Assembly (NCBI GenBank): GCA_022376925.1
Contig: JAIOJX010000004.1
Span: forward strand, 180,387,501-180,451,500
From: Tragulus kanchil
Taxonomy: Eukaryota > Chordata > Mammalia > Artiodactyla > Tragulidae
Length of the DNA stretch: 64,000 nucleotides
Direction of reading: 5' to 3'
Below the pieces are notes generated by a model. The model was not told the origin of the DNA and ran no database searches. It saw only the letters and a list, made by a program, of their open reading frames with translations. Of the stretch, positions 1 to 64,000 are shown piece after piece (within the stretch, counting starts at the first letter, position 1; each line of letters begins with the position of its first letter). A program made the translations under genes and the position numbers.

Positions 1-434
1 CCCACAGGCTGCCCCTCAGGAAGGGTGGAGGGCTGGAGGGTGTGGGTGATGAAGCCACTTCCAGAAACCCCAGCCACGGACAGACGGGGGAGAGTTAGTG
101 CTACGCGACACCGGGGATCCAAAGTTGGTGCTGTGACAACCCAGAGGGGTGGGATCGGGAGGAGGGAGGGAGGGGGATTCAAGAGGAAGGGGACCAACGA
201 GATGCTTATATATATATATATACACACACAGACACACACACACCCATATACCTACACATAGGATAGATACACCTGTATATCCCCAAACACCTGTAGCCAA
301 TTCATGTTCATGCATGGCAGAAACCATCACAATATTGTTAAGTAATTATCCTCTAATTAAAAAAAAAAAAGAAACCCTGACCTCTGCCTCCCGCCCTCCG
401 TTGGCCATCCAGGACACCAGAGCTGCCGGAACAT
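1..434. other. Intergenic DNA downstream of TRIOBP
   Basis: It contains a (TA)n/(CA)n microsatellite at about 206-262 and an A-run at 359-371. In human, H1-0 lies downstream of TRIOBP, but no H1-0 sequence is visible here. I see nothing else. Confidence 0.6.
206..262. repeat. TA/CA microsatellite
   Basis: Alternating tatata passes into cacaca with interruptions. It gives rise to spurious Tyr-Ile and His-Thr open frames. Confidence 0.85.
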
Positions 435-440
435 TTTATT
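435..440 (-). terminator. Candidate polyadenylation signal AATAAA
   Basis: On the minus strand the context is AAGTTAATAAAATGTTCC, followed about 20 nt on by a GT-rich stretch (GGTGTCCTGG), the usual layout of a cleavage site. It is the only AATAAA in gene orientation that I found between the stop codon and the window edge. Confidence 0.55.
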
Positions 441-1164
441 AACTTAAAAGAAGGCTCACGGAGCAGGAGCGAAACGCCTGCAAGGGGCAGCTCCCACAGA
501 TCCATGCCCAGGAACCCCTCAGAGCAGGGGATGTGGCCGTGGGGACGACTGCCGGCTCCCTCTGTCCATCCGCCCCTCTGTCCGGAGTCCCAGGGAGTGG
601 GCCCCCGGGACAGGAAGCTGTTAGTGGGAGGTAGGGTAGGGCAGGGAGAGAGCGGGCGGGTCCCTGCCCCTCCCACCGGAGTCCAGCCTGCCGTGGCGGC
701 TGCGGGGCCCCCACGAGACCCGGCTGGGGCGGTGGGCCCAGAAGCCCAAGCAGGTGACTGGGGACAGAGGTGGAGCCGGTGCTGGAGGCACACGCCACCA
801 GGAACTGCTTTTTAAAAAGTATAAAGTGTTTGGGGTGAAAAAAAAGAAAAAAAATCTATATAAAAATCTCTTCACATATAAAATCCTGAAGAAGGTGCAA
901 GGTAAGACCCAGTGCTAGGGGTGCGCTCAGATACGCAGAGTGTACATGTGCGTGTGTGTGTGTGTGTGTGTGTGCCTGTGTGTGTACACGTGTGTGCACG
1001 TGTGGCCCACGGAGAGCAGGGAGAAAGCTTGGCCTCTGACGTCCGTCCAGCAGGGAAGGAAGGCGACTGGTCCTCTTGGACTGGGGGCCTGCAGCGGGGC
1101 TGGACCGCGAGGACCTACAAGACGAGAGTCGGGGAGCCTGCCAGTTAGAAAAGAAACACGCACC

Positions 1165-1640
1165 CCGATGTTCGCAGCGGCACTGTTCACAACAGCCTGG
1201 ACACGGAAGCAACCTAGGCGTCCACTGACAGACAAATGGATCAAGTACTCACATACGCTTACAGTGGACTATTACTCAGCCACAGAAGAGACTGAGACAA
1301 CACCACCTGAGCAACACAGATGGACCTGGAGAGGACTATACTAAGTGAAGTCAGACACAGAAAGATAAACACCACATGCTATCACTTATATGCGGAATTT
1401 TAAAAGAGATAGACGTGAACTTATACTTACAAAGCAAGACAGACTCACGGACACAGAAAACAAACTTACGGCAACCAACGGGGAAGGTGGGGCTGGGGGC
1501 AGGGATGAATTAGGACTTTGGGATTAGCAGATACAAACGACCATGTATAAAACAGGGTCTTACTGTATAGCACAGGGAACTACATTCAGTATCTTATAAT
1601 AAATATAATGGAAAAAAGTCTGAAAAAGGATATATGTATG
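1165..1640 (+). mobile_element. L1 LINE 3' end fragment
   Basis: It has the characteristic 3' end of L1, including 'tggactattactcagcca', 'tatcacttatatg' and 'gacagactcacggacac'. It is truncated at the 5' side and antisense to TRIOBP. Confidence 0.75.
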
Positions 1641-1649
1641 CATTTCTAT

Positions 1650-1711
1650 TGGGTTGGCCAAAAGCTTGTTTCCGTAACATGGAAAAATCCAAACTAACTT
1701 CTGGCCAACCC
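1650..1711. mobile_element. Short mariner-like inverted-repeat element
   Basis: The terminal gggttggccaaaagc pairs with ttctggccaaccc about 45 bases later, giving a near-perfect hairpin. The 'gggttggccaaaaagtt' end is typical of short non-autonomous mariners in ruminant genomes. No transposase remains. Confidence 0.7.
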
Positions 1712-2568
1712 GTGATGCATGTGCATCACTCTGCTGGACACCAGGTGCTAACACAACACTGCAAACTGTCACAGAGACGCTGTAAATCCATTACATTTCC
1801 ATTTTCTACATAAGCACAAGGGGGTATGGGTAATGCCAGACAAGGGTGGCCAGCAGGTCCTTCCAACGCCCCTCAGCCCCACAGGCTGGGCCGGATCTGC
1901 TCCTCTGGGCGTCTTCCCACGCCCGGCCCACGGGGTCCTCTCTCCCGAGAGCCTCAGGAAGTTCCCAAGGACGTGCTGGAAGGAGGAAGCGCCAGGTGGA
2001 CAGGGCGGGAGGAAAGGCATCACAGAGATGCTTCAAACCCCTCAGGCAGAGGCGGCTGTGAGAGCGAGTGGGACAAGCGCGGTGTCCAGTGATGTCTGGG
2101 GTGTGGAGCTCGGAGGAAGGAACGTGGGGGCTCTCGGGGGGTGGGGGGGCTGCGCTGCTGGGCCTGACGAAGGGTGGGCACACCGGATCTGCCACCCAGG
2201 CCCAGGCCGATCAGCGAGGGCACCGCCAGCCCAGGAGGGGCGTGGACGGCTCGGGCTGCAGCTGCGGCTCTGCGTTAAGAAGCCACCACCGCCACGTGGG
2301 CGGACCGGGTGATAATCAGACCTGAACTCACTGGCCCACTTCCGAAGAAACACGCTCACAAAGCACCCTGGGGCCAAGTCGGATGGCTCCCCGGGACACC
2401 ATCAAGCTGCTGAGGTCACTGTCCCCATCCAGACAGGGAGACAGCGGCCGGGAGAAGGAAGTGCCCTGGCCCAGACGGCGGGGCAGGTGTCAGGTGTGGG
2501 CGAGCCTCGCGCGCACCCCTCCAGGCCCGGGGCCCAGTGGCCCCCCGCCCACCTCGCGGCGCCCACCT

Positions 2569-2730
2569 CTACTCGGCCAGGCTGTTGCGCACGGCCTCCT
2601 TCTCCTGGAGGGCAGCCATGGCGAGGCGCAGGTGCTCCTTCAGCTGCTCGATCTCCCGCTCCGACCGCGTCTTGATGTGGTTCAGCTCCACGTACACGTC
2701 CTGGTACTTGCCCGAGGCGAAGCGCTTGTC
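2569..2730 (-). CDS. TRIOBP: TRIOBP last coding exon
   Basis: The coding part has 162 nt, 53 codons plus the TAG stop at 2569-2571: [20 protein letters not shown] then [20 protein letters not shown] and [13 protein letters not shown]. This is the final coiled-coil segment and the family-typical C-terminus. The acceptor is GGCCCCAG. The terminal exon probably continues through about 2.1 kb of 3' UTR to the polyadenylation signal at 435-440. Confidence 0.94.
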
Positions 2731-5700
2731 CTGGGGCCGGCGGGGCTGTGAGGCTGTGGAGTCCTCCTCGGCCCCGCCCACTGCCAGCACAGAGCAGCCA
2801 GGCCCCTCCACAGCCCCGGGGCTCCCGCCCTCCAGGCGGCCCCCCAGATGGCCCCAACTCCACCCGGTGGCACGGGCCGCAACAGCATTCAAGAGGAGAG
2901 CGGAGGCTCAGGGCGGTGGGGCTTCTGTCTGAGGCCACACAGCAGCGAGTGGCTGGGAAACAGGTCAGCCGGGCCCCGTGCAGGGCTCCTTCCAGGCGTC
3001 TGGCTCTCACACACTCCCCAAGGCACCAACACACCGAGGGCGTCGAAGACTCAGGGGCACGGCACCAAGGGTGGGGCAGACTGGGCCCCGAATCTTGGCC
3101 CCCCGCTCCTGGGAACTCGGCTTATCCCTGACTGGAATGCACGAGGGCAGGGACTCCGGTCCTGTCCCCAGCTGTCACTCGGCACCCAGTGCAGTGCCGA
3201 GCATACAGCAGGTGCTCAATAAACATCTTCTGAGTAGTGGCTTGGCCAAAAAGTTCATCTGGGGCTTTTCGCTAAGGTATTATTGGCCAACCCGAGAAAA
3301 GCAAGTGTGGCCTGGAGCAAGTCACTACCCTCTCTTAGCCCCACTTTCTCTGTCTGTAAATGAGAATCGTCTCATGACATCCGACACTGCGTGGGGAAGG
3401 CACAGGGAGAGGCTGATGAAGCCAGGAGGGGCCGGCGCAGCGCAGGTGCCCACAGGAAGGGCCGCCGCTGGACCCAGCCGCTCCCCACCCCTCGGGCACC
3501 GCTCCGCCGACGGGGCCTCACCTTCTGCATCGTCTGGAGCTCATCCCGGAGGCACTGCACCTCCTTCTTCAGGTACTGCAGCTCATTCTCCTTCACGCGG
3601 AGCAGCACCTGGGGTCAAAGGTGCCGGGCTGAGCTCGGGCCAGAGCTCCCCGGCCCACCGCACCCCAAAGCCTGGCTTCCCTCTGCTTCGGGCCCCTAGA
3701 ATGCAGCTCCCAACTTGCACCAGGGTGCCTAGGGACAGATGCCTCCTGGAAGCTCTCTCAGCCCATCTGTGCCATGTGAGTGGGTATCTCGTGGTCACCT
3801 CTGTTGTGGCCTCAACATGGTGCCAGGCCCTCAACTTGGACGCCAGGCCCCCTTTGCTGAGGGCAAAGATCATGATCAGAAGCCACCGTGTGGCCCTCGT
3901 GTGAGCCAGAGAGGGCTGGGCTTTCTCATGAACTGTTTCCTAAACCCTGATGAGCAAGTCCTGCTCTCCTGACCTGACTGAGTGGGAGGCAGGTTCAGCC
4001 AGAGCAAGGGAGGCTTAAAAGCTCAGACTCTGGAGGCTCAGGGCGGTGGGGCCTTGAGGCACAGCAGCAGTGGCTGGGAAACAGGTCAGCCGGGCCCGTG
4101 CAGGGCTCCTTCCAGGCGTCTGGCTCTCACACACTCCCCAAGGCACCAACACACCGAGGGCGTCGAAGACTCAGGGGCACGGCACCAAGGGTGGGGCAGA
4201 CTGGGCCCCGAATCTTGGCCCCCCGCTCCTGGGAACTCGGCTTATCCCTGACTGGAATGCACGAGGGCAGGGACTCCGGTCCTGTCCCCAGCTGTCACTC
4301 GGCACCCAGTGCAGTGCCGAGCATACAGCAGGTGCTCAATAAACATCTTCTGAGTAGTGGCTTGGCCAAAAAGTTCATCTGGGGCTTTTCGCTAAGGTAT
4401 TATTGGCCAACCCGAGAAAAGCAAGTGTGGCCTGGAGCAAGTCACTACCCTCTCTTAGCCCCACTTTCTCTGTCTGTAAATGAGAATCGTCTCATGACAT
4501 CCGACACTGCGTGGGGAAGGCACAGGGAGAGGCTGATGAAGCCAGGAGGGGCCGGCGCAGCGCAGGTGCCCACAGGAAGGGCCGCCGCTGGACCCAGCCG
4601 CTCCCCACCCCTCGGGCACCGCTCCGCCGACGGGGCCTCACCTTCTGCATCGTCTGGAGCTCATCCCGGAGGCACTGCACCTCCTTCTTCAGGTACTGCA
4701 GCTCATTCTCCTTCACGCGGAGCAGCACCTGGGGTCAAAGGTGCCGGGCTGAGCTCGGGCCAGAGCTCCCCGGCCCACCGCACCCCAAAGCCTGGCTTCC
4801 CTCTGCTTCGGGCCCCTAGAATGCAGCTCCCAACTTGCACCAGGGTGCCTAGGGACAGATGCCTCCTGGAAGCTCTCTCAGCCCATCTGTGCCATGTGAG
4901 TGGGTATCTCGTGGTCACCTCTGTTGTGGCCTCAACATGGTGCCAGGCCCTCAACTTGGACGCCAGGCCCCCTTTGCTGAGGGCAAAGATCATGATCAGA
5001 AGCCACCGTGTGGCCCTCGTGTGAGCCAGAGAGGGCTGGGCTTTCTCATGAACTGTTTCCTAAACCCTGATGAGCAAGTCCTGCTCTCCTGACCTGACTG
5101 AGTGGGAGGCAGGTTCAGCCAGAGCAAGGGAGGCTTAAAAGCTCAGACTCTGGAGCCAGGCTGCCTGGCTTTTCCTTCCTGGTTCAAATTCCTGCGCCCA
5201 CGCTGACCAGCCATGTGGCCTTGGGCAAGGCACCTAACCTTCCTGTGTCTCAGTTTCCTCACCTGTAAAATGGGGACAGTAACAGCATCTCTTTTATAGA
5301 ACTGTTACAGGCTTCAGTGAGGCAGCAGATGTAAGGGCTTACAGAAATGCCAGGCAGGGAGTAAGGCTGTGTATAAATTTTTGTTAAATGCAATAAAAGA
5401 CTAGGGTAATCCTGGGACCACATATACATTTTCTTCACTCCAGCTTCTCCCAGTGAGGGAGGGGCTGGCTCCATTTTACACATGAGCCACTAGAGCTCAG
5501 GGAGGCGAGGGGACGGGGCGTGGTCACACAGCCGTCCGGGGTAGGACTCGGGTGGAGAGCTTTCGCCCAGCCGGCCAGGAGCGCCGAGTGCACAGCAGGC
5601 CTCCGCCCCCGCTGCCCTGCGCTTTCCCCACTGCGGGGCGGCTTGGCCTGGGGTGGGGGGCGGGCACACCTCGAGTTCACAGGAGCTCCGCTCGCTGCTG

Positions 5701-8700
5701 CGCCCGCAGCCACTGCCCGTCCCTGCGCCCCGCGAGGCGATGAAGCTGCGCAGCCGGTCGATCTCCTCCGACAGGCGGGCGTGCAGCTCCTGGGGGGCGG
5801 GGTGGTCAGCGCGGGGTGCCGCGACGCCCGCGCTGCCCCCGCCCGTGGGCCAGGCCCACCTGGTTGTGGCGCAGCAGCTCCTGGCCCTCCTGCTGGCAGC
5901 GCCGCAGCGTGTGCTCCCGCTCCTCGGCCTGCCGCGTCAGCGCCCCGATCTCCAGGCACTTCTGCGAGTACCGCTCCGACAGCACCTGCAGCTCCCGCTG
6001 CAGCGCCTCCACGTCTGACCTGAGGGCGAGGCGGCGAAGGACGGCTGGGTCTCCTGCCCTCTGCCAGGCCGCAGCAGGGCCTGCACTCAGCAGCTCGGGA
6101 CGCCTGGTTCTCACGCCCGCACGGCCTGTAGCCCACTGTGGGTCTGGGAACTGGTGTCGGGCACCTCCCCTAAGAGGGGTGGGTGGCTTGGAGAAGCCCA
6201 GCTCTCGTGCCTCCGTGGCCCCAGCATTCCAGAACTGTGCCCTGACAGGGAGGGACACTGACTGGCTGAGACCGTGGCCCAGCTCTGCAGTCGCTTAGTT
6301 GTGTCTGACTCGTTGTGACCCCATAGACTGTAGCCGGCCAGGCTCCTCTGTCCAAGGAGTTTCCCAGGCAAGAGCAGTGGAGTGGGTTGCCATTCCCTTC
6401 TCCAGGGGATCTCCCTGACCCAGAGATTGAGCCTGGGTCTCCAGCATTGCGGGCAGATTCTTCAGTGTCTGCGTCTCCAGGGAAGGCCCTAAGCCCTGCT
6501 CTAGGGGCCACGAAAGCGGGGAGGCAGAGGGGGAGGCTGCGACTGGCTAGACAAGGAGGAGCCTGCGTGCTGTCGTGGGCACGGGCGTGGGGATCCCGCT
6601 GCTTCCGTTCCCTGCGCCCCGCGACTGGAGCAGGAGTCTCAGCTGGGGACACACGGGCAGGCCCTCGGCCAGGGGTCTCCGCACAGGTCCCCCACTCGTG
6701 GCCAGCAGAGTGGACTCGGGCCCGGGCTCAGAGGGCGGCCTTGCACCCGGACAGCAGGGCCCAGTTCCGTCTTACTGGTGCTGCTTCCGGAGGCCGTCCG
6801 GGCCCTGCTGGAGACTCCGGGTCTTGCTCAGCTCCCGGCTCAGCTCCTCCTGGTAGGCTTTCTTCATGGCTTCGATGGCTGGAAGCAGGCCAGAAAGGCA
6901 GAAGGGAGAACAGGGAGGGTCAGTAGTCATGAGCTCTGCTTCTTCTCGGACTCCGCATGGAGACAGGAGCAGAGCGTGGGGAGCGAGGGGCGCTGGGCTG
7001 GGCCGGGTCCGGGACTGAGTGGCTTTGGGTAAGCGGCTCAGCCTCTCTGAGCCTGTCCACCGAGGGAGGATGGCAGTCCCTGTCTAAACGGTCCTGTTGG
7101 GAGACACCTCCGTGACTGCCACTACCTCTTGCTGTTACTGATTTCTGGGTAAGACGACACACAGTCCTCCTTGCAAAGCCTCGAAGGTTCTTGAACCGGG
7201 TTGGCCTGTCTGGCCCAGCCAAGTGGTCAAAAGCATGGCCTCTGTGGCTGGCACAAACCTGTGTGATTTTGTGCAAGGGACCTAACCCCTCTGTGCCTTG
7301 AATCCTCACCTAGAGAACAGGGATAACAATAATGCCTTCTCTCGTGCATCACTGGAAGATGCGTGTAGAGCATGCAGACAGAAAAATGCATGGCACAGGG
7401 GCAGGACCCGGACCTTGGCCCCCGGATTTATTTGCGGTCTGCAAGCCCCCAAGGCCCGGCTCTTTCCACATTCACACGGGGTGGCTGGGAGGATTAAACA
7501 AGCCCTCATTCATGGTCTTATCCATGAACCCACAAGCTCTGAACACTGGAAGCGTCCACAACTCTCTCAGTGGCAATCCCCAGCCCGCACAGACCCAAGG
7601 CTGTCTACGGTCATTACTGTCTTACTCAAGTGCAACACCGAGAAACTCACCGTAAAATCTTAGTGCCAGACTTCAAGTGAGGCCCAGATCCTGCTAGGGG
7701 AGGATGTCTAATATATATACTGCGTTATTATGCTAATATGCAAAACACACTGACCCCAGGGTTTGGGATGAGGGGCCCTCAGTTTTGGGGCTTGAACACT
7801 GGCAGGTGACAAGCTCCGTATCATGAGGCCTCACTCATCACGTCCTCTATTCTGCAACCCCTCTGGAAGTGTCTAGGATATGCCAGACACACACAGCAGC
7901 AGGGGACAGAGAGGAGGGGGAAAGCTGGCCAGCATCCTGGGCATGCCTGTTCCTGACCCGGACGAGCAGAGGGAAGGGTTTAGAGCACGGCTTTGCAGTC
8001 AGAATGCTCTGGGCTCCAACTCCAGCTGCTGCTGTCTCCGAGCTATGCCATCTAGGATGAATCACTAACTTCTCTGAGCCTGTTTCCTCATCTGTGAAAT
8101 GGGTTCACTCCCTGGGGCACCACAAGGACTAAAGTTGCTCATGGGGGTAGTAGGCTTTGGTAAATGCCCACACACTTCCTGGCTCTCTCCTGGGTCCCAC
8201 CCAGAGGCCCAGTGGGATGGCACCCCTAGGAAAGCAGGGTCTGTGGCTGAGCTATCTCTCCCCAGCACACCGAATGGACCTGGCCGTGGGCTGGAGCTCA
8301 GTGCATGGGCATGTGGCTTGAGGTGGGTTTCCCAGTAGCCACAAGCCTGGAGGCAGAAGACCCTAACCCTAACCCATGAAGGGGGGTCCTTTATTGAGTA
8401 TCCCCTTGGCAAGAAGGGTCAGAGGCCACACCTAGGGGATCCTGACCTCTCACCCCAAGGTTAGCACCAGACCCTCCTCTCTTATTCAAAGGCCTCCAGT
8501 CAGGAGGAGCCGCAGCTTGGAGGCTGGCGGGGCCCCGCTTGCTGCTCCTGCTGGGGGTCCCCACCCGCCTGGGGTCCTCCCCCGAGGCCGTGGCCGCCGT
8601 CTCCTTGGCCAGGAGGTTGGTGGGGCCAGGCCCCACGTGCCACTCCCACCCCAGGCCCCCACCCGAGGCCGTGGCCGCCGTCTCCTCGGCCAGGAGGTTG

Positions 8701-11700
8701 GTGGGGCCCAGTCCCATGCGCCGCTCCCACCTCAGGCCCCCACCCGCCCGGGGTCCTCACCCGAGGCCGTGGCCGCCGTCTCCTCGGCCAGGAGCCACTC
8801 CTTCTCCTGCTGCAGCCGCTGCAGCTCCCGCTCGTGGTGCCGCTGCAGCTCCTCCATGACCTGCTGGTGCGAAGACTCCATCTCCGCCAGGCTGCGCTCA
8901 CACGCCTCCTGCAGGGGCGAGGCCAGGCGGTCATGGGCGGCCCCGTGGCCCAGGGGGCAGCCTTTGCCCAGCCTGAGGCAAGAAGACGGGCGGGGGTGGG
9001 GGGGCAGGCCTGCCTTGGTCCAGGCGACACGGCCACCCCAACACCCTGGCATCCTCAGCCTGCATCTGCCCCGGCCCCGACCCCGGCCGTCCACACCCCT
9101 GCCGTCTTTCCGCCCTGCAAGGCAAGTCCCTGCTCCAGCGTCTGACCCACCCTGAGGGCTCAACCTAGGCCCACCCCAACCAAGAAACGCCATAGGTATT
9201 AAAAAAGACACCAAACGGGGCTTCCCCTGGCGGTCCAGTGGGTAAGGACACCGCCTTCCAGTGCAAGGGGCGCCGGTTCGATCCCTGGCCTGGGAGGATC
9301 CCACGTGCCGCGGAGCGGCTGGACCCATGTGTCCAATTACCGAGCCGGAGCTCGGCCACCCAGAGGCCCAGTGGGATGGCACCCCTAGGAAAGCAGGGTC
9401 TGTGGCTGAGCTATCTCTCCCCAGCACACCGAATGGACCTGGCCGTGGGCTGGAGCTCAGTGCATGGGCATGTGGCTTGAGGTGGGTTTCCCAGTAGCCA
9501 CAAGCCTGGAGGCAGAAGACCCTAACCCTAACCCATGAAGGGGGGTCCTTTATTGAGTATCCCCTTGGCAAGAAGGGTCAGAGGCCACACCTAGGGGATC
9601 CTGACCTCTCACCCCAAGGTTAGCACCAGACCCTCCTCTCTTATTCAAAGGCCTCCAGTCAGGAGGAGCCGCAGCTTGGAGGCTGGCGGGGCCCCGCTTG
9701 CTGCTCCTGCTGGGGGTCCCCACCCGCCTGGGGTCCTCCCCCGAGGCCGTGGCCGCCGTCTCCTTGGCCAGGAGGTTGGTGGGGCCAGGCCCCACGTGCC
9801 ACTCCCACCCCAGGCCCCCACCCGAGGCCGTGGCCGCCGTCTCCTCGGCCAGGAGGTTGGTGGGGCCCAGTCCCATGCGCCGCTCCCACCTCAGGCCCCC
9901 ACCCGCCCGGGGTCCTCACCCGAGGCCGTGGCCGCCGTCTCCTCGGCCAGGAGCCACTCCTTCTCCTGCTGCAGCCGCTGCAGCTCCCGCTCGTGGTGCC
10001 GCTGCAGCTCCTCCATGACCTGCTGGTGCGAAGACTCCATCTCCGCCAGGCTGCGCTCACACGCCTCCTGCAGGGGCGAGGCCAGGCGGTCATGGGCGGC
10101 CCCGTGGCCCAGGGGGCAGCCTTTGCCCAGCCTGAGGCAAGAAGACGGGCGGGGGTGGGGGGGCAGGCCTGCCTTGGTCCAGGCGACACGGCCACCCCAA
10201 CACCCTGGCATCCTCAGCCTGCATCTGCCCCGGCCCCGACCCCGGCCGTCCACACCCCTGCCGTCTTTCCGCCCTGCAAGGCAAGTCCCTGCTCCAGCGT
10301 CTGACCCACCCTGAGGGCTCAACCTAGGCCCACCCCAACCAAGAAACGCCATAGGTATTAAAAAAGACACCAAACGGGGCTTCCCCTGGCGGTCCAGTGG
10401 GTAAGGACACCGCCTTCCAGTGCAAGGGGCGCCGGTTCGATCCCTGGCCTGGGAGGATCCCACGTGCCGCGGAGCGGCTGGACCCATGTGTCCAATTACC
10501 GAGCCGGAGCTCTGGAGCGCATGCGCCCAGAGCCAGTGCTCTGCAACGACAGACGCCACCGCGAAGGGAGGCCCACAGGAGCCAAAAAACAAAGATGGAT
10601 GAAACCAGAGAAATGAAAGACCAATAGGAGTGGCCCGCCCGCTCCCCTCCCTCCCCAACCCGACCCCCGCCCAAAAATAAAGAAATAAACAAATATTAAA
10701 AAAAAAAAAGACACCAAACAAAACAGTTCACGGCACGCTCACACCTCTGAGCTTTAGCTCACACTGTTCCCGCTGCCTGGAACATCCTTCTACGGCTTCC
10801 TCTTCCTGGGTAATTCACTTGGCCCGTAGCCCAGCTTAAACATCCCCCAGCTCTGACTCCAGTCAGCCTCTCCCCTGCCTTCAAAGGGTCTGCTTCTGCC
10901 AGATCATAAATTCCCCCCAAACAAGGAAGAGCTGATCTAGCTCAGAGTCGCTGGGGTCTGGGCCAGGGCCTGACGGGTGGCAGGTGCTGAGTAAGTAAAC
11001 TGAAATTGATGACTGATCACAAAATGAGGGTGTGTAGACAAGATTGGCAAGGTTTTAAACGACTGGTAATACCCACTACCGGGAGCGTCGGCTATGACAG
11101 GGCGCACAGAGGGCCATTTGGTGGCATCATCACCTGTTAATGACCCTTTATCCTTGCAGGTCCATCCCTAGGAAGGACCCCACAGAAATTCACGTGTGTA
11201 CGAAGACGCATGGACAAGGGTATTCCCTACGGCCAGGTTGGTAACAGATGAAAACTGGAAAGCTGCTCCCTCTGGCCTGCCTTCCAGAGGGCCCGTCGAC
11301 TGCCGCCTCCAACACAGATCAGAGCAGATAAAGTGATCGTGGCCCCTTCCAGCAGGCACTGAGCTCTGGAGGTGAGACCCCGGGTCACCTGGCCGCTGCC
11401 CTGCGGTGGCCAACCCCACGCGCTGGAAGAGGGGTGCCCCCGTGGCCTGAGATTCCAAGCTGGGGAATCCCTCCCCTGCTGTGACCTCGCCAGGGTCCAC
11501 GGACCCTCCAGCTGCCTTCCCCGGGGCCCAGTGGGACGCAGACGGCTCAGCTCCTCTTCTCGGGAACCCGCCCCACCATCTTGGGCGGCTTCCCCGTCAC
11601 GCCCCTCTCACCCCCAATTCCACGTGCTTGCCCTCCCCACGCCGATCCAACAGGACGAAACGCTGACAGCCTTGGGGAGCCCAACAGGTGCCTGGGGACC

Positions 11701-14700
11701 CGGAAGCCTGGACGGCAGACACGGGTCTGCACCAGCTCGAAGGTCTCGCCTCCTCTCCGGTCTCAGTCTCCCCATCCACAGGCTGGGAAGTCGGAGCAGT
11801 GCTTTTCCAACTTCATTTCAGTGACAAAACCCGGGAATCTAAGGCAGGTTCTAATAGCAAAACGGTCAAGAACAGAGCCGCTGCGGGACGAGCAGCTGTG
11901 GATGGACCACCCAGAAAGGCGGCCCCTGAGGTGCCAAGGGCTCCACCGAGCACAGTCTGGAGCACAGTCTGAAGCCCTCGGAGGAGGGAGGGCAGCGTCT
12001 CTGAGGTCCCCAGATACCTCAGGTGGTGGTGTGGGACCCCACCCGTCTAGAGATGCCCCACCTTCCTCTGGCCTCAAGGGAGCCCTGATAACACCGGGCC
12101 CTCCCCTTCCCCCTTCCCCACGTCAAGCTCACCCCCCACAACATGCCCCCAACTCCCTGCAGGCCTGTCTCCTTCCAGCTGCACATTCCATCAGCCACTC
12201 AGCCCCAGACGGCTCCTGGCCTCGCACGGAAGCCACAGCTCCCAGCCGCCTCCCCTCCGCCTTCCTGGGGGCAACGGCTCGGCCCTGAGCGCTCCTCCCT
12301 CCACCCCCTCCTCCACCCGCCTCTCCTTCAGCATCTGCCCAGCTCCTGAGGCCAGCGCTGGCCCTGCCCCCTCAAGCCCCCGCCTTCCAGCCGCACCTTC
12401 CTGACGTCACGCCCCAGACCCCAAACTTCCTCAGGTACGTGGGACGTGATCCTAGCTCTTCAGCCTGGGGGGCTGCACGACAAACACTGTTCCTCACCTC
12501 CTGCTGCAGCCCACGCCCCGCCCACAGCTCCAGGGAGACTTCCTGAGAGCCCGTGCTCCCCTGGAACTTCTAGAAGCCCGCCCTGTCCAGAGCCTGGGCT
12601 CCCAGCATTCTCTTGTTCTGCTTCAGGCAAGGGCGTGCTAGCTGGGGGCAGCTGATCCTCAGATGTTTAGGAACTCTGTGGTAGTTATTTAGCACAGCTA
12701 TCATTAGAAATGACACACACTTATAATTAGTTCCATTACAATCAAAGCTGAGGAAGTTCCCTGGCAGTCCAGAGAATTCACCTTCCAAGGCAGGGAACGT
12801 GGGTTCGGTCCCTGGTGGGGGAACAAAGAGCCCACACGCCAAGGGACAGCGAAGTCCATGTGCCTTCCCTGGAGAAAAGCCTGCACACCCCAGCGAAGAG
12901 CCTGAAGGCAGCAAGCAAGATCCAGGGTGGCCAAAAATACATACATATTAGAAAACAAAGCCGATACCCAAGAGTCACTCCCTAAGTATTTCACTGCGTT
13001 TCACTGGTAGTGGCGCCCTGGGGGTATGGACGCAGCCTGCACCTGCAGGGCGGAAGTGCCCCCGACGGCGCGCACACGGCTCCCCAATCCTGTTCAGGGG
13101 CGTCAGCTGCAGCAGGAACACTGACATCATGACCACTGGTCAACAGGACAGACCAGAGCTTGATTTACTGTGTGGCCGGCTGTCTTTCCAAGCGATGAGC
13201 AAACGCTATGAGCGCTCACAGCACTGACGAAGCTTCATGGTGTCTCCCAGCTATGACTGTCACATCGCACACAGCACAGAAACCCAATAAACCGCCTGAA
13301 AGGACTATCTTCGAATAGTCTCAGCAGTAAAGGACCCTCCGTTAGAGCAAAGACGCTGCTCGTGACATCGACCGAGTGACGCTTTGACATGTATCCTGCT
13401 GGCCTACTCATTCACACAAACAAAAACGCCAGCGAGCGAGTTAGAATGACACTCATCTGTCAGTTAGCTGTGGATACGAGCATTCGGAAAAATCAATGAG
13501 AATAGTCTGAGAAAAATCAATTTGCTATACGGAATTCACGATGGAAGCATGACTTATTTTTTATTTGTAAGTTGCACACTAGACATCTTTTGCGTCAGTA
13601 AAACGTACAAGAAACATGTGTAAGTGTCAGTGTGTCCACGCACACGTGTTTTTTTCTAGAGAGCTGACTGTCGCAGGAATGATGGTCAAAAGTGTCTCTG
13701 GACACGGCAAAAACGTCCCCAGGGGAACAACATCTACCCTCGCTGAGAGCTGCCGTCTTGGGCAGGCTGTGCGTCCCCGAGGGCCACTGGCGGCGCCCAT
13801 GTCCCGTAGACCACCTTGCGCAAGGCCTCCGCCTGGCAGGCACAAGAGTTCTCACTCTCCATACAGAGGGTCACACGGGGGCTCATGCATGGGCGCAGTC
13901 GGACCCGAGTTCAAATCCCACCTCTGACATCTGTAGGCCGGTTGACCTCAGGCAAGTCACATAACCTCTCAGAGCTCAGTGGCCTTGTCTGCAAAATGGG
14001 CACAGTGCTCACGTCCACCCGCTGGGGAGAGTGAATGAAACGATGCATGTCAGAGGCCTCGCCCGGGTTCCATTCCGGTACAGGAAGCGTTCCCAGAAAA
14101 TCACCAATGTCTCAAAGCACAGCCACCAGAAACCTGCCTCATCCCCCACGCCACAGCTCCTCGGCCTTACCTGTGAGATGTAGCCTGGGGGGATGTGGCC
14201 ATCTTCCTGGGACTTGGGTGCCCCCTGAGGAGCCTCGCCTTGGAGACGCCAGGCCTCTAGCTGAGCACGGAGGGACTGGACCTACGGAGATGGGGGAGGC
14301 GGGGTCAGAGAGGGCCTCAAAGCATGAAGTGGCCTGGTGTGGAGAGGCGAGCTAGGAGGACATTCTAGTTGTTTCCTGGATGGCCAGGTTGGAAACCAGG
14401 AGCGCGCTGGCCCAGAGAAGGCCCGACAGGGTTGGGAGCAGGACGCCACGGCCACAGGTATTCACCACATCATGCAGGTGGGAGGAAACTTCCGAGAGTC
14501 TCCGTTTCCCATCGGGACAACAGTGAGCTGGTCTACCCCTTGGGATCATGAGGCTGCCACGTGACCAGGTGAGGACCGCATGAGCCAATGTAGGTCGGGA
14601 GGTCCTAGCACAAGGCTTGGCATACAGAAGGCGCTCAATAAATGGTCTCTCCCTTCTCTTCCCACTTACCTGCTCTGTGGCTGCTGAGGACAGAACAAAG

Positions 14701-17700
14701 ATGGGGGAAAACAAACAAAAACAAAAGATCCTCAAGGTCCAGGAAAGAAGATTCCAGGTCACAAGGCGCTGGAAGTGGCAGTGGCTCGGGGTGAGCTCCC
14801 CATCACCGCCAGTATGCAAGACCAACGCTAGAGTGTGACTGCAGGGGTCATATGCGGGTTCTGGTGGGTGAGGAGGCTCCCAGAGGCCAGCCGAGCCGCC
14901 TACCTCCTTCTCCAGCGCCTCGTGGCTGTCGCTCGGGGCCCCCCGGCGCTCCCCGCGGCCTTGGTTGAGCAGGGCGGTGAGAGGCACCCGCTTGTCTTCC
15001 CGCAGAGGCAGCTTCTCCAGCTCCTGCCACTTCTTCTCGATCTCCTCGCTGAGCCGGCTCTGCTGGTCCTCGGTCAGGGGGGCGCCCAGCACCCGGCGGG
15101 GACCCTCGCCTGCGGGCGTCTCCATGGCCCGGCCGTCCGTGGCCTCGAACCACCTGCGCCGCTCCTCGGAGCGCTGGGCCAGGTCCCGCTCCAGCTCCTC
15201 CTGCTTGGCCGGGCGGGCGAGGGCGCGGGCCGGGGTGCGGGCCCGCTGCGGGGAGCCCTGCGTCAGCGGGGAGAGCTCCACGTAGTCCAGCGACTGCCGC
15301 TGCCCGTCTGCCTTCCGGGGGGCGCCCCTGCTGATGACCTCAGAGCCCACCCGCTGCTCCCCAGCCTTCAGGGGGCCCTTCGGGGTGCCATAGCCATGCA
15401 GCGTGTTCTCCTTGTTGCAGTCCGAGAGCCTAGGGGGCCAGCAGAGCCAGTCAGGCACGTCTGGGGTGCCACCCGTGTGCCGGGGCCTGGGGACAGACCC
15501 CCGTGGCGGACGCAGGTGAGAACTAGAGCTCCAGCATTCACAGACCCTGGGAATCATCCCGGCTCCACCCCTCACCAGCAGAGGGATCAGGGGACCTGGC
15601 CGCCTCCTCATCTGTCACGGGGATCAGCAAAGTCTCTCATGGGAGGGGCGTGAGGACCAGATGAGCGCATGTGCGCACAGCACCCAGGAAGCCCTTTGTG
15701 AACGGTGAGTGTTGAGGGGCGGTGGCCCTGGGCTCCAGAGGCTCACCCAGGAGTGGGGGAGATGCCCAGGGTTACTGCCAGTGAGGCCAACAATGGCCTC
15801 TGGCTACACAGAGCGCACCCTGTGGACACTTGTAACCACTGGGTTGGTCCCCTTCTCCTTCCATAACAATGCACAGTCCTCGGTCATCTGGCCAAAAACA
15901 AGAGCGGCCCTTGCAGTGACGCACGGCTGTGTGACTCGACTCTGCCCAGCGCATGTGAGAGGCGCACCCTTCAGAGGACGCCGGTGCCCTGGCCTGGCCC
16001 TCAGCGGGGACCCATGACAATGTGCGCAGGGCTCTGGCCCAGAGGCAAGGACGCGGGCTAAGGGCCACAGAGCGGCCCACCAGGCCTGGAGCGAGCAATA
16101 AACCTCCCTCGCGTAAACCCGTGTTTGGGGCTGGTTCCTCATAGCAGTGGGGCCTAGACAGTAAGTCAGGGTCCAGCTGCCCGGTGGCCAAGAGTTTATA
16201 AAGGGCCTGTGTACATCCTCGCACGACGCCTGGTGGGACGGGCGAGGAACCTGCAACTCAGGCTGACCGGCAGGGTGCGGCCAGGCAGGGGGCCGCACAC
16301 TCAGCACCCCTCGACACCACGCTTCGGTTCCTGTGGTCCAGCAGCCAGAGGCCCTACTCCCACCGGCATCGGTGTTTTCTTGTTTTTTTTTTTTTTAAAA
16401 AAAGATGCTTACTTAAATTTACTTTATATTTCTGGCCATGCTGCATTGCATGCAGGATTTTAGTTCCCTGCCCAGGGATCGAACCTGTGCCCCCTGCAAT
16501 AAAGCACAGAGTTCTAGCCACGGGACTGCCAGGCAAGCCCCACACCTGAGGTCTCCACCGTGTCGGGGTGCCACCCTCAGTCCTCCTGCCCTTCTCCCCA
16601 CAGCCACCTCCACAGAGCGAGTTCCCCACCCAGCCTGAGACGCCACCCCCTCTCCCTGCACAGGCTCCGACACAGCCCCCGCGGCACACAGACCACTAGC
16701 CCCCTCACACGTCCTCCGGCTCAGCGGCACTTTTCCACAGGGCCGAGGCCTCTCCCCATCTCAGGATGAGAGCAGAGTCAACCTCAAGTCCCAAAGGTAG
16801 GCTTCCCTGGTGGCCCAGTGGGTAAAGAGGCTGTCTTGCGGTGCAAGGGGCACTGGTTCGGTCCCTGGCCCGGGAAGATCCCATGTGCCGTGGAGCGGCT
16901 GGACGGGTGTGTCCAATTACGAGCCAGCGCTCTGGAGCGCATGCGCCCAGAGCCAATGCTCTGCAACAAGAGAGGCCACTGCGACGGGAGGCCCACAGAG
17001 GCCAAACAATAAGGATGGATGAACATAAACAAATAAAAAAACAATAAAAGAGGCCAAAATTTAAGAAAAGAAAGAGAAAAAAGAATTCTCAAGGTATATC
17101 TGGGTGAGGGCCATGGGTACCCACAGCCCTCTTCCTCCCCCTATTCTGCTGGTAGAGAAACTGAGGCCCAGGAAGCAGAACCAGAAACCCACTCAGGATG
17201 CGGGGGTGAGCACCTCCCCAGTCCAGCCCAGCACGTACTTGGTGACATCTGGGGCTGAGGTGGGACGCACAGTCTTCCTCAGGGCCTCGATCCAGTTCCT
17301 CCGGATGCCCGAGGTCATGGCCGACAACGTATACACAGCGTCTTTGGTCTGCAAACCCACCCACAGGTAGGCTGCCACCGGGCCGGCCCCCTCCCTGTGC
17401 CCTCCCCGCCCTGGCCCCCAGGGAGGTACTCCCTCCCAGGTGGGTATCTGAGGCCTAAGCCTGGAGGGGGGTGGAGGATGCAAAGCCTCCCCTCCAGCAG
17501 CCTCGAAAGAGCCCCATCCAAAGCCTCTCCAAAGCCAGCGGTATCTAGGATCACCCCAGACATCATAGTCCATGTCGGCACTGAGCTCCTGACTGGCCCT
17601 GAGGACAACGTCTCTGGGGAAACGAGTGACAGGAGCCAGTCTGGTGAGCCACGCTACACCCCAACACCCGCTCCGGGGGCCCCCCGGGCACGCCACCCCG

Positions 17701-20700
17701 GCTGCCCGCAGGCTCACGTGGATCTGGAAGCCATAGTTGCGCTGCACCGCGTACTCGGTGACGTCCGTGCAGGAGCGCAGGTCAATCTCGCCGTCCAGCT
17801 CGTCCGCCTGCAGCAAGAGAGCGCGTGGCGGCCCGCGGGCTCCAGCCATCCCTCCCGAGCCCCCTCCAGACCCCCGGACACTGACGGCAGAGGCAGCCCC
17901 CCGGCCACCGTCTCACCTCCTCGGCGGTGGAATCCCGGTAGTACTTGAGGCTCGAATCGGTCAGCACAAACCAGTGCTTCTTCCACTGCGAAGGAGACGG
18001 TGGTGAGTAGGGGGTGGGGGCGTGGAATGAGTGTGCGCTGTGTGTGTGTGGACCATTCCATGGGCACCCTCGGTGCAGCCAGGTCCACAGTTCTGCTCTC
18101 AGCAGGTGCCTGGCACCCCTGCCCTGCTGAGGGGCGGGCGTAGGGGGCAGCGCAGTCACAAAATCCGCATTTGCAGTTAGGCCCTCCATTTCCTCTCTGG
18201 GCCTCTGGGCCTCGGGAGCAGTATCTGTGAAACGGGTCGGCTTCTCCCCAGTATCCACACCCTCCCTTCTTTCTGGGAGCCCTTCCTTGGTGTGCTGACA
18301 CTTCCGCAGGATTCCTCATCCTGTCCGCCAAGGTCACCAAGGCTCCTACACACAAACCCTACCCAGCGCGGTCCAGGAAGGGGCAGGCCTGTGTGAGGGC
18401 ACTGGTCTAGCAAGCCAGAGGCTGGGACTTCAACAGTCTTCATGTGCCACTCCCGGATCAATCACCCCTGTGGCCGAGGAGAAGTCTCCCAGCGTGCAGG
18501 ACTGGAAGGGGGCCCCGGGGGAAGCGGCTGAGAGCTGGTCGTATTCTGCCTCTTGATCTGGGTACGGGCTACATGCGTGTTCAGCCACGGGAATGGATTA
18601 TCTGCACATTCACGAGGTGGGCAGCTTTCAGCAATGTGTCTCTCCGCTGCCACGGGGGTGAGGCTGGCAGGACACACAGGAGGGGCGGGGCCGTCAGAGC
18701 AGCCTGTAGGGAAGCGCCAGGCTCAGCTTGGCCCGGGCTTCTGGCCATTCGCTGGAATGCCGGTCCAGGTCCGCCCACTGTCGGGCCAGCGCACGCCCTC
18801 CTGCGGCTCCACCGCATCACCAAGCTCTTATTGTTACTATTTCGAGTACTCAGTTTTCTTTCCTCAAGAAGATGGTAAGATGTCAAGGATGTGCCAGGAT
18901 GATATTTTCTACTTTCTTCACACTGCCTCCCCTGAAGAATAGTATCGTAGCACCCAAGAGATGGAGGTAACAACTATTTTATCCCTCGCTAGCTGTGTGT
19001 CTTTAGTCAACTGTCTTGACCTCTCTGAGCTTCCGTTTTCTGACTTGTAAAGTAAGGCTAAGTAGTCCCTAAGCGTCCTAGTGAGGTTAAAGAAGAGTTA
19101 TCCGGGGAGTACTTGAGGCTCGAATCGGTCAGCACAAACCAGTGCTTCTTCCACTGCGAAGGAGACGGTGGTGAGTAGGGGGTGGGGGCGTGGAATGAGT
19201 GTGCGCTGTGTGTGTGTGGACCATTCCATGGGCACCCTCGGTGCAGCCAGGTCCACAGTTCTGCTCTCAGCAGGTGCCTGGCACCCCTGCCCTGCTGAGG
19301 GGCGGGCGTAGGGGGCAGCGCAGTCACAAAATCCGCATTTGCAGTTAGGCCCTCCATTTCCTCTCTGGGCCTCTGGGCCTCGGGAGCAGTATCTGTGAAA
19401 CGGGTCGGCTTCTCCCCAGTATCCACACCCTCCCTTCTTTCTGGGAGCCCTTCCTTGGTGTGCTGACACTTCCGCAGGATTCCTCATCCTGTCCGCCAAG
19501 GTCACCAAGGCTCCTACACACAAACCCTACCCAGCGCGGTCCAGGAAGGGGCAGGCCTGTGTGAGGGCACTGGTCTAGCAAGCCAGAGGCTGGGACTTCA
19601 ACAGTCTTCATGTGCCACTCCCGGATCAATCACCCCTGTGGCCGAGGAGAAGTCTCCCAGCGTGCAGGACTGGAAGGGGGCCCCGGGGGAAGCGGCTGAG
19701 AGCTGGTCGTATTCTGCCTCTTGATCTGGGTACGGGCTACATGCGTGTTCAGCCACGGGAATGGATTATCTGCACATTCACGAGGTGGGCAGCTTTCAGC
19801 AATGTGTCTCTCCGCTGCCACGGGGGTGAGGCTGGCAGGACACACAGGAGGGGCGGGGCCGTCAGAGCAGCCTGTAGGGAAGCGCCAGGCTCAGCTTGGC
19901 CCGGGCTTCTGGCCATTCGCTGGAATGCCGGTCCAGGTCCGCCCACTGTCGGGCCAGCGCACGCCCTCCTGCGGCTCCACCGCATCACCAAGCTCTTATT
20001 GTTACTATTTCGAGTACTCAGTTTTCTTTCCTCAAGAAGATGGTAAGATGTCAAGGATGTGCCAGGATGATATTTTCTACTTTCTTCACACTGCCTCCCC
20101 TGAAGAATAGTATCGTAGCACCCAAGAGATGGAGGTAACAACTATTTTATCCCTCGCTAGCTGTGTGTCTTTAGTCAACTGTCTTGACCTCTCTGAGCTT
20201 CCGTTTTCTGACTTGTAAAGTAAGGCTAAGTAGTCCCTAAGCGTCCTAGTGAGGTTAGAAATTCCGAGCCCTCCCTGGAGCACGTCTCATGGCAATTGGC
20301 ACGGGGTCAGGCACTAGGATTCTGGGAGCTGTTCCAAGAGATCAGCCCTCCTGGAGCCATCCTGCTCTTCTAAGTGGCCTGAGTTGCTGCTCAGGACAAC
20401 TGGCCCTCTGTAAAGCAGGGTAGGGGTTCTGGGCCAAATGACCGCTTTGGCCCCTCCAGGCCTAGTCTACAGCTGCCTGCGGTGGCAGCTGGCTAGAGCT
20501 CTGTGGGCCTCGGGGCCTCAGGTACCCCACGTTCTAGGCCTGGTTGGCCCAAGGTGCTGCAGGGCCTGGGAGAGATCAAAGCTCTCGTGGGCCTGTCTCC
20601 TGTCTCTGCATTGAGGAGCGGGGCTGGCTGAACTCCCAGGGCCCTTCCAGCTCCGACATTCCAAAACCCTGCGAAAGAGAATGAGTAACGGCCAGTTCTG

Positions 20701-23700
20701 GGTGGAGCCCGTAATCTCTGCCCTCCAGAGACCCTGGGTGGGGAGGCTAGGAAGGGTCACTGGCAGGGTGCCCGGGCTTGTGTGAGCCTGGAGCCCAGCC
20801 ACCAGGGGGCTGGCGCGCAGGCAGCGGGTGCAGAAGGCTGGGAGCTGGAGGGAATGAAGCATGTGGGCAGGAAACACAATGAGATTCCCTTTGGCTCCGA
20901 GCCCTCCCTGGCATGCGGGCTGCACGCAGACCCAAGCCGCGGGCGCATGCAGGACCCGGGCAGGCAGAGGTCCCTTCCCAGGCGGGGTGGGCGGGAGGCC
21001 AGCTCCAGCTCCAGCCTGGCAGCCAGAAGGGGAGAGAGGGGGAAAAGCGACTGTCCTTCTGGTGCTAAAGACGCACACGGTAGAGGAAACGAAGGGTAAC
21101 GAGCGGAGACTAAGCGGACACTGGGTGCGGTGTGGGTCCCTTTACGCGCTGGACCTCGGGGCTGCTGTCCAGCCTGGAAAGAATGCTCACTGTCCAGCAC
21201 GCCCATTTCACAAGTTTCACCAAGGCCAGACGCAGCCGTGGCTCGCCCGGTGGGGCCCCAGGTTGGTGAGGCTTCCACGAACGTGCTCTGAGCTCCCCCG
21301 GGGCTGGGGGAGCCACTGCAAGGCTGCGTCTTTGGGAATCTATACACACCTGGGTGATCTCTGTGGACCCTTCCCTCCCAGCCCCTGGGACGCTCAGCCA
21401 AGGTCGTCAAGAGGTGGGAGGGCCGAGGGGCTCTGGGTGAGAGGAGAGGATGGGAGCGGAGCAGGAAGGGCCAGGCGGGTGCCATTCTGGGGCCCTCTGC
21501 ATACTGCAGGCCGCTCCACGAGGCTGAGAGGACAAGCAGCCTCTGCCCTCCCCGCCCGGAGTCCAAGGCCTCCTTTCCAACTGGACAAGAAACATCCCTC
21601 CCTCAGGGTTCCTGCTCAGGCCCCCACCCTCTACACCTCTACCCAGAAGCCAGGATCTCCAGAAGGCTGGACAGGCCAGGGAAGCTGCTCAACCACCTCG
21701 GCGGTCCCCAGGACCCAACAGAGCCCTGTAGCAACCCCACTTCCCACGCCCTGCGGCCCACCCCACCCCAGCCCTCCTACCTCTCCAGGTTCGTCCAAAA
21801 TCGACATCCATCCCTTCTTGAAGTTGAGCAGATCGGGCTATGGGGAGAGGGGGTGGCAGATGAGTCAGGCCCCGTGAGAACCTAAGGGGCCCAACCTGCC
21901 CCCGTAAGCCCTCTAAGAGCCCAGGGAAGCCTGGAGGCAGGGCCGAGGGCCCAGGGAGCCCCCCAAATCCAGGCAGGCTTCCAGCCACTGAGGCAGCCCT
22001 GGTCCCTCGCAAACACTGGCAGTCTCCGGCAGGTGGCCGGGTGACTGGCCGTCCACCACAGACCCCCGAGCTCCTCGCCCACCTGCTTCCCCACCTGCGC
22101 GTGGAGTAGAGGGAGAGGGGAGACAACCCTGACTAGAAAGGGAGACCCTCAGAAGGCTCAGAGGACAGGCCAGACCAGCGGGCGGAGCCAACCGTCCAGT
22201 TCCTCTCGCTGCTCAGGCCCCGGCAGAAAACGCCCTAACGGTCTTACTCATCCTCAACCCACTAACGCTGCCGGGGTCCAACCAGCCTTGCCCTTCCTCG
22301 TCTCCTGGAGACCCTGAAAGATGGAGCCGGGCCCAGGCTGTGGTCAGAGACCCCCTGACTCCCCTAGATCTCTGGAAGGGCTGGGGAGATGGTACCTCAG
22401 TCCCGGCAAGCCCTACCTGCCGTGTGCTGCCCAGCGGGGCACGGCCCCGGGGCCTGGGGGCTCCCAGCGGTAGCATGCTCTGTGGGGATCTTGAGCTAGG
22501 TCCCCCCACCTAGCCCTAGATGGCGAAACTGCTCATCCGGGCATTTTGGCCGGCCAGGCCTATCCACAGACCCTCCCTCGGCGGCCGAGACCTCTCCCTG
22601 GGCTAAGTCCCGGTCCCCTGGTCCCCCTGCCGGGTCTCAGCTCCGGCTGGCTGGCTGCTGGCGGGCGGGCAGGGCGGAGGCTGCCACCTGCTGCCATGGC
22701 TCTGAGCCCACCTATCAGCACCTGCGTTGCAGCCTCACCGGGCCAAGGTGTCTGGTTGCGTGGAGGGAGCGGGTGGCACGGCTCCGTGGGGTGGGCGGTG
22801 ACAACGGCTGGAAACCGGAGCCACCTAACCTGGCCGCCTCCTGTGACCCGCCTTCCTCCTCTTCCTCAGGAAGAGGCCTGAGAGGGGCCTGGCCAGCAGT
22901 GCGGACATCCTAAGCCATCCGCGGCCACGGCCTTGGGACCAGGGCCCGTGGACCAGGCAGGCGGGCAGCCCAGCCCGTGTCACAGCCCCGCCTTGCTGAC
23001 CTGTCTCAGGGAAGGGACACAGGCCCTGTTCAGAGCGGGGAAACCCCAGGCTGTGCACACCCTGTCTGCTCTCTTTTCTTCCCCACCTGGGTCCTCACAT
23101 GGCCCAGAAGCTGCCCAGGGTGGTTCCAAGCTCAGACTGAAGACCAGGAGCCACGCTCAGGGCCACCAAGTCACCCGGAAGCACACGCAGACAGGGACCT
23201 GCTGTGACCCCAGGGCCTGGCATGCTGAGGCCCCAGGGGAAATCTGCTGATGAAGCATCCCTCCTCTACCTCCCTGATCTGAATTCCTGTGCTTGGGGGC
23301 AGTCCCCGCCAGCTCTGGGCGCTGAGGAGCCAGGCTTTCTGCAATGGATCCCACCGCGGGCGTCAGGGCACTGACCCGGGAGTACCCCCTACCTCCCCCC
23401 GCTGCCGGGGTCCAACCAGCCTTGCCCTTCCTCGTCTCCTGGAGACCCTGAAAGATGGAGCCGGGCCCAGGCTGTGGTCAGAGACCCCCTGACTCCCCTA
23501 GATCTCTGGAAGGGCTGGGGAGATGGTACCTCAGTCCCGGCAAGCCCTACCTGCCGTGTGCTGCCCAGCGGGGCACGGGCCCGGGGCCTGGGGGCTCCCA
23601 GCGGTAGCATGCTCTGTGGGGATCTTGAGCTAGGTCCCCCCACCTAGCCCTAGATGGCGAAACTGCTCATCCGGGCATTTTGGCCGGCCAGGCCTATCCA

Positions 23701-26700
23701 CAGACCCTCCCTCGGCGGCCGAGACCTCTCCCTGGGCTAAGTCCCGGTCCCCTGGTCCCCCTGCCGGGTCTCAGCTCCGGCTGGCTGGCTGCTGGCGGGC
23801 GGGCAGGGCGGAGGCTGCCACCTGCTGCCATGGCTCTGAGCCCACCTATCAGCACCTGCGTTGCAGCCTCACCGGGCCAAGGTGTCTGGTTGCGTGGAGG
23901 GAGCGGGTGGCACGGCTCCGTGGGGTGGGCGGTGACAACGGCTGGAAACCGGAGCCACCTAACCTGGCCGCCTCCTGTGACCCGCCTTCCTCCTCTTCCT
24001 CAGGAAGAGGCCTGAGAGGGGCCTGGCCAGCAGTGCGGACATCCTAAGCCATCCGCGGCCACGGCCTTGGGACCAGGGCCCGTGGACCAGGCAGGCGGGC
24101 AGCCCAGCCCGTGTCACAGCCCCGCCTTGCTGACCTGTCTCAGGGAAGGGACACAGGCCCTGTTCAGAGCGGGGAAACCCCAGGCTGTGCACACCCTGTC
24201 TGCTCTCTTTTCTTCCCCACCTGGGTCCTCACATGGCCCAGAAGCTGCCCAGGGTGGTTCCAAGCTCAGACTGAAGACCAGGAGCCACGCTCAGGGCCAC
24301 CAAGTCACCCGGAAGCACACGCAGACAGGGACCTGCTGTGACCCCAGGGCCTGGCATGCTGAGGCCCCAGGGGAAATCTGCTGATGAAGCATCCCTCCTC
24401 TACCTCCCTGATCTGAATTCCTGTGCTTGGGGGCAGTCCCCGCCAGCTCTGGGCGCTGAGGAGCCAGGCTTTCTGCAATGGATCCCACCGCGGGCGTCAG
24501 GGCACTGACCCGGGGAGAGTCCCCGGGAAGGCCCGGCAGACCACCTGGCCAACTGGACTGAGCCCAGGCGGGGCTGGGAGAGCCACGGGCTTCCAGAGGC
24601 TGGGGAAGGGCAAGACGACAGGCTGGGACCCCGAGGTCTGCCTGGGAAGCAGGGCGACCTTCCTAAGCCACATCCCCTCCCCGAGCCTGGCGACCCGACG
24701 TGGCAAACGCTGGGCGCGGGCAGCGGCTCTCCTCCAAGCTCCAGGAGAGACCGGAACAGGCCACACCGCACGCACGCCCGTCAGGCACGGGATGGCGTGG
24801 AGACCTCGGGGAGAGGAGGCCTCCAGGTGCCTGGGAAGCCCTCCAAGGGTCCAAGGTCAGAGAACCCAAGTCTCTCCCCCTGCACCTTCACACGTGGCTC
24901 CTGAGGCCCTCCACCTCCCTCCACCTGCAGGAAGCTCCCTTGCCCCCTTTAAGCCCCCGGAGCACTGACAGGTCCGCACAGCAGCCCTTCCTTCCTCTGG
25001 CCACACGCCGGCCTGGACCACGGACACCACCACCCCAAGCCCACTCAGGCCCGGACCCACTCCCAAAGGCCGAGCGTCACAGGACTGCTTCAGACCTTCA
25101 GGGATGGCTCCAAGGGGCTTCAGGACAAGGTTCGGCTGCCTTAGGACGGCACGAAAGCCTCGGCCCGGCCTCACCCCAGCTTAGGGAGCCCCACGTGTAC
25201 ATCATGACATTTCTTCTCTGATCCTCAACACACCAGGGATGAGGGGCCCTCCACGCACACCCGTGTCCTCTGCTGGAAGCACGAGGCCTCCTCTGCCTCC
25301 TTCCAACAGGCAAATCCCTTCTCGTGCCTTGAGACCTGGCTTAATTGCACACCCTGTCTGCTCTCTTTTCTTCCCCACCTGGGTCCTCACATGGCCCAGA
25401 AGCTGCCCAGGGTGGTTCCAAGCTCAGACTGAAGACCAGGAGCCACGCTCAGGGCCACCAAGTCACCCGGAAGCACACGCAGACAGGGACCTGCTGTGAC
25501 CCCAGGGCCTGGCATGCTGAGGCCCCAGGGGAAATCTGCTGATGAAGCATCCCTCCTCTACCTCCCTGATCTGAATTCCTGTGCTTGGGGGCAGTCCCCG
25601 CCAGCTCTGGGCGCTGAGGAGCCAGGCTTTCTGCAATGGATCCCACCGCGGGCGTCAGGGCACTGACCCGGGGAGAGTCCCCGGGAAGGCCCGGCAGACC
25701 ACCTGGCCAACTGGACTGAGCCCAGGCGGGGCTGGGAGAGCCACGGGCTTCCAGAGGCTGGGGAAGGGCAAGACGACAGGCTGGGACCCCGAGGTCTGCC
25801 TGGGAAGCAGGGCGACCTTCCTAAGCCACATCCCCTCCCCGAGCCTGGCGACCCGACGTGGCAAACGCTGGGCGCGGGCAGCGGCTCTCCTCCAAGCTCC
25901 AGGAGAGACCGGAACAGGCCACACCGCACGCACGCCCGTCAGGCACGGGATGGCGTGGAGACCTCGGGGAGAGGAGGCCTCCAGGTGCCTGGGAAGCCCT
26001 CCAAGGGTCCAAGGTCAGAGAACCCAAGTCTCTCCCCCTGCACCTTCACACGTGGCTCCTGAGGCCCTCCACCTCCCTCCACCTGCAGGAAGCTCCCTTG
26101 CCCCCTTTAAGCCCCCGGAGCACTGACAGGTCCGCACAGCAGCCCTTCCTTCCTCTGGCCACACGCCGGCCTGGACCACGGACACCACCACCCCAAGCCC
26201 ACTCAGGCCCGGACCCACTCCCAAAGGCCGAGCGTCACAGGACTGCTTCAGACCTTCAGGGATGGCTCCAAGGGGCTTCAGGACAAGGTTCGGCTGCCTT
26301 AGGACGGCACGAAAGCCTCGGCCCGGCCTCACCCCAGCTTAGGGAGCCCCACGTGTACATCATGACATTTCTTCTCTGATCCTCAACACACCAGGGATGA
26401 GGGGCCCTCCACGCACACCCGTGTCCTCTGCTGGAAGCACGAGGCCTCCTCTGCCTCCTTCCAACAGGCAAATCCCTTCTCGTGCCTTGAGACCTGGCTT
26501 AATTGCGACCTCGGAGGCGCCTTTCCCAGCACACGCCACGCCAGACGGCCTCCCGTGGCCTCTGGGGCACCCGTGTCTAAGCCACTCACCCACCCTCACA
26601 GGCCACAGCAGAAGCCACTAGGGACACGCGCTGCTCAGCCCGCAAGATCTCAGGACTCAGGACATTCATACAAATTCCTTCTTTTTCTTTTTTTTCTCTC

Positions 26701-29700
26701 CCTGCTTTTTTTTTTTTTTTAACAAGGCCCTGTTTTATACCAGGAAATCAGCTGTGAATAAGACAAGCGGCCTCTGCCCTGGAGGAACTCCGGACAGGCA
26801 GACAAGACGCAGGAGCGCAGGTATATAATTTGAAGCCAGGCAGCGGCTGGGGGTGAAGCTCCAGGAGCAAGGCTGCACCCAGCCCGGGCACGAGGAGGTG
26901 GAGCAGAGCCAGGCTCCGGGCCCGGCCTCCTGAAGCCGCTTAGTGTTTCGCCTTCACAGCGTCTCTGCCACTTGCTCGTTCAGATTCCTCAGGTCAAAGT
27001 CAGGGAGATGGGACCAGGAGAGAGGAAGAGGATGTGCAGAAGACCTAGGAAGAACACCAGCCCGGAGCCGGCTCAGGCCTGAGAGCAGCCAGGATGAATC
27101 CGGTAAACACTGTCAAAGGTCATCACGCGCCTCCTTTCCACTCCGTAACCTTTCATGGCTCCCCAGCGCCCCAGACAAGCCCAAGCTACCCCTCCCGAGC
27201 ACTGACAGGTCCGCACAGCAGCCCTTCCTTCCTCTGGCCACACGCCGGCCTGGACCACGGACACCACCACCCCAAGCCCACTCAGGCCCGGACCCACTCC
27301 CAAAGGCCGAGCGTCACAGGACTGCTTCAGACCTTCAGGGATGGCTCCAAGGGCTTCAGGACAAGGTTCGGCTGCCTTAGGACGGCACGAAAGCCTCGGC
27401 CCGGCCTCACCCCAGCTTAGGGAGCCCCACGTGTACATCATGACATTTCTTCTCTGATCCTCAACACACCAGGGATGAGGGGCCCTCCACGCACACCCGT
27501 GTCCTCTGCTGGAAGCACGAGGCCTCCTCTGCCTCCTTCCAACAGGCAAATCCCTTCTCGTGCCTTGAGACCTGGCTTAATTGCGACCTCGGAGGCGCCT
27601 TTCCCAGCACACGCCACGCCAGACGGCCTCCCGTGGCCTCTGGGGCACCCGTGTCTAAGCCACTCACCCACCCTCACAGGCCACAGCAGAAGCCACTAGG
27701 GACACGCGCTGCTCAGCCCGCAAGATCTCAGGACTCAGGACATTCATACAAATTCCTTCTTTTTCTTTTTTTTCTCTCCCTGCTTTTTTTTTTTTTTTAA
27801 CAAGGCCCTGTTTTATACCAGGAAATCAGCTGTGAATAAGACAAGCGGCCTCTGCCCTGGAGGAACTCCGGACAGGCAGACAAGACGCAGGAGCGCAGGT
27901 ATATAATTTGAAGCCAGGCAGCGGCTGGGGGTGAAGCTCCAGGAGCAAGGCTGCACCCAGCCCGGGCACGAGGAGGTGGAGCAGAGCCAGGCTCCGGGCC
28001 CGGCCTCCTGAAGCCGCTTAGTGTTTCGCCTTCACAGCGTCTCTGCCACTTGCTCGTTCAGATTCCTCAGGTCAAAGTCAGGGAGATGGGACCAGGAGAG
28101 AGGAAGAGGATGTGCAGAAGACCTAGGAAGAACACCAGCCCGGAGCCGGCTCAGGCCTGAGAGCAGCCAGGATGAATCCGGTAAACACTGTCAAAGGTCA
28201 TCACGCGCCTCCTTTCCACTCCGTAACCTTTCATGGCTCCCCAGCGCCCCAGACAAGCCCAAGCTACCCCTCCCGGTCTCTGAGGCTCTCCCGCTCAAGT
28301 CCTTTCTCTTTGCCTCCACCATTCCATTTCCCAAATACGGCCCCAGCCTCTGTCCACACGTGCCTCCGCAGGCCCTCTCCGCTGGACAGTTCTACCGTCA
28401 CAGGAGGGCATCTCTCTGGGGAGCCTCCTCCCACCACCAGGGACGCGCCCCCCAGGCCGCTTCTGCCGCCTGACCCTAGTTCGGCACAGACCTCTCCAGG
28501 AAAGGCAACGATGTGCATTTATCTGATCCTGAGAGCACGCCGCCGGGAGAGACCGGGTTACAGATTCTGGCTCGGCCAGCGCCCAGCCGTGTCCCCTGGG
28601 GCACGTCAGGTCACCACCTGCCTACCCTTCGTGTCCCCGTCGGTTGAGGGGAGTGACCATGCGCATTCAGGGATCTGATCTGGGAATGTGAAAGCACCTA
28701 GCTTCACTGCCCGGCAGGTGCCCCGGCGGCAACACAGCTGCCCGCCCCTGCCAGCCTAAGGCGGGGGTGGGGGAGGCGGAAGACACTGACTCAGTTCCTC
28801 CCCCCTCGGCCCTCTCTGCTCCCCGCCAGGGGAGGGCGGCTGCTGACAACAGGAAGGGCCGGCAGAGAGGTGGCAGGATGTGCAGAGGCTGAGGAAGGCC
28901 AGGCCGTGAGCAGGTCAGCACACTCACGAGGCAAGGGCCCTACACATGCTCCCCGGCTCCGCTCCCCCAGCCCGCCTTGATAGGCTTGTCAGAGCCCCCA
29001 AAGCTTGTCAGAAACCCCAAGCTGTCCAGCCCCTCTCTTCCCGAACATCCCAGTCAAGTCGCCAGAGCGACCTGGAAAGGGGCTAATTTCTGCCCTTACA
29101 CTAAGGGTAACCTCTGGCAACTCACCAGCGCCCCTATCCAAACCTCAGTTTATTCCACTATGAAATGGGGCTAATGGGGACCTCAGCTATGGGTGCACTA
29201 GGATAATCAAGACACATGCACAGAGAGAGGTTAGGTAAGGCTCGTCCCCAAGAGGAAAACAAACCCCTGCCACGGTGTTCCTCACTCTCAGTCGCTGGCC
29301 TGCCCCACCCAAGGTCCCAGAGCCACTGCGAAGTTGCAAGCGGGGGGGGGGGGGGGGGGGCGCGGTATCCTGCTGCTTCAGAAGCCCCAGGACGGGCTCG
29401 GGACAGGAGGAGACGGGGCGGCCGTTTTTCACCCCCCCAGCCTCCGGTCAGCGCCCACACGGGCGGCCAGCCTTCCCAAGCCCGCATCAACGAGACCCAT
29501 TTCAACCAGGGAGCGCCTCTCTCCAGCCTCCGGCCAGACCCAGACCCAGGCTGGGGCCCAGCTCCGCTCCTCCCGCGGCCCAGAACCCCGGGTGACCCTA
29601 CGGACTGGCAACTTGGGGGAGTCAGAGCAGGTTTTCCATAAGAAGGGCTGGAGAAGAGAAGGCAAAGGGACACCCCGAATCTGTCCATGATTGGTCTCGC

Positions 29701-32700
29701 AGAAGTTAGGGGGTGGTGCCTGGGACCGAGAGGTCCCATCTCCTCGGGGGTTGCCCGGGCTTCGGGCTCGGAAAGGTGAGGCCGGGGGAAGGAGAGGCAG
29801 GACGGCCGGCCCGTGCGGCTGGAGACGCCCTTCTCCCGGCCGAGACCTCTTCTCTCCTCCGGGAAGTGAGGAGGGGCTTGCCCAGGAGGAGAGCGGCTAG
29901 ACTGACTCGGGGAGTCGCTCTCAACCCGGCCTGGGGCGCAGAGGGGCTGCCCTACGGCGGCGGGCACTCACCGTCATGGCGTAACCCCGGGGCGGCGAGA
30001 GCAGGAGGCAGGAAGGTGGAAAGGGCTCTCGGGCCGGGCTCAGCGGCGCGGGAGTCCCGCCGCCGCCGCCCCTCTCGACCTCCCGCCGCCGCTGCTCCGG
30101 CCCTTCCCTCCCCCGGCGCTGCCCAGGCCCCTTCCATCCGCCCATAAAACTTTTTTTTTTTTTTCAAACTTCCTGGGAGGACCCGGGCTGGCCAATGGGC
30201 GGCGGGGAAGCCGGGACAAACAGCGGCGGGGGCCGCGGGCGGGCCAATGGGAGCGCGGAAGAGGCCCGGGGGCGGGGCCTCCCGCGACGGGACGGGTGGG
30301 CGGGGCGAGGGCGGGCCCGGCGAGAGGATGGGGGCGGAGGGAAGGGGGGGCGGCTCGCGCTGCGGCCCGGGCGCACAGGGAGGAAGGAAGGGCCCTGCGT
30401 GCAGGTGACTCCGTCGGGCCACTGCGCGGGAGTGCTGGGCGGGGCGGCGGGTGTGGCATTCGCGTCGCCAAGCGGCGATTCCCCGACCAGTCTCCAGCCG
30501 CCGGACGGAGCGATGGGTCCATTAGGGCACGGCCCCTCGGTTAAAATGGGGAAAGCCCAATGGAGGCCAGGCACCCAGGGCGGCCAGCCTTCCCAAGCCC
30601 GCATCAACGAGACCCATTTCAACCAGGGAGCGCCTCTCTCCAGCCTCCGGCCAGACCCAGACCCAGGCTGGGGCCCAGCTCCGCTCCTCCCGCGGCCCAG
30701 AACCCCGGGTGACCCTACGGACTGGCAACTTGGGGGAGTCAGAGCAGGTTTTCCATAAGAAGGGCTGGAGAAGAGAAGGCAAAGGGACACCCCGAATCTG
30801 TCCATGATTGGTCTCGCAGAAGTTAGGGGGTGGTGCCTGGGACCGAGAGGTCCCATCTCCTCGGGGGTTGCCCGGGCTTCGGGCTCGGAAAGGTGAGGCC
30901 GGGGGAAGGAGAGGCAGGACGGCCGGCCCGTGCGGCTGGAGACGCCCTTCTCCCGGCCGAGACCTCTTCTCTCCTCCGGGAAGTGAGGAGGGGCTTGCCC
31001 AGGAGGAGAGCGGCTAGACTGACTCGGGGAGTCGCTCTCAACCCGGCCTGGGGCGCAGAGGGGCTGCCCTACGGCGGCGGGGCACTCACCGTCATGGCGG
31101 AACCCCGGGGCGGCGAGAGCAGGAGGCAGGAAGGTGGAAAGGGCTCTCGGGCCGGGCTCAGCGGCGCGGGAGTCCCGCCGCCGCCGCCCCTCTCGACCTC
31201 CCGCCGCCGCTGCTCCGGCCCTTCCCTTCCCCGGCGCTGCCCAGGCCCCTTCCATCCGCCCATAAAACTTTTTTTTTTTTTTCAAACTTCCTGGGAGGAC
31301 CCGGGCTGGCCAATGGGCGGCGGGGAAGCCGGGACAAACAGCGGCGGGGGCCGCGGGCGGGCCAATGGGAGCGCGGAAGAGGCCCGGGGGCGGGGCCTCC
31401 CGCGACGGGACGGGTGGGCGGGGGCGAGGGCGGGCCCGGCGAGAGGATGGGGGCGGAGGGAAGGGAGGGCGGCTCGCGCTGCGGCCCCGGGCGCACAGGG
31501 AGGAAGGAAGGGCCCTGCGTGCAGGTGACTCCGTCGGGCCACTGCGCGGGAGTGCTGGGCGGGGGCGGCGGGGTGTGGCATTCGCGTCGCCAAGCGGCGA
31601 TTCCCCGACCAGTCTCCAGCCGCCGGACGGAGCGATGGGTCCATTAGGGCACGGCCCCTCGGTTTGACAACATGGGGAAAGCACCGAATACTACCAACTC
31701 AGGGGGTCCCACTCGCCGAGCCCCACTTACTACCTATGTAATGGACTTTTGTCCTCACTACAGACCCGATGGGGGTGTCCTTGCCTGTATTTTACTAGTG
31801 AGAAAACGGAGGCTCAGAGAGGTGAGCCAACTTGCCCAAGATCACACAGTAAGAAGAGATGCTGATTCCTAGCAAGTAACCTAAGCAGAAAGTGAGTTCT
31901 GGAATGATAGAGCCTTCCCGTTTAAATGCCCCCTTCTCACAGGGAGTCTTTCTCAGATTAAGAATCTCATTTTGGGTTCTCAGGTGTGGGCTACACTTTT
32001 CCTCAGTTTCCCAAACCACTTGGTGGTTTTAAGAGGCTCTTTGCCTGTAGAAGCTCCTCTGAGCCCACAGCTGAGGAGGGACTGTGGTGGAGTTTGTTGC
32101 TAAATAAATGGAATGGCTTGTGAGGCACTGTGACTCAAGCCCTGTGTTACTTAGCTTTTCTGTACCTCAACTTCACCTTCTGTAAAATGGGCTAATGCTA
32201 TCATCTCACAGGCTGCTGTAAGGATTAAGTGTTAATTAAGTAACATCCTTAGCTAGCTCTCTTTAGGTAGGGGCACAGAGGACTGGAATAATTGCCATTT
32301 CAGTGATTCTGCCATCTCACTTCGGGGTTCAAAAATGACTGCTGTTATGATTATAATTACTATCCCTATTGCACAGATAAAGAAGCTGAGGTCTAGGGAG
32401 CTGAAATCTTACCAGCATTTCCCCTGGAATTCTCTCCACCCTGAGGAATGAGACCACGGAGAAGTCCTCCTAGACACTGGTCTTCTGACACCTCTACAGG
32501 GTTCTCCCCCTATCCCTTTACCTCACTCAGGCATTTGGTCCTTGGGAGAGGAAGTGAACGAACAGAAGACCTCAGCTCCCATCAGTGCCCTGGCACATCG
32601 GCACGGGCACCTGATAATACCAGCATCCTTGCTGGTTTCCTGGCCCCCCGGGACTCTTCCAGAACCCTCAACATGGTGATGAGAACACTCCCCTGCCCAA

Positions 32701-35700
32701 AGTTTATCAACGCTTCTCCACTGCTGAGAGGTACATTCTTGTGTCTGCAGTCAGTGTTCATTATCATCTGGCCCTGCCTGCCGTCCTCCATCATTAGACA
32801 CACACACACCACACACTAGGGCTGCACAACACGGGGACAGCCTCGAGTAAGCCAGGTCCACAGTGCGTCCCTAAAGGGACATGTTGTTCTGGGCTGTGTC
32901 TGAAACACTTCCCTTCCTGTCCTCTTATGCCCCAACACACACTCTGTCTCCCTCCCCTCCCTCCAGATATTTGTTTGCCTGGAAAATTCCTCCTCACCCT
33001 TCAAGTCTCAGTCCAAAGGCAGCCAAAGTGCCCCCAGCAGAGGCTTAGACTCTCCCTGCCTAGAGTTCCCCGCATCTGTATACACTCTACAGCTCAAGTG
33101 ATGACCACACTGTGTCCTCATCAGTTCTGCGTCAGTGTCCTTGTGGGCGGGAACAGTGGTTTTGTCTACGTCACGTAGGGTAAAGCCGGGGGCCCCAGCC
33201 CGCATCAGGTTGTTTGCAAACATGGGCAGAATGAATGAATGCACCAAGGAAGCAATGACTCCCTTACTGCAACTCGCCCTGGTAAAACAGAGTTGGCACA
33301 ACTTCAGAGACCCAGGAGTGACTCCTTAAACAGAGCCACCAGACTTGCGGTTGTCCAGCAGCATTCACGAGGACCTGGAATAATTGCCATTTCAGTGATT
33401 CTGCCATCTCACTGGGTTCAAAATGACTGCTGTTATGATTATAATTACTATCCCTATTGCACAGATAAAGAAGCTGAGGTCTAGGGAGCTGAAATCTTAA
33501 CAGCATTACCCCTGGAATTCTCTCCACACTGAGGAATGAGACAACGGAGAACTCCTCCTAGCCACAGGTCTTCTGACAACACTACAGGGTCCTCCCCCTA
33601 TCCCTTTACCTCACTCAGGCATTTGGTCCTTGGGAGAGGAAGTGAACGAACAGAAGACCTCAGCTCCCATCAGTGCCCTGGCACATCGGCACGGGCACCT
33701 GATAATACCAGCATCCTTGCTGGTTTCCTGGCCCCGGACTCTTCCAGAACCCTCAACATGGTGATGAGAACACCCCCCTGCCCAAAGTTTATCAACGCTT
33801 CTCCACTGCTGAGAGGTACATTCTTGTGTCTGCAGTCAGTGTTCATTATCATCTGGCCCTGCCTGCCGTCCTCCATCATTAGACACACACACACCACACA
33901 CTAGGGCTGCACAACACGGGGACAGCCTCGAGTAAGCCAGGTCCACAGTGCGTCCCTAAAGGGACATGTTGTTCTGGGCTGTGTCTGAAACACTTCCCTT
34001 CCTGTCCTCTTATGCCCCAACACACACTCTGTCTCCCTCCCCTCCCTCCAGATATTTGTTTGCCTGGAAAATTCCTCCTCACCCTTCAAGTCTCAGTCCA
34101 AAGGCAGCCAAAGTGCCCCAGCAGAGGCTTAGACTCTCCCTGCCTAGAGTTCCCGCATCTGTATACACTCTACAGCTCAAGTGATGACCACACTGTGTCC
34201 TCATCAGTTCTGCGTCAGTGTCCTTGTGGGCGGGAACAGTGGTTTTGTCTACGTCACGTAGGGTAAAGCCGGGGGCCCCAGCCCGCATCAGGTTGTTTGC
34301 AAACATGGGCAGAATGAATGAATGCACCAAGGAAGCAATGACTCCCTTACTGCAACTCGCCCTGGTAAAACAGAGTTGGCACAACTTCAGAGACCCAGGA
34401 GTGACTCCTTAAACAGAGCCACCAGACTTGCGGTTGTCCCAGTCTCAGGGCGTTACTCAGGTCCTCACACTGAGGATAGCAACGTGAAGCTTGGAGAAGG
34501 AAGACAGTGGCCCAAAGCCACGCCAGTGAGGGGCAGAGAAAGAACGCAAGTCTAGGCTTCCCAGCTCTTCACCTGGGACTAATTTCACTCTCCAGCCTGA
34601 GAGAGGTTGGGAGAGCCTCAAAGTAACTGGGAGGCTCCGCTAGCAAGTCCGTCTCTCAGCTTCCGATGTTCCTCATCCCCAGAAGAGAGAAGAGCTGCCA
34701 GGTCATTGAGCCTCAGTTGCCACATCTGTCCAGTGGGGAGAATCTTCAGAGACTCTCGGGGCTGCTAGGAGGACTCAGGGAGACACAGGTGCTTAGAGAG
34801 GCAGGGACACGGTGGGCTTTGAGATCGGCCTGAGCAGCGTTTGGATCTTGTGTGACCTAGAACTAGGGAGTTTCATCCCCTCATCTATGAAATGGACAAC
34901 GTGAACCACGCCTGCTGCTCCTAGTGGCAAGGAGTCAATGCGGTGAGGAGTGCCACGCACTGAACGCAGAGCTGAGCACACAGCAGGTGCACAACAAACG
35001 CCGACTGTGGTCACCAACACATCACCCAGGAGCCGCTGCCCCGTTCCTCTCCCTGCTCTCCAAGGACCTACCTGCCCCCTCCTGCCGGAACTGCTGTGTG
35101 TTAGTGACCTTTAGTTGGGCTGATAAGGCAATTCCCGCCCATGGCTTAGAGATATCACCCTTTCTAGAGAGCCATGTTTGCTAGTTATCTTTGTGCCTTA
35201 ACCCCCACAGCGCCGCAGAGAGGACAGGAAGAAGTGGATGAGGGACGTCCCTGGCAGTCCAGGGGTCAAGCCTAGAGTTCCCGCATCTGTATACACTCTA
35301 CAGCTCAATCCAGTCCTCATCAGTTCTGCGTCAGTGTCCTTGTGGGCGGGAACAGTGGTTTTGTCCGTCACGTAGGGTAAAGCCGGGGCCCCAGCCCGCA
35401 TCAGGTTGTTTGCAAACATGGGCAGAATGAATGAATGCACCAAGGAAGCAATGACTCCCTTACTGCAACTCGCCCTGGTAAAACAGAGTTGGCACAACTT
35501 CAGAGACCCAGGAGTGACTCCTTAAACAGAGCCACCAGACTTGCGGTTGTCCCAGTCTCAGGGCGTTACTCAGGTCCTCACACTGAGGATAGCAACGTGA
35601 AGCTTGGAGAAGGAAGACAGTGGCCCAAAGCCACGCCAGTGAGGGGCAGAGAAAGAACGCAAGTCTAGGCTTCCCAGCTCTTCACCTGGGACTAATTTCA

Positions 35701-38700
35701 CTCTCCAGCCTGAGAGAGGTTGGGAGAGCCTCAAAGTAACTGGGAGGCTCCGCTAGCAAGTCCGTCTCTCAGCTTCCGATGTTCCTCATCCCCAGAAGAG
35801 AGAAGAGCTGCCAGGTCATTGAGCCTCAGTTGCCACATCTGTCCAGTGGGGAGAATCTTCAGAGACTCTCGGGGCTGCTAGGAGGACTCAGGAGACACAG
35901 GTGCTTAGAGAGGCAGGGACACGGTGGGCTTTGAGATCGGCCTGAGCAGCGTTTGGATCTTGTGTGACCTAGAACTAGGGAGTTTCATCCCCTCATCTAT
36001 GAAATGGACAACGTGAACCACGCCTGCTGCTCCTAGTGGCAAGGAGTCAATGCGGTGAGGAGTGCCACGCACTGAACGCAGAGCTGAGCACACAGCAGGT
36101 GCACAACAAACGCCGACTGTGGTCACCAACACATCACCCAGGAGCCGCTGCCCCGTTCCTCTCCCTGCTCTCCAAGGACCTACCTGCCCCCTCCTGCCGG
36201 AACTGCTGTGTGTTAGTGACCTTTAGTTGGGCTGATAAGGCAATTCCCGCCCATGGCTTAGAGATATCACCCTTTCTAGAGAGCCATGTTTGCTAGTTAT
36301 CTTTGTGCCTTAACCCCCACAGCGCCGCAGAGAGGACAGGAAGAAGTGGATGAGGGACGTCCCTGGCAGTCCAGGGGTCAAGACTCCACACTTCCACTGT
36401 AGGGGGCAGGGATTTGATCCCTGGTCAGGGAATTAAGAGCCCGCATGCGACATGGCCAAAAAGTAAAAATAAAGAAATAAACAGAGCCAAGATACTGTTT
36501 TCAAATACTAAAAAAAAAAGAGAAGTGGGTGGAAAAGTTAGTATTTGGATGCTGCTCCCAACCCCATCCCTTCACACCCCTGCACGTCCCAATCCCTCTA
36601 AGCCAGTCCTCCCTCCAGCCCTGATCGTCCGCGTATATATGTTTCCCCATTAGACAGATGTGGCAACTGAGGCTTTGTGAGTTTGGCTGCAGCCATTCTC
36701 TCATCTAGGAATGAGGAACATCAGCAAGAGGCTGGTTCCTCTAAATCCTAGCTGTGCAGCCTTGCCTAAGTCCACCTCACCTCCCTGAGTCTCGGTCTCT
36801 TCATCTGCAGAATGGGTTTACAGTCTCTAATGTGCCCAACTTAGAGCTAGACCCCCAGGCAATCAGAGTACGAGAAGCAGCCTGTCTCAGAGAGAAGAGA
36901 CCCCAAGGTCCAGCCTGTGGCCCTGGAGGTGACCAGGCCTCTTCCTTCCACTGTGAAGTAGGGCCAGGGGAGGTTGCCTCCCCTCCCCTCCCGGCTCTTG
37001 AGGAAACCCCGAGCCAGAGGCCTGAGTGTTTACAGCCCTCTCTGGGCAGAGGAGGGGTTACGTAATGCCAGATGTTTGTGCAGCCGGCTCAGGCCCAGGT
37101 CTGAGACACGCTTTGCAATCCCAGAGCCCCTCGCAGGCCCTCCCGCCCCCTCCCTCTTCCCCCGAGCCTGGCTCCCCTCGGCCTATTTGGATGACGCCAT
37201 CACCCCCACGCTGCGAGCTGACAGCGGCCCCAGCCTGGCCCTGCAGGTGGGACAGGCCCCTCACGCAACACCGCAGGAGCTCAGCCCTGCTTTCGCAAAT
37301 GAGGGTCCCCCATCTCTCCCTCTCAGCCCCCGCTGGTTTTCCCTCGCCTACCGCCAGCCTCCTCCCCCGCCTCCCCACTCTCCCCACCCTCGCCCTGCCA
37401 CCCCACTGAAGCGAGCCTACCCTGTGCCACCTGAGGACCCCCAGAGACAGCAGGAACGGATTGAACAGCGTGGGCCGGTCCCCGGGCATCCGCCATGAGG
37501 TCACCAGTCGGCCCTTGAGCGGGCTCCCAGCCTTGCCCTCCGCTGGCCTCTTGTCTGCCTGTCAAACACGGTCCGGTGTTGGCCCCCAGATCCTTTTGGT
37601 GGGATGGGGGAGTCCCTGACGACGGCCCCCGCTGCCCACGCTGCCATGCCCCTCTCGAGGGCCCAGAGTTGCCATCCTTCTCTTCTTCCAGAACTGTCGA
37701 GAAAAGACCTCATTCCCCCCACGTGGGGCTGGTGGGAGGGCTGCAGGGGCTCCCCTGGGGAGTCGCTTCTCCACCCTCAAGTCGGACCCCAGGGGGCCGG
37801 TGGGAGGGGAGTAGGGACCCCAGATGTGTGTTCAGCCCCCATAGGGGTTTCAGATTATTTTGCATTCGGTTCCAATGTTGTAATGAAGAGATTTAACACA
37901 TAACTACATATTTCCAGCTTCTCTTGAAATATCTAAAGATGGAGAAACTCTGGGCCCCTCTTCCCTGTGGCAATAATCCTCTGGAGCCAAGGGGTCACCC
38001 AAGGGCCCCCTAATCCCAAGCTTACTCACCTCACCTTTGTGAAAGGAAGGAGTCACACACATCTACAGCCCAAACCCAGCAGCGCCCCCAAGTGTACCCC
38101 CTTTGGAGTCATCCTTGCTGGGGAAACTGAGACCTCCATCAAGCAGAGGCACACTCGCCCAAAGCCACGGAGCATACTTCCGGCACGGGCAGGACGGAGC
38201 CCAGGGGTCCCAAGTCCCCAGAATCCAGAGACGTGGGGCATGAAGCATCAACGCACAGGTCCAGGGGGCTCAGCGGGGAGGGACTGTGCCCTGCACCAGC
38301 CCCCCGTCACAGCCCTGACCACCAGACCACGGCTCCGTGCTCACGCTCCCGTTTGCCTTTGGCCCACACCCAGGCCATATAGAAAGTGCTTATTTATAAA
38401 CCCTTATAGAAGGTACTAAGGGTATGCGAGTGAATGAATGAATGAATGAATGAAGCGGTTATCATTCTGTCTGGTCCACACGTCCTGGGTGTGGACTGAG
38501 AGGCTTTCCGGGTTGCTGGGGCAGGTCCATTTCACGGAAACTAGACAGGGGATCCCTGCATTGCTATTTCCTCTTTGTTCGCAAAACCCAGGCCCCAGGA
38601 AGTATGAAGAAATAACCCAGAAAGAGGAAGAGCAAAGCTGCTGGGGTCCCACTAAGAGCTGAAAGCTCCTCTAGTGCCGGTCCCGTCCCCTCCCATTTCA

Positions 38701-41700
38701 CAGACGGGAAGACCAGCCCACCCAGCAGCTAGCATGCTACTGCTACTCAAGCCGTCAAGCCAGAGCCAGGAAGCTGTGCTGGGAGGAGCAGAGGCTGGGT
38801 CGGGGATTCTGAATCCCAGGTCCTAATTTGAGCCCAGCCACCGACACGGGCTACGGCTCCGTGATCCAGGATCCTGCCCCTCATTTCCTCCTCTGCACAG
38901 TTGGGGGTTGGGGAGAATCCCCCCAGCTCTGACGAGTGGCAGGGCCAGAGGAGGGGTGCTCCAGACTGCCAGACAGACAGCCCCGCAACTCGTCACACCC
39001 GGCTTCTCAGGAGGCGGCAAGAGGAACGGCAGAACAGGGTGAGAGAAGCAAGGCCTCAAACAGCCGGCTCTCCCTCTCCCCGCCTCCCGCTGCCCCAGGC
39101 CCTCAGCTCTGACCTCACCTCTCAGGAGGCTGAGGGTGATGGGAACAGGCTGTTTGGCAGGTCGTGGGGAGGGCACGGCCTGGGCTCCAGCTGCAGCCTG
39201 GCCTCCCAGCAGCCTTGGCGGTCTCACCCCTGGAAACTGAGACCTCCATCAAGCAGAGGCACACTCGCCCAAAGCCACGGAGCATACTTCCGGCACGGGC
39301 AGGACGGAGCCCAGGGGTCCCAAGTCCCCAGAATCCAGAGACGTGGGGCATGAAGCATCAACGCACAGGTCCAGGGGGCTCAGCGGGGAGGGACTGTGCC
39401 CTGCACCAGCCCCCCGTCACAGCCCTGACCACCAGACCACGGCTCCGTGCTCACGCTCCCGTTTGCCTTTGGCCCACACCCAGGCCATATAGAAAGTGCT
39501 TATTTATAAACCCTTATAGAAGGTACTAAGGGTATGCGAGTGAATGAATGAATGAATGAATGAAGCGGTTATCATTCTGTCTGGTCCACACGTCCTGGGT
39601 GTGGACTGAGAGGCTTTCCGGGTTGCTGGGGCAGGTCCATTTCACGGAAACTAGACAGGGGATCCCTGCATTGCTATTTCCTCTTTGTTCGCAAAACCCA
39701 GGCCCCAGGAAGTATGAAGAAATAACCCAGAAAGAGGAAGAGCAAAGCTGCTGGGGTCCCACTAAGAGCTGAAAGCTCCTCTAGTGCCGGTCCCGTCCCC
39801 TCCCATTTCACAGACGGGAAGACCAGCCCACCCAGCAGCTAGCATGCTACTGCTACTCAAGCCGTCAAGCCAGAGCCAGGAAGCTGTGCTGGGAGGAGCA
39901 GAGGCTGGGTCGGGGATTCTGAATCCCAGGTCCTAATTTGAGCCCAGCCACCGACACGGGCTACGGCTCCGTGATCCAGGATCCTGCCCCTCATTTCCTC
40001 CTCTGCACAGTTGGGGGTTGGGGAGAATCCCCCCAGCTCTGACGAGTGGCAGGGCCAGAGGAGGGGTGCTCCAGACTGCCAGACAGACAGCCCCGCAACT
40101 CGTCACACCCGGCTTCTCAGGAGGCGGCAAGAGGAACGGCAGAACAGGGTGAGAGAAGCAAGGCCTCAAACAGCCGGCTCTCCCTCTCCCCGCCTCCCGC
40201 TGCCCCAGGCCCTCAGCTCTGACCTCACCTCTCAGGAGGCTGAGGGTGATGGGAACAGGCTGTTTGGCAGGTCGTGGGGAGGGCGGGGCACGGCCTGGGC
40301 TCCAGCTGCAGCCTGGCCTCCCAGCAGCCTTGGCGGGTCTCACCCCTGACACACATCTCTCCCGCCCGGGACCCTGGAGATGCTCCAGGCCCCGCTGACT
40401 TCCGTGCCTCCCTGGTCCTCTTCAGAGCTTCTCTGGCTCCAGCTCCGGGAAGCTCTACCCTTTCTCCCAGCCTGGCCAGCCCTCCAGACCCAGGAGGCCC
40501 TTGCCTTCCAAGACCGTCAGGGTCAAACGGCCATTTGCCCAGGGAAGGGCAGTGACCGTTTCAGGGCATCCAAGCAAGTGAAAAGCAGAGCCCCGGGCTT
40601 CTGGTCCAAGACTGTCCACCTACCCAGGTCCCCACGCCGAAGGCGGCCCTCTGCCCAGCTCTTCCAGATCCCCTGTTCTCAGTGACCCCATGGCAGAGCC
40701 AACCCTGGCCTGGACGACTCCAGAGCTTGTCTGAGGACTTCAGCCCACCTCCAGCATGATTTCCCTTCCCTTCCTCTCCCGATGTGCCCCCACCCATGAC
40801 CCAGAGACCCAACTACCGCGTCGGCCTGCTTCTGATCGGTCAGCGAGTCTTGCCCTCCGCTTCGTTCCAATTCCTCGGGCTCCTTTGATTGGAACTGGAA
40901 ATAAGAAAGAACACAGCTTAGAGTAGGTTATTTCTCAGCTTCTATCCAACGATCCAACTTCTTGTCCATCCATCCATCATCCATCCATCTAACATCCATC
41001 TAGAATCCAACATCCTTAGGTCCATGTGTCCATCCAGCCATCCAAAATCCATCCTACATCCACCTACTCGTCTATCCAACATCCCCTGTCCCAATACATC
41101 CATCCTCAATGGACTCATCATCTACTCATGCATCCTATACCCGTGTATCCTTCCTTAATCCATCCAACATCCACGCATCCATAATCCACGCCATCCTGCC
41201 AACGTTCATTCACTATCCATCATGCGTATTCTACAGCATTCACCCATCCGTGCAACATCCGTCCATCCAGCACCCATCAGCCGCTCCACGTATTACCCAT
41301 CCACCCACCCACCCAACATCTCTCTCTCACTTGTCCAACATCTACCACCTATCCATCGTCCGTTCACACATCCGTCATCCGTCATTCATTCATGGTCAAC
41401 CCACTGACCTACCCACCCTCCATCTGTGTCTTGCAGACCCTCAAGCATCCATATATTCACTGGTCAACCAGTCACTGAGTTGAGCTCCTTCTTTGTGTCA
41501 GGCCCTGGGCTAGCGGCTGGAGGCATGAAGACAAAGTCACTGCGGCTGCTGCCCTCATGGAGCACATGTGTTTAAAGGGAAAATGATGGCAGCTGAACAT
41601 GACCAGACAAAGAGTAGCAGAACGACTACGCCACGCCCAGTGGGGAAACATCACCAACCCAGGGGTGGGGTGAGTCTTCAGGGAAGGCGTCTCAGAACAG

Positions 41701-44700
41701 AGCACCTGATCTAAGACTTGAACACACACACACACACACACAGAGAATGGAGTATTACTCAGCCACAAAAAAGTCATTTACAGCAACCTACTAGGCAAAG
41801 TAGGTCGGAAGACAGATACCACATGATATCACTTATACATGGAATCGAAAGTATGGCACAACTGAACATATCTACAAAACAGAAACAGACTCACAGGCAT
41901 GATGTGCGCTTGCCAAGGGGAAAGGAAGATGCGGATGGAAGGATTGGAAGTTTACGATTAGCTGATGCAAACTATTATATCTAGAATGGATAAACAACAA
42001 GGTCCTACAATAGAGGACATGGAACTACTCAATATTCTGTGATAAACCACAATGAAAGAGAATATATGTAAGCAGGGCTTCCCTGGTGGCTCCCTTGCAA
42101 AGAATCCACTGCCAATGCAGGAAACATGGGTTTGATCCCTGATCTGGGAAGGTCCCGCATGCCGCAGAGCAACTGACCTGTGCACCACAGCCACTGAGCC
42201 TGCGCTCCAGAGCCCGGGAACCACGACCACGGAGCCCGTGCTCCAGAGCCCAGGAGCCATGACTACGGAGCCCCTGTGCTGTACCTGTTGAAGCTCATGT
42301 GGCCTGGAGCCCATGCTCTGCCACAAGAGAAGCCACTGACTGCAGCTGGAGGGTAGTCCCCGGTCTTCACAACTAGATAACAGCCTGAGCAGCAACAAAA
42401 ACTCGGCACGGCCCAAAATAAATACATAGATAAAAATTATTTTTAAAAAGTGGGTTGGGGCTTCCCCGGTGGTCCAGTGAGTGGAGAGTTCACCTTGTGG
42501 TGCAGGGGGAGCTGGTTCAATCCCTGGCCGGGGAGGATCCCATGTGCCATGGAGCGGCTGGACTGGTGCGTCCAGTTACAAGCCAGTGCTCCTGGGGCGC
42601 ATGCGCCCAGAGCTGGTGCTTTGCAGCATGAGGGCCACTGCGGTAGGAGGCTCATGCAGGCCAAGGAATGAAGATGGATGAAGACAAATGGATGGAAGGA
42701 CAATAAGAGGCCAGAATTTAAAAAAAAATTTAAAAACTGAGTTGCTTTTGAAAAAGAATATATATATATATATGTATGTATAACTAAGCTTGCTGTACAG
42801 TAGGAAGAAACACAACATTGTAAAATAACTATTAAAAAAAAAGCTCAGGCTTTGGAGCAATACTTGGATCTCATTTCTCTCGACTTACACCACGTGACCC
42901 ACGGCAAAAGCCGAATGCTCCTGGGCCTCGTGCGAGCTGAGGCGCACACGGCAAAGCACGTGAAGCCCCAGCCCAGGGCCTGGCGTAGCGTGAACCCTTC
43001 CCGTCATCGATGGGGGAAGCAGCACAGGGCTGCCGGGTACAGAGCTGAGGAGGGTGTGGACGAGGGAGCAGGAGCTTCGGTGTCCAAACCCACATGCTGT
43101 CCTTGGTGAGCAGGGGCCCGGTTGCAGGGCTCTGGTCTCTCGGAACTCCCCATCTTCAGACAGACACGCTGGGCAGCACTGACTCTGATCCTGCCCCTGG
43201 CCAAGCAGACAGGGCAGGGCCTGGGCAGGCACCTCCTGTGTGCCAGGCCCTAGGCCTGCTTTTCACATAGGCCCTCACTGAAGCAGCCGTCTCAGCAGTC
43301 AGCTCAGGCCAATAAGCATTTACACAACCTCTTCTCTGTGCCGGAGAGGCGCTGTTGGGGCCAGAGGAGGGTAAGGACAGCTGTCCTATGGACTCTTAAG
43401 GAACCTGAAACACTGCCCTGGGGAGGGGACAGGCCCACACTGGCCGCAGTCCCAGACAGGGCCAGGTAGAGGCCACCAAGAGCCCACAGACCAAGTACTG
43501 TAGGGTCAGGCAGGGAGAAGACCCTGGTCAGGGCATCTTTCTTTCTTTTTTTTAAAGGTTTTGTTTATTTTATTTTATTTATTTATTTTCATCCATCTTT
43601 GTTCTTTGGCCGGTGTGGGCCTCGTGCTGCAGCGGCGTTTCTCGCTGCAGAGCACCAGCTCTGGGCACATGCGCCCCAGAGTGCCGGCTTGTAATTGGAC
43701 ACAGTAGCCCAGCCGCTCCGCGGCACGCGGGATCTTCCTGAGCCAGGGATCGAACCAGTGCCCCTTGCACTGCAAGGTGGACTCTTTACCCACTGAACCA
43801 CCAGGGTAGCCCCACGGCATCTTTCTTGAGGCCTCGGGGTGATCTGCACAGAGCAGACCTGGGCTCCTTCCCTACCCCAGCCCTTACCAGCTGTGTGATC
43901 TTGGGAGAGTGGCTTAACCTCTCTGTGTCACAGATTCCCTATCTGGAAATAGTGCTTTTTCATCAGATTGCGTGGAGAGTAAATGAGGAAAATGCCATAA
44001 AGCATTCAGGCTTAGCACAGAGTAAATTGCTCAAAAAAAGCCAGGGAGGGAGGGGGGCAATGGGGCTGGGAAGTCACCATGCAGTTCGGTGATAGAGATA
44101 GGTTTTGCTCAGGAGGGAGGACTGGCCACAGGAGCCGAGGGGCCCGCCTTGTGTGGGGTGGGCCTGACTTCCGGGCTGCCCCTGGGAAGTGAGATGGACT
44201 TACCTCCCGCTGTGGCGAGCTGGAAGGCTCCTGCTCTGTGGGGCTCCTGCTCCCCAACTGGTCCACCTCCTCCAGACCAGCCGTGGCCGAGGTCTCTGGT
44301 CCGGCTGTCACTTTGCTCTTTGGCCACTGGGTGGAGACGCTGGCGGGGCTGGACGGCCGGGCACCGCTCTGGGGCCACTGGCCAGGGCTGTATCCGTTGG
44401 CCAGGGCAGCCCCGGCCCCTCCTGCGGGCTCGCTGTGTCGCTCTTGCTGCAGCTCCAGGCTACCCCGTGGGCCTGGAGGAGCCGGGCCAGGGCCGGTCCA
44501 GTGTCCCGCCTGGTCCCCGCGGGGCAGCTGGACCTGCAGGAATTCCAGGAGGCCCTCCCAGTCCAGCCTTGGAAGACAGGAGGCGCGCATTGGCTCCTCC
44601 GAGCGGGTCCATGTCCCCTCCCTGGGCGCCCCGAGAAGGCTCACCAGGTCCCTCCAGTCAAGCTTGGGTGGCCTCTCGGGGCCGTGCAGGTGTGGGCAGG

Positions 44701-47700
44701 CCCCCCCAGCACCCCGGCCTGCAGCCGGCGGTGTCTCAGGCCTCTGGGGACTCAAGAACGCTCCTGGGCCTGCCCCGGGGCTCTCTGGGGGGCTCCCAGG
44801 CTGGCGAGGACCCGACAGCTCCTGCAGGCTGCCCCAGCCCCGCTGAGCCAACCCGTTGGGGGGCTCCTCCCAGGCCTCCGATGGCCCCCTGTGGTTGGGG
44901 GGGCCACCCAGCAGCCTCCAGCTCTCCTCAGACTCCCGGAGAGCCGCCCACGTTCCCTCTGGGGCCCTGGCCACCAGAGCAGACCTGGGCTCCTTCCCTA
45001 CCCCAGCCCTTACCAGCTGTGTGATCTTGGGAGAGTGGCTTAACCTCTCTGTGTCACAGATTCCCTATCTGGAAATAGTGCTTTTTCATCAGATTGCGTG
45101 GAGAGTAAATGAGGAAAATGCCATAAAGCATTCAGGCTTAGCACAGAGTAAATTGCTCAAAAAAAGCCAGGGAGGGAGGGGGGCAATGGGGCTGGGAAGT
45201 CACCATGCAGTTCGGTGATAGAGATAGGTTTTGCTCAGGAGGGAGGACTGGCCACAGGAGCCGAGGGGCCCGCCTTGTGTGGGGTGGGCCTGACTTCCGG
45301 GCTGCCCCTGGGAAGTGAGATGGACTTACCTCCCGCTGTGGCGAGCTGGAAGGCTCCTGCTCTGTGGGGCTCCTGCTCCCCAACTGGTCCACCTCCTCCA
45401 GACCAGCCGTGGCCGAGGTCTCTGGTCCGGCTGTCACTTTGCTCTTTGGCCACTGGGTGGAGACGCTGGCGGGGCTGGACGGCCGGGCACCGCTCTGGGG
45501 CCACTGGCCAGGGCTGTATCCGTTGGCCAGGGCAGCCCCGGCCCCTCCTGCGGGCTCGCTGTGTCGCTCTTGCTGCAGCTCCAGGCTACCCCGTGGGCCT
45601 GGAGGAGCCGGGCCAGGGCCGGTCCAGTGTCCCGCCTGGTCCCCGCGGGGCAGCTGGACCTGCAGGAATTCCAGGAGGCCCTCCCAGTCCAGCCTTGGAA
45701 GACAGGAGGCGCGCATTGGCTCCTCCGAGCGGGTCCATGTCCCCTCCCTGGGCGCCCCGAGAAGGCTCACCAGGTCCCTCCAGTCAAGCTTGGGTGGCCT
45801 CTCGGGGCCGTGCAGGTGTGGGCAGGCCCCCCCAGCACCCCGGCCTGCAGCCGGCGGTGTCTCAGGCCTCTGGGGACTCAAGAACGCTCCTGGGCCTGCC
45901 CCGGGGCTCTCTGGGGGGCTCCCAGGCTGGCGAGGACCCGACAGCTCCTGCAGGCTGCCCCAGCCCCGCTGAGCCAACCCGTTGGGGGGCTCCTCCCAGG
46001 CCTCCGATGGCCCCCTGTGGTTGGGGGGGCCACCCAGCAGCCTCCAGCTCTCCTCAGACTCCCGGAGAGAGCCGCTCCACGTTCCCTCTGGGGCCCTGGC
46101 AGCCACGCAGCCGGGCTCCCCAAGTCCTCGCCAGCCCCCCAGGCCTGGGCCCTCCTCCTGACGTCCCCAGGCTCTCTCCGGGTGTCTAGGCGGGCCCTGG
46201 GATTCCGGGGGCCCCTCCTGACTCTGCCACCCTCCCAGGGGCTGTCTGGGGCCCCCCCGGCCACGTTCCCGAGGTCTCTGGATCCGCTGCTCCCTCTCAG
46301 GAGTCCTGGCTGACGTCCTCAGGGGCGGCGAGGACCCCTGGAGCCGCCGGTCCCCCTCGGGCCGCCTCTCGGGGCTCCTGGGACGAGGGGCCTCTGCGCG
46401 GCTCCGTCGGGCTGGTTCCGCTGGCTTCGCAGGGGGCTTCGTCACCTGAGGACGAGGTGAGGGAGTGGGTGAGGCTCCAGGCCCACAGTTGGGTGGTGTC
46501 CCTCTAGAAGGACAGGCAGCTGGGGTCGTAACCAGGCCTCGGGGAGCTGCATGCTCTGTCTTCGCAGCAGGCTGGGTTCAAGCAGGGTCCCTGAAGGCCC
46601 TCCCTGGGGATGTCAGCCCTTCCCTCACCCACCTTCCTCAGTTCCACCAAGAAGAGCTGTCCCTTCCAGGCTTCCACTTCTGCCCCTACCCCGCAAGAAC
46701 CTGGCCTACAAGGGCCCAGACTCTCCACCACCAGCACCCCATCCACTGAGTGGGCCTCGCTCTCTAAGAGTTTCTTTAAAAACAAATCCCCACGCTGGAA
46801 GAGACCGGCTTTAGAGCTGATGCATGGGAGGCTCCCCGCCAAGACTTCTCAAGGCAGCAGGTGCCTGTGAAGGAAGGAGGCAGCACGGAAGGGCCATCGG
46901 CAAGACAGATGGACTGGGATCCACCTAAATTTGCTGACTCTCTGGGCGAGGGGGGAGCTGGACACCCATGACTGGGAATTTGGCCTTTCATAAAGAACCT
47001 CCCTTCCCAGGACTCCCGCCCGGCATCTGGGGCAGGGGAGAAGCCATGGCCCACCCCTGGGGGGTACAAGGGGCCCCCGGCAGGCTGGCCGTGCTTACCT
47101 CCCTGCTGAGGGCAGGGCTGGACTGTCTTCGGAGAAGCTGGCTCTGACCGTGGCCGGGCCGCTGCGACCGCCCCTCGTCCCGGGCCTGAAAGGCCCCCGG
47201 TGCCTCCGACTTCCTATGAACAAACGCACCCGCCCCTCTGAGGGCCCTTGGGTCTCCCCGACTCCCGGCCCCCCAAGTCCTCCACTTCCACCCCTAGTGA
47301 GCGAGATGGGGCCATTTCATGGGCCCACTGCAAGCTGGATGGAGGGCCCCACGTGACGGAGGAGCCTCTCGGGGCCTCAGTTTCCCCTTCTGCAAAATGG
47401 AGGTAGTTAACACCGTCCTATTTTACCTGCTTCATGGGGCTGTTGTGAAGATGAAGTAAGAAAAGGGATGAGAGAAAGTCGGGGTGCTCTTGGCCTTGAC
47501 TGTCTCCTGTCTCACTCAGTACTTGCTTCTGGGGCACCATCCCGCGAGCGGCCCATTGCTCACCCGCAGACAAAGGCTCGACCCGTGCTTGTGGGTATTA
47601 AGATTTACTGAGCACATACTGTGTACTAGGGCTCCCCTAGTGGCTCAGATGGTAAAGAATCCGCGTGCAATGCCGGAGACCGGGGTTCAACCCCTGGGTT

Positions 47701-50700
47701 GGGAGGATCCCCTGAAGGGAACAGCTACCACTCCAGTGTTCTTGCCTAGAGAATTCCATGGACAGAGGAGCCTGGCAAAGTATACAGTCCATGAGGTTGC
47801 AGAGTCAGACATGACTGAGCGACGCTCACGACTGCGCACCAGGCACTGTGCACGCACGATCTTAATAGCCAGCATTTACGGAGCACATCCTGGGCCCACG
47901 CCACCAGCACCATCTCATTTCACCTCCAGCAGCCCATGAGGTGGAGACCAGAGACATGCAATGTACTTCCATCGACCATTCTTTTCACCCTCTTCCTGCC
48001 CGTATGCTAAATTGTGAACTTCCCAGGCCCACCTGTTTTCCCCTCACGACTAACAGGAATGCAGCCATCCCAGCGGTCAGTAAAAGTGCTGGTAGCAAGA
48101 TCAGAAGGAAGAAACAGCTTCTCTTTCCCACAACTCCAGAAAGGCCAACCTAAAACCACCCAAGCCAAGTCATTTCTAAGATACACAGACTTCAGACACT
48201 ATCACGTGTCTGACACCAAGAACCTCCAGACTGGAGAAAGTCCCTTGCTCCAGCGAGCTGTCTTGCTTAGTACTTGGTAGCCATGGCTATTCCTATTCAA
48301 CATGACGTCTCTGCTGAAATGTAGGAACACCACACAGAGCCTGAGCCTGTTTTTCCCTTCCCATGTGTAAGACCTAACCAGTTCATTGGATATTCAGGAT
48401 ATTTATTGCAAAAGGGTTTGAGAGTCAGACTTCATTTAAATTGACAAATGAAACTGTCTCTGGTGGGTGAACCACGCCATCTGGGAAGGATGACCAGGTG
48501 CTGACCTTGAACAGCCAAACAGGAAGAGGAGTATCTGCTCCGGTCTGGGCAGGGACCTGTGGCCTGAGGTCTGCCTCCAGCTTGGGGACTAGGCTGAAAC
48601 GCTACAAAGGTTTGGAGAGGAAAACAGTTAATGGGCTTGGGCTTTGTTCCTGCCTTATGGCTTTTGTCAATGTCATTAGAACCAGATCCATAAACTAATG
48701 TGATGTTTTAACACTTAGCATTTGATTCACAGGGAACTGAAGTTTCCTACTCTGGAATAAGTGTTTCTGAGTTTGAGGGCCACCTAATCAGGTTTTGGTT
48801 TTAATCCAACGGGAAGCAAGAGAGGTTCCTTGCTTTGTGAGCTCTGACACCTTAGAGTGACCTGTTCTCAGAACCAGGATGTAAGAGCCTTTGCGAAGCA
48901 AAAGCCCCAACGCTGGCCACGGTGGGGAGGAGAATGGCAGAAAGCACTCTGTGCAGGGTGGCGAGGCAAATGCGTGTCCTCGGGCTTCCCTGGTGGTCCA
49001 GTGGGTAAAGAGTCCGACGCCTTGCAGTTCAACGGGCACTGGTTCCATCCCTGAACTGGGAAGACCCCACATGCCGAGGAACAGCTGGGCTGGTGTGTCC
49101 AATTACAAGCCAGTGCTCTGGAGCGCATGCGCCCAGAGCCAGTGCTCTGCAACAAGAGAGGCCACTGCGATGGGAGGCCTGCACAGGTCAAAGAATAAGT
49201 ATGGATGAAAAATCAATAAATAAAAAACCAATAAAAGAGGCCAAAAATTTAAAAATATATATGAAGCAGCATTTAAAAAAAAAAATGCATGCCCTCTTCT
49301 GGGTGAGTGAACGTTCCATATACACTCCGACTGGGTCAAGAGCCTTCCTCCTGAGATGCTCCGCCGTGTGCAGTGGAGAGAGAGGAGTGAAGGGCTCAAG
49401 AAGACCGAGACTTCCACCAAGACCCAGCCTTTCTGAGGCTGAGGCAACGGTGTCTCCTCGGGTCACCTGGTCCTCAGGGTCGGTGCGGCTGCTCCGAGGG
49501 TGACAAAGGAAAGGCGTTCCCTTTGGAAGCTTGGACAGGCTCTTCCACTTGCAGGGAGCATTGGAGGACAACAGCCGTCAGCTCTAGCAAACTCCTGAAG
49601 GTTCCGCTTTGCATTCAAGAGACTGGGACACGCTTACGTGATTCTAAGACAAGAGATTCCACACTATAAAGCAACTCTACTTTCATTTTAAAAAAAGATT
49701 CCAAAGGCATTCAGAGAGTGAAAAATGAAGATATCAAGTCAAAATTCCTAACACTTCAGTGCGATACCCTTTAAGAAAAATGTCCCAAGCTCAGTCAGAA
49801 TAATACTTGGAGTAGATGCTCAATAAGTGTATGTTGAATGAATGAATGGGAAGAAAAAAAGTAGATCTCTATAGCCACCCACTCATGAATTTCATTCAGT
49901 CTGTCCCTTACAGATACTAACTAGGTTTTCAAACTCTATCTTCAGAGGACAAATAGTTTTCTACTTGGAAAATATACCATACAAGAGGGAAACTGTTAAT
50001 TACCCAGCAAAGTTGTAAACCCTTGGTTAAAAGGTAAATCATCTATTTCATCAAAACACATATGTGAAATATACAACACTTATATATAAACATACCTCAA
50101 TCAAGCTTTTAAAAAAGATAAACAATCTGCTTCGAAGGGAGCAAAATAAAATGATATACCTGTGTAAAAACAATTAAATGCTTCATCAAAGTACAAACAT
50201 ACTACAGACTTCTACAATAAATCCCGTCTCTCTCTAAAACTTATCACAGTAAGGATAACAAAGGAAAGGGAATATAATTCTGCTATAAAAACCCGACAGA
50301 GTTACCAGATAAAGCCAAAAGCGTGCACACTGATGTCAGACCGGAAGAGAGTGACCCTAAAAGGCCAAAGACAAAGGGGGTTTTCACGGCAGCGATGCTG
50401 TTCCATGAGACCCTGCTGGTGGACATACATCGTTTCCTATTTGTCTGAACTCACAGTGTAGGTCACCAGGGTGGATGGACCCTGCCGTGAACTATGGACT
50501 CTGAATGACACTGGGTCAGTGTGAGCTCGCGGATGGTAACCAGCGGCCCTCCTGGCGGGGCTGGGACCGCAGGCCAGCGGTACACCTGCAGGAGCGGGGG
50601 ACACGGGAAATCTCTGAACTTCCCAATTTTGTCATGACCCTTAAAACTGCCCTAAAAACTAAAGCGCTTTCATAAGAAGCCAAAGAAAGAATTCCACTGA

Positions 50701-53700
50701 TGCTGGAATCCACAAAGATTGTCGCCCAGGTAGTACATGGATAAAACTTCTTGGAAAAGGAAATCTGAAGAAAGAGAGATAAGATTTCTTATGCAGATGC
50801 AAATCTAAGAGAGAATGCTGTCTAAGGGACAACAAAGAGAGGAACTGTGGATGCCAAATATTACCGGTTCCTCAGAGTGATGGAAATGTTCTCAAATGAG
50901 GTTGTAGCGATGGGGTACAGTCGGTCTCAGTAAATAGACTATAAGGGACTGAATTCTATGCGAAAGCTTTGAGACATTCAGACCTATGGCTTTTTCTTTT
51001 GCTCTCCTGACTCAAACTAATGGAATTCCAGCCCCTGATCCTTAAAGACTCTGAGGCTAGAACATTCCACTGCTCAAAGTTTCAAACTCTATCTTCAGAG
51101 ACAAAGCACTAAAACCATACAAATTTCCCAGCAAAGTTGTAAACCCTTGGTTAAAAGGTAAATCATCTATTTCATCAAAACACATATGTGAAATATACAA
51201 CACTTATATATAAACATACCTCAATCAAGCTTTTAAAAAAGATAAACAATCTGCTTCGAAGGGAGCAAAATAAAATGATATACCTGTGTAAAAACAATTA
51301 AATGCTTCATCAAAGTACAAACATACTACAGACTTCTACAATAAATCCCGTCTCTCTCTAAAACTTATCACAGTAAGGATAACAAAGGAAAGGGAATATA
51401 ATTCTGCTATAAAAACCCGACAGAGTTACCAGATAAAGCCAAAAGCGTGCACACTGATGTCAGACCGGAAGAGAGTGACCCTAAAAGGCCAAAGACAAAG
51501 GGGGTTTTCACGGCAGCGATGCTGTTCCATGAGACCCTGCTGGTGGACATACATCGTTTCCTATTTGTCTGAACTCACAGTGTAGGTCACCAGGGTGGAT
51601 GGACCCTGCCGTGAACTATGGACTCTGAATGACACTGGGTCAGTGTGAGCTCGCGGATGGTAACCAGCGGCCCTCCTGGCGGGGCTGGGACCGCAGGCCA
51701 GCGGTACACCTGCAGGAGCGGGGGACACGGGAAATCTCTGAACTTCCCAATTTTGTCATGACCCTTAAAACTGCCCTAAAAACTAAAGCGCTTTCATAAG
51801 AAGCCAAAGAAAGAATTCCACTGATGCTGGAATCCACAAAGATTGTCGCCCAGGTAGTACATGGATAAAACTTCTTGGAAAAGGAAATCTGAAGAAAGAG
51901 AGATAAGATTTCTTATGCAGATGCAAATCTAAGAGAGAATGCTGTCTAAGGGACAACAAAGAGAGGAACTGTGGATGCCAAATATTACCGGTTCCTCAGA
52001 GTGATGGAAATGTTCTCAAATGAGGTTGTAGCGATGGGGTACAGTCGGTCTCAGTAAATAGACTATAAGGGACTGAATTCTATGCCGAAAGCTTTGAGAC
52101 ATTCAGACCTATGGCTTTTTTCTTTTGCTCTCCTGACTCAAACTAATGGAATTCCAGCCCCTGATCCTTAAAGACTCTGAGGCTAGAACTGCTGATGAAA
52201 ATCGCAGCCAGATCTGGAGGAAATGTTTCTCCTCCCTGCGGCTGGGAAAGGCAGATGCTCCGCTGGGTCTTAAATACTTTGGTGAACGGAGCCGCTGACC
52301 GAGGAGACTTGTTCGATGCCTGGACTTTCAGCACTGTCCCAGGAAAGGAATATTGAACCTCTAAAAGTCTGTCATCCTGTGGGTTCTCTTATTTAAAATA
52401 CGTGGTTCTGATCATATGTTGAAATTGACATCTCTGTTTTCTGAAATGTATGGGATCTATGAGGGTCTTTATTATTATAGCTCTTTTTTTTCTCCCTCGT
52501 GTAAGTGGGAAAAACAAAATAAACCCGTGGCTCTCCAACAAAGAGTTCGACTTCATTTAAATTCATGTATTAATATTCCAATTTTACAGATGAGGAAACT
52601 GAGGCTCATGTAGGTTAAATCACTTTACCACGCCACATAGATTGGGGACTGGCTTTGACCCAGGATTTGAACCCACCTGCCTGACCCTGGTCTTTGCTCT
52701 TAACTGCTAGCTATGTGCAATATCATTTAATTCTCAAAAACAACTCTAACATGTGGTACCAGAGAGGTGAAGTGACTTCCCCAAGGTCACACAGCCAATA
52801 AGTGGCAGGACCAAAGGTCTAAACCCTTTCCTCATCTGAAACCTAAACTTGTGGATTTTCCACCTGTCCTGCTGCCGAGCCTCCGCCCCAGCCCGCCTGG
52901 CTGCCCCCGCTCTGGGCTCACCTGCGCTCTTGCCCGAAGAGGCGCTCCACCTCCGCGCGGCCAGGGCTGCGGGTGCGGCCCCCGTTGCTGCCCTGCGGCC
53001 CTGTTCGCTCAGTCGTGCACACCAGATTTCTTATGCAGATGCAAATCTAAGAGAGAATGCTGTCTAAGGGACAACAAAGAGAGGAACTGTGGATGCCAAA
53101 TATTACCGGTTCCTCAGAGTGATGGAAATGTTCTCAAATGAGGTTGTAGCGATGGGGTACAGTCGGTCTCAGTAAATAGACTATAAGGGACTGAATTCTA
53201 TGCCGAAAGCTTTGAGACATTCAGACCTATGGCTTTTTTCTTTTGCTCTCCTGACTCAAACTAATGGAATTCCAGCCCCTGATCCTTAAAGACTCTGAGG
53301 CTAGAACTGCTGATGAAAATCGCAGCCAGATCTGGAGGAAATGTTTCTCCTCCCTGCGGCTGGGAAAGGCAGATGCTCCGCTGGGTCTTAAATACTTTGG
53401 TGAACGGAGCCGCTGACCGAGGAGACTTGTTCGATGCCTGGACTTTCAGCACTGTCCCAGGAAAGGAATATTGAACCTCTAAAAGTCTGTCATCCTGTGG
53501 GTTCTCTTATTTAAAATACGTGGTTCTGATCATATGTTGAAATTGACATCTCTGTTTTCTGAAATGTATGGGATCTATGAGGGTCTTTATTATTATAGCT
53601 CTTTTTTTTCTCCCTCGTGTAAGTGGGAAAAACAAAATAAACCCGTGGCTCTCCAACAAAGAGTTCGACTTCATTTAAATTCATGTATTAATATTCCAAT

Positions 53701-56700
53701 TTTACAGATGAGGAAACTGAGGCTCATGTAGGTTAAATCACTTTACCACGCCACATAGATTGGGGACTGGCTTTGACCCAGGATTTGAACCCACCTGCCT
53801 GACCCTGGTCTTTGCTCTTAACTGCTAGCTATGTGCAATATCATTTAATTCTCAAAAACAACTCTAACATGTGGTACCAGAGAGGTGAAGTGACTTCCCC
53901 AAGGTCACACAGCCAATAAGTGGCAGGACCAAAGGTCTAAACCCTTTCCTCATCTGAAACCTAAACTTGTGGATTTTCCACCTGTCCTGCTGCCGAGCCT
54001 CCGCCCCAGCCCGCCTGGCTGCCCCCGCTCTGGGCTCACCTGCGCTCTTGCCCGAAGAGGCGCTCCACCTCCGCGCGGCCAGGGCTGCGGGTGCGGCCCC
54101 CGTTGCTGCCCTGCGGCCCTGGCTCCCTCCGCTCCAGCCTCCTGGGCGGAGGCAGATCCGCCAGCACGGTGTATTCCTCCCTCTCCAGGTTGTGCCTGAT
54201 CTCCCCCGGTGGTGCGGAGCCCCAGGAGCCGCCCGAGCTGCCCGGCGGAGGCGAGGGTGCCAGGAGCGCTAGCTCGCTGGGCGGGTGGCGGGGTGGGGAG
54301 GAGGCTCGAGGCGCGTCCCGGTGCCCGATGCACACTTGAGGGGGCAGCACTGGAGAGCCCCGCAGAGAGTCAGTGGAGGGGGCCAAGCTCTCCGTGCTAG
54401 TCCCAGGGGGATCCTGGAAGAAGAGGGAGGGCTCCGGGGGCTGGCGTGGTGGGGACGAGAAGGAAGGCGCATCGCGGTGCCCGATGCACACCGGCGTGGG
54501 CGTGTGTCGGGGTTCGTGCAGAGAGTCCGTGGAGGGGGCCAGGCTCTCGGTGCTGGCCCTGGGGAGATCCTGGAAGAAGAGGGCGGGCTCTGGGGCCTGG
54601 CGCGGCGGGGAGGAGGCCCGGGGTGCATCGCGGTACCCGATACACACAGGCGGGGGGAGCTGAGGAGGGTCGTGCTGGGGGGACTGGTGCTCAGCCTCGG
54701 GTGTGTCCGGAAGGAAGGGGAAGGGGTCAAACTGGGTGTGGCGGGGAGGCGAGGAAGCACGGGGAGCGTCCCGGTGCCCAATGCATACAGCTGGGGGCAT
54801 GTAGGGGTTGTGGTGGGGCGATTGACGGACGGAAGGAAGGGGTCGTTGCCAATTTTACAGATGAGGAAACTGAGGCTCATGTAGGTTAAATCACTTTACC
54901 ACGCCACATAGATTGGGGACTGGCTTTGACCCAGGATTTGAACCCACCTGCCTGACCCTGGTCTTTGCTCTTAACTGCTAGCTATGTGCAATATCATTTA
55001 ATTCTCAAAAACAACTCTAACATGTGGTACCAGAGAGGTGAAGTGACTTCCCCAAGGTCACACAGCCAATAAGTGGCAGGACCAAAGGTCTAAACCCTTT
55101 CCTCATCTGAAACCTAAACTTGTGGATTTTCCACCTGTCCTGCTGCCGAGCCTCCGCCCCAGCCCGCCTGGCTGCCCCCGCTCTGGGCTCACCTGCGCTC
55201 TTGCCCGAAGAGGCGCTCCACCTCCGCGCGGCCAGGGCTGCGGGTGCGGCCCCCGTTGCTGCCCTGCGGCCCTGGCTCCCTCCGCTCCAGCCTCCTGGGC
55301 GGAGGCAGATCCGCCAGCACGGTGTATTCCTCCCTCTCCAGGTTGTGCCTGATCTCCCCCGGTGGTGCGGAGCCCCAGGAGCCGCCCGAGCTGCCCGGCG
55401 GAGGCGAGGGTGCCAGGAGCGCTAGCTCGCTGGGCGGGTGGCGGGGTGGGGAGGAGGCTCGAGGCGCGTCCCGGTGCCCGATGCACACTTGAGGGGGCAG
55501 CACTGGAGAGCCCCGCAGAGAGTCAGTGGAGGGGGCCAAGCTCTCCGTGCTAGTCCCAGGGGGATCCTGGAAGAAGAGGGAGGGCTCCGGGGGCTGGCGT
55601 GGTGGGGACGAGAAGGAAGGCGCATCGCGGTGCCCGATGCACACCGGCGTGGGCGTGTGTCGGGGTTCGTGCAGAGAGTCCGTGGAGGGGGCCAGGCTCT
55701 CGGTGCTGGCCCTGGGGAGATCCTGGAAGAAGAGGGCGGGCTCTGGGGCCTGGCGCGGCGGGGAGGAGGCCCGGGGTGCATCGCGGTACCCGATACACAC
55801 AGGCGGGGGGAGCTGAGGAGGGTCGTGCTGGGGGGACTGGTGCTCAGCCTCGGGTGTGTCCGGAAGGAAGGGGAAGGGGTCAAACTGGGTGTGGCGGGGA
55901 GGCGAGGAAGCACGGGGAGCGTCCCGGTGCCCAATGCATACAGCTGGGGGCATGTAGGGGGGGTTGTGGTGGGGCGATTCACTCTCAGAGGCGCGGGGAT
56001 CTGGGAAGAAGGGAAAGGGGTCGTGTTGCAAATAGCGAGGAGGCGAGGAGGCTCTCGGGGCGTCCCGGTGGCCGATGCACACGGCCCATGGCGGCTGGGG
56101 AGGCTCCGCAGAGGTCAGAAGTGCGGCACGGGGAGTGGGGTGCAGAGGCGAGGAGGTCTTGGAGGCACCATGGTGGCCGGGGTTGTGGGAGGAAGCCGCG
56201 GCCCGCGATGGCGCGTGGGGCTGGACGGGCCCGGCAGAGGACGGGGCTGAGTCCCGCTGAGCGGGTCCAGCGGGCGATGAGGCCTGAGGCCTGTCACTCT
56301 GGGTGGGCCGGAGGGCGATGGATGCCCAGGGGACCTCACTTTGCTTGGAGCGAGCCGGGGAAGCGGTTCGGGGGCCATCACTCGGCGTGGGCCGGAGGGG
56401 AAAGGAGGCCCAAGGAATATCTTTGTTGGTGCGGTGAGGAGAGGCGTTCCTGGGATGGCTCCGTGGAGAGGCGCGGCGGGGAGAGGCAGGTGCAGGATGG
56501 TCCTGCTGGGGGCAGCCCTGAGAAGAGACGCCTCCGGGGTTTTCCCGCCGTGGGGAAGAGGGTTTGGGATTGTCCCGCTGGGTACATGAAGCTTTAGAGT
56601 TCTCCCTTTGGGTCGAAGAGCTTCTGGGTGTGTTGTGTTGAATACAAGAAGGTCGGGGGTTGTCCCGTGGCGGGGTACAGGTAGGAACAGGAGCTTGAGG

Positions 56701-57260
56701 GCCGTCCTGCCGGGTGGAGGGGGCTCTGGAGGCGTCCTGCTGGGTGACTCTGGGGGGAGAGGAACCTTGAGGGTTACTTCGTTGGGTGGGGGTTCTGGGG
56801 GTGTCCCGCGGGGCGGCTCTTGAGGGGGAGGAGGTTCTGGTGGTGCTCCGTTGAGTGGAAGACGCCCTGGGGGTGTCCTGCTGGGTGGGTGAGATTCTGG
56901 GGGTGTCCCGCGGGGCGGCTCTTGAGGGGGAGGAGGCTCTGGTGGTGCTCCGTTGAGTGGAAGGCGTCTTGGGGGCGTCCTGCTGGCTGGAGGAGGGTCT
57001 GGGGCTGTCCCGTGGGGCGATTCGTGGGGGAGAGGTGGCTCGCGAGGTATTGGGTTGTGCGGAAGCCGCCTGGGCAACGTCCCGTTGGGCAGAGCGACGG
57101 ACAGAGGCAGCCTGGGAGGTGGCACTTCGAGGACCGCTCTGTGGCGTCGCAGGAGAGGCCAGGGCCGGCGCCGACCGGTGCCGCTCCAAGGAGAAGTACC
57201 CACTTTCTCCCCGGAGCTTTGCCCAGTGCTGTCCAGCGCTTCGGTGCCCACTACTGGAGC
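2569..57260 (-). CDS. TRIOBP: TRIOBP gene (TRIO and F-actin binding protein), overall
   Basis: This entry spans all coding exons seen here on the minus strand, 5' at the high end. Conceptual splicing uses GT-AG boundaries throughout, and the phases of all 17 exons agree. In order the protein shows basic, Ser/Pro-rich R1-type repeats, five R2 motifs ([16 protein letters not shown] type), a Pro-rich linker, a PH domain, a Ser/Thr-rich linker and a long coiled coil ending in NSLAE. Known family role: the repeat isoforms bundle F-actin in stereocilia rootlets, and loss causes deafness DFNB28 in humans. The PH/coiled-coil isoform (Tara) binds TRIO and stabilises actin. The N-terminal exons of the long form are outside the window. 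Blocks of about 1.1 kb are duplicated inside the gene, so some exons appear twice or as fragments; these are listed separately. Identity is near certain. The exact isoform set is inferred from knowledge of the human gene. Confidence 0.95.
2731..3521 (-). other. Intron before the last coding exon
   Basis: GC-rich intron. From 2902 it belongs to copy A of the first duplicated block. It contains an L2-type 3' end (about 3137-3230, ending in 'caggtgctcaataaa') and a mariner-like element at 3240-3294. I see no other feature. Confidence 0.7.
3137..3294 (+). mobile_element. L2 3' end plus mariner-like element (copies at 4257-4414)
   Basis: 'agggcagggactc...gcataca gcaggtgctcaataaac' is the common L2 tail. 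It is followed directly by 'cttggccaaaaagttcatc' and a matching 'attggccaaccc', a mariner inverted-repeat pair. Both recur 1,120 bases later because of the block duplication. Confidence 0.65.
3522..3608 (-). CDS. TRIOBP: TRIOBP coiled-coil exon (copy A)
   Basis: The exon has 87 nt, 29 codons, phase 0, residues 501-529: [20 protein letters not shown] then RDELQTMQK. The donor is GTGAGG (3516-3521) and the acceptor is GACCCCAG. An identical copy lies at 4642-4728. The exon length is a multiple of three, so splicing in both copies would insert 29 residues without a frameshift, but the duplication looks artefactual. Confidence 0.93.
4642..4728 (-). pseudogene. TRIOBP: Second copy of the 87-nt coiled-coil exon
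   Basis: It is identical to 3522-3608 including splice sites and lies in copy B of duplication 1. It is probably the same genomic exon represented twice, not a real extra exon. Confidence 0.85.
5143..5390 (+). mobile_element. MIR-type SINE remnant
   Basis: It contains the MIR core wording 'ctcagtttcctcacctgta aaatgggg' after 'ccatgtggccttgggcaag'. It is old and diverged, and intronic. Confidence 0.7.
5670..5789 (-). CDS. TRIOBP: TRIOBP coiled-coil exon with Gly/Ser break
   Basis: The exon has 120 nt, 40 codons, phase 0, residues 461-500: [20 protein letters not shown] then [20 protein letters not shown]. The Gly/Ser-rich half is a flexible break between two coiled-coil segments. The acceptor is CCCCAG and the donor is GTGTGC (5664-5669), a weaker but still canonical donor. 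Confidence 0.93.
5860..6019 (-). CDS. TRIOBP: TRIOBP coiled-coil exon
   Basis: The exon has 160 nt: G completing Gln 407, then 53 codons (residues 408-460). It encodes [20 protein letters not shown], then [20 protein letters not shown] and [13 protein letters not shown]. It is a continuous heptad-rich helix. The acceptor is CCTCAG and the donor is GTGGGC (5854-5859). Only a 70-nt intron separates it from the next exon. Confidence 0.94.
6020..6775 (-). other. Intron with a Bov-tA SINE
   Basis: Single-copy intron. Apart from the SINE at 6283-6497 I see only GC-rich unique sequence. Confidence 0.7.
6283..6497 (+). mobile_element. Bov-tA SINE
   Basis: It begins near 'cagtcgcttagttgtgtctg', followed by 'gaccccatagactgtagcc', 'ggagtgggttgccattccc' and 'ctccaggggatct', ending in 'gggcagattctt'. 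This tRNA-derived SINE type is restricted to ruminants and is the main taxonomic marker in the window. Confidence 0.85.
6776..6878 (-). CDS. TRIOBP: TRIOBP coiled-coil exon
   Basis: The exon has 103 nt: CC completing Ala 373, then 33 codons, then CA starting Gln 407. It encodes [20 protein letters not shown] then [13 protein letters not shown]. The donor is GTAAGA (6770-6775 on the plus-strand reading) and the acceptor is CTTCCAG. This is clear coiled coil with regularly spaced Leu and Met. Odd phases on both sides match the neighbours exactly, which is strong support for the boundaries. Confidence 0.94.
6879..8760 (-). other. Intron with two MIR remnants and an exon-derived minisatellite
   Basis: MIR-like pieces lie at about 7205-7330 and 7975-8120 ('tttcctcatctgtgaaatgg'). 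The part adjoining the exon (8582-8760) is the minisatellite described separately. The section from 8198 is in copy A of duplication 2. Confidence 0.65.
8582..8794 (-). repeat. Minisatellite derived from the end of the coiled-coil exon
   Basis: A 34-base segment (plus strand ccgaggccgtggccgccgtc...) occurs at 8582, 8663 and 8761, spaced 81 and 98 bases apart with related flanks. The third copy is the last 34 bases of the real exon; the other two are intronic. In gene orientation the true copy is followed by GTGAGG, the middle copy by GTGGGG (a possible decoy donor) and the distal copy by GGGAGG (no GT). The array is repeated at 9741-9953. Confidence 0.85.
8761..8908 (-). CDS. TRIOBP: TRIOBP coiled-coil exon (copy A)
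   Basis: The exon has 148 nt, 49 codons plus one nucleotide, residues 324-372 and the first base of Ala 373. It encodes [20 protein letters not shown] then a heptad-rich [18 protein letters not shown] and [11 protein letters not shown]. The acceptor is CCTGCAG and the donor is GTGAGG (8755-8760). An identical exon copy is at 9920-10067 inside the duplicated block; using both would put an out-of-phase repeat into the mRNA. Its 3' end is also repeated in the adjacent intron as a short minisatellite. Confidence 0.93.
9920..10067 (-). pseudogene. TRIOBP: Second copy of the 148-nt coiled-coil exon
   Basis: It is identical in sequence to 8761-8908 with the same splice sites. 148 is not a multiple of three, so including both copies in the mRNA would shift the frame. 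This supports one copy being artefactual. Confidence 0.85.
10376..10704 (+). mobile_element. CHR-related tRNA-derived SINE, full length with target-site duplication
   Basis: The 5' part is 'ggcttcccctggcggtccag' with A box and B box (ggttcgatccc). The body carries CTCTGG...GCGCATGCGC...CCAGAG, and the tail is A-rich. It is flanked by the direct repeat aaaaagacaccaaac at 10361-10375 and 10705-10719. The truncated copy at 9225-9354 comes from duplication 2. Confidence 0.85.
12752..12948 (+). mobile_element. CHR-like SINE, degraded
   Basis: 'gttccctggcagtccagag' and 'gggttcggtccctggtgggg' are recognisable A-box and B-box regions. The 3' end has 'ggtggccaaaaatacata'. Confidence 0.7.
13890..14050 (+). 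mobile_element. MIR SINE remnant
   Basis: 'gagttcaaatcccacctctg' and 'caggcaagtcacataacctc' followed by 'tctgcaaaatgggcacag' are MIR core words. Confidence 0.75.
14171..14281 (-). CDS. TRIOBP: TRIOBP coiled-coil region exon
   Basis: The exon has 111 nt, 37 codons, phase 0, residues 287-323 of the Tara form: [20 protein letters not shown] followed by [17 protein letters not shown]. The first half continues a heptad pattern (L, L, W, L). The second half, with Gly-Ile-Pro-Pro-Gly, interrupts the coil before the next exon. The acceptor is CCGTAG and the donor is GTAAGG. Confidence 0.93.
14282..14903 (-). other. Intron with an L2 tail
   Basis: 'aggcttggcatacagaagg' and 'cgctcaataaatgg' at about 14605-14645 are an L2 3' end. 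Nothing else is recognised. Confidence 0.6.
14904..15429 (-). CDS. TRIOBP: TRIOBP linker and start of coiled coil
   Basis: The exon has 526 nt, G plus 175 codons, residues 112-286 of the Tara form. It opens [19 protein letters not shown] Ser/Arg/Pro-rich linker ([20 protein letters not shown]) follows, then a charged helical stretch with [20 protein letters not shown] and [20 protein letters not shown]. In the family this region between the PH domain and the coiled coil carries phosphorylation sites and partner-binding surfaces. The acceptor is CCCTAG and the donor is GTAGGC (14898-14903). It is a single-copy exon. Confidence 0.94.
16390..16546 (-). mobile_element. CHR-like SINE, reverse orientation
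   Basis: A T-run at its plus-strand start is the poly(A) tail. 'cccagggatcgaacctgtgc' is a reverse B box, and the element ends 'gggactgccaggcaagccc'. Confidence 0.75.
16799..17082 (+). mobile_element. CHR-related SINE with GCGCATGCGC hairpin
   Basis: Same subfamily as 10376-10704: 'ggcttccctggtggcccagt', B box ggttcggtccc, the CTCTGG/CCAGAG arms around GCGCATGCGC at about 16930-16952, and an A-rich tail. Confidence 0.85.
17239..17348 (-). CDS. TRIOBP: TRIOBP PH-domain exon 4 with C-terminal helix
   Basis: The exon has 110 nt, 36 codons plus two nucleotides (AA) that complete a Lys with the next exon's G. It encodes [20 protein letters not shown] then [16 protein letters not shown]. It contains the PH-domain C-terminal helix with the near-invariant Trp (RRNWIEAL), about residues 75-110 of the Tara form. 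The donor is GTACGT and the acceptor is TTTGCAG. The domain as a whole (about residues 8-107) suggests membrane or protein docking. No lipid specificity can be read from the sequence. Confidence 0.95.
17349..17717 (-). other. Intron between PH exons 3 and 4
   Basis: Short single-copy intron; no repeat or other feature recognised. Confidence 0.6.
17718..17807 (-). CDS. TRIOBP: TRIOBP PH-domain exon 3
   Basis: The exon has 90 nt, 30 codons, phase 0: [20 protein letters not shown] followed by [10 protein letters not shown]. These are residues 45-74 of the Tara form and middle strands of the PH fold, ending in the typical GFQI strand. The acceptor is TTGCTGCAG and the donor is GTGAGC (17712-17717). 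It lies outside all duplicated blocks. Confidence 0.95.
17917..17985 (-). CDS. TRIOBP: TRIOBP PH-domain exon 2
   Basis: The exon has 69 nt, 23 codons, phase 0. It encodes [20 protein letters not shown] then AEE, residues 22-44 of the Tara form. This is the classic PH core: a basic strand, a Trp, and the (F/Y)-V-L strand. The acceptor is TTCGCAG and the donor is GTGAGA (17911-17916). The first 45 nt of the exon recur at 19109-19153, without the donor, in the second copy of a duplicated block; that fragment cannot be spliced correctly. Confidence 0.95.
17939..20259. repeat. Tandem block duplication 3 (offset 1,168)
   Basis: Copy A is about 17939-19091 and copy B 19109-20259, with about 17 bases of filler between them. 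Copy B begins inside PH exon 2, leaving a fragment without its donor at 19109-19153. A MIR tail lies near the end of each copy (about 18990-19085 and 20155-20250). Confidence 0.95.
19109..19153 (-). pseudogene. TRIOBP: Fragment of PH exon 2
   Basis: The first 45 nt of the exon ([15 protein letters not shown]) have an intact acceptor side but no donor, because the duplicated block starts within the exon. It is not usable in splicing. Confidence 0.85.
20260..21780 (-). other. Intron between PH exons 1 and 2, unique part
   Basis: GC-rich intronic sequence. Long open frames on both strands (for example 20861-21877 plus, 20757-21566 minus) show no domain and do not respect the PH exon at 21781-21837, so I treat them as chance. 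Confidence 0.6.
21781..21837 (-). CDS. TRIOBP: TRIOBP PH-domain exon 1
   Basis: The exon has 57 nt, 19 codons, phase 0: [19 protein letters not shown]. The acceptor is CATAG and the donor is GTAGGA. It is the first exon common to long and short forms, residues 3-21 of the Tara form, and holds the first beta strand of the PH domain (KKGWMSIL). The next exon continues with [10 protein letters not shown]. My memory of human TRIOBP has about 11 extra residues at this join. I see no in-frame exon for them here, which would account for 582 versus 593 residues, but this is uncertain. Confidence 0.93.
22267..24520. repeat. Tandem block duplication 4 (offset 1,134)
   Basis: Copy A is 22267-23388 and copy B 23401-24520, both starting gctgccggggtccaacc, with about 12 bases of filler (agtaccccctac and similar). 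It is intronic and disrupts no exon. Confidence 0.95.
24190..26505. repeat. Tandem block duplication 5 (offset 1,158)
   Basis: Copy A is 24190-25346 and copy B 25348-26505, starting cacaccctgtctgctctc. Copy A begins inside copy B of duplication 4, so about 320 bases (from 23057, 24191 and 25348) are present three times. Confidence 0.95.
26118..28275. repeat. Tandem block duplication 6 (offset 1,078)
   Basis: Copy A is 26118-27195 and copy B 27196-28275, starting gagcactgacaggtccgcac. It overlaps the end of duplication 5. This is the shortest of the seventeen. Confidence 0.95.
29342..29360 (+). repeat. Run of 19 G
   Basis: An uninterrupted G homopolymer about 0.6 kb from the Tara first exon. 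Its length is likely to be polymorphic or a sequencing error. Confidence 0.9.
29700..30540 (-). promoter_or_regulatory. TRIOBP: CpG-island promoter of the short (Tara) isoform
   Basis: The region is dense in CG dinucleotides and GC boxes (gggcgggg). Upstream of the ATG in gene orientation it has two ATTGG boxes (plus-strand ccaat at 30192-30196 and 30244-30248), consistent with NF-Y binding. No TATA box is apparent; a run of T beside 'cataaaac' at 30143 is not well placed. The coding ATG is at 29975-29977. The island is repeated at about 30817-31660, so it appears twice. The transcription start is probably between about 30000 and 30140, inferred only. Confidence 0.75.
29972..29977 (-). CDS. 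TRIOBP: TRIOBP-1 (Tara) first coding exon: Met-Thr only
   Basis: ATG ACG is followed directly by the strong donor GTGAGT (29966-29971). Spliced to the exon at 21781-21837 it gives [12 protein letters not shown], the N-terminus known for Tara. The exon sits in a CpG island, which supports an internal transcription start. The whole region is present again about 1,117 bases higher, with ATGACG at 31090-31095. The two copies differ just upstream of the ATG (plus strand t at 29981, g at 31099), so the exact Kozak context is uncertain. Confidence 0.85.
31090..31095 (-). pseudogene. TRIOBP: Second copy of the Tara Met-Thr exon
   Basis: ATGACG with donor GTGAGT sits in copy B of duplication 7. It is equivalent to 29972-29977; which copy carries the true flanking sequence cannot be decided here. 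Confidence 0.8.
32280..34440. repeat. Tandem block duplication 8 (offset 1,083-1,091)
   Basis: Copy A is 32280-33356 and copy B about 33370-34440, with about 12 bases of filler. The first 200 bases of copy B carry several substitutions and short deletions against copy A; further in, the copies agree almost perfectly. Confidence 0.95.
34142..36390. repeat. Tandem block duplication 9 (offset 1,112-1,128)
   Basis: Copy A is 34142-35269 and copy B 35270-36390. Copy B loses about 15 bases in its first 150. Copy A ends inside a CHR-like SINE, leaving a 25-base stub at about 35245-35269. Confidence 0.95.
36353..36485 (+). mobile_element. CHR-like SINE, short form
   Basis: 'gacgtccctggcagtccagg', B box 'gggatttgatccctggtca', ending 'catggccaaaaagtaaaaat'. 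Confidence 0.8.
37421..37558 (-). CDS. TRIOBP: TRIOBP exon just before the PH domain (long isoform)
   Basis: The exon has 138 nt, 46 codons, phase 0. It begins [17 protein letters not shown] and ends [12 protein letters not shown] before the donor GTAGGC (37415-37420). Two acceptors are possible 4 nt apart. Only the upstream one (AG at 37559-37560) keeps the frame with the preceding exon and gives the family-typical ADKRPAEGK join. The hydrophobic Phe/Leu-rich end reads directly into [10 protein letters not shown] of the PH domain. In the short isoform this exon is replaced by Met-Thr from the CpG-island exon. Confidence 0.9.
38119..40340. repeat. Tandem block duplication 10 (offset 1,110)
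   Basis: Copy A is 38119-39228 and copy B 39229-40340, both starting at ggaaactgagacctccatc. A clean join with no exon inside. Confidence 0.95.
38428..38456. repeat. (TGAA)n microsatellite (copy at 39538-39566)
   Basis: About six tandem TGAA units. Both copies have the same unit number, as expected if they are the same locus read twice. Confidence 0.9.
40817..40894 (-). CDS. TRIOBP: TRIOBP short acidic exon (long isoform)
   Basis: The exon has 78 nt, 26 codons, phase 0. It encodes [18 protein letters not shown], then TDQKQADA. The acceptor has a good pyrimidine tract (TTCTTTCTTATTTCCAG), and the donor is GTAGTT at 40811-40816. It links the Pro-rich exon at 45330-46445 to the exon at 37421-37558. 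It is charged and probably disordered, and it lies outside every duplicated block, so its sequence is unambiguous. Confidence 0.88.
40965..41465. repeat. Degenerate CATCC-rich simple repeat array
   Basis: About 500 bases of 'atccatccatc', 'caacatcc' and 'cacccaccca' variants, low in G. Typical of an old tetranucleotide array that has decayed. Confidence 0.85.
41720..42075 (+). mobile_element. L1 LINE 3' end fragment
   Basis: (CA)n at 41721-41741, then 'gagtattactcagccacaaa', 'catgatatcacttatacatg' and 'aacagaaacagactcacag', the same L1 region as 1165-1640. It directly precedes a SINE. Confidence 0.75.
42076..42450 (+). mobile_element. CHR-2-like SINE, long form
   Basis: 'gggcttccctggtggctcc', 'gggtttgatccctgatctgg', then repeated 'gagcccgtgctccagagccc' units and an A-rich end. 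The body contains an internal repeat of about 34-40 bases. Confidence 0.8.
42457..42737 (+). mobile_element. CHR-related SINE with GCGCATGCGC hairpin
   Basis: 'gggcttccccggtggtccag', B box ggttcaatccc, 'ggcgcatgcgcccagag' at about 42595-42612, then 'aatgaagatggatgaag' and an A-rich tail. Adjacent to the preceding SINE. Confidence 0.85.
43535..43815 (-). mobile_element. CHR-related SINE with hairpin, reverse orientation
   Basis: 'catccatctttgttctttgg' through 'gctctgggcacatgcgcccc' to 'gggatcgaaccagtgcccct' and 'ccaccagggtagcccc'. Same subfamily as 10376-10704. Confidence 0.85.
43850..46090. repeat. Tandem block duplication 11 (offset 1,126)
   Basis: Copy A is 43850-44972 and copy B 44976-46090, starting agagcagacctgggctcc. 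Copy A ends within the 1,116-nt exon and has a 4-base loss near its end. It includes a MIR at about 43880-44040 (copy 45006-45166). Confidence 0.95.
44204..44972 (-). pseudogene. TRIOBP: Truncated copy of the Pro-rich exon
   Basis: It matches 45330-46098 but lacks the upstream third of the exon and its acceptor, and carries a frame-breaking deletion near 44943. Not functional as an exon. Confidence 0.85.
45330..46445 (-). CDS. TRIOBP: TRIOBP Pro/Gly-rich linker exon (long isoform)
   Basis: This exon has 1,116 nt, exactly 372 codons in phase 0, starting GTG ACG AAG and ending CAG CGG GAG before GTAAGT. The acceptor is CCTCAG. The protein is rich in Pro, Gly, Arg and Glu and looks disordered. 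Two short related motifs stand out: [11 protein letters not shown] at exon residues 220-230 and [11 protein letters not shown] at 252-262. They are amphipathic and could be short helices or docking peptides; their function is not known to me. The exon belongs to the long isoform only. Its downstream 770 nt are repeated at 44204-44972 in a truncated copy with a small deletion near the junction, so only this copy can encode the full exon. Confidence 0.92.
46446..47098 (-). other. Intron
   Basis: Single-copy, no repeat or other feature recognised. Confidence 0.6.
47099..47213 (-). CDS. TRIOBP: TRIOBP exon following the giant exon
   Basis: The exon is 115 nt, one nucleotide plus 38 codons, which completes the Arg codon begun by AG at the end of the giant exon. 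It encodes [14 protein letters not shown] followed by a Gln/Arg/Ser-rich stretch ending SSPALSRE. The acceptor is CATAG and the donor is GTAAGC (47093-47098). An internal TTTCAG at 47186-47191 also looks like an acceptor but would break the phase with the giant exon, so I chose the upstream one. No folded domain is visible. The exon is used only in the long isoform, because the Tara promoter lies further downstream in the gene. The sequence matches the position and wording of the human long-form exon as I remember it. Confidence 0.88.
47632..47826 (-). mobile_element. Bov-tA SINE, reverse orientation
   Basis: 'ctagtggctcagatggtaaa', 'ggggttcaacccctgggttg', 'cttgcctagagaattccatg' and 'cagacatgactgagcgac' match the complementary strand of Bov-tA. 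Confidence 0.85.
48982..49275 (+). mobile_element. CHR-related SINE with hairpin
   Basis: 'ggcttccctggtggtccagt', 'gtgtccaattacaagccagt', GCGCATGCGC within CTCTGG/CCAGAG arms at about 49116-49138, then 'aataagtatggatgaaaaat' and an A-rich tail. Confidence 0.85.
49928..52185. repeat. Tandem block duplication 12 (offset 1,124)
   Basis: Copy A is 49928-51080 and copy B 51081-52185. Copy B loses about 29 bases in its first 80, then matches closely. Each copy contains the L1-like sequence at 50440-50690. Confidence 0.93.
50440..50690 (+). mobile_element. Old L1 3' end (copy at 51564-51814)
   Basis: 'gggaaatctctgaacttccc', 'aattttgtcatgacccttaa' and 'aactgccctaaaaactaaag' resemble the 3' end of old mammalian L1 subfamilies. 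Identification from memory, moderate. Confidence 0.5.
52570..52830 (-). mobile_element. MIR remnants (copies at 53690-53948 and 54843-55101)
   Basis: 'tttacagatgaggaaactga', 'caggatttgaacccacctg' and 'ccccaaggtcacacagccaa' are reverse MIR words, probably from two adjacent fragments. Confidence 0.7.
52922..54827 (-). pseudogene. TRIOBP: Two partial copies of the giant exon 3' end
   Basis: 52922-53003 is an 82-nt stub. 54040-54827 covers the R2 motifs and donor, but its upstream end runs into filler. Both repeat sequence present intact in 55193-57260. Confidence 0.88.
53586..53591 (-). terminator. TRIOBP: Candidate intronic polyadenylation signal for TRIOBP-4
   Basis: AATAAA in gene orientation (context AATAATAAAGACCC), about 450 nt past the donor at 54034-54039 in the nearest continuous copy. 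The same signal recurs at 52468-52473. A transcript reading through the donor would stop at the overlapping TGA and could be cleaved here. Speculative. Confidence 0.3.
53696..55986. repeat. Tandem block duplication 14 (offset 1,153)
   Basis: Copy A is 53696-54827 and copy B about 54849-55986, with roughly 22-27 bases of filler (gacggacggaaggaagg and on). Copy A contains the last 788 nt of the giant exon (54040-54827). It overlaps duplication 13, so the donor region exists three times (52916, 54034, 55187). Confidence 0.95.
55193..57260 (-). CDS. TRIOBP: TRIOBP giant exon: R1 and R2 actin-bundling repeats
   Basis: This 2,068-nt exon is a single open frame: 2 nt, 688 codons, 2 nt. The acceptor is TAG at 57261-57263 and the donor is GTGAGC at 55187-55192. 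The first part (about 56450-57040) holds R1-type units built from Arg-Asp-(N/T/S)-Pro-Arg and (A/T)SS-P-x-R pieces. They are strongly basic and disordered, and in the family they bind and bundle F-actin. The second part (about 55441-56082) has five R2 motifs beginning VCIG(H/Y)RDAP, spaced 47, 47, 52 and 52 residues apart. The C-terminal stretch has [16 protein letters not shown] and ends FGQER. The exon is much shorter than its human counterpart because the R1 block has few units. A second, error-bearing partial copy lies at 57393-58403, with further fragments at 59263-59506, 54040-54827 and 52922-53003. It also corresponds to nearly all of TRIOBP-4. Confidence 0.95.
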
Positions 57261-58495
57261 CTAGAGAGCGGAGGCAGGTGCACGGTAAGCGGAGAGGTCC
57301 CGGCGGCCCCACAGCCAGCCTTCTTTGTCCCCGGGACAGATGATGGGGCAGACCCCACCTGTCTCCCGTGCCCTCCCCGAGGGCGTGCCACATGAGTCCC
57401 GCTGAGCGGGTCCAGCGGGCTATGAGGCCTGAGGCCTGTCACTCTGGGTGGTCCGGAGGTCGATGGATGCCCAGGGGACCTCACTTTGCTTGGAGCGAGC
57501 CGGGGAAGCGGTTCGGGGGCCAGCACTCGGCGTGGGCCGGAGGAAAGGAGGCCCAAGGAATATCTTTGTTGGTGCGGTGAGGAGAGGCGTTCCTGGGATG
57601 GCTCCGTGGAGAGGCGCGGCGGGGAGAGGCAGGTGCAGGATGGTCCTGCTGGGGGCAGCCCTGAGAAGAGACGCCTCCGGGGTTTTCCCGCCGTGGGGAA
57701 GAGGGTTTGGGATTGTCCCGCTGGGTACATGAAGCTTTAGAGTTCTCCCTTTGGGTCGAAGAGCTTCTGGGTGTGTTGTGTTGAATACAAGAAGGTCGGG
57801 GGTTGTCCCGTGGCGGGGTACAGGTAGGAACAGGAGCTTGAGGGCCGTCCTGCCGGGTGGAGGGGGCTCTGGAGGCGTCCTGCTGGGTGACTCTGGGGGG
57901 AGAGGAACCTTGAGGGTTACTTCGTTGGGTGGGGGTTCTGGGGGTGTCCCGCGGGGCGGCTCTTGAGGGGGAGGAGGTTCTGGTGGTGCTCCGTTGAGTG
58001 GAAGACGCCCTGGGGGTGTCCTGCTGGGTGGGTGAGATTCTGGGGGTGTCCCGCGGGGCGGCTCTTGAGGGGGAGGAGGCTCTGGTGGTGCTCCGTTGAG
58101 TGGAAGGCGTCTTGGGGGCGTCCTGCTGGCTGGAGGAGGGTCTGGGGCTGTCCCGTGGGGCGATTCGTGGGGGAGAGGTGGCTCGCGAGGTATTGGGTTG
58201 TGCGGAAGCCGCCTGGGCAACGTCCCGTTGGGCAGAGCGACGGACAGAGGCAGCCTGGGAGGTGGCACTTCGAGGACCGCTCTGTGGCGTCGCAGGAGAG
58301 GCCAGGGCCGGCGCCGACCGGTGCCGCTCCAAGGAGAAGTACCCACTTTCTCCCCGGAGCTTTGCCCAGTGCTGTCCAGCGCTTCGGTGCCCACTACTGG
58401 AGCCTAGAGAGCGGAGGCAGGTGCACGGTAAGCGGAGAGGTCCCGGCGGCCCCCACAGCCAGCCTTCTTTGTCCCCCGGGACAGATGATGGGGGC
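56248..58495. repeat. Tandem block duplication 15 (offset 1,143)
   Basis: Copy A is 56248-57367 and copy B 57393-58495, with about 25 bases of filler (cgtgccctccccgaggg and on). Copy B repeats the 5' half of the giant exon and its acceptor (exon edge at 58403) with small errors at its low end, including a 2-base loss near 57541. Confidence 0.95.
57393..58403 (-). pseudogene. TRIOBP: Partial copy of the giant exon, 5' half
   Basis: It matches 56250-57260, with the acceptor at 58404-58405, but ends at the block junction before the R2 motifs. A 2-base deletion near 57541 breaks the frame. Either this or the matching part of 55193-57260 is redundant; the latter is the intact one. Confidence 0.88.
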
Positions 58496-59036
58496 AGACC
58501 CCACCCTGTCTCCTCAGAGGCGCCCGTGCACCTGCGCCCCTCGGAGCAAAACCAATTGGAGGAGGGCTTAGATGCCGCTCTCAAGCTCAAGTCCGGAATT
58601 TGACGTTGAAAACCAAGCGGACTCGGTCAAAGGAGGGCGGGCGATAGGGCCGAAGGTCACGTGGTCTGAGGGTCCACGAGCAAGTTAGAAAAGCAGCAAA
58701 CTCTTAAAGAGAGTTTTAAAAACAGCCTGTGTGACCCCAGAGAGGAAGAGCTGGCTCCGATAGCAGCTACCAACAACTTTCCATTTCTCTTCTACTTCCT
58801 GCCGTTGGATTCCAAGACCTCCCTCCCTCCCTTCTAGCAAGACTCTTGTGTGACAGCTCTAGAAATTTCCTTTTGTGAACTGGCAGCCTCAGCCTCACCT
58901 GGGGGGTGGGGGGATGCTAGAAATTCAGAATCTGTGCAGGTCCCTGGGCTGGAGCTTCAGGAGAGAAGTGGCCTCATCTTGAAAGAGGCACGACCGCCTT
59001 CATTAAAGGCCATGGTTAAGAGTCCCTCTTTTCTGA

Positions 59037-59148
59037 GGAGCACCCTGGTGGCCTCATGCTTAGGGTTCACTGCCTTGGCCCGGGGTTCCGTCACTGGTGG
59101 GGAACTGAGATCCCACAAGCTGCGTGGCTTGGGCCAAAAAAAAAAGAC
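59037..59148 (+). mobile_element. CHR-like SINE, short (copy at 60140-60255)
   Basis: 'caccctggtggcctcatgc', 'ccggggttccgtcactggtg', ending 'gcttgggccaaaaaaaaaa'. The A-tail is longer in the second copy. Confidence 0.75.
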
Positions 59149-59262
59149 AGGAATTCCTCTTCTCCCACTTTGAAACTTCTGCCTCCTCCAAATCTCTGAG
59201 CTCGGAGATCCAGTACCCATCAAGGAACTCAAACCATGCACAGCAGGTCAAAGGAACTCCAG

Positions 59263-59506
59263 GCGATTCGTGGGGGAGAGGTGGCTCGCGAGGTATTGGG
59301 TTGTGCGGAAGCCGCCTGGGCAACGTCCCGTTGGGCAGAGCGACGGACAGAGGCAGCCTGGGAGGTGGCACTTCGAGGACCGCTCTGTGGCGTCGCAGGA
59401 GAGGCCAGGGCCGGCGCCGACCGGTGCCGCTCCAAGGAGAAGTACCCACTTTCTCCCCGGAGCTTTGCCCAGTGCTGTCCAGCGCTTCGGTGCCCACTAC
59501 TGGAGC
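59263..59506 (-). pseudogene. TRIOBP: Fragment of the giant exon start
   Basis: 244 nt with an intact acceptor, encoding [20 protein letters not shown] onward, ending at the block junction without a donor. Confidence 0.88.
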
Positions 59507-60376
59507 CTAGAGAGCGGAGGCAGGTGCACGGTAAGCGGAGAGGTCCCGGCGGCCCCCACAGCCAGCCTTCTTTGTCCCCCGGGACAGATGATGGGGGCAG
59601 ACCCCACCCTGTCTCCTCAGAGGCGCCCGTGCACCTGCGCCCCTCGGAGCAAAACCAATTGGAGGAGGGCTTAGATGCCGCTCTCAAGCTCAAGTCCGGA
59701 ATTTGACGTTGAAAACCAAGCGGACTCGGTCAAAGGAGGGCGGGCGATAGGGCCGAAGGTCACGTGGTCTGAGGGTCCACGAGCAAGTTAGAAAAGCAGC
59801 AAACTCTTAAAGAGAGTTTTAAAAACAGCCTGTGTGACCCCAGAGAGGAAGAGCTGGCTCCGATAGCAGCTACCAACAACTTTCCATTTCTCTTCTACTT
59901 CCTGCCGTTGGATTCCAAGACCTCCCTCCCTCCCTTCTAGCAAGACTCTTGTGTGACAGCTCTAGAAATTTCCTTTTGTGAACTGGCAGCCTCAGCCTCA
60001 CCTGGGGGGTGGGGGGATGCTAGAAATTCAGAATCTGTGCAGGTCCCTGGGCTGGAGCTTCAGGAGAGAAGTGGCCTCATCTTGAAAGAGGCACGACCGC
60101 CTTCATTAAAGGCCATGGTTAAGAGTCCCTCTTTTCTGAGGAGCACCCTGGTGGCCTCATGCTTAGGGTTCACTGCCTTGGCCCGGGGTTCCGTCACTGG
60201 TGGGGAACTGAGATCCCACAAGCTGCGTGGCTTGGGCCAAAAAAAAAAAAAAGACAGGAATTCCTCTTCTCCCACTTTGAAACTTCTGCCTCCTCCAAAT
60301 CTCTGAGCTCGGAGATTCCAGTACCCATCAAGGAACTCAAACCATGCACAGCAGGTCAGGTTAAATTTTCACTGTT

Positions 60377-60495
60377 GGGAATTCTCTGGTGGTCCAGGGG
60401 TGGGGCTCGGCACTCTCACTGCCAGGGCCCGGGTTTTGTCCTCGGTCGGGGAACCAGGATCCCGAAAGCTGGCATAGCACGGCCTTCAAGGAGAA
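60377..60495 (+). mobile_element. CHR-like SINE, short
   Basis: 'gggaattctctggtggtcc', 'gggcccgggttttgtcctc', 'ggaaccaggatcccgaaag'. Diverged. Confidence 0.65.
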
Positions 60496-60852
60496 AGTTT
60501 TTTGCCTGTTGTTGCCTGATGGACTGATAATGTTCCACACCTGCCAGCTTCCCCCAGCTACCTCTTCCCACCTCCTGCTCTCAGCCTCCCTTCTTCCTCA
60601 CCTGGATGGTTACCATAGCCCCCCAGCATGTGCACTCCGGGCACAAGGTCATCATCCAGCCAGGGAGATCTTTCCAAAAGCAAACCTAGCTACACCACCC
60701 CGGCTTACAAGGAGCGACTAGGAGCTACCACAGATGGGAGGAAGCTGACAAGACAAGAGGATGAAAGGCAGTGTGGGATCCCCGGACTGGATCCTGTGAC
60801 AGGAAAGAGACTTTTATGGAAAAAAAAGGTGAAATCCAAAGAAAGTCTGTAG

Positions 60853-61035
60853 TGGGACTTCCCTGGCTGTCCAGTGGCTAAGACTCCATGCTCCCCCTAT
60901 GTGGGGCCCAGGTTCGATCCCTGGCCAGGGGACTAGATCTCACGGGCTGCAGCGAAGGGTTCACATGCCACCATTAAATGATACCTCCTGCCAGCACAGC
61001 CCGATAAATAAATATTTTAAAACAACAACAACCAA
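60853..61035 (+). mobile_element. CHR-like SINE
   Basis: 'gggacttccctggctgtcca', 'caggttcgatccctggccag', followed by 'gataaataaatattttaaaa' and a CAA-rich end. Confidence 0.8.
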
Positions 61036-62029
61036 GTAAGTCTGTAGTTTAGTTAACAGTATCATTACCAATGTAAATTTCCTAATTTTGATTATTGGTC
61101 CATGATTATGTAAGATGTCAACAGGGGAGGAACCCGGGTGAAGGTGCAGTGGAAACTCTCCGTACTATCTTTTAATCTAAAAGATTGAAAAAAAAAAAAA
61201 AAACAACCCACACTAAGGGTTCCCAACTGCAGGTGGAATAAAATCCAGGCACTTCCCACGGCCAGCAAGGCTCTGCCCGCCCCTGCCGGCCTCCCAGCTC
61301 CCCGTGAGTGGGGGCCTCGCCTTCTCATTTACTGTGGTGTTTCCTGGGCCTGGCACGTCCTAAGCAAGCAACACGATTGCCCCACCACCTGTCAGCTCTG
61401 GCTCTGCCTCGTCCTGGAGTCTTCCCGCCCCGCATGGGTGCTGGCTGAGAAAGCATTTACTGCCACTCCCAGCGGCTCACAGCAGGGTCAGCACGCCCGC
61501 CTCGGAGCTCCTTCCCTTCCCCCATCAGCGCATCTCTGAGCCTGGCCATCCCAGGATCTGACTTCATTCCTGCAGCCCCCTCAGCAAGCACATGGCAGGT
61601 GAGGCAGGTGCTCCAGGGCATCTGTGCTTTGTGCCTTGCAGGGCTTGGAACAGCCGGCCCTATCCCATGTGTTTGCAGACTGGGAGGAGCCCCAGAGGGA
61701 TGTCAAAGCTCCCAGCACCTCGCACGTGGCCGTGGCCTCCTGCTGCAGTTGGGGAACCTGCCACCAGGTGGACGGCAGTGACTGCCTTTGATCAGGCAGG
61801 CCACAGAGCCAGGGTTCGCCTCACCTCACGACCCTGTCGTTAAGAGCAAGAAAGCAGCTATTTAGTACAAAATCCCACCACCTATCAGGGCCGTTCACAC
61901 TGGGGAGCCACTTTGTCCCGCATGCCCTCTCCCCAGGGCCTCACGGGGCAGGGCAGCGGGGGTGGGGTGCTGAGGAGATCTGCTGAACGTTTGCTTTTTT
62001 CCCCATCACGTCTCTTTTTAAAAATTCTT

Positions 62030-62325
62030 ATAGTTCTTTTCATCCATCTTTCTTTTTACTTTTTAAATATTTTTTGCCTCTAAGTCATCAGTTATTTTTT
62101 CATCCATCTTTGTTCTTCTGCCTTTGTGGGCCTCCCATCGCAGTGGCCTCTCTTCTTGCAGAGCACCAGCTCTGGGCACATGTGCTCCAGAGCGCTGGCT
62201 CATAAATGGACACACCGGTCCAGCTGCTCCACAGTACGTGGAATCTTCCCAGGCCACGGATTGAACAGGTGCCCCTTGCACTGCAAGGCGGACTCTCTAC
62301 CCACTGGACCACCAGGGAAGCCCCT
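62030..62325 (-). mobile_element. CHR-related SINE with degraded hairpin, reverse (copy at 63198-63493)
   Basis: 'catccatctttgttcttctg', 'gagcaccagctctgggcaca', 'ggattgaacaggtgcccctt' and 'ccaccagggaagcccc'. Here the palindrome has decayed to catgtgct. Confidence 0.82.
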
Positions 62326-62517
62326 GCTGAATGTTTGTAAGAGATGAGGCCGCTGCGGGGGTGAGGATGGACTGGAGGGGTCTGGCAGACACAGAAGACC
62401 TGCAGAAGCCTCTGCCAGTGACCCCTGGTTTGGTCATGGAGCAGTGGTGGAGACATACTGGGGCTGTGTTTTGGAGGTGCTGACCAGGACTGCTTCTGAT
62501 TGGATATAAAGGGTGAC

Positions 62518-62692
62518 AAGGGACTTCCCTGGTCCAGTGGCTAAGCCTCCAAGCTCCCAAGGCAGGGGGCCAAGGTTCAATCCCTGGTCAGGGAACTGGA
62601 TCCCATATGCTGCAACTAAAGGATCCTGCATGCAGCAATGGAGACTGACGATCCCGTGTGTCGCAAGGCCCAGCACAGTCAAGGAAAAGATG
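62518..62692 (+). mobile_element. CHR-like SINE (copy at 63686-63860)
   Basis: 'gggacttccctggtccagtg', 'aggttcaatccctggtcagg' and 'ggcccagcacagtcaagg'. Confidence 0.8.
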
Positions 62693-62710
62693 TCATGGCA
62701 GTTCACCTCT

Positions 62711-62894
62711 CAGTGTGAGTCACTCGGTCAGGTCTGACTTTCTGGGACCCCATGGACTGTAGCCTGACAAGCTCCCCTGTCCATGGAATTCCCCAGGCAA
62801 GAATACTGGCGTGGGTAGCCATTCCTTTCTCCAGGGGATCTTCCCAACCCAGGGATCGAACCCTGGTCTCCTGCATGGCAGGCAGATTCTTTAC
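62711..62894 (+). mobile_element. Bov-tA SINE (copy from 63879 to the window end)
   Basis: 'gagtcactcggtcaggtctg', 'gggaccccatggactgtagc', 'ctccaggggatcttcccaac' and 'ccagggatcgaaccctggtc'. Its first copy is cut by the block junction at about 62895; the second is cut by the window edge. Confidence 0.85.
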
Positions 62895-64000
62895 CATGCA
62901 CGTGGCCTCCTGCTGCAGTTGGGGAACCTGCCACCAGGTGGACGGCAGTGACTGCCTTTGATCAGGCAGGCCACAGAGCCAGGGTTCGCCTCACCTCACG
63001 ACCCTGTCGTTAAGAGCAAGAAAGCAGCTATTTAGTACAAAATCCCACCACCTATCAGGGCCGTTCACACTGGGGAGCCACTTTGTCCCGCATGCCCTCT
63101 CCCCAGGGCCTCACGGGGCAGGGCAGCGGGGGTGGGGTGCTGAGGAGATCTGCTGAACGTTTGCTTTTTTCCCCATCACGTCTCTTTTTAAAAATTCTTA
63201 TAGTTCTTTTCATCCATCTTTCTTTTACTTTTAAATATTTTTTGCCTCTAAGTCATCAGTTATTTTTTCATCCATCTTTGTTCTTCTGCCTTTGTGGGCC
63301 TCCCATCGCAGTGGCCTCTCTTCTTGCAGAGCACCAGCTCTGGGCACATGTGCTCCAGAGCGCTGGCTCATAAATGGACACACCGGTCCAGCTGCTCCAC
63401 AGTACGTGGAATCTTCCCAGGCCACGGATTGAACAGGTGCCCCTTGCACTGCAAGGCGGACTCTCTACCCACTGGACCACCAGGGAAGCCCCTGCTGAAT
63501 GTTTGTAAGAGATGAGGCCGCTGCGGGGGTGAGGATGGACTGGAGGGGTCTGGCAGACACAGAAGACCTGCAGAAGCCTCTGCCAGTGACCCCTGGTTTG
63601 GTCATGGAGCAGTGGTGGAGACATACTGGGGCTGTGTTTTGGAGGTGCTGACCAGGACTGCTTCTGATTGGATATAAAGGGTGACAAGGGACTTCCCTGG
63701 TCCAGTGGCTAAGCCTCCAAGCTCCCAAGGCAGGGGGCCAAGGTTCAATCCCTGGTCAGGGAACTGGATCCCATATGCTGCAACTAAAGGATCCTGCATG
63801 CAGCAATGGAGACTGACGATCCCGTGTGTCGCAAGGCCCAGCACAGTCAAGGAAAAGATGTCATGGCAGTTCACCTCTCAGTGTGAGTCACTCGGTCAGG
63901 TCTGACTTTCTGGGACCCCATGGACTGTAGCCTGACAAGCTCCCCTGTCCATGGAATTCCCCAGGCAAGAATACTGGCGTGGGTAGCCATTCCTTTCTCC

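Follow-up and report, generated by a model that had tools for sequence, protein, structure and literature searches.

The window, the whole stretch of 64,000 nt that was analysed, contains 17 segments of about 1.1 kb, each followed by a second, nearly identical copy, which raises the question of whether such duplications are carried by the animal or were made during the assembly of its genome. The pattern is real in the letters of the sequence and very probably not in the animal. The best explanation is that the window represents one single-copy TRIOBP locus of ~44.8 kb with 17 unmerged overlaps, and the probability that the duplications are assembly artefacts of this kind rather than the animal's DNA is estimated, from features of the assembled sequence, at roughly 97%.

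Size, arrangement and spacing of the duplicated units

Self-BLASTN of the window (plus strand), from which rows were retained only at >95% identity and >100 bp, yielded 22 rows. These consisted of 17 adjacent direct duplications with offsets of 1,079-1,170 and of five rows at offsets of 2,237-2,292, the latter arising because the second copy of some units overlaps the first copy of the next unit. The original prediction of 17 tandem duplications of near-uniform length was thus borne out, with a mean offset of 1,130 and an SD of 26 (CV 2.3%). In all 17 units one piece ends in sequence with which the following piece begins; the identity between copies was 98.1-100%, and in three units (2, 5 and 13) the copies were identical, with 0 differences. 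Chance cannot account for 17 matches of ~1.1 kb at 98-100% identity. No N was found between copies or elsewhere in the window, and at the junctions the copies were either separated by 2-68 bp (11 units) or had 1-19 bp in common (6 units). The surplus sequence amounted to 19,213 of the 64,000 bases (~30% of the window), and collapsing the 17 units left 44,787 (44,822 with the joins used for the collapsed ORF), in agreement with the true locus length of ~45 kb that had been predicted. All 17 block starts given in that prediction could be matched, 16 of them within 10 bp; the exception was 49928, for which the clean match begins at 49998. That start probably takes in a degraded stretch, because the 58-bp linker of this unit aligns to the bases just before 49998.

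Consecutive units were chained at four places, comprising six unit pairs with an overlap of 282-426 bp between the second copy of one unit and the first copy of its successor. The chain at 22266-28283 includes unit 4 (22266..24514, copies at 22266-23380 and 23400-24514), the identical copies of unit 5 (24188..26506, at 24188-25348 and 25346-26506) and unit 6 (26112..28283, at 26112-27205 and 27191-28283), and the chain at 32278-36385 includes unit 8 (32278..34439, at 32278-33356 and 33369-34439) and unit 9 (34142..36385, at 34142-35273 and 35270-36385). The chain at 49998-55982 is made up of unit 12 (49998..52189, at 49998-51063 and 51122-52189), the identical copies of unit 13 (51906..54121, at 51906-53003 and 53024-54121) and unit 14 (53696..55982, at 53696-54826 and 54849-55982), and that at 56248-60358 of unit 15 (56248..58513, at 56248-57366 and 57393-58513) and unit 16 (58159..60358, at 58159-59250 and 59262-60358). 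The remaining units were unit 1 (2902..5155, at 2902-4035 and 4032-5155), unit 2 (8197..10512, with identical copies at 8197-9353 and 9356-10512), unit 3 (17932..20257, at 17932-19089 and 19100-20257), unit 7 (29461..31682, at 29461-30556 and 30578-31682), unit 10 (38122..40348, at 38122-39232 and 39232-40348), unit 11 (43849..46119, at 43849-44993 and 44975-46119) and unit 17 (61731..64000, at 61731-62832 and 62901-64000), the second copy of which extends to the window end. A shared sequence trigger at the break centre was sought in the GC profiles across the units, which displayed only a slight mid-unit rise, from 0.57-0.58 to 0.63 towards the middle.

The 16 pieces between junctions were 1,803-9,734 bp long, and in collapsed coordinates the break centres were 688-8,577 bp apart. 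Six of the 16 break spacings were found at 688-811 bp (mean 764, SD 48), near 3 x 256, and none was shorter. When breaks were placed at random in 20,000 trials, a minimum spacing of at least 688 was obtained in 0.8% and six spacings within 123 bp in 0.06% of the trials; both features occurred together in 1 of the 20,000, a test that was chosen post hoc.

In the proposed mechanism, neighbouring assembly pieces would have had ~1.1 kb in common at their ends, the step that aligns and merges this overlap would have failed, and the pieces would have been output consecutively without a gap. The pieces had originally been regarded as adjacent contigs. Because the overlap is near fixed, N is absent, and the breaks are never less than 688 bp apart in collapsed coordinates, they would appear to be layout units of one long-read contig rather than independent contigs. 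Polishing at a later stage would have removed most differences between the copies but not those at the outer ends, since reads fail to map over a join that is false.

In the assemblers wtdbg and wtdbg2, the graph is built on bins of 256 bp, the default node is 1,024 bp, neighbouring nodes have at most 256 bp in common, and adjacent layout units, which overlap by one node, are joined at the consensus step. These parameters lead to a near-fixed overlap and to steps no smaller than 768 bp. The observed spacing fits the 768-bp step; the overlap of 1,117-1,130 bp, versus 1,024 bp, would require ~50 bp extra on each side. Judging from these parameters, layout units of the wtdbg/wtdbg2 type are tentatively proposed as the cause, at slightly below even odds. 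In the parts of published reports that were drawn upon, --node-len took the values 1536, 2048, 2304 and 2560, each of them a multiple of 256 (PMC11087460), and assembly followed by polishing was carried out with wtdbg2 v2.5-1 for mule deer (PMC9650288) and with wtdbg v1.2.8 for sika deer (PMC10372904). A description of wtdbg node overlap was not found in these portions of the literature searched, which did not include the wtdbg2 paper itself.

Alternatively, the unmerged overlaps might stem from another pipeline, in which short-read or hybrid contigs were extended into their neighbours by a similar length, for example by local assembly or gap filling, and joined without N. A fixed overlap and erroneous piece ends are likewise expected of such a pipeline, and uneven coverage by short reads is plausible at the GC content of 0.45-0.66 found in 4-kb windows, but the differences at the ends are mostly indels, a better fit to long-read consensus, and neither the floor on the spacing nor the clustering at 688-811 bp is obviously expected. 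This origin is possible, at odds well short of even, and the smaller share of probability that remains is given to no particular cause.

Position, direction and kind of differences between copies

The 17 copy alignments contained 112 differing columns, comprising 82 indel bases and 30 substitutions. Counted by twelfths of the unit, the differing columns numbered 35, 12, 6, 2, 4, 2, 1, 1, 2, 3, 7 and 37; 86 were located in the outer 150 + 150 bp and 26 in the middle, away from the unit ends, a density ratio of 9. Indel events missing in copy 1 and in copy 2 numbered 1 and 13 in the outer 150 bp at the unit start, 17 and 3 in the outer 150 bp at the unit end, and 3 and 7 in the middle, and the direction differed between start and end (Fisher P 9.5e-6, with events treated as independent). 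The 13 unit-start events came from units 1, 8, 9 and 15, and the 17 unit-end events from units 7, 10, 11, 12, 14, 15 and 16; because indel events cluster within units, a count per unit end is the safer test. By this count, 10 of the 11 unit ends with indels changed in the predicted direction, none in the opposite direction, and one, the end of unit 11, was a tie (sign P 0.002). Seven of the 17 units (2, 3, 4, 5, 6, 13 and 17) had no indel in the outer 150 bp and are hence uninformative on end loss.

Because copy 1 ends and copy 2 starts at the junction, each piece is damaged at its own free end. The damage consists mostly of lost bases, and the partner copy, which lies within the other piece, is whole. 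Such mirror-image damage is expected of two overlapping consensus sequences placed end to end and not of a natural tandem duplication, the copies of which should be intact up to the junction and differ evenly and without direction; the density ratio of 9 and the mirror asymmetry do not conform to that expectation.

Among the substitutions between the copies, transitions numbered 6 and transversions 24 (P 2e-7 against 2:1), whereas mammalian mutation or heterozygosity gives transitions and transversions at roughly 2:1. When unit 8 was left out, there were 4 transitions and 15 transversions (P 6e-5). The 6:24 spectrum, together with the excess of indels, points to errors in the consensus, and not to alleles or later mutations, as the source of most differences.

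Linkers of 10-68 bp were present at 10 junctions and were under 10 bp or absent at the other seven. The 10 linkers were compared with the sequence on either flank of the unit, following copy 2 and preceding copy 1, in 19 comparisons, as the window ends after unit 17 and its linker was compared only with the sequence before copy 1. The 58-bp linker of unit 12 reproduces, with many deletions, the sequence that precedes copy 1 (equalled by 0 of 300 random placements), and the 22-bp linker of unit 14 matches the sequence that follows copy 2 (equalled by 2 of 300); these two are what piece ends with a failing consensus would leave. A significant match to collinear sequence was absent for the other 8 of the 10 linkers compared, which may be too short or too damaged. 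The linkers of units 17 (62833-62900) and 13 (53004-53023) resemble what we take to be ruminant tRNA-derived SINE sequence, presumably of the Bov-tA and BovA2/ART2A types.

False duplication of the heterotype kind, in which the two haplotypes of a diploid animal are placed side by side, is known in cattle and other vertebrates from parts of three reports (PMC2864568, PMC3411808, PMC9516828) and was considered as a source of the copies. The differences here are located at the copy ends in mirror image, the ratio of transitions to transversions is far from that of heterozygosity, three units are identical, and haplotype divergence would not fix the length of the units. On the patterns of end errors and substitutions, the differences between copies did not behave as allelic, and haplotype duplication was rejected on the asymmetry of the end errors and the spectrum of differences, which make it very improbable.

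Unit 8 contains a cluster of substitutions at 32412-32503 and in the second copy; 9 of the unit's 11 substitutions were transversions, most of them giving A in the second copy, an unusual fault of the consensus at this place.

The TRIOBP gene and related proteins

Homology to named TRIOBP proteins (tblastn) identified the locus as TRIOBP (TRIO and F-actin-binding protein, TARA), located on the minus strand at 2572..58626, with the last coding exon at 2572-2733 (minus strand). A 173-aa ORF matches proteins named TARA, the joined C-terminal peptide matches TRIOBP of sheep, warthog, yak and many others, and a 749-aa ORF matches TRIOBP proteins that include the giant exon. The locus includes the PH domain and the giant repeat-rich exon, as well as exons that we assume to encode coiled coil. 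An Rfam search gave 0 matches at the gathering score, and one 66-aa ORF of the PH-domain region, when searched against PDB, gave 0 chains at E up to 1. The coding-potential scans used a human codon table.

When the sheep, yak, cattle, alpaca and warthog proteins were mapped to the window, their exons were found in order on the minus strand, with double matches in units 1, 2, 3, 7 and 11. By homology, the exon in unit 1 is located at 3522-3608, with its copy near 4642-4728, and that in unit 2 at 8762-8911 and 9921-10070; the match to the start of a warthog TRIOBP isoform in unit 7 is at 29972-30145 and 31090-31263, and the coding region in unit 11 at 44204-44611 and 45330-45737. Unit 4 gave a weak double match (yak protein, E 0.008). 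The end of the giant exon, included in unit 14, was matched twice. Unit 15 lies inside the giant exon, unit 16 overlaps the upstream part of the giant-exon ORF, and the stretch common to both was matched at three places because these units chain. Thus at least 8 of the 17 units (1, 2, 3, 7, 11, 14, 15 and 16) overlap coding sequence by homology, and coding is disrupted by at least two. The junction of unit 3 severs one copy of the PH-domain exon, so that one copy continues and the other stops after LKY. In unit 15 the frame is open throughout copy 1 and no open frame exists in copy 2, in which a stop in the long frame occurs ~90 bp from the piece start, following a difference of two bases at unit position 150. 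When the units are collapsed, a 764-aa ORF extends over window positions 54039-58626.

Six exon peptides, from units 1, 2, 3, 7, 11 and 14, were scored in 144 TRIOBP-related proteins with a cut-off of 0.55 of the full match. None of the six was found twice in any of the 144 proteins, and the highest score at a second place was 0.35 of the full match. The peptides were present once in 118, 122, 117, 23, 3 and 22 of the proteins, respectively, and the proteins without a single occurrence stayed below the cut-off. Among near relatives, those scored were a sheep protein for units 1, 2, 3 and 11, a yak protein for units 1, 2 and 3, a sheep-hybrid protein for unit 14 and a cattle protein for unit 3 only. 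This comparison was made at the protein level with proteins derived from other assemblies rather than with mRNAs of the source animal, and it is not proof by itself, because gene prediction may drop a second exon copy. Taken with the end errors, the substitution spectrum and two of the 10 linkers, it supports the preference originally expressed for unmerged overlaps.

It was also considered whether the animal really carries recent local tandem duplications, dispersed and of fixed length. The duplications are present in the sequence as given and their copies are nearly identical, but the mirror-image end errors, the two degraded collinear linkers, the error-like spectrum, the disruption of the PH-domain and giant exons and the doubling of exon peptides in 0 of 144 related proteins all argue against such an origin. 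We know of no mechanism that yields 17 such events, each of 1.08-1.17 kb, within 45 kb. The asymmetry of the end errors, the spectrum of differences and the related proteins led us to reject natural duplication, leaving it a negligible chance, and a real burst through a copying mechanism that has a 1.1 kb step and introduces deletions in error at either end of the joined copies is extremely improbable.

Relation to known false duplications and consequences for annotation

The duplications are an artefact of an ordinary kind and not a real feature, and precedents are described in parts of the papers cited here. Kelley and Salzberg described duplicated overlapping contigs (DOCs) in 2010 (PMC2864568). 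Among DOCs with coding sequence, mRNA alignments supported erroneous duplication in 316 of 381 in chimpanzee and 427 of 585 in chicken, and for most coding contigs the alignments used one copy of the duplicated exon (PMC2864568). The window resembles these cases in that the duplicated exons do not both occur in gene products, as judged here from proteins of related species, not mRNAs. DOCs, in contrast, are on separate contigs and were ascribed mainly to haplotype divergence (PMC2864568), whereas the present units have no N, a near-fixed size and differences that resemble end errors.

Zimin and colleagues reported that most near-identical duplications in the cattle assembly Btau 4.2 were false and conjectured that unmerged overlapping BAC pieces were involved (PMC3411808). 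These likewise are near-identical false duplications in a ruminant assembly, but they were >5 kb and were judged by read coverage, whereas those in the window are 1.1 kb and known from assembled sequence alone. False duplications made by haplotypes have also been separated from those made by errors (PMC9516828). The latter, homotype, class consists of sequence left under-collapsed because of read errors, not haplotypes, and brings false exon gains, features that are similar to those found here. The concentration of the differences at the ends and the 6:24 ratio of transitions to transversions indicate sequence errors and not heterozygous sites. By its testable features the present case would belong with these error-made duplications, a class that is defined in PMC9516828 by k-mers and read depth and was assigned here from sequence features.

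The artefact has no biological importance; its importance is practical and concerns annotation. It falsely doubles or breaks TRIOBP exons, and automatic annotation could list spurious exon gains and frameshifts, or show TRIOBP as broken. If the same fault runs through the assembly, then its duplication counts and gene models cannot be relied on, nor can read mapping to it. The mirror-image end-error test provides a simple means of recognising such joins without reads.

A 242-aa stretch (window 14901-17810) gives a weak indication that the source is a non-bovid ruminant. Its identity was 96.3% (sheep), 95.9% (cattle), 95.0% (hippopotamus), 94.2% (warthog), 91.7% (alpaca) and 91.3% (porpoise); identity between sheep and cattle over the same stretch was 98.3%.
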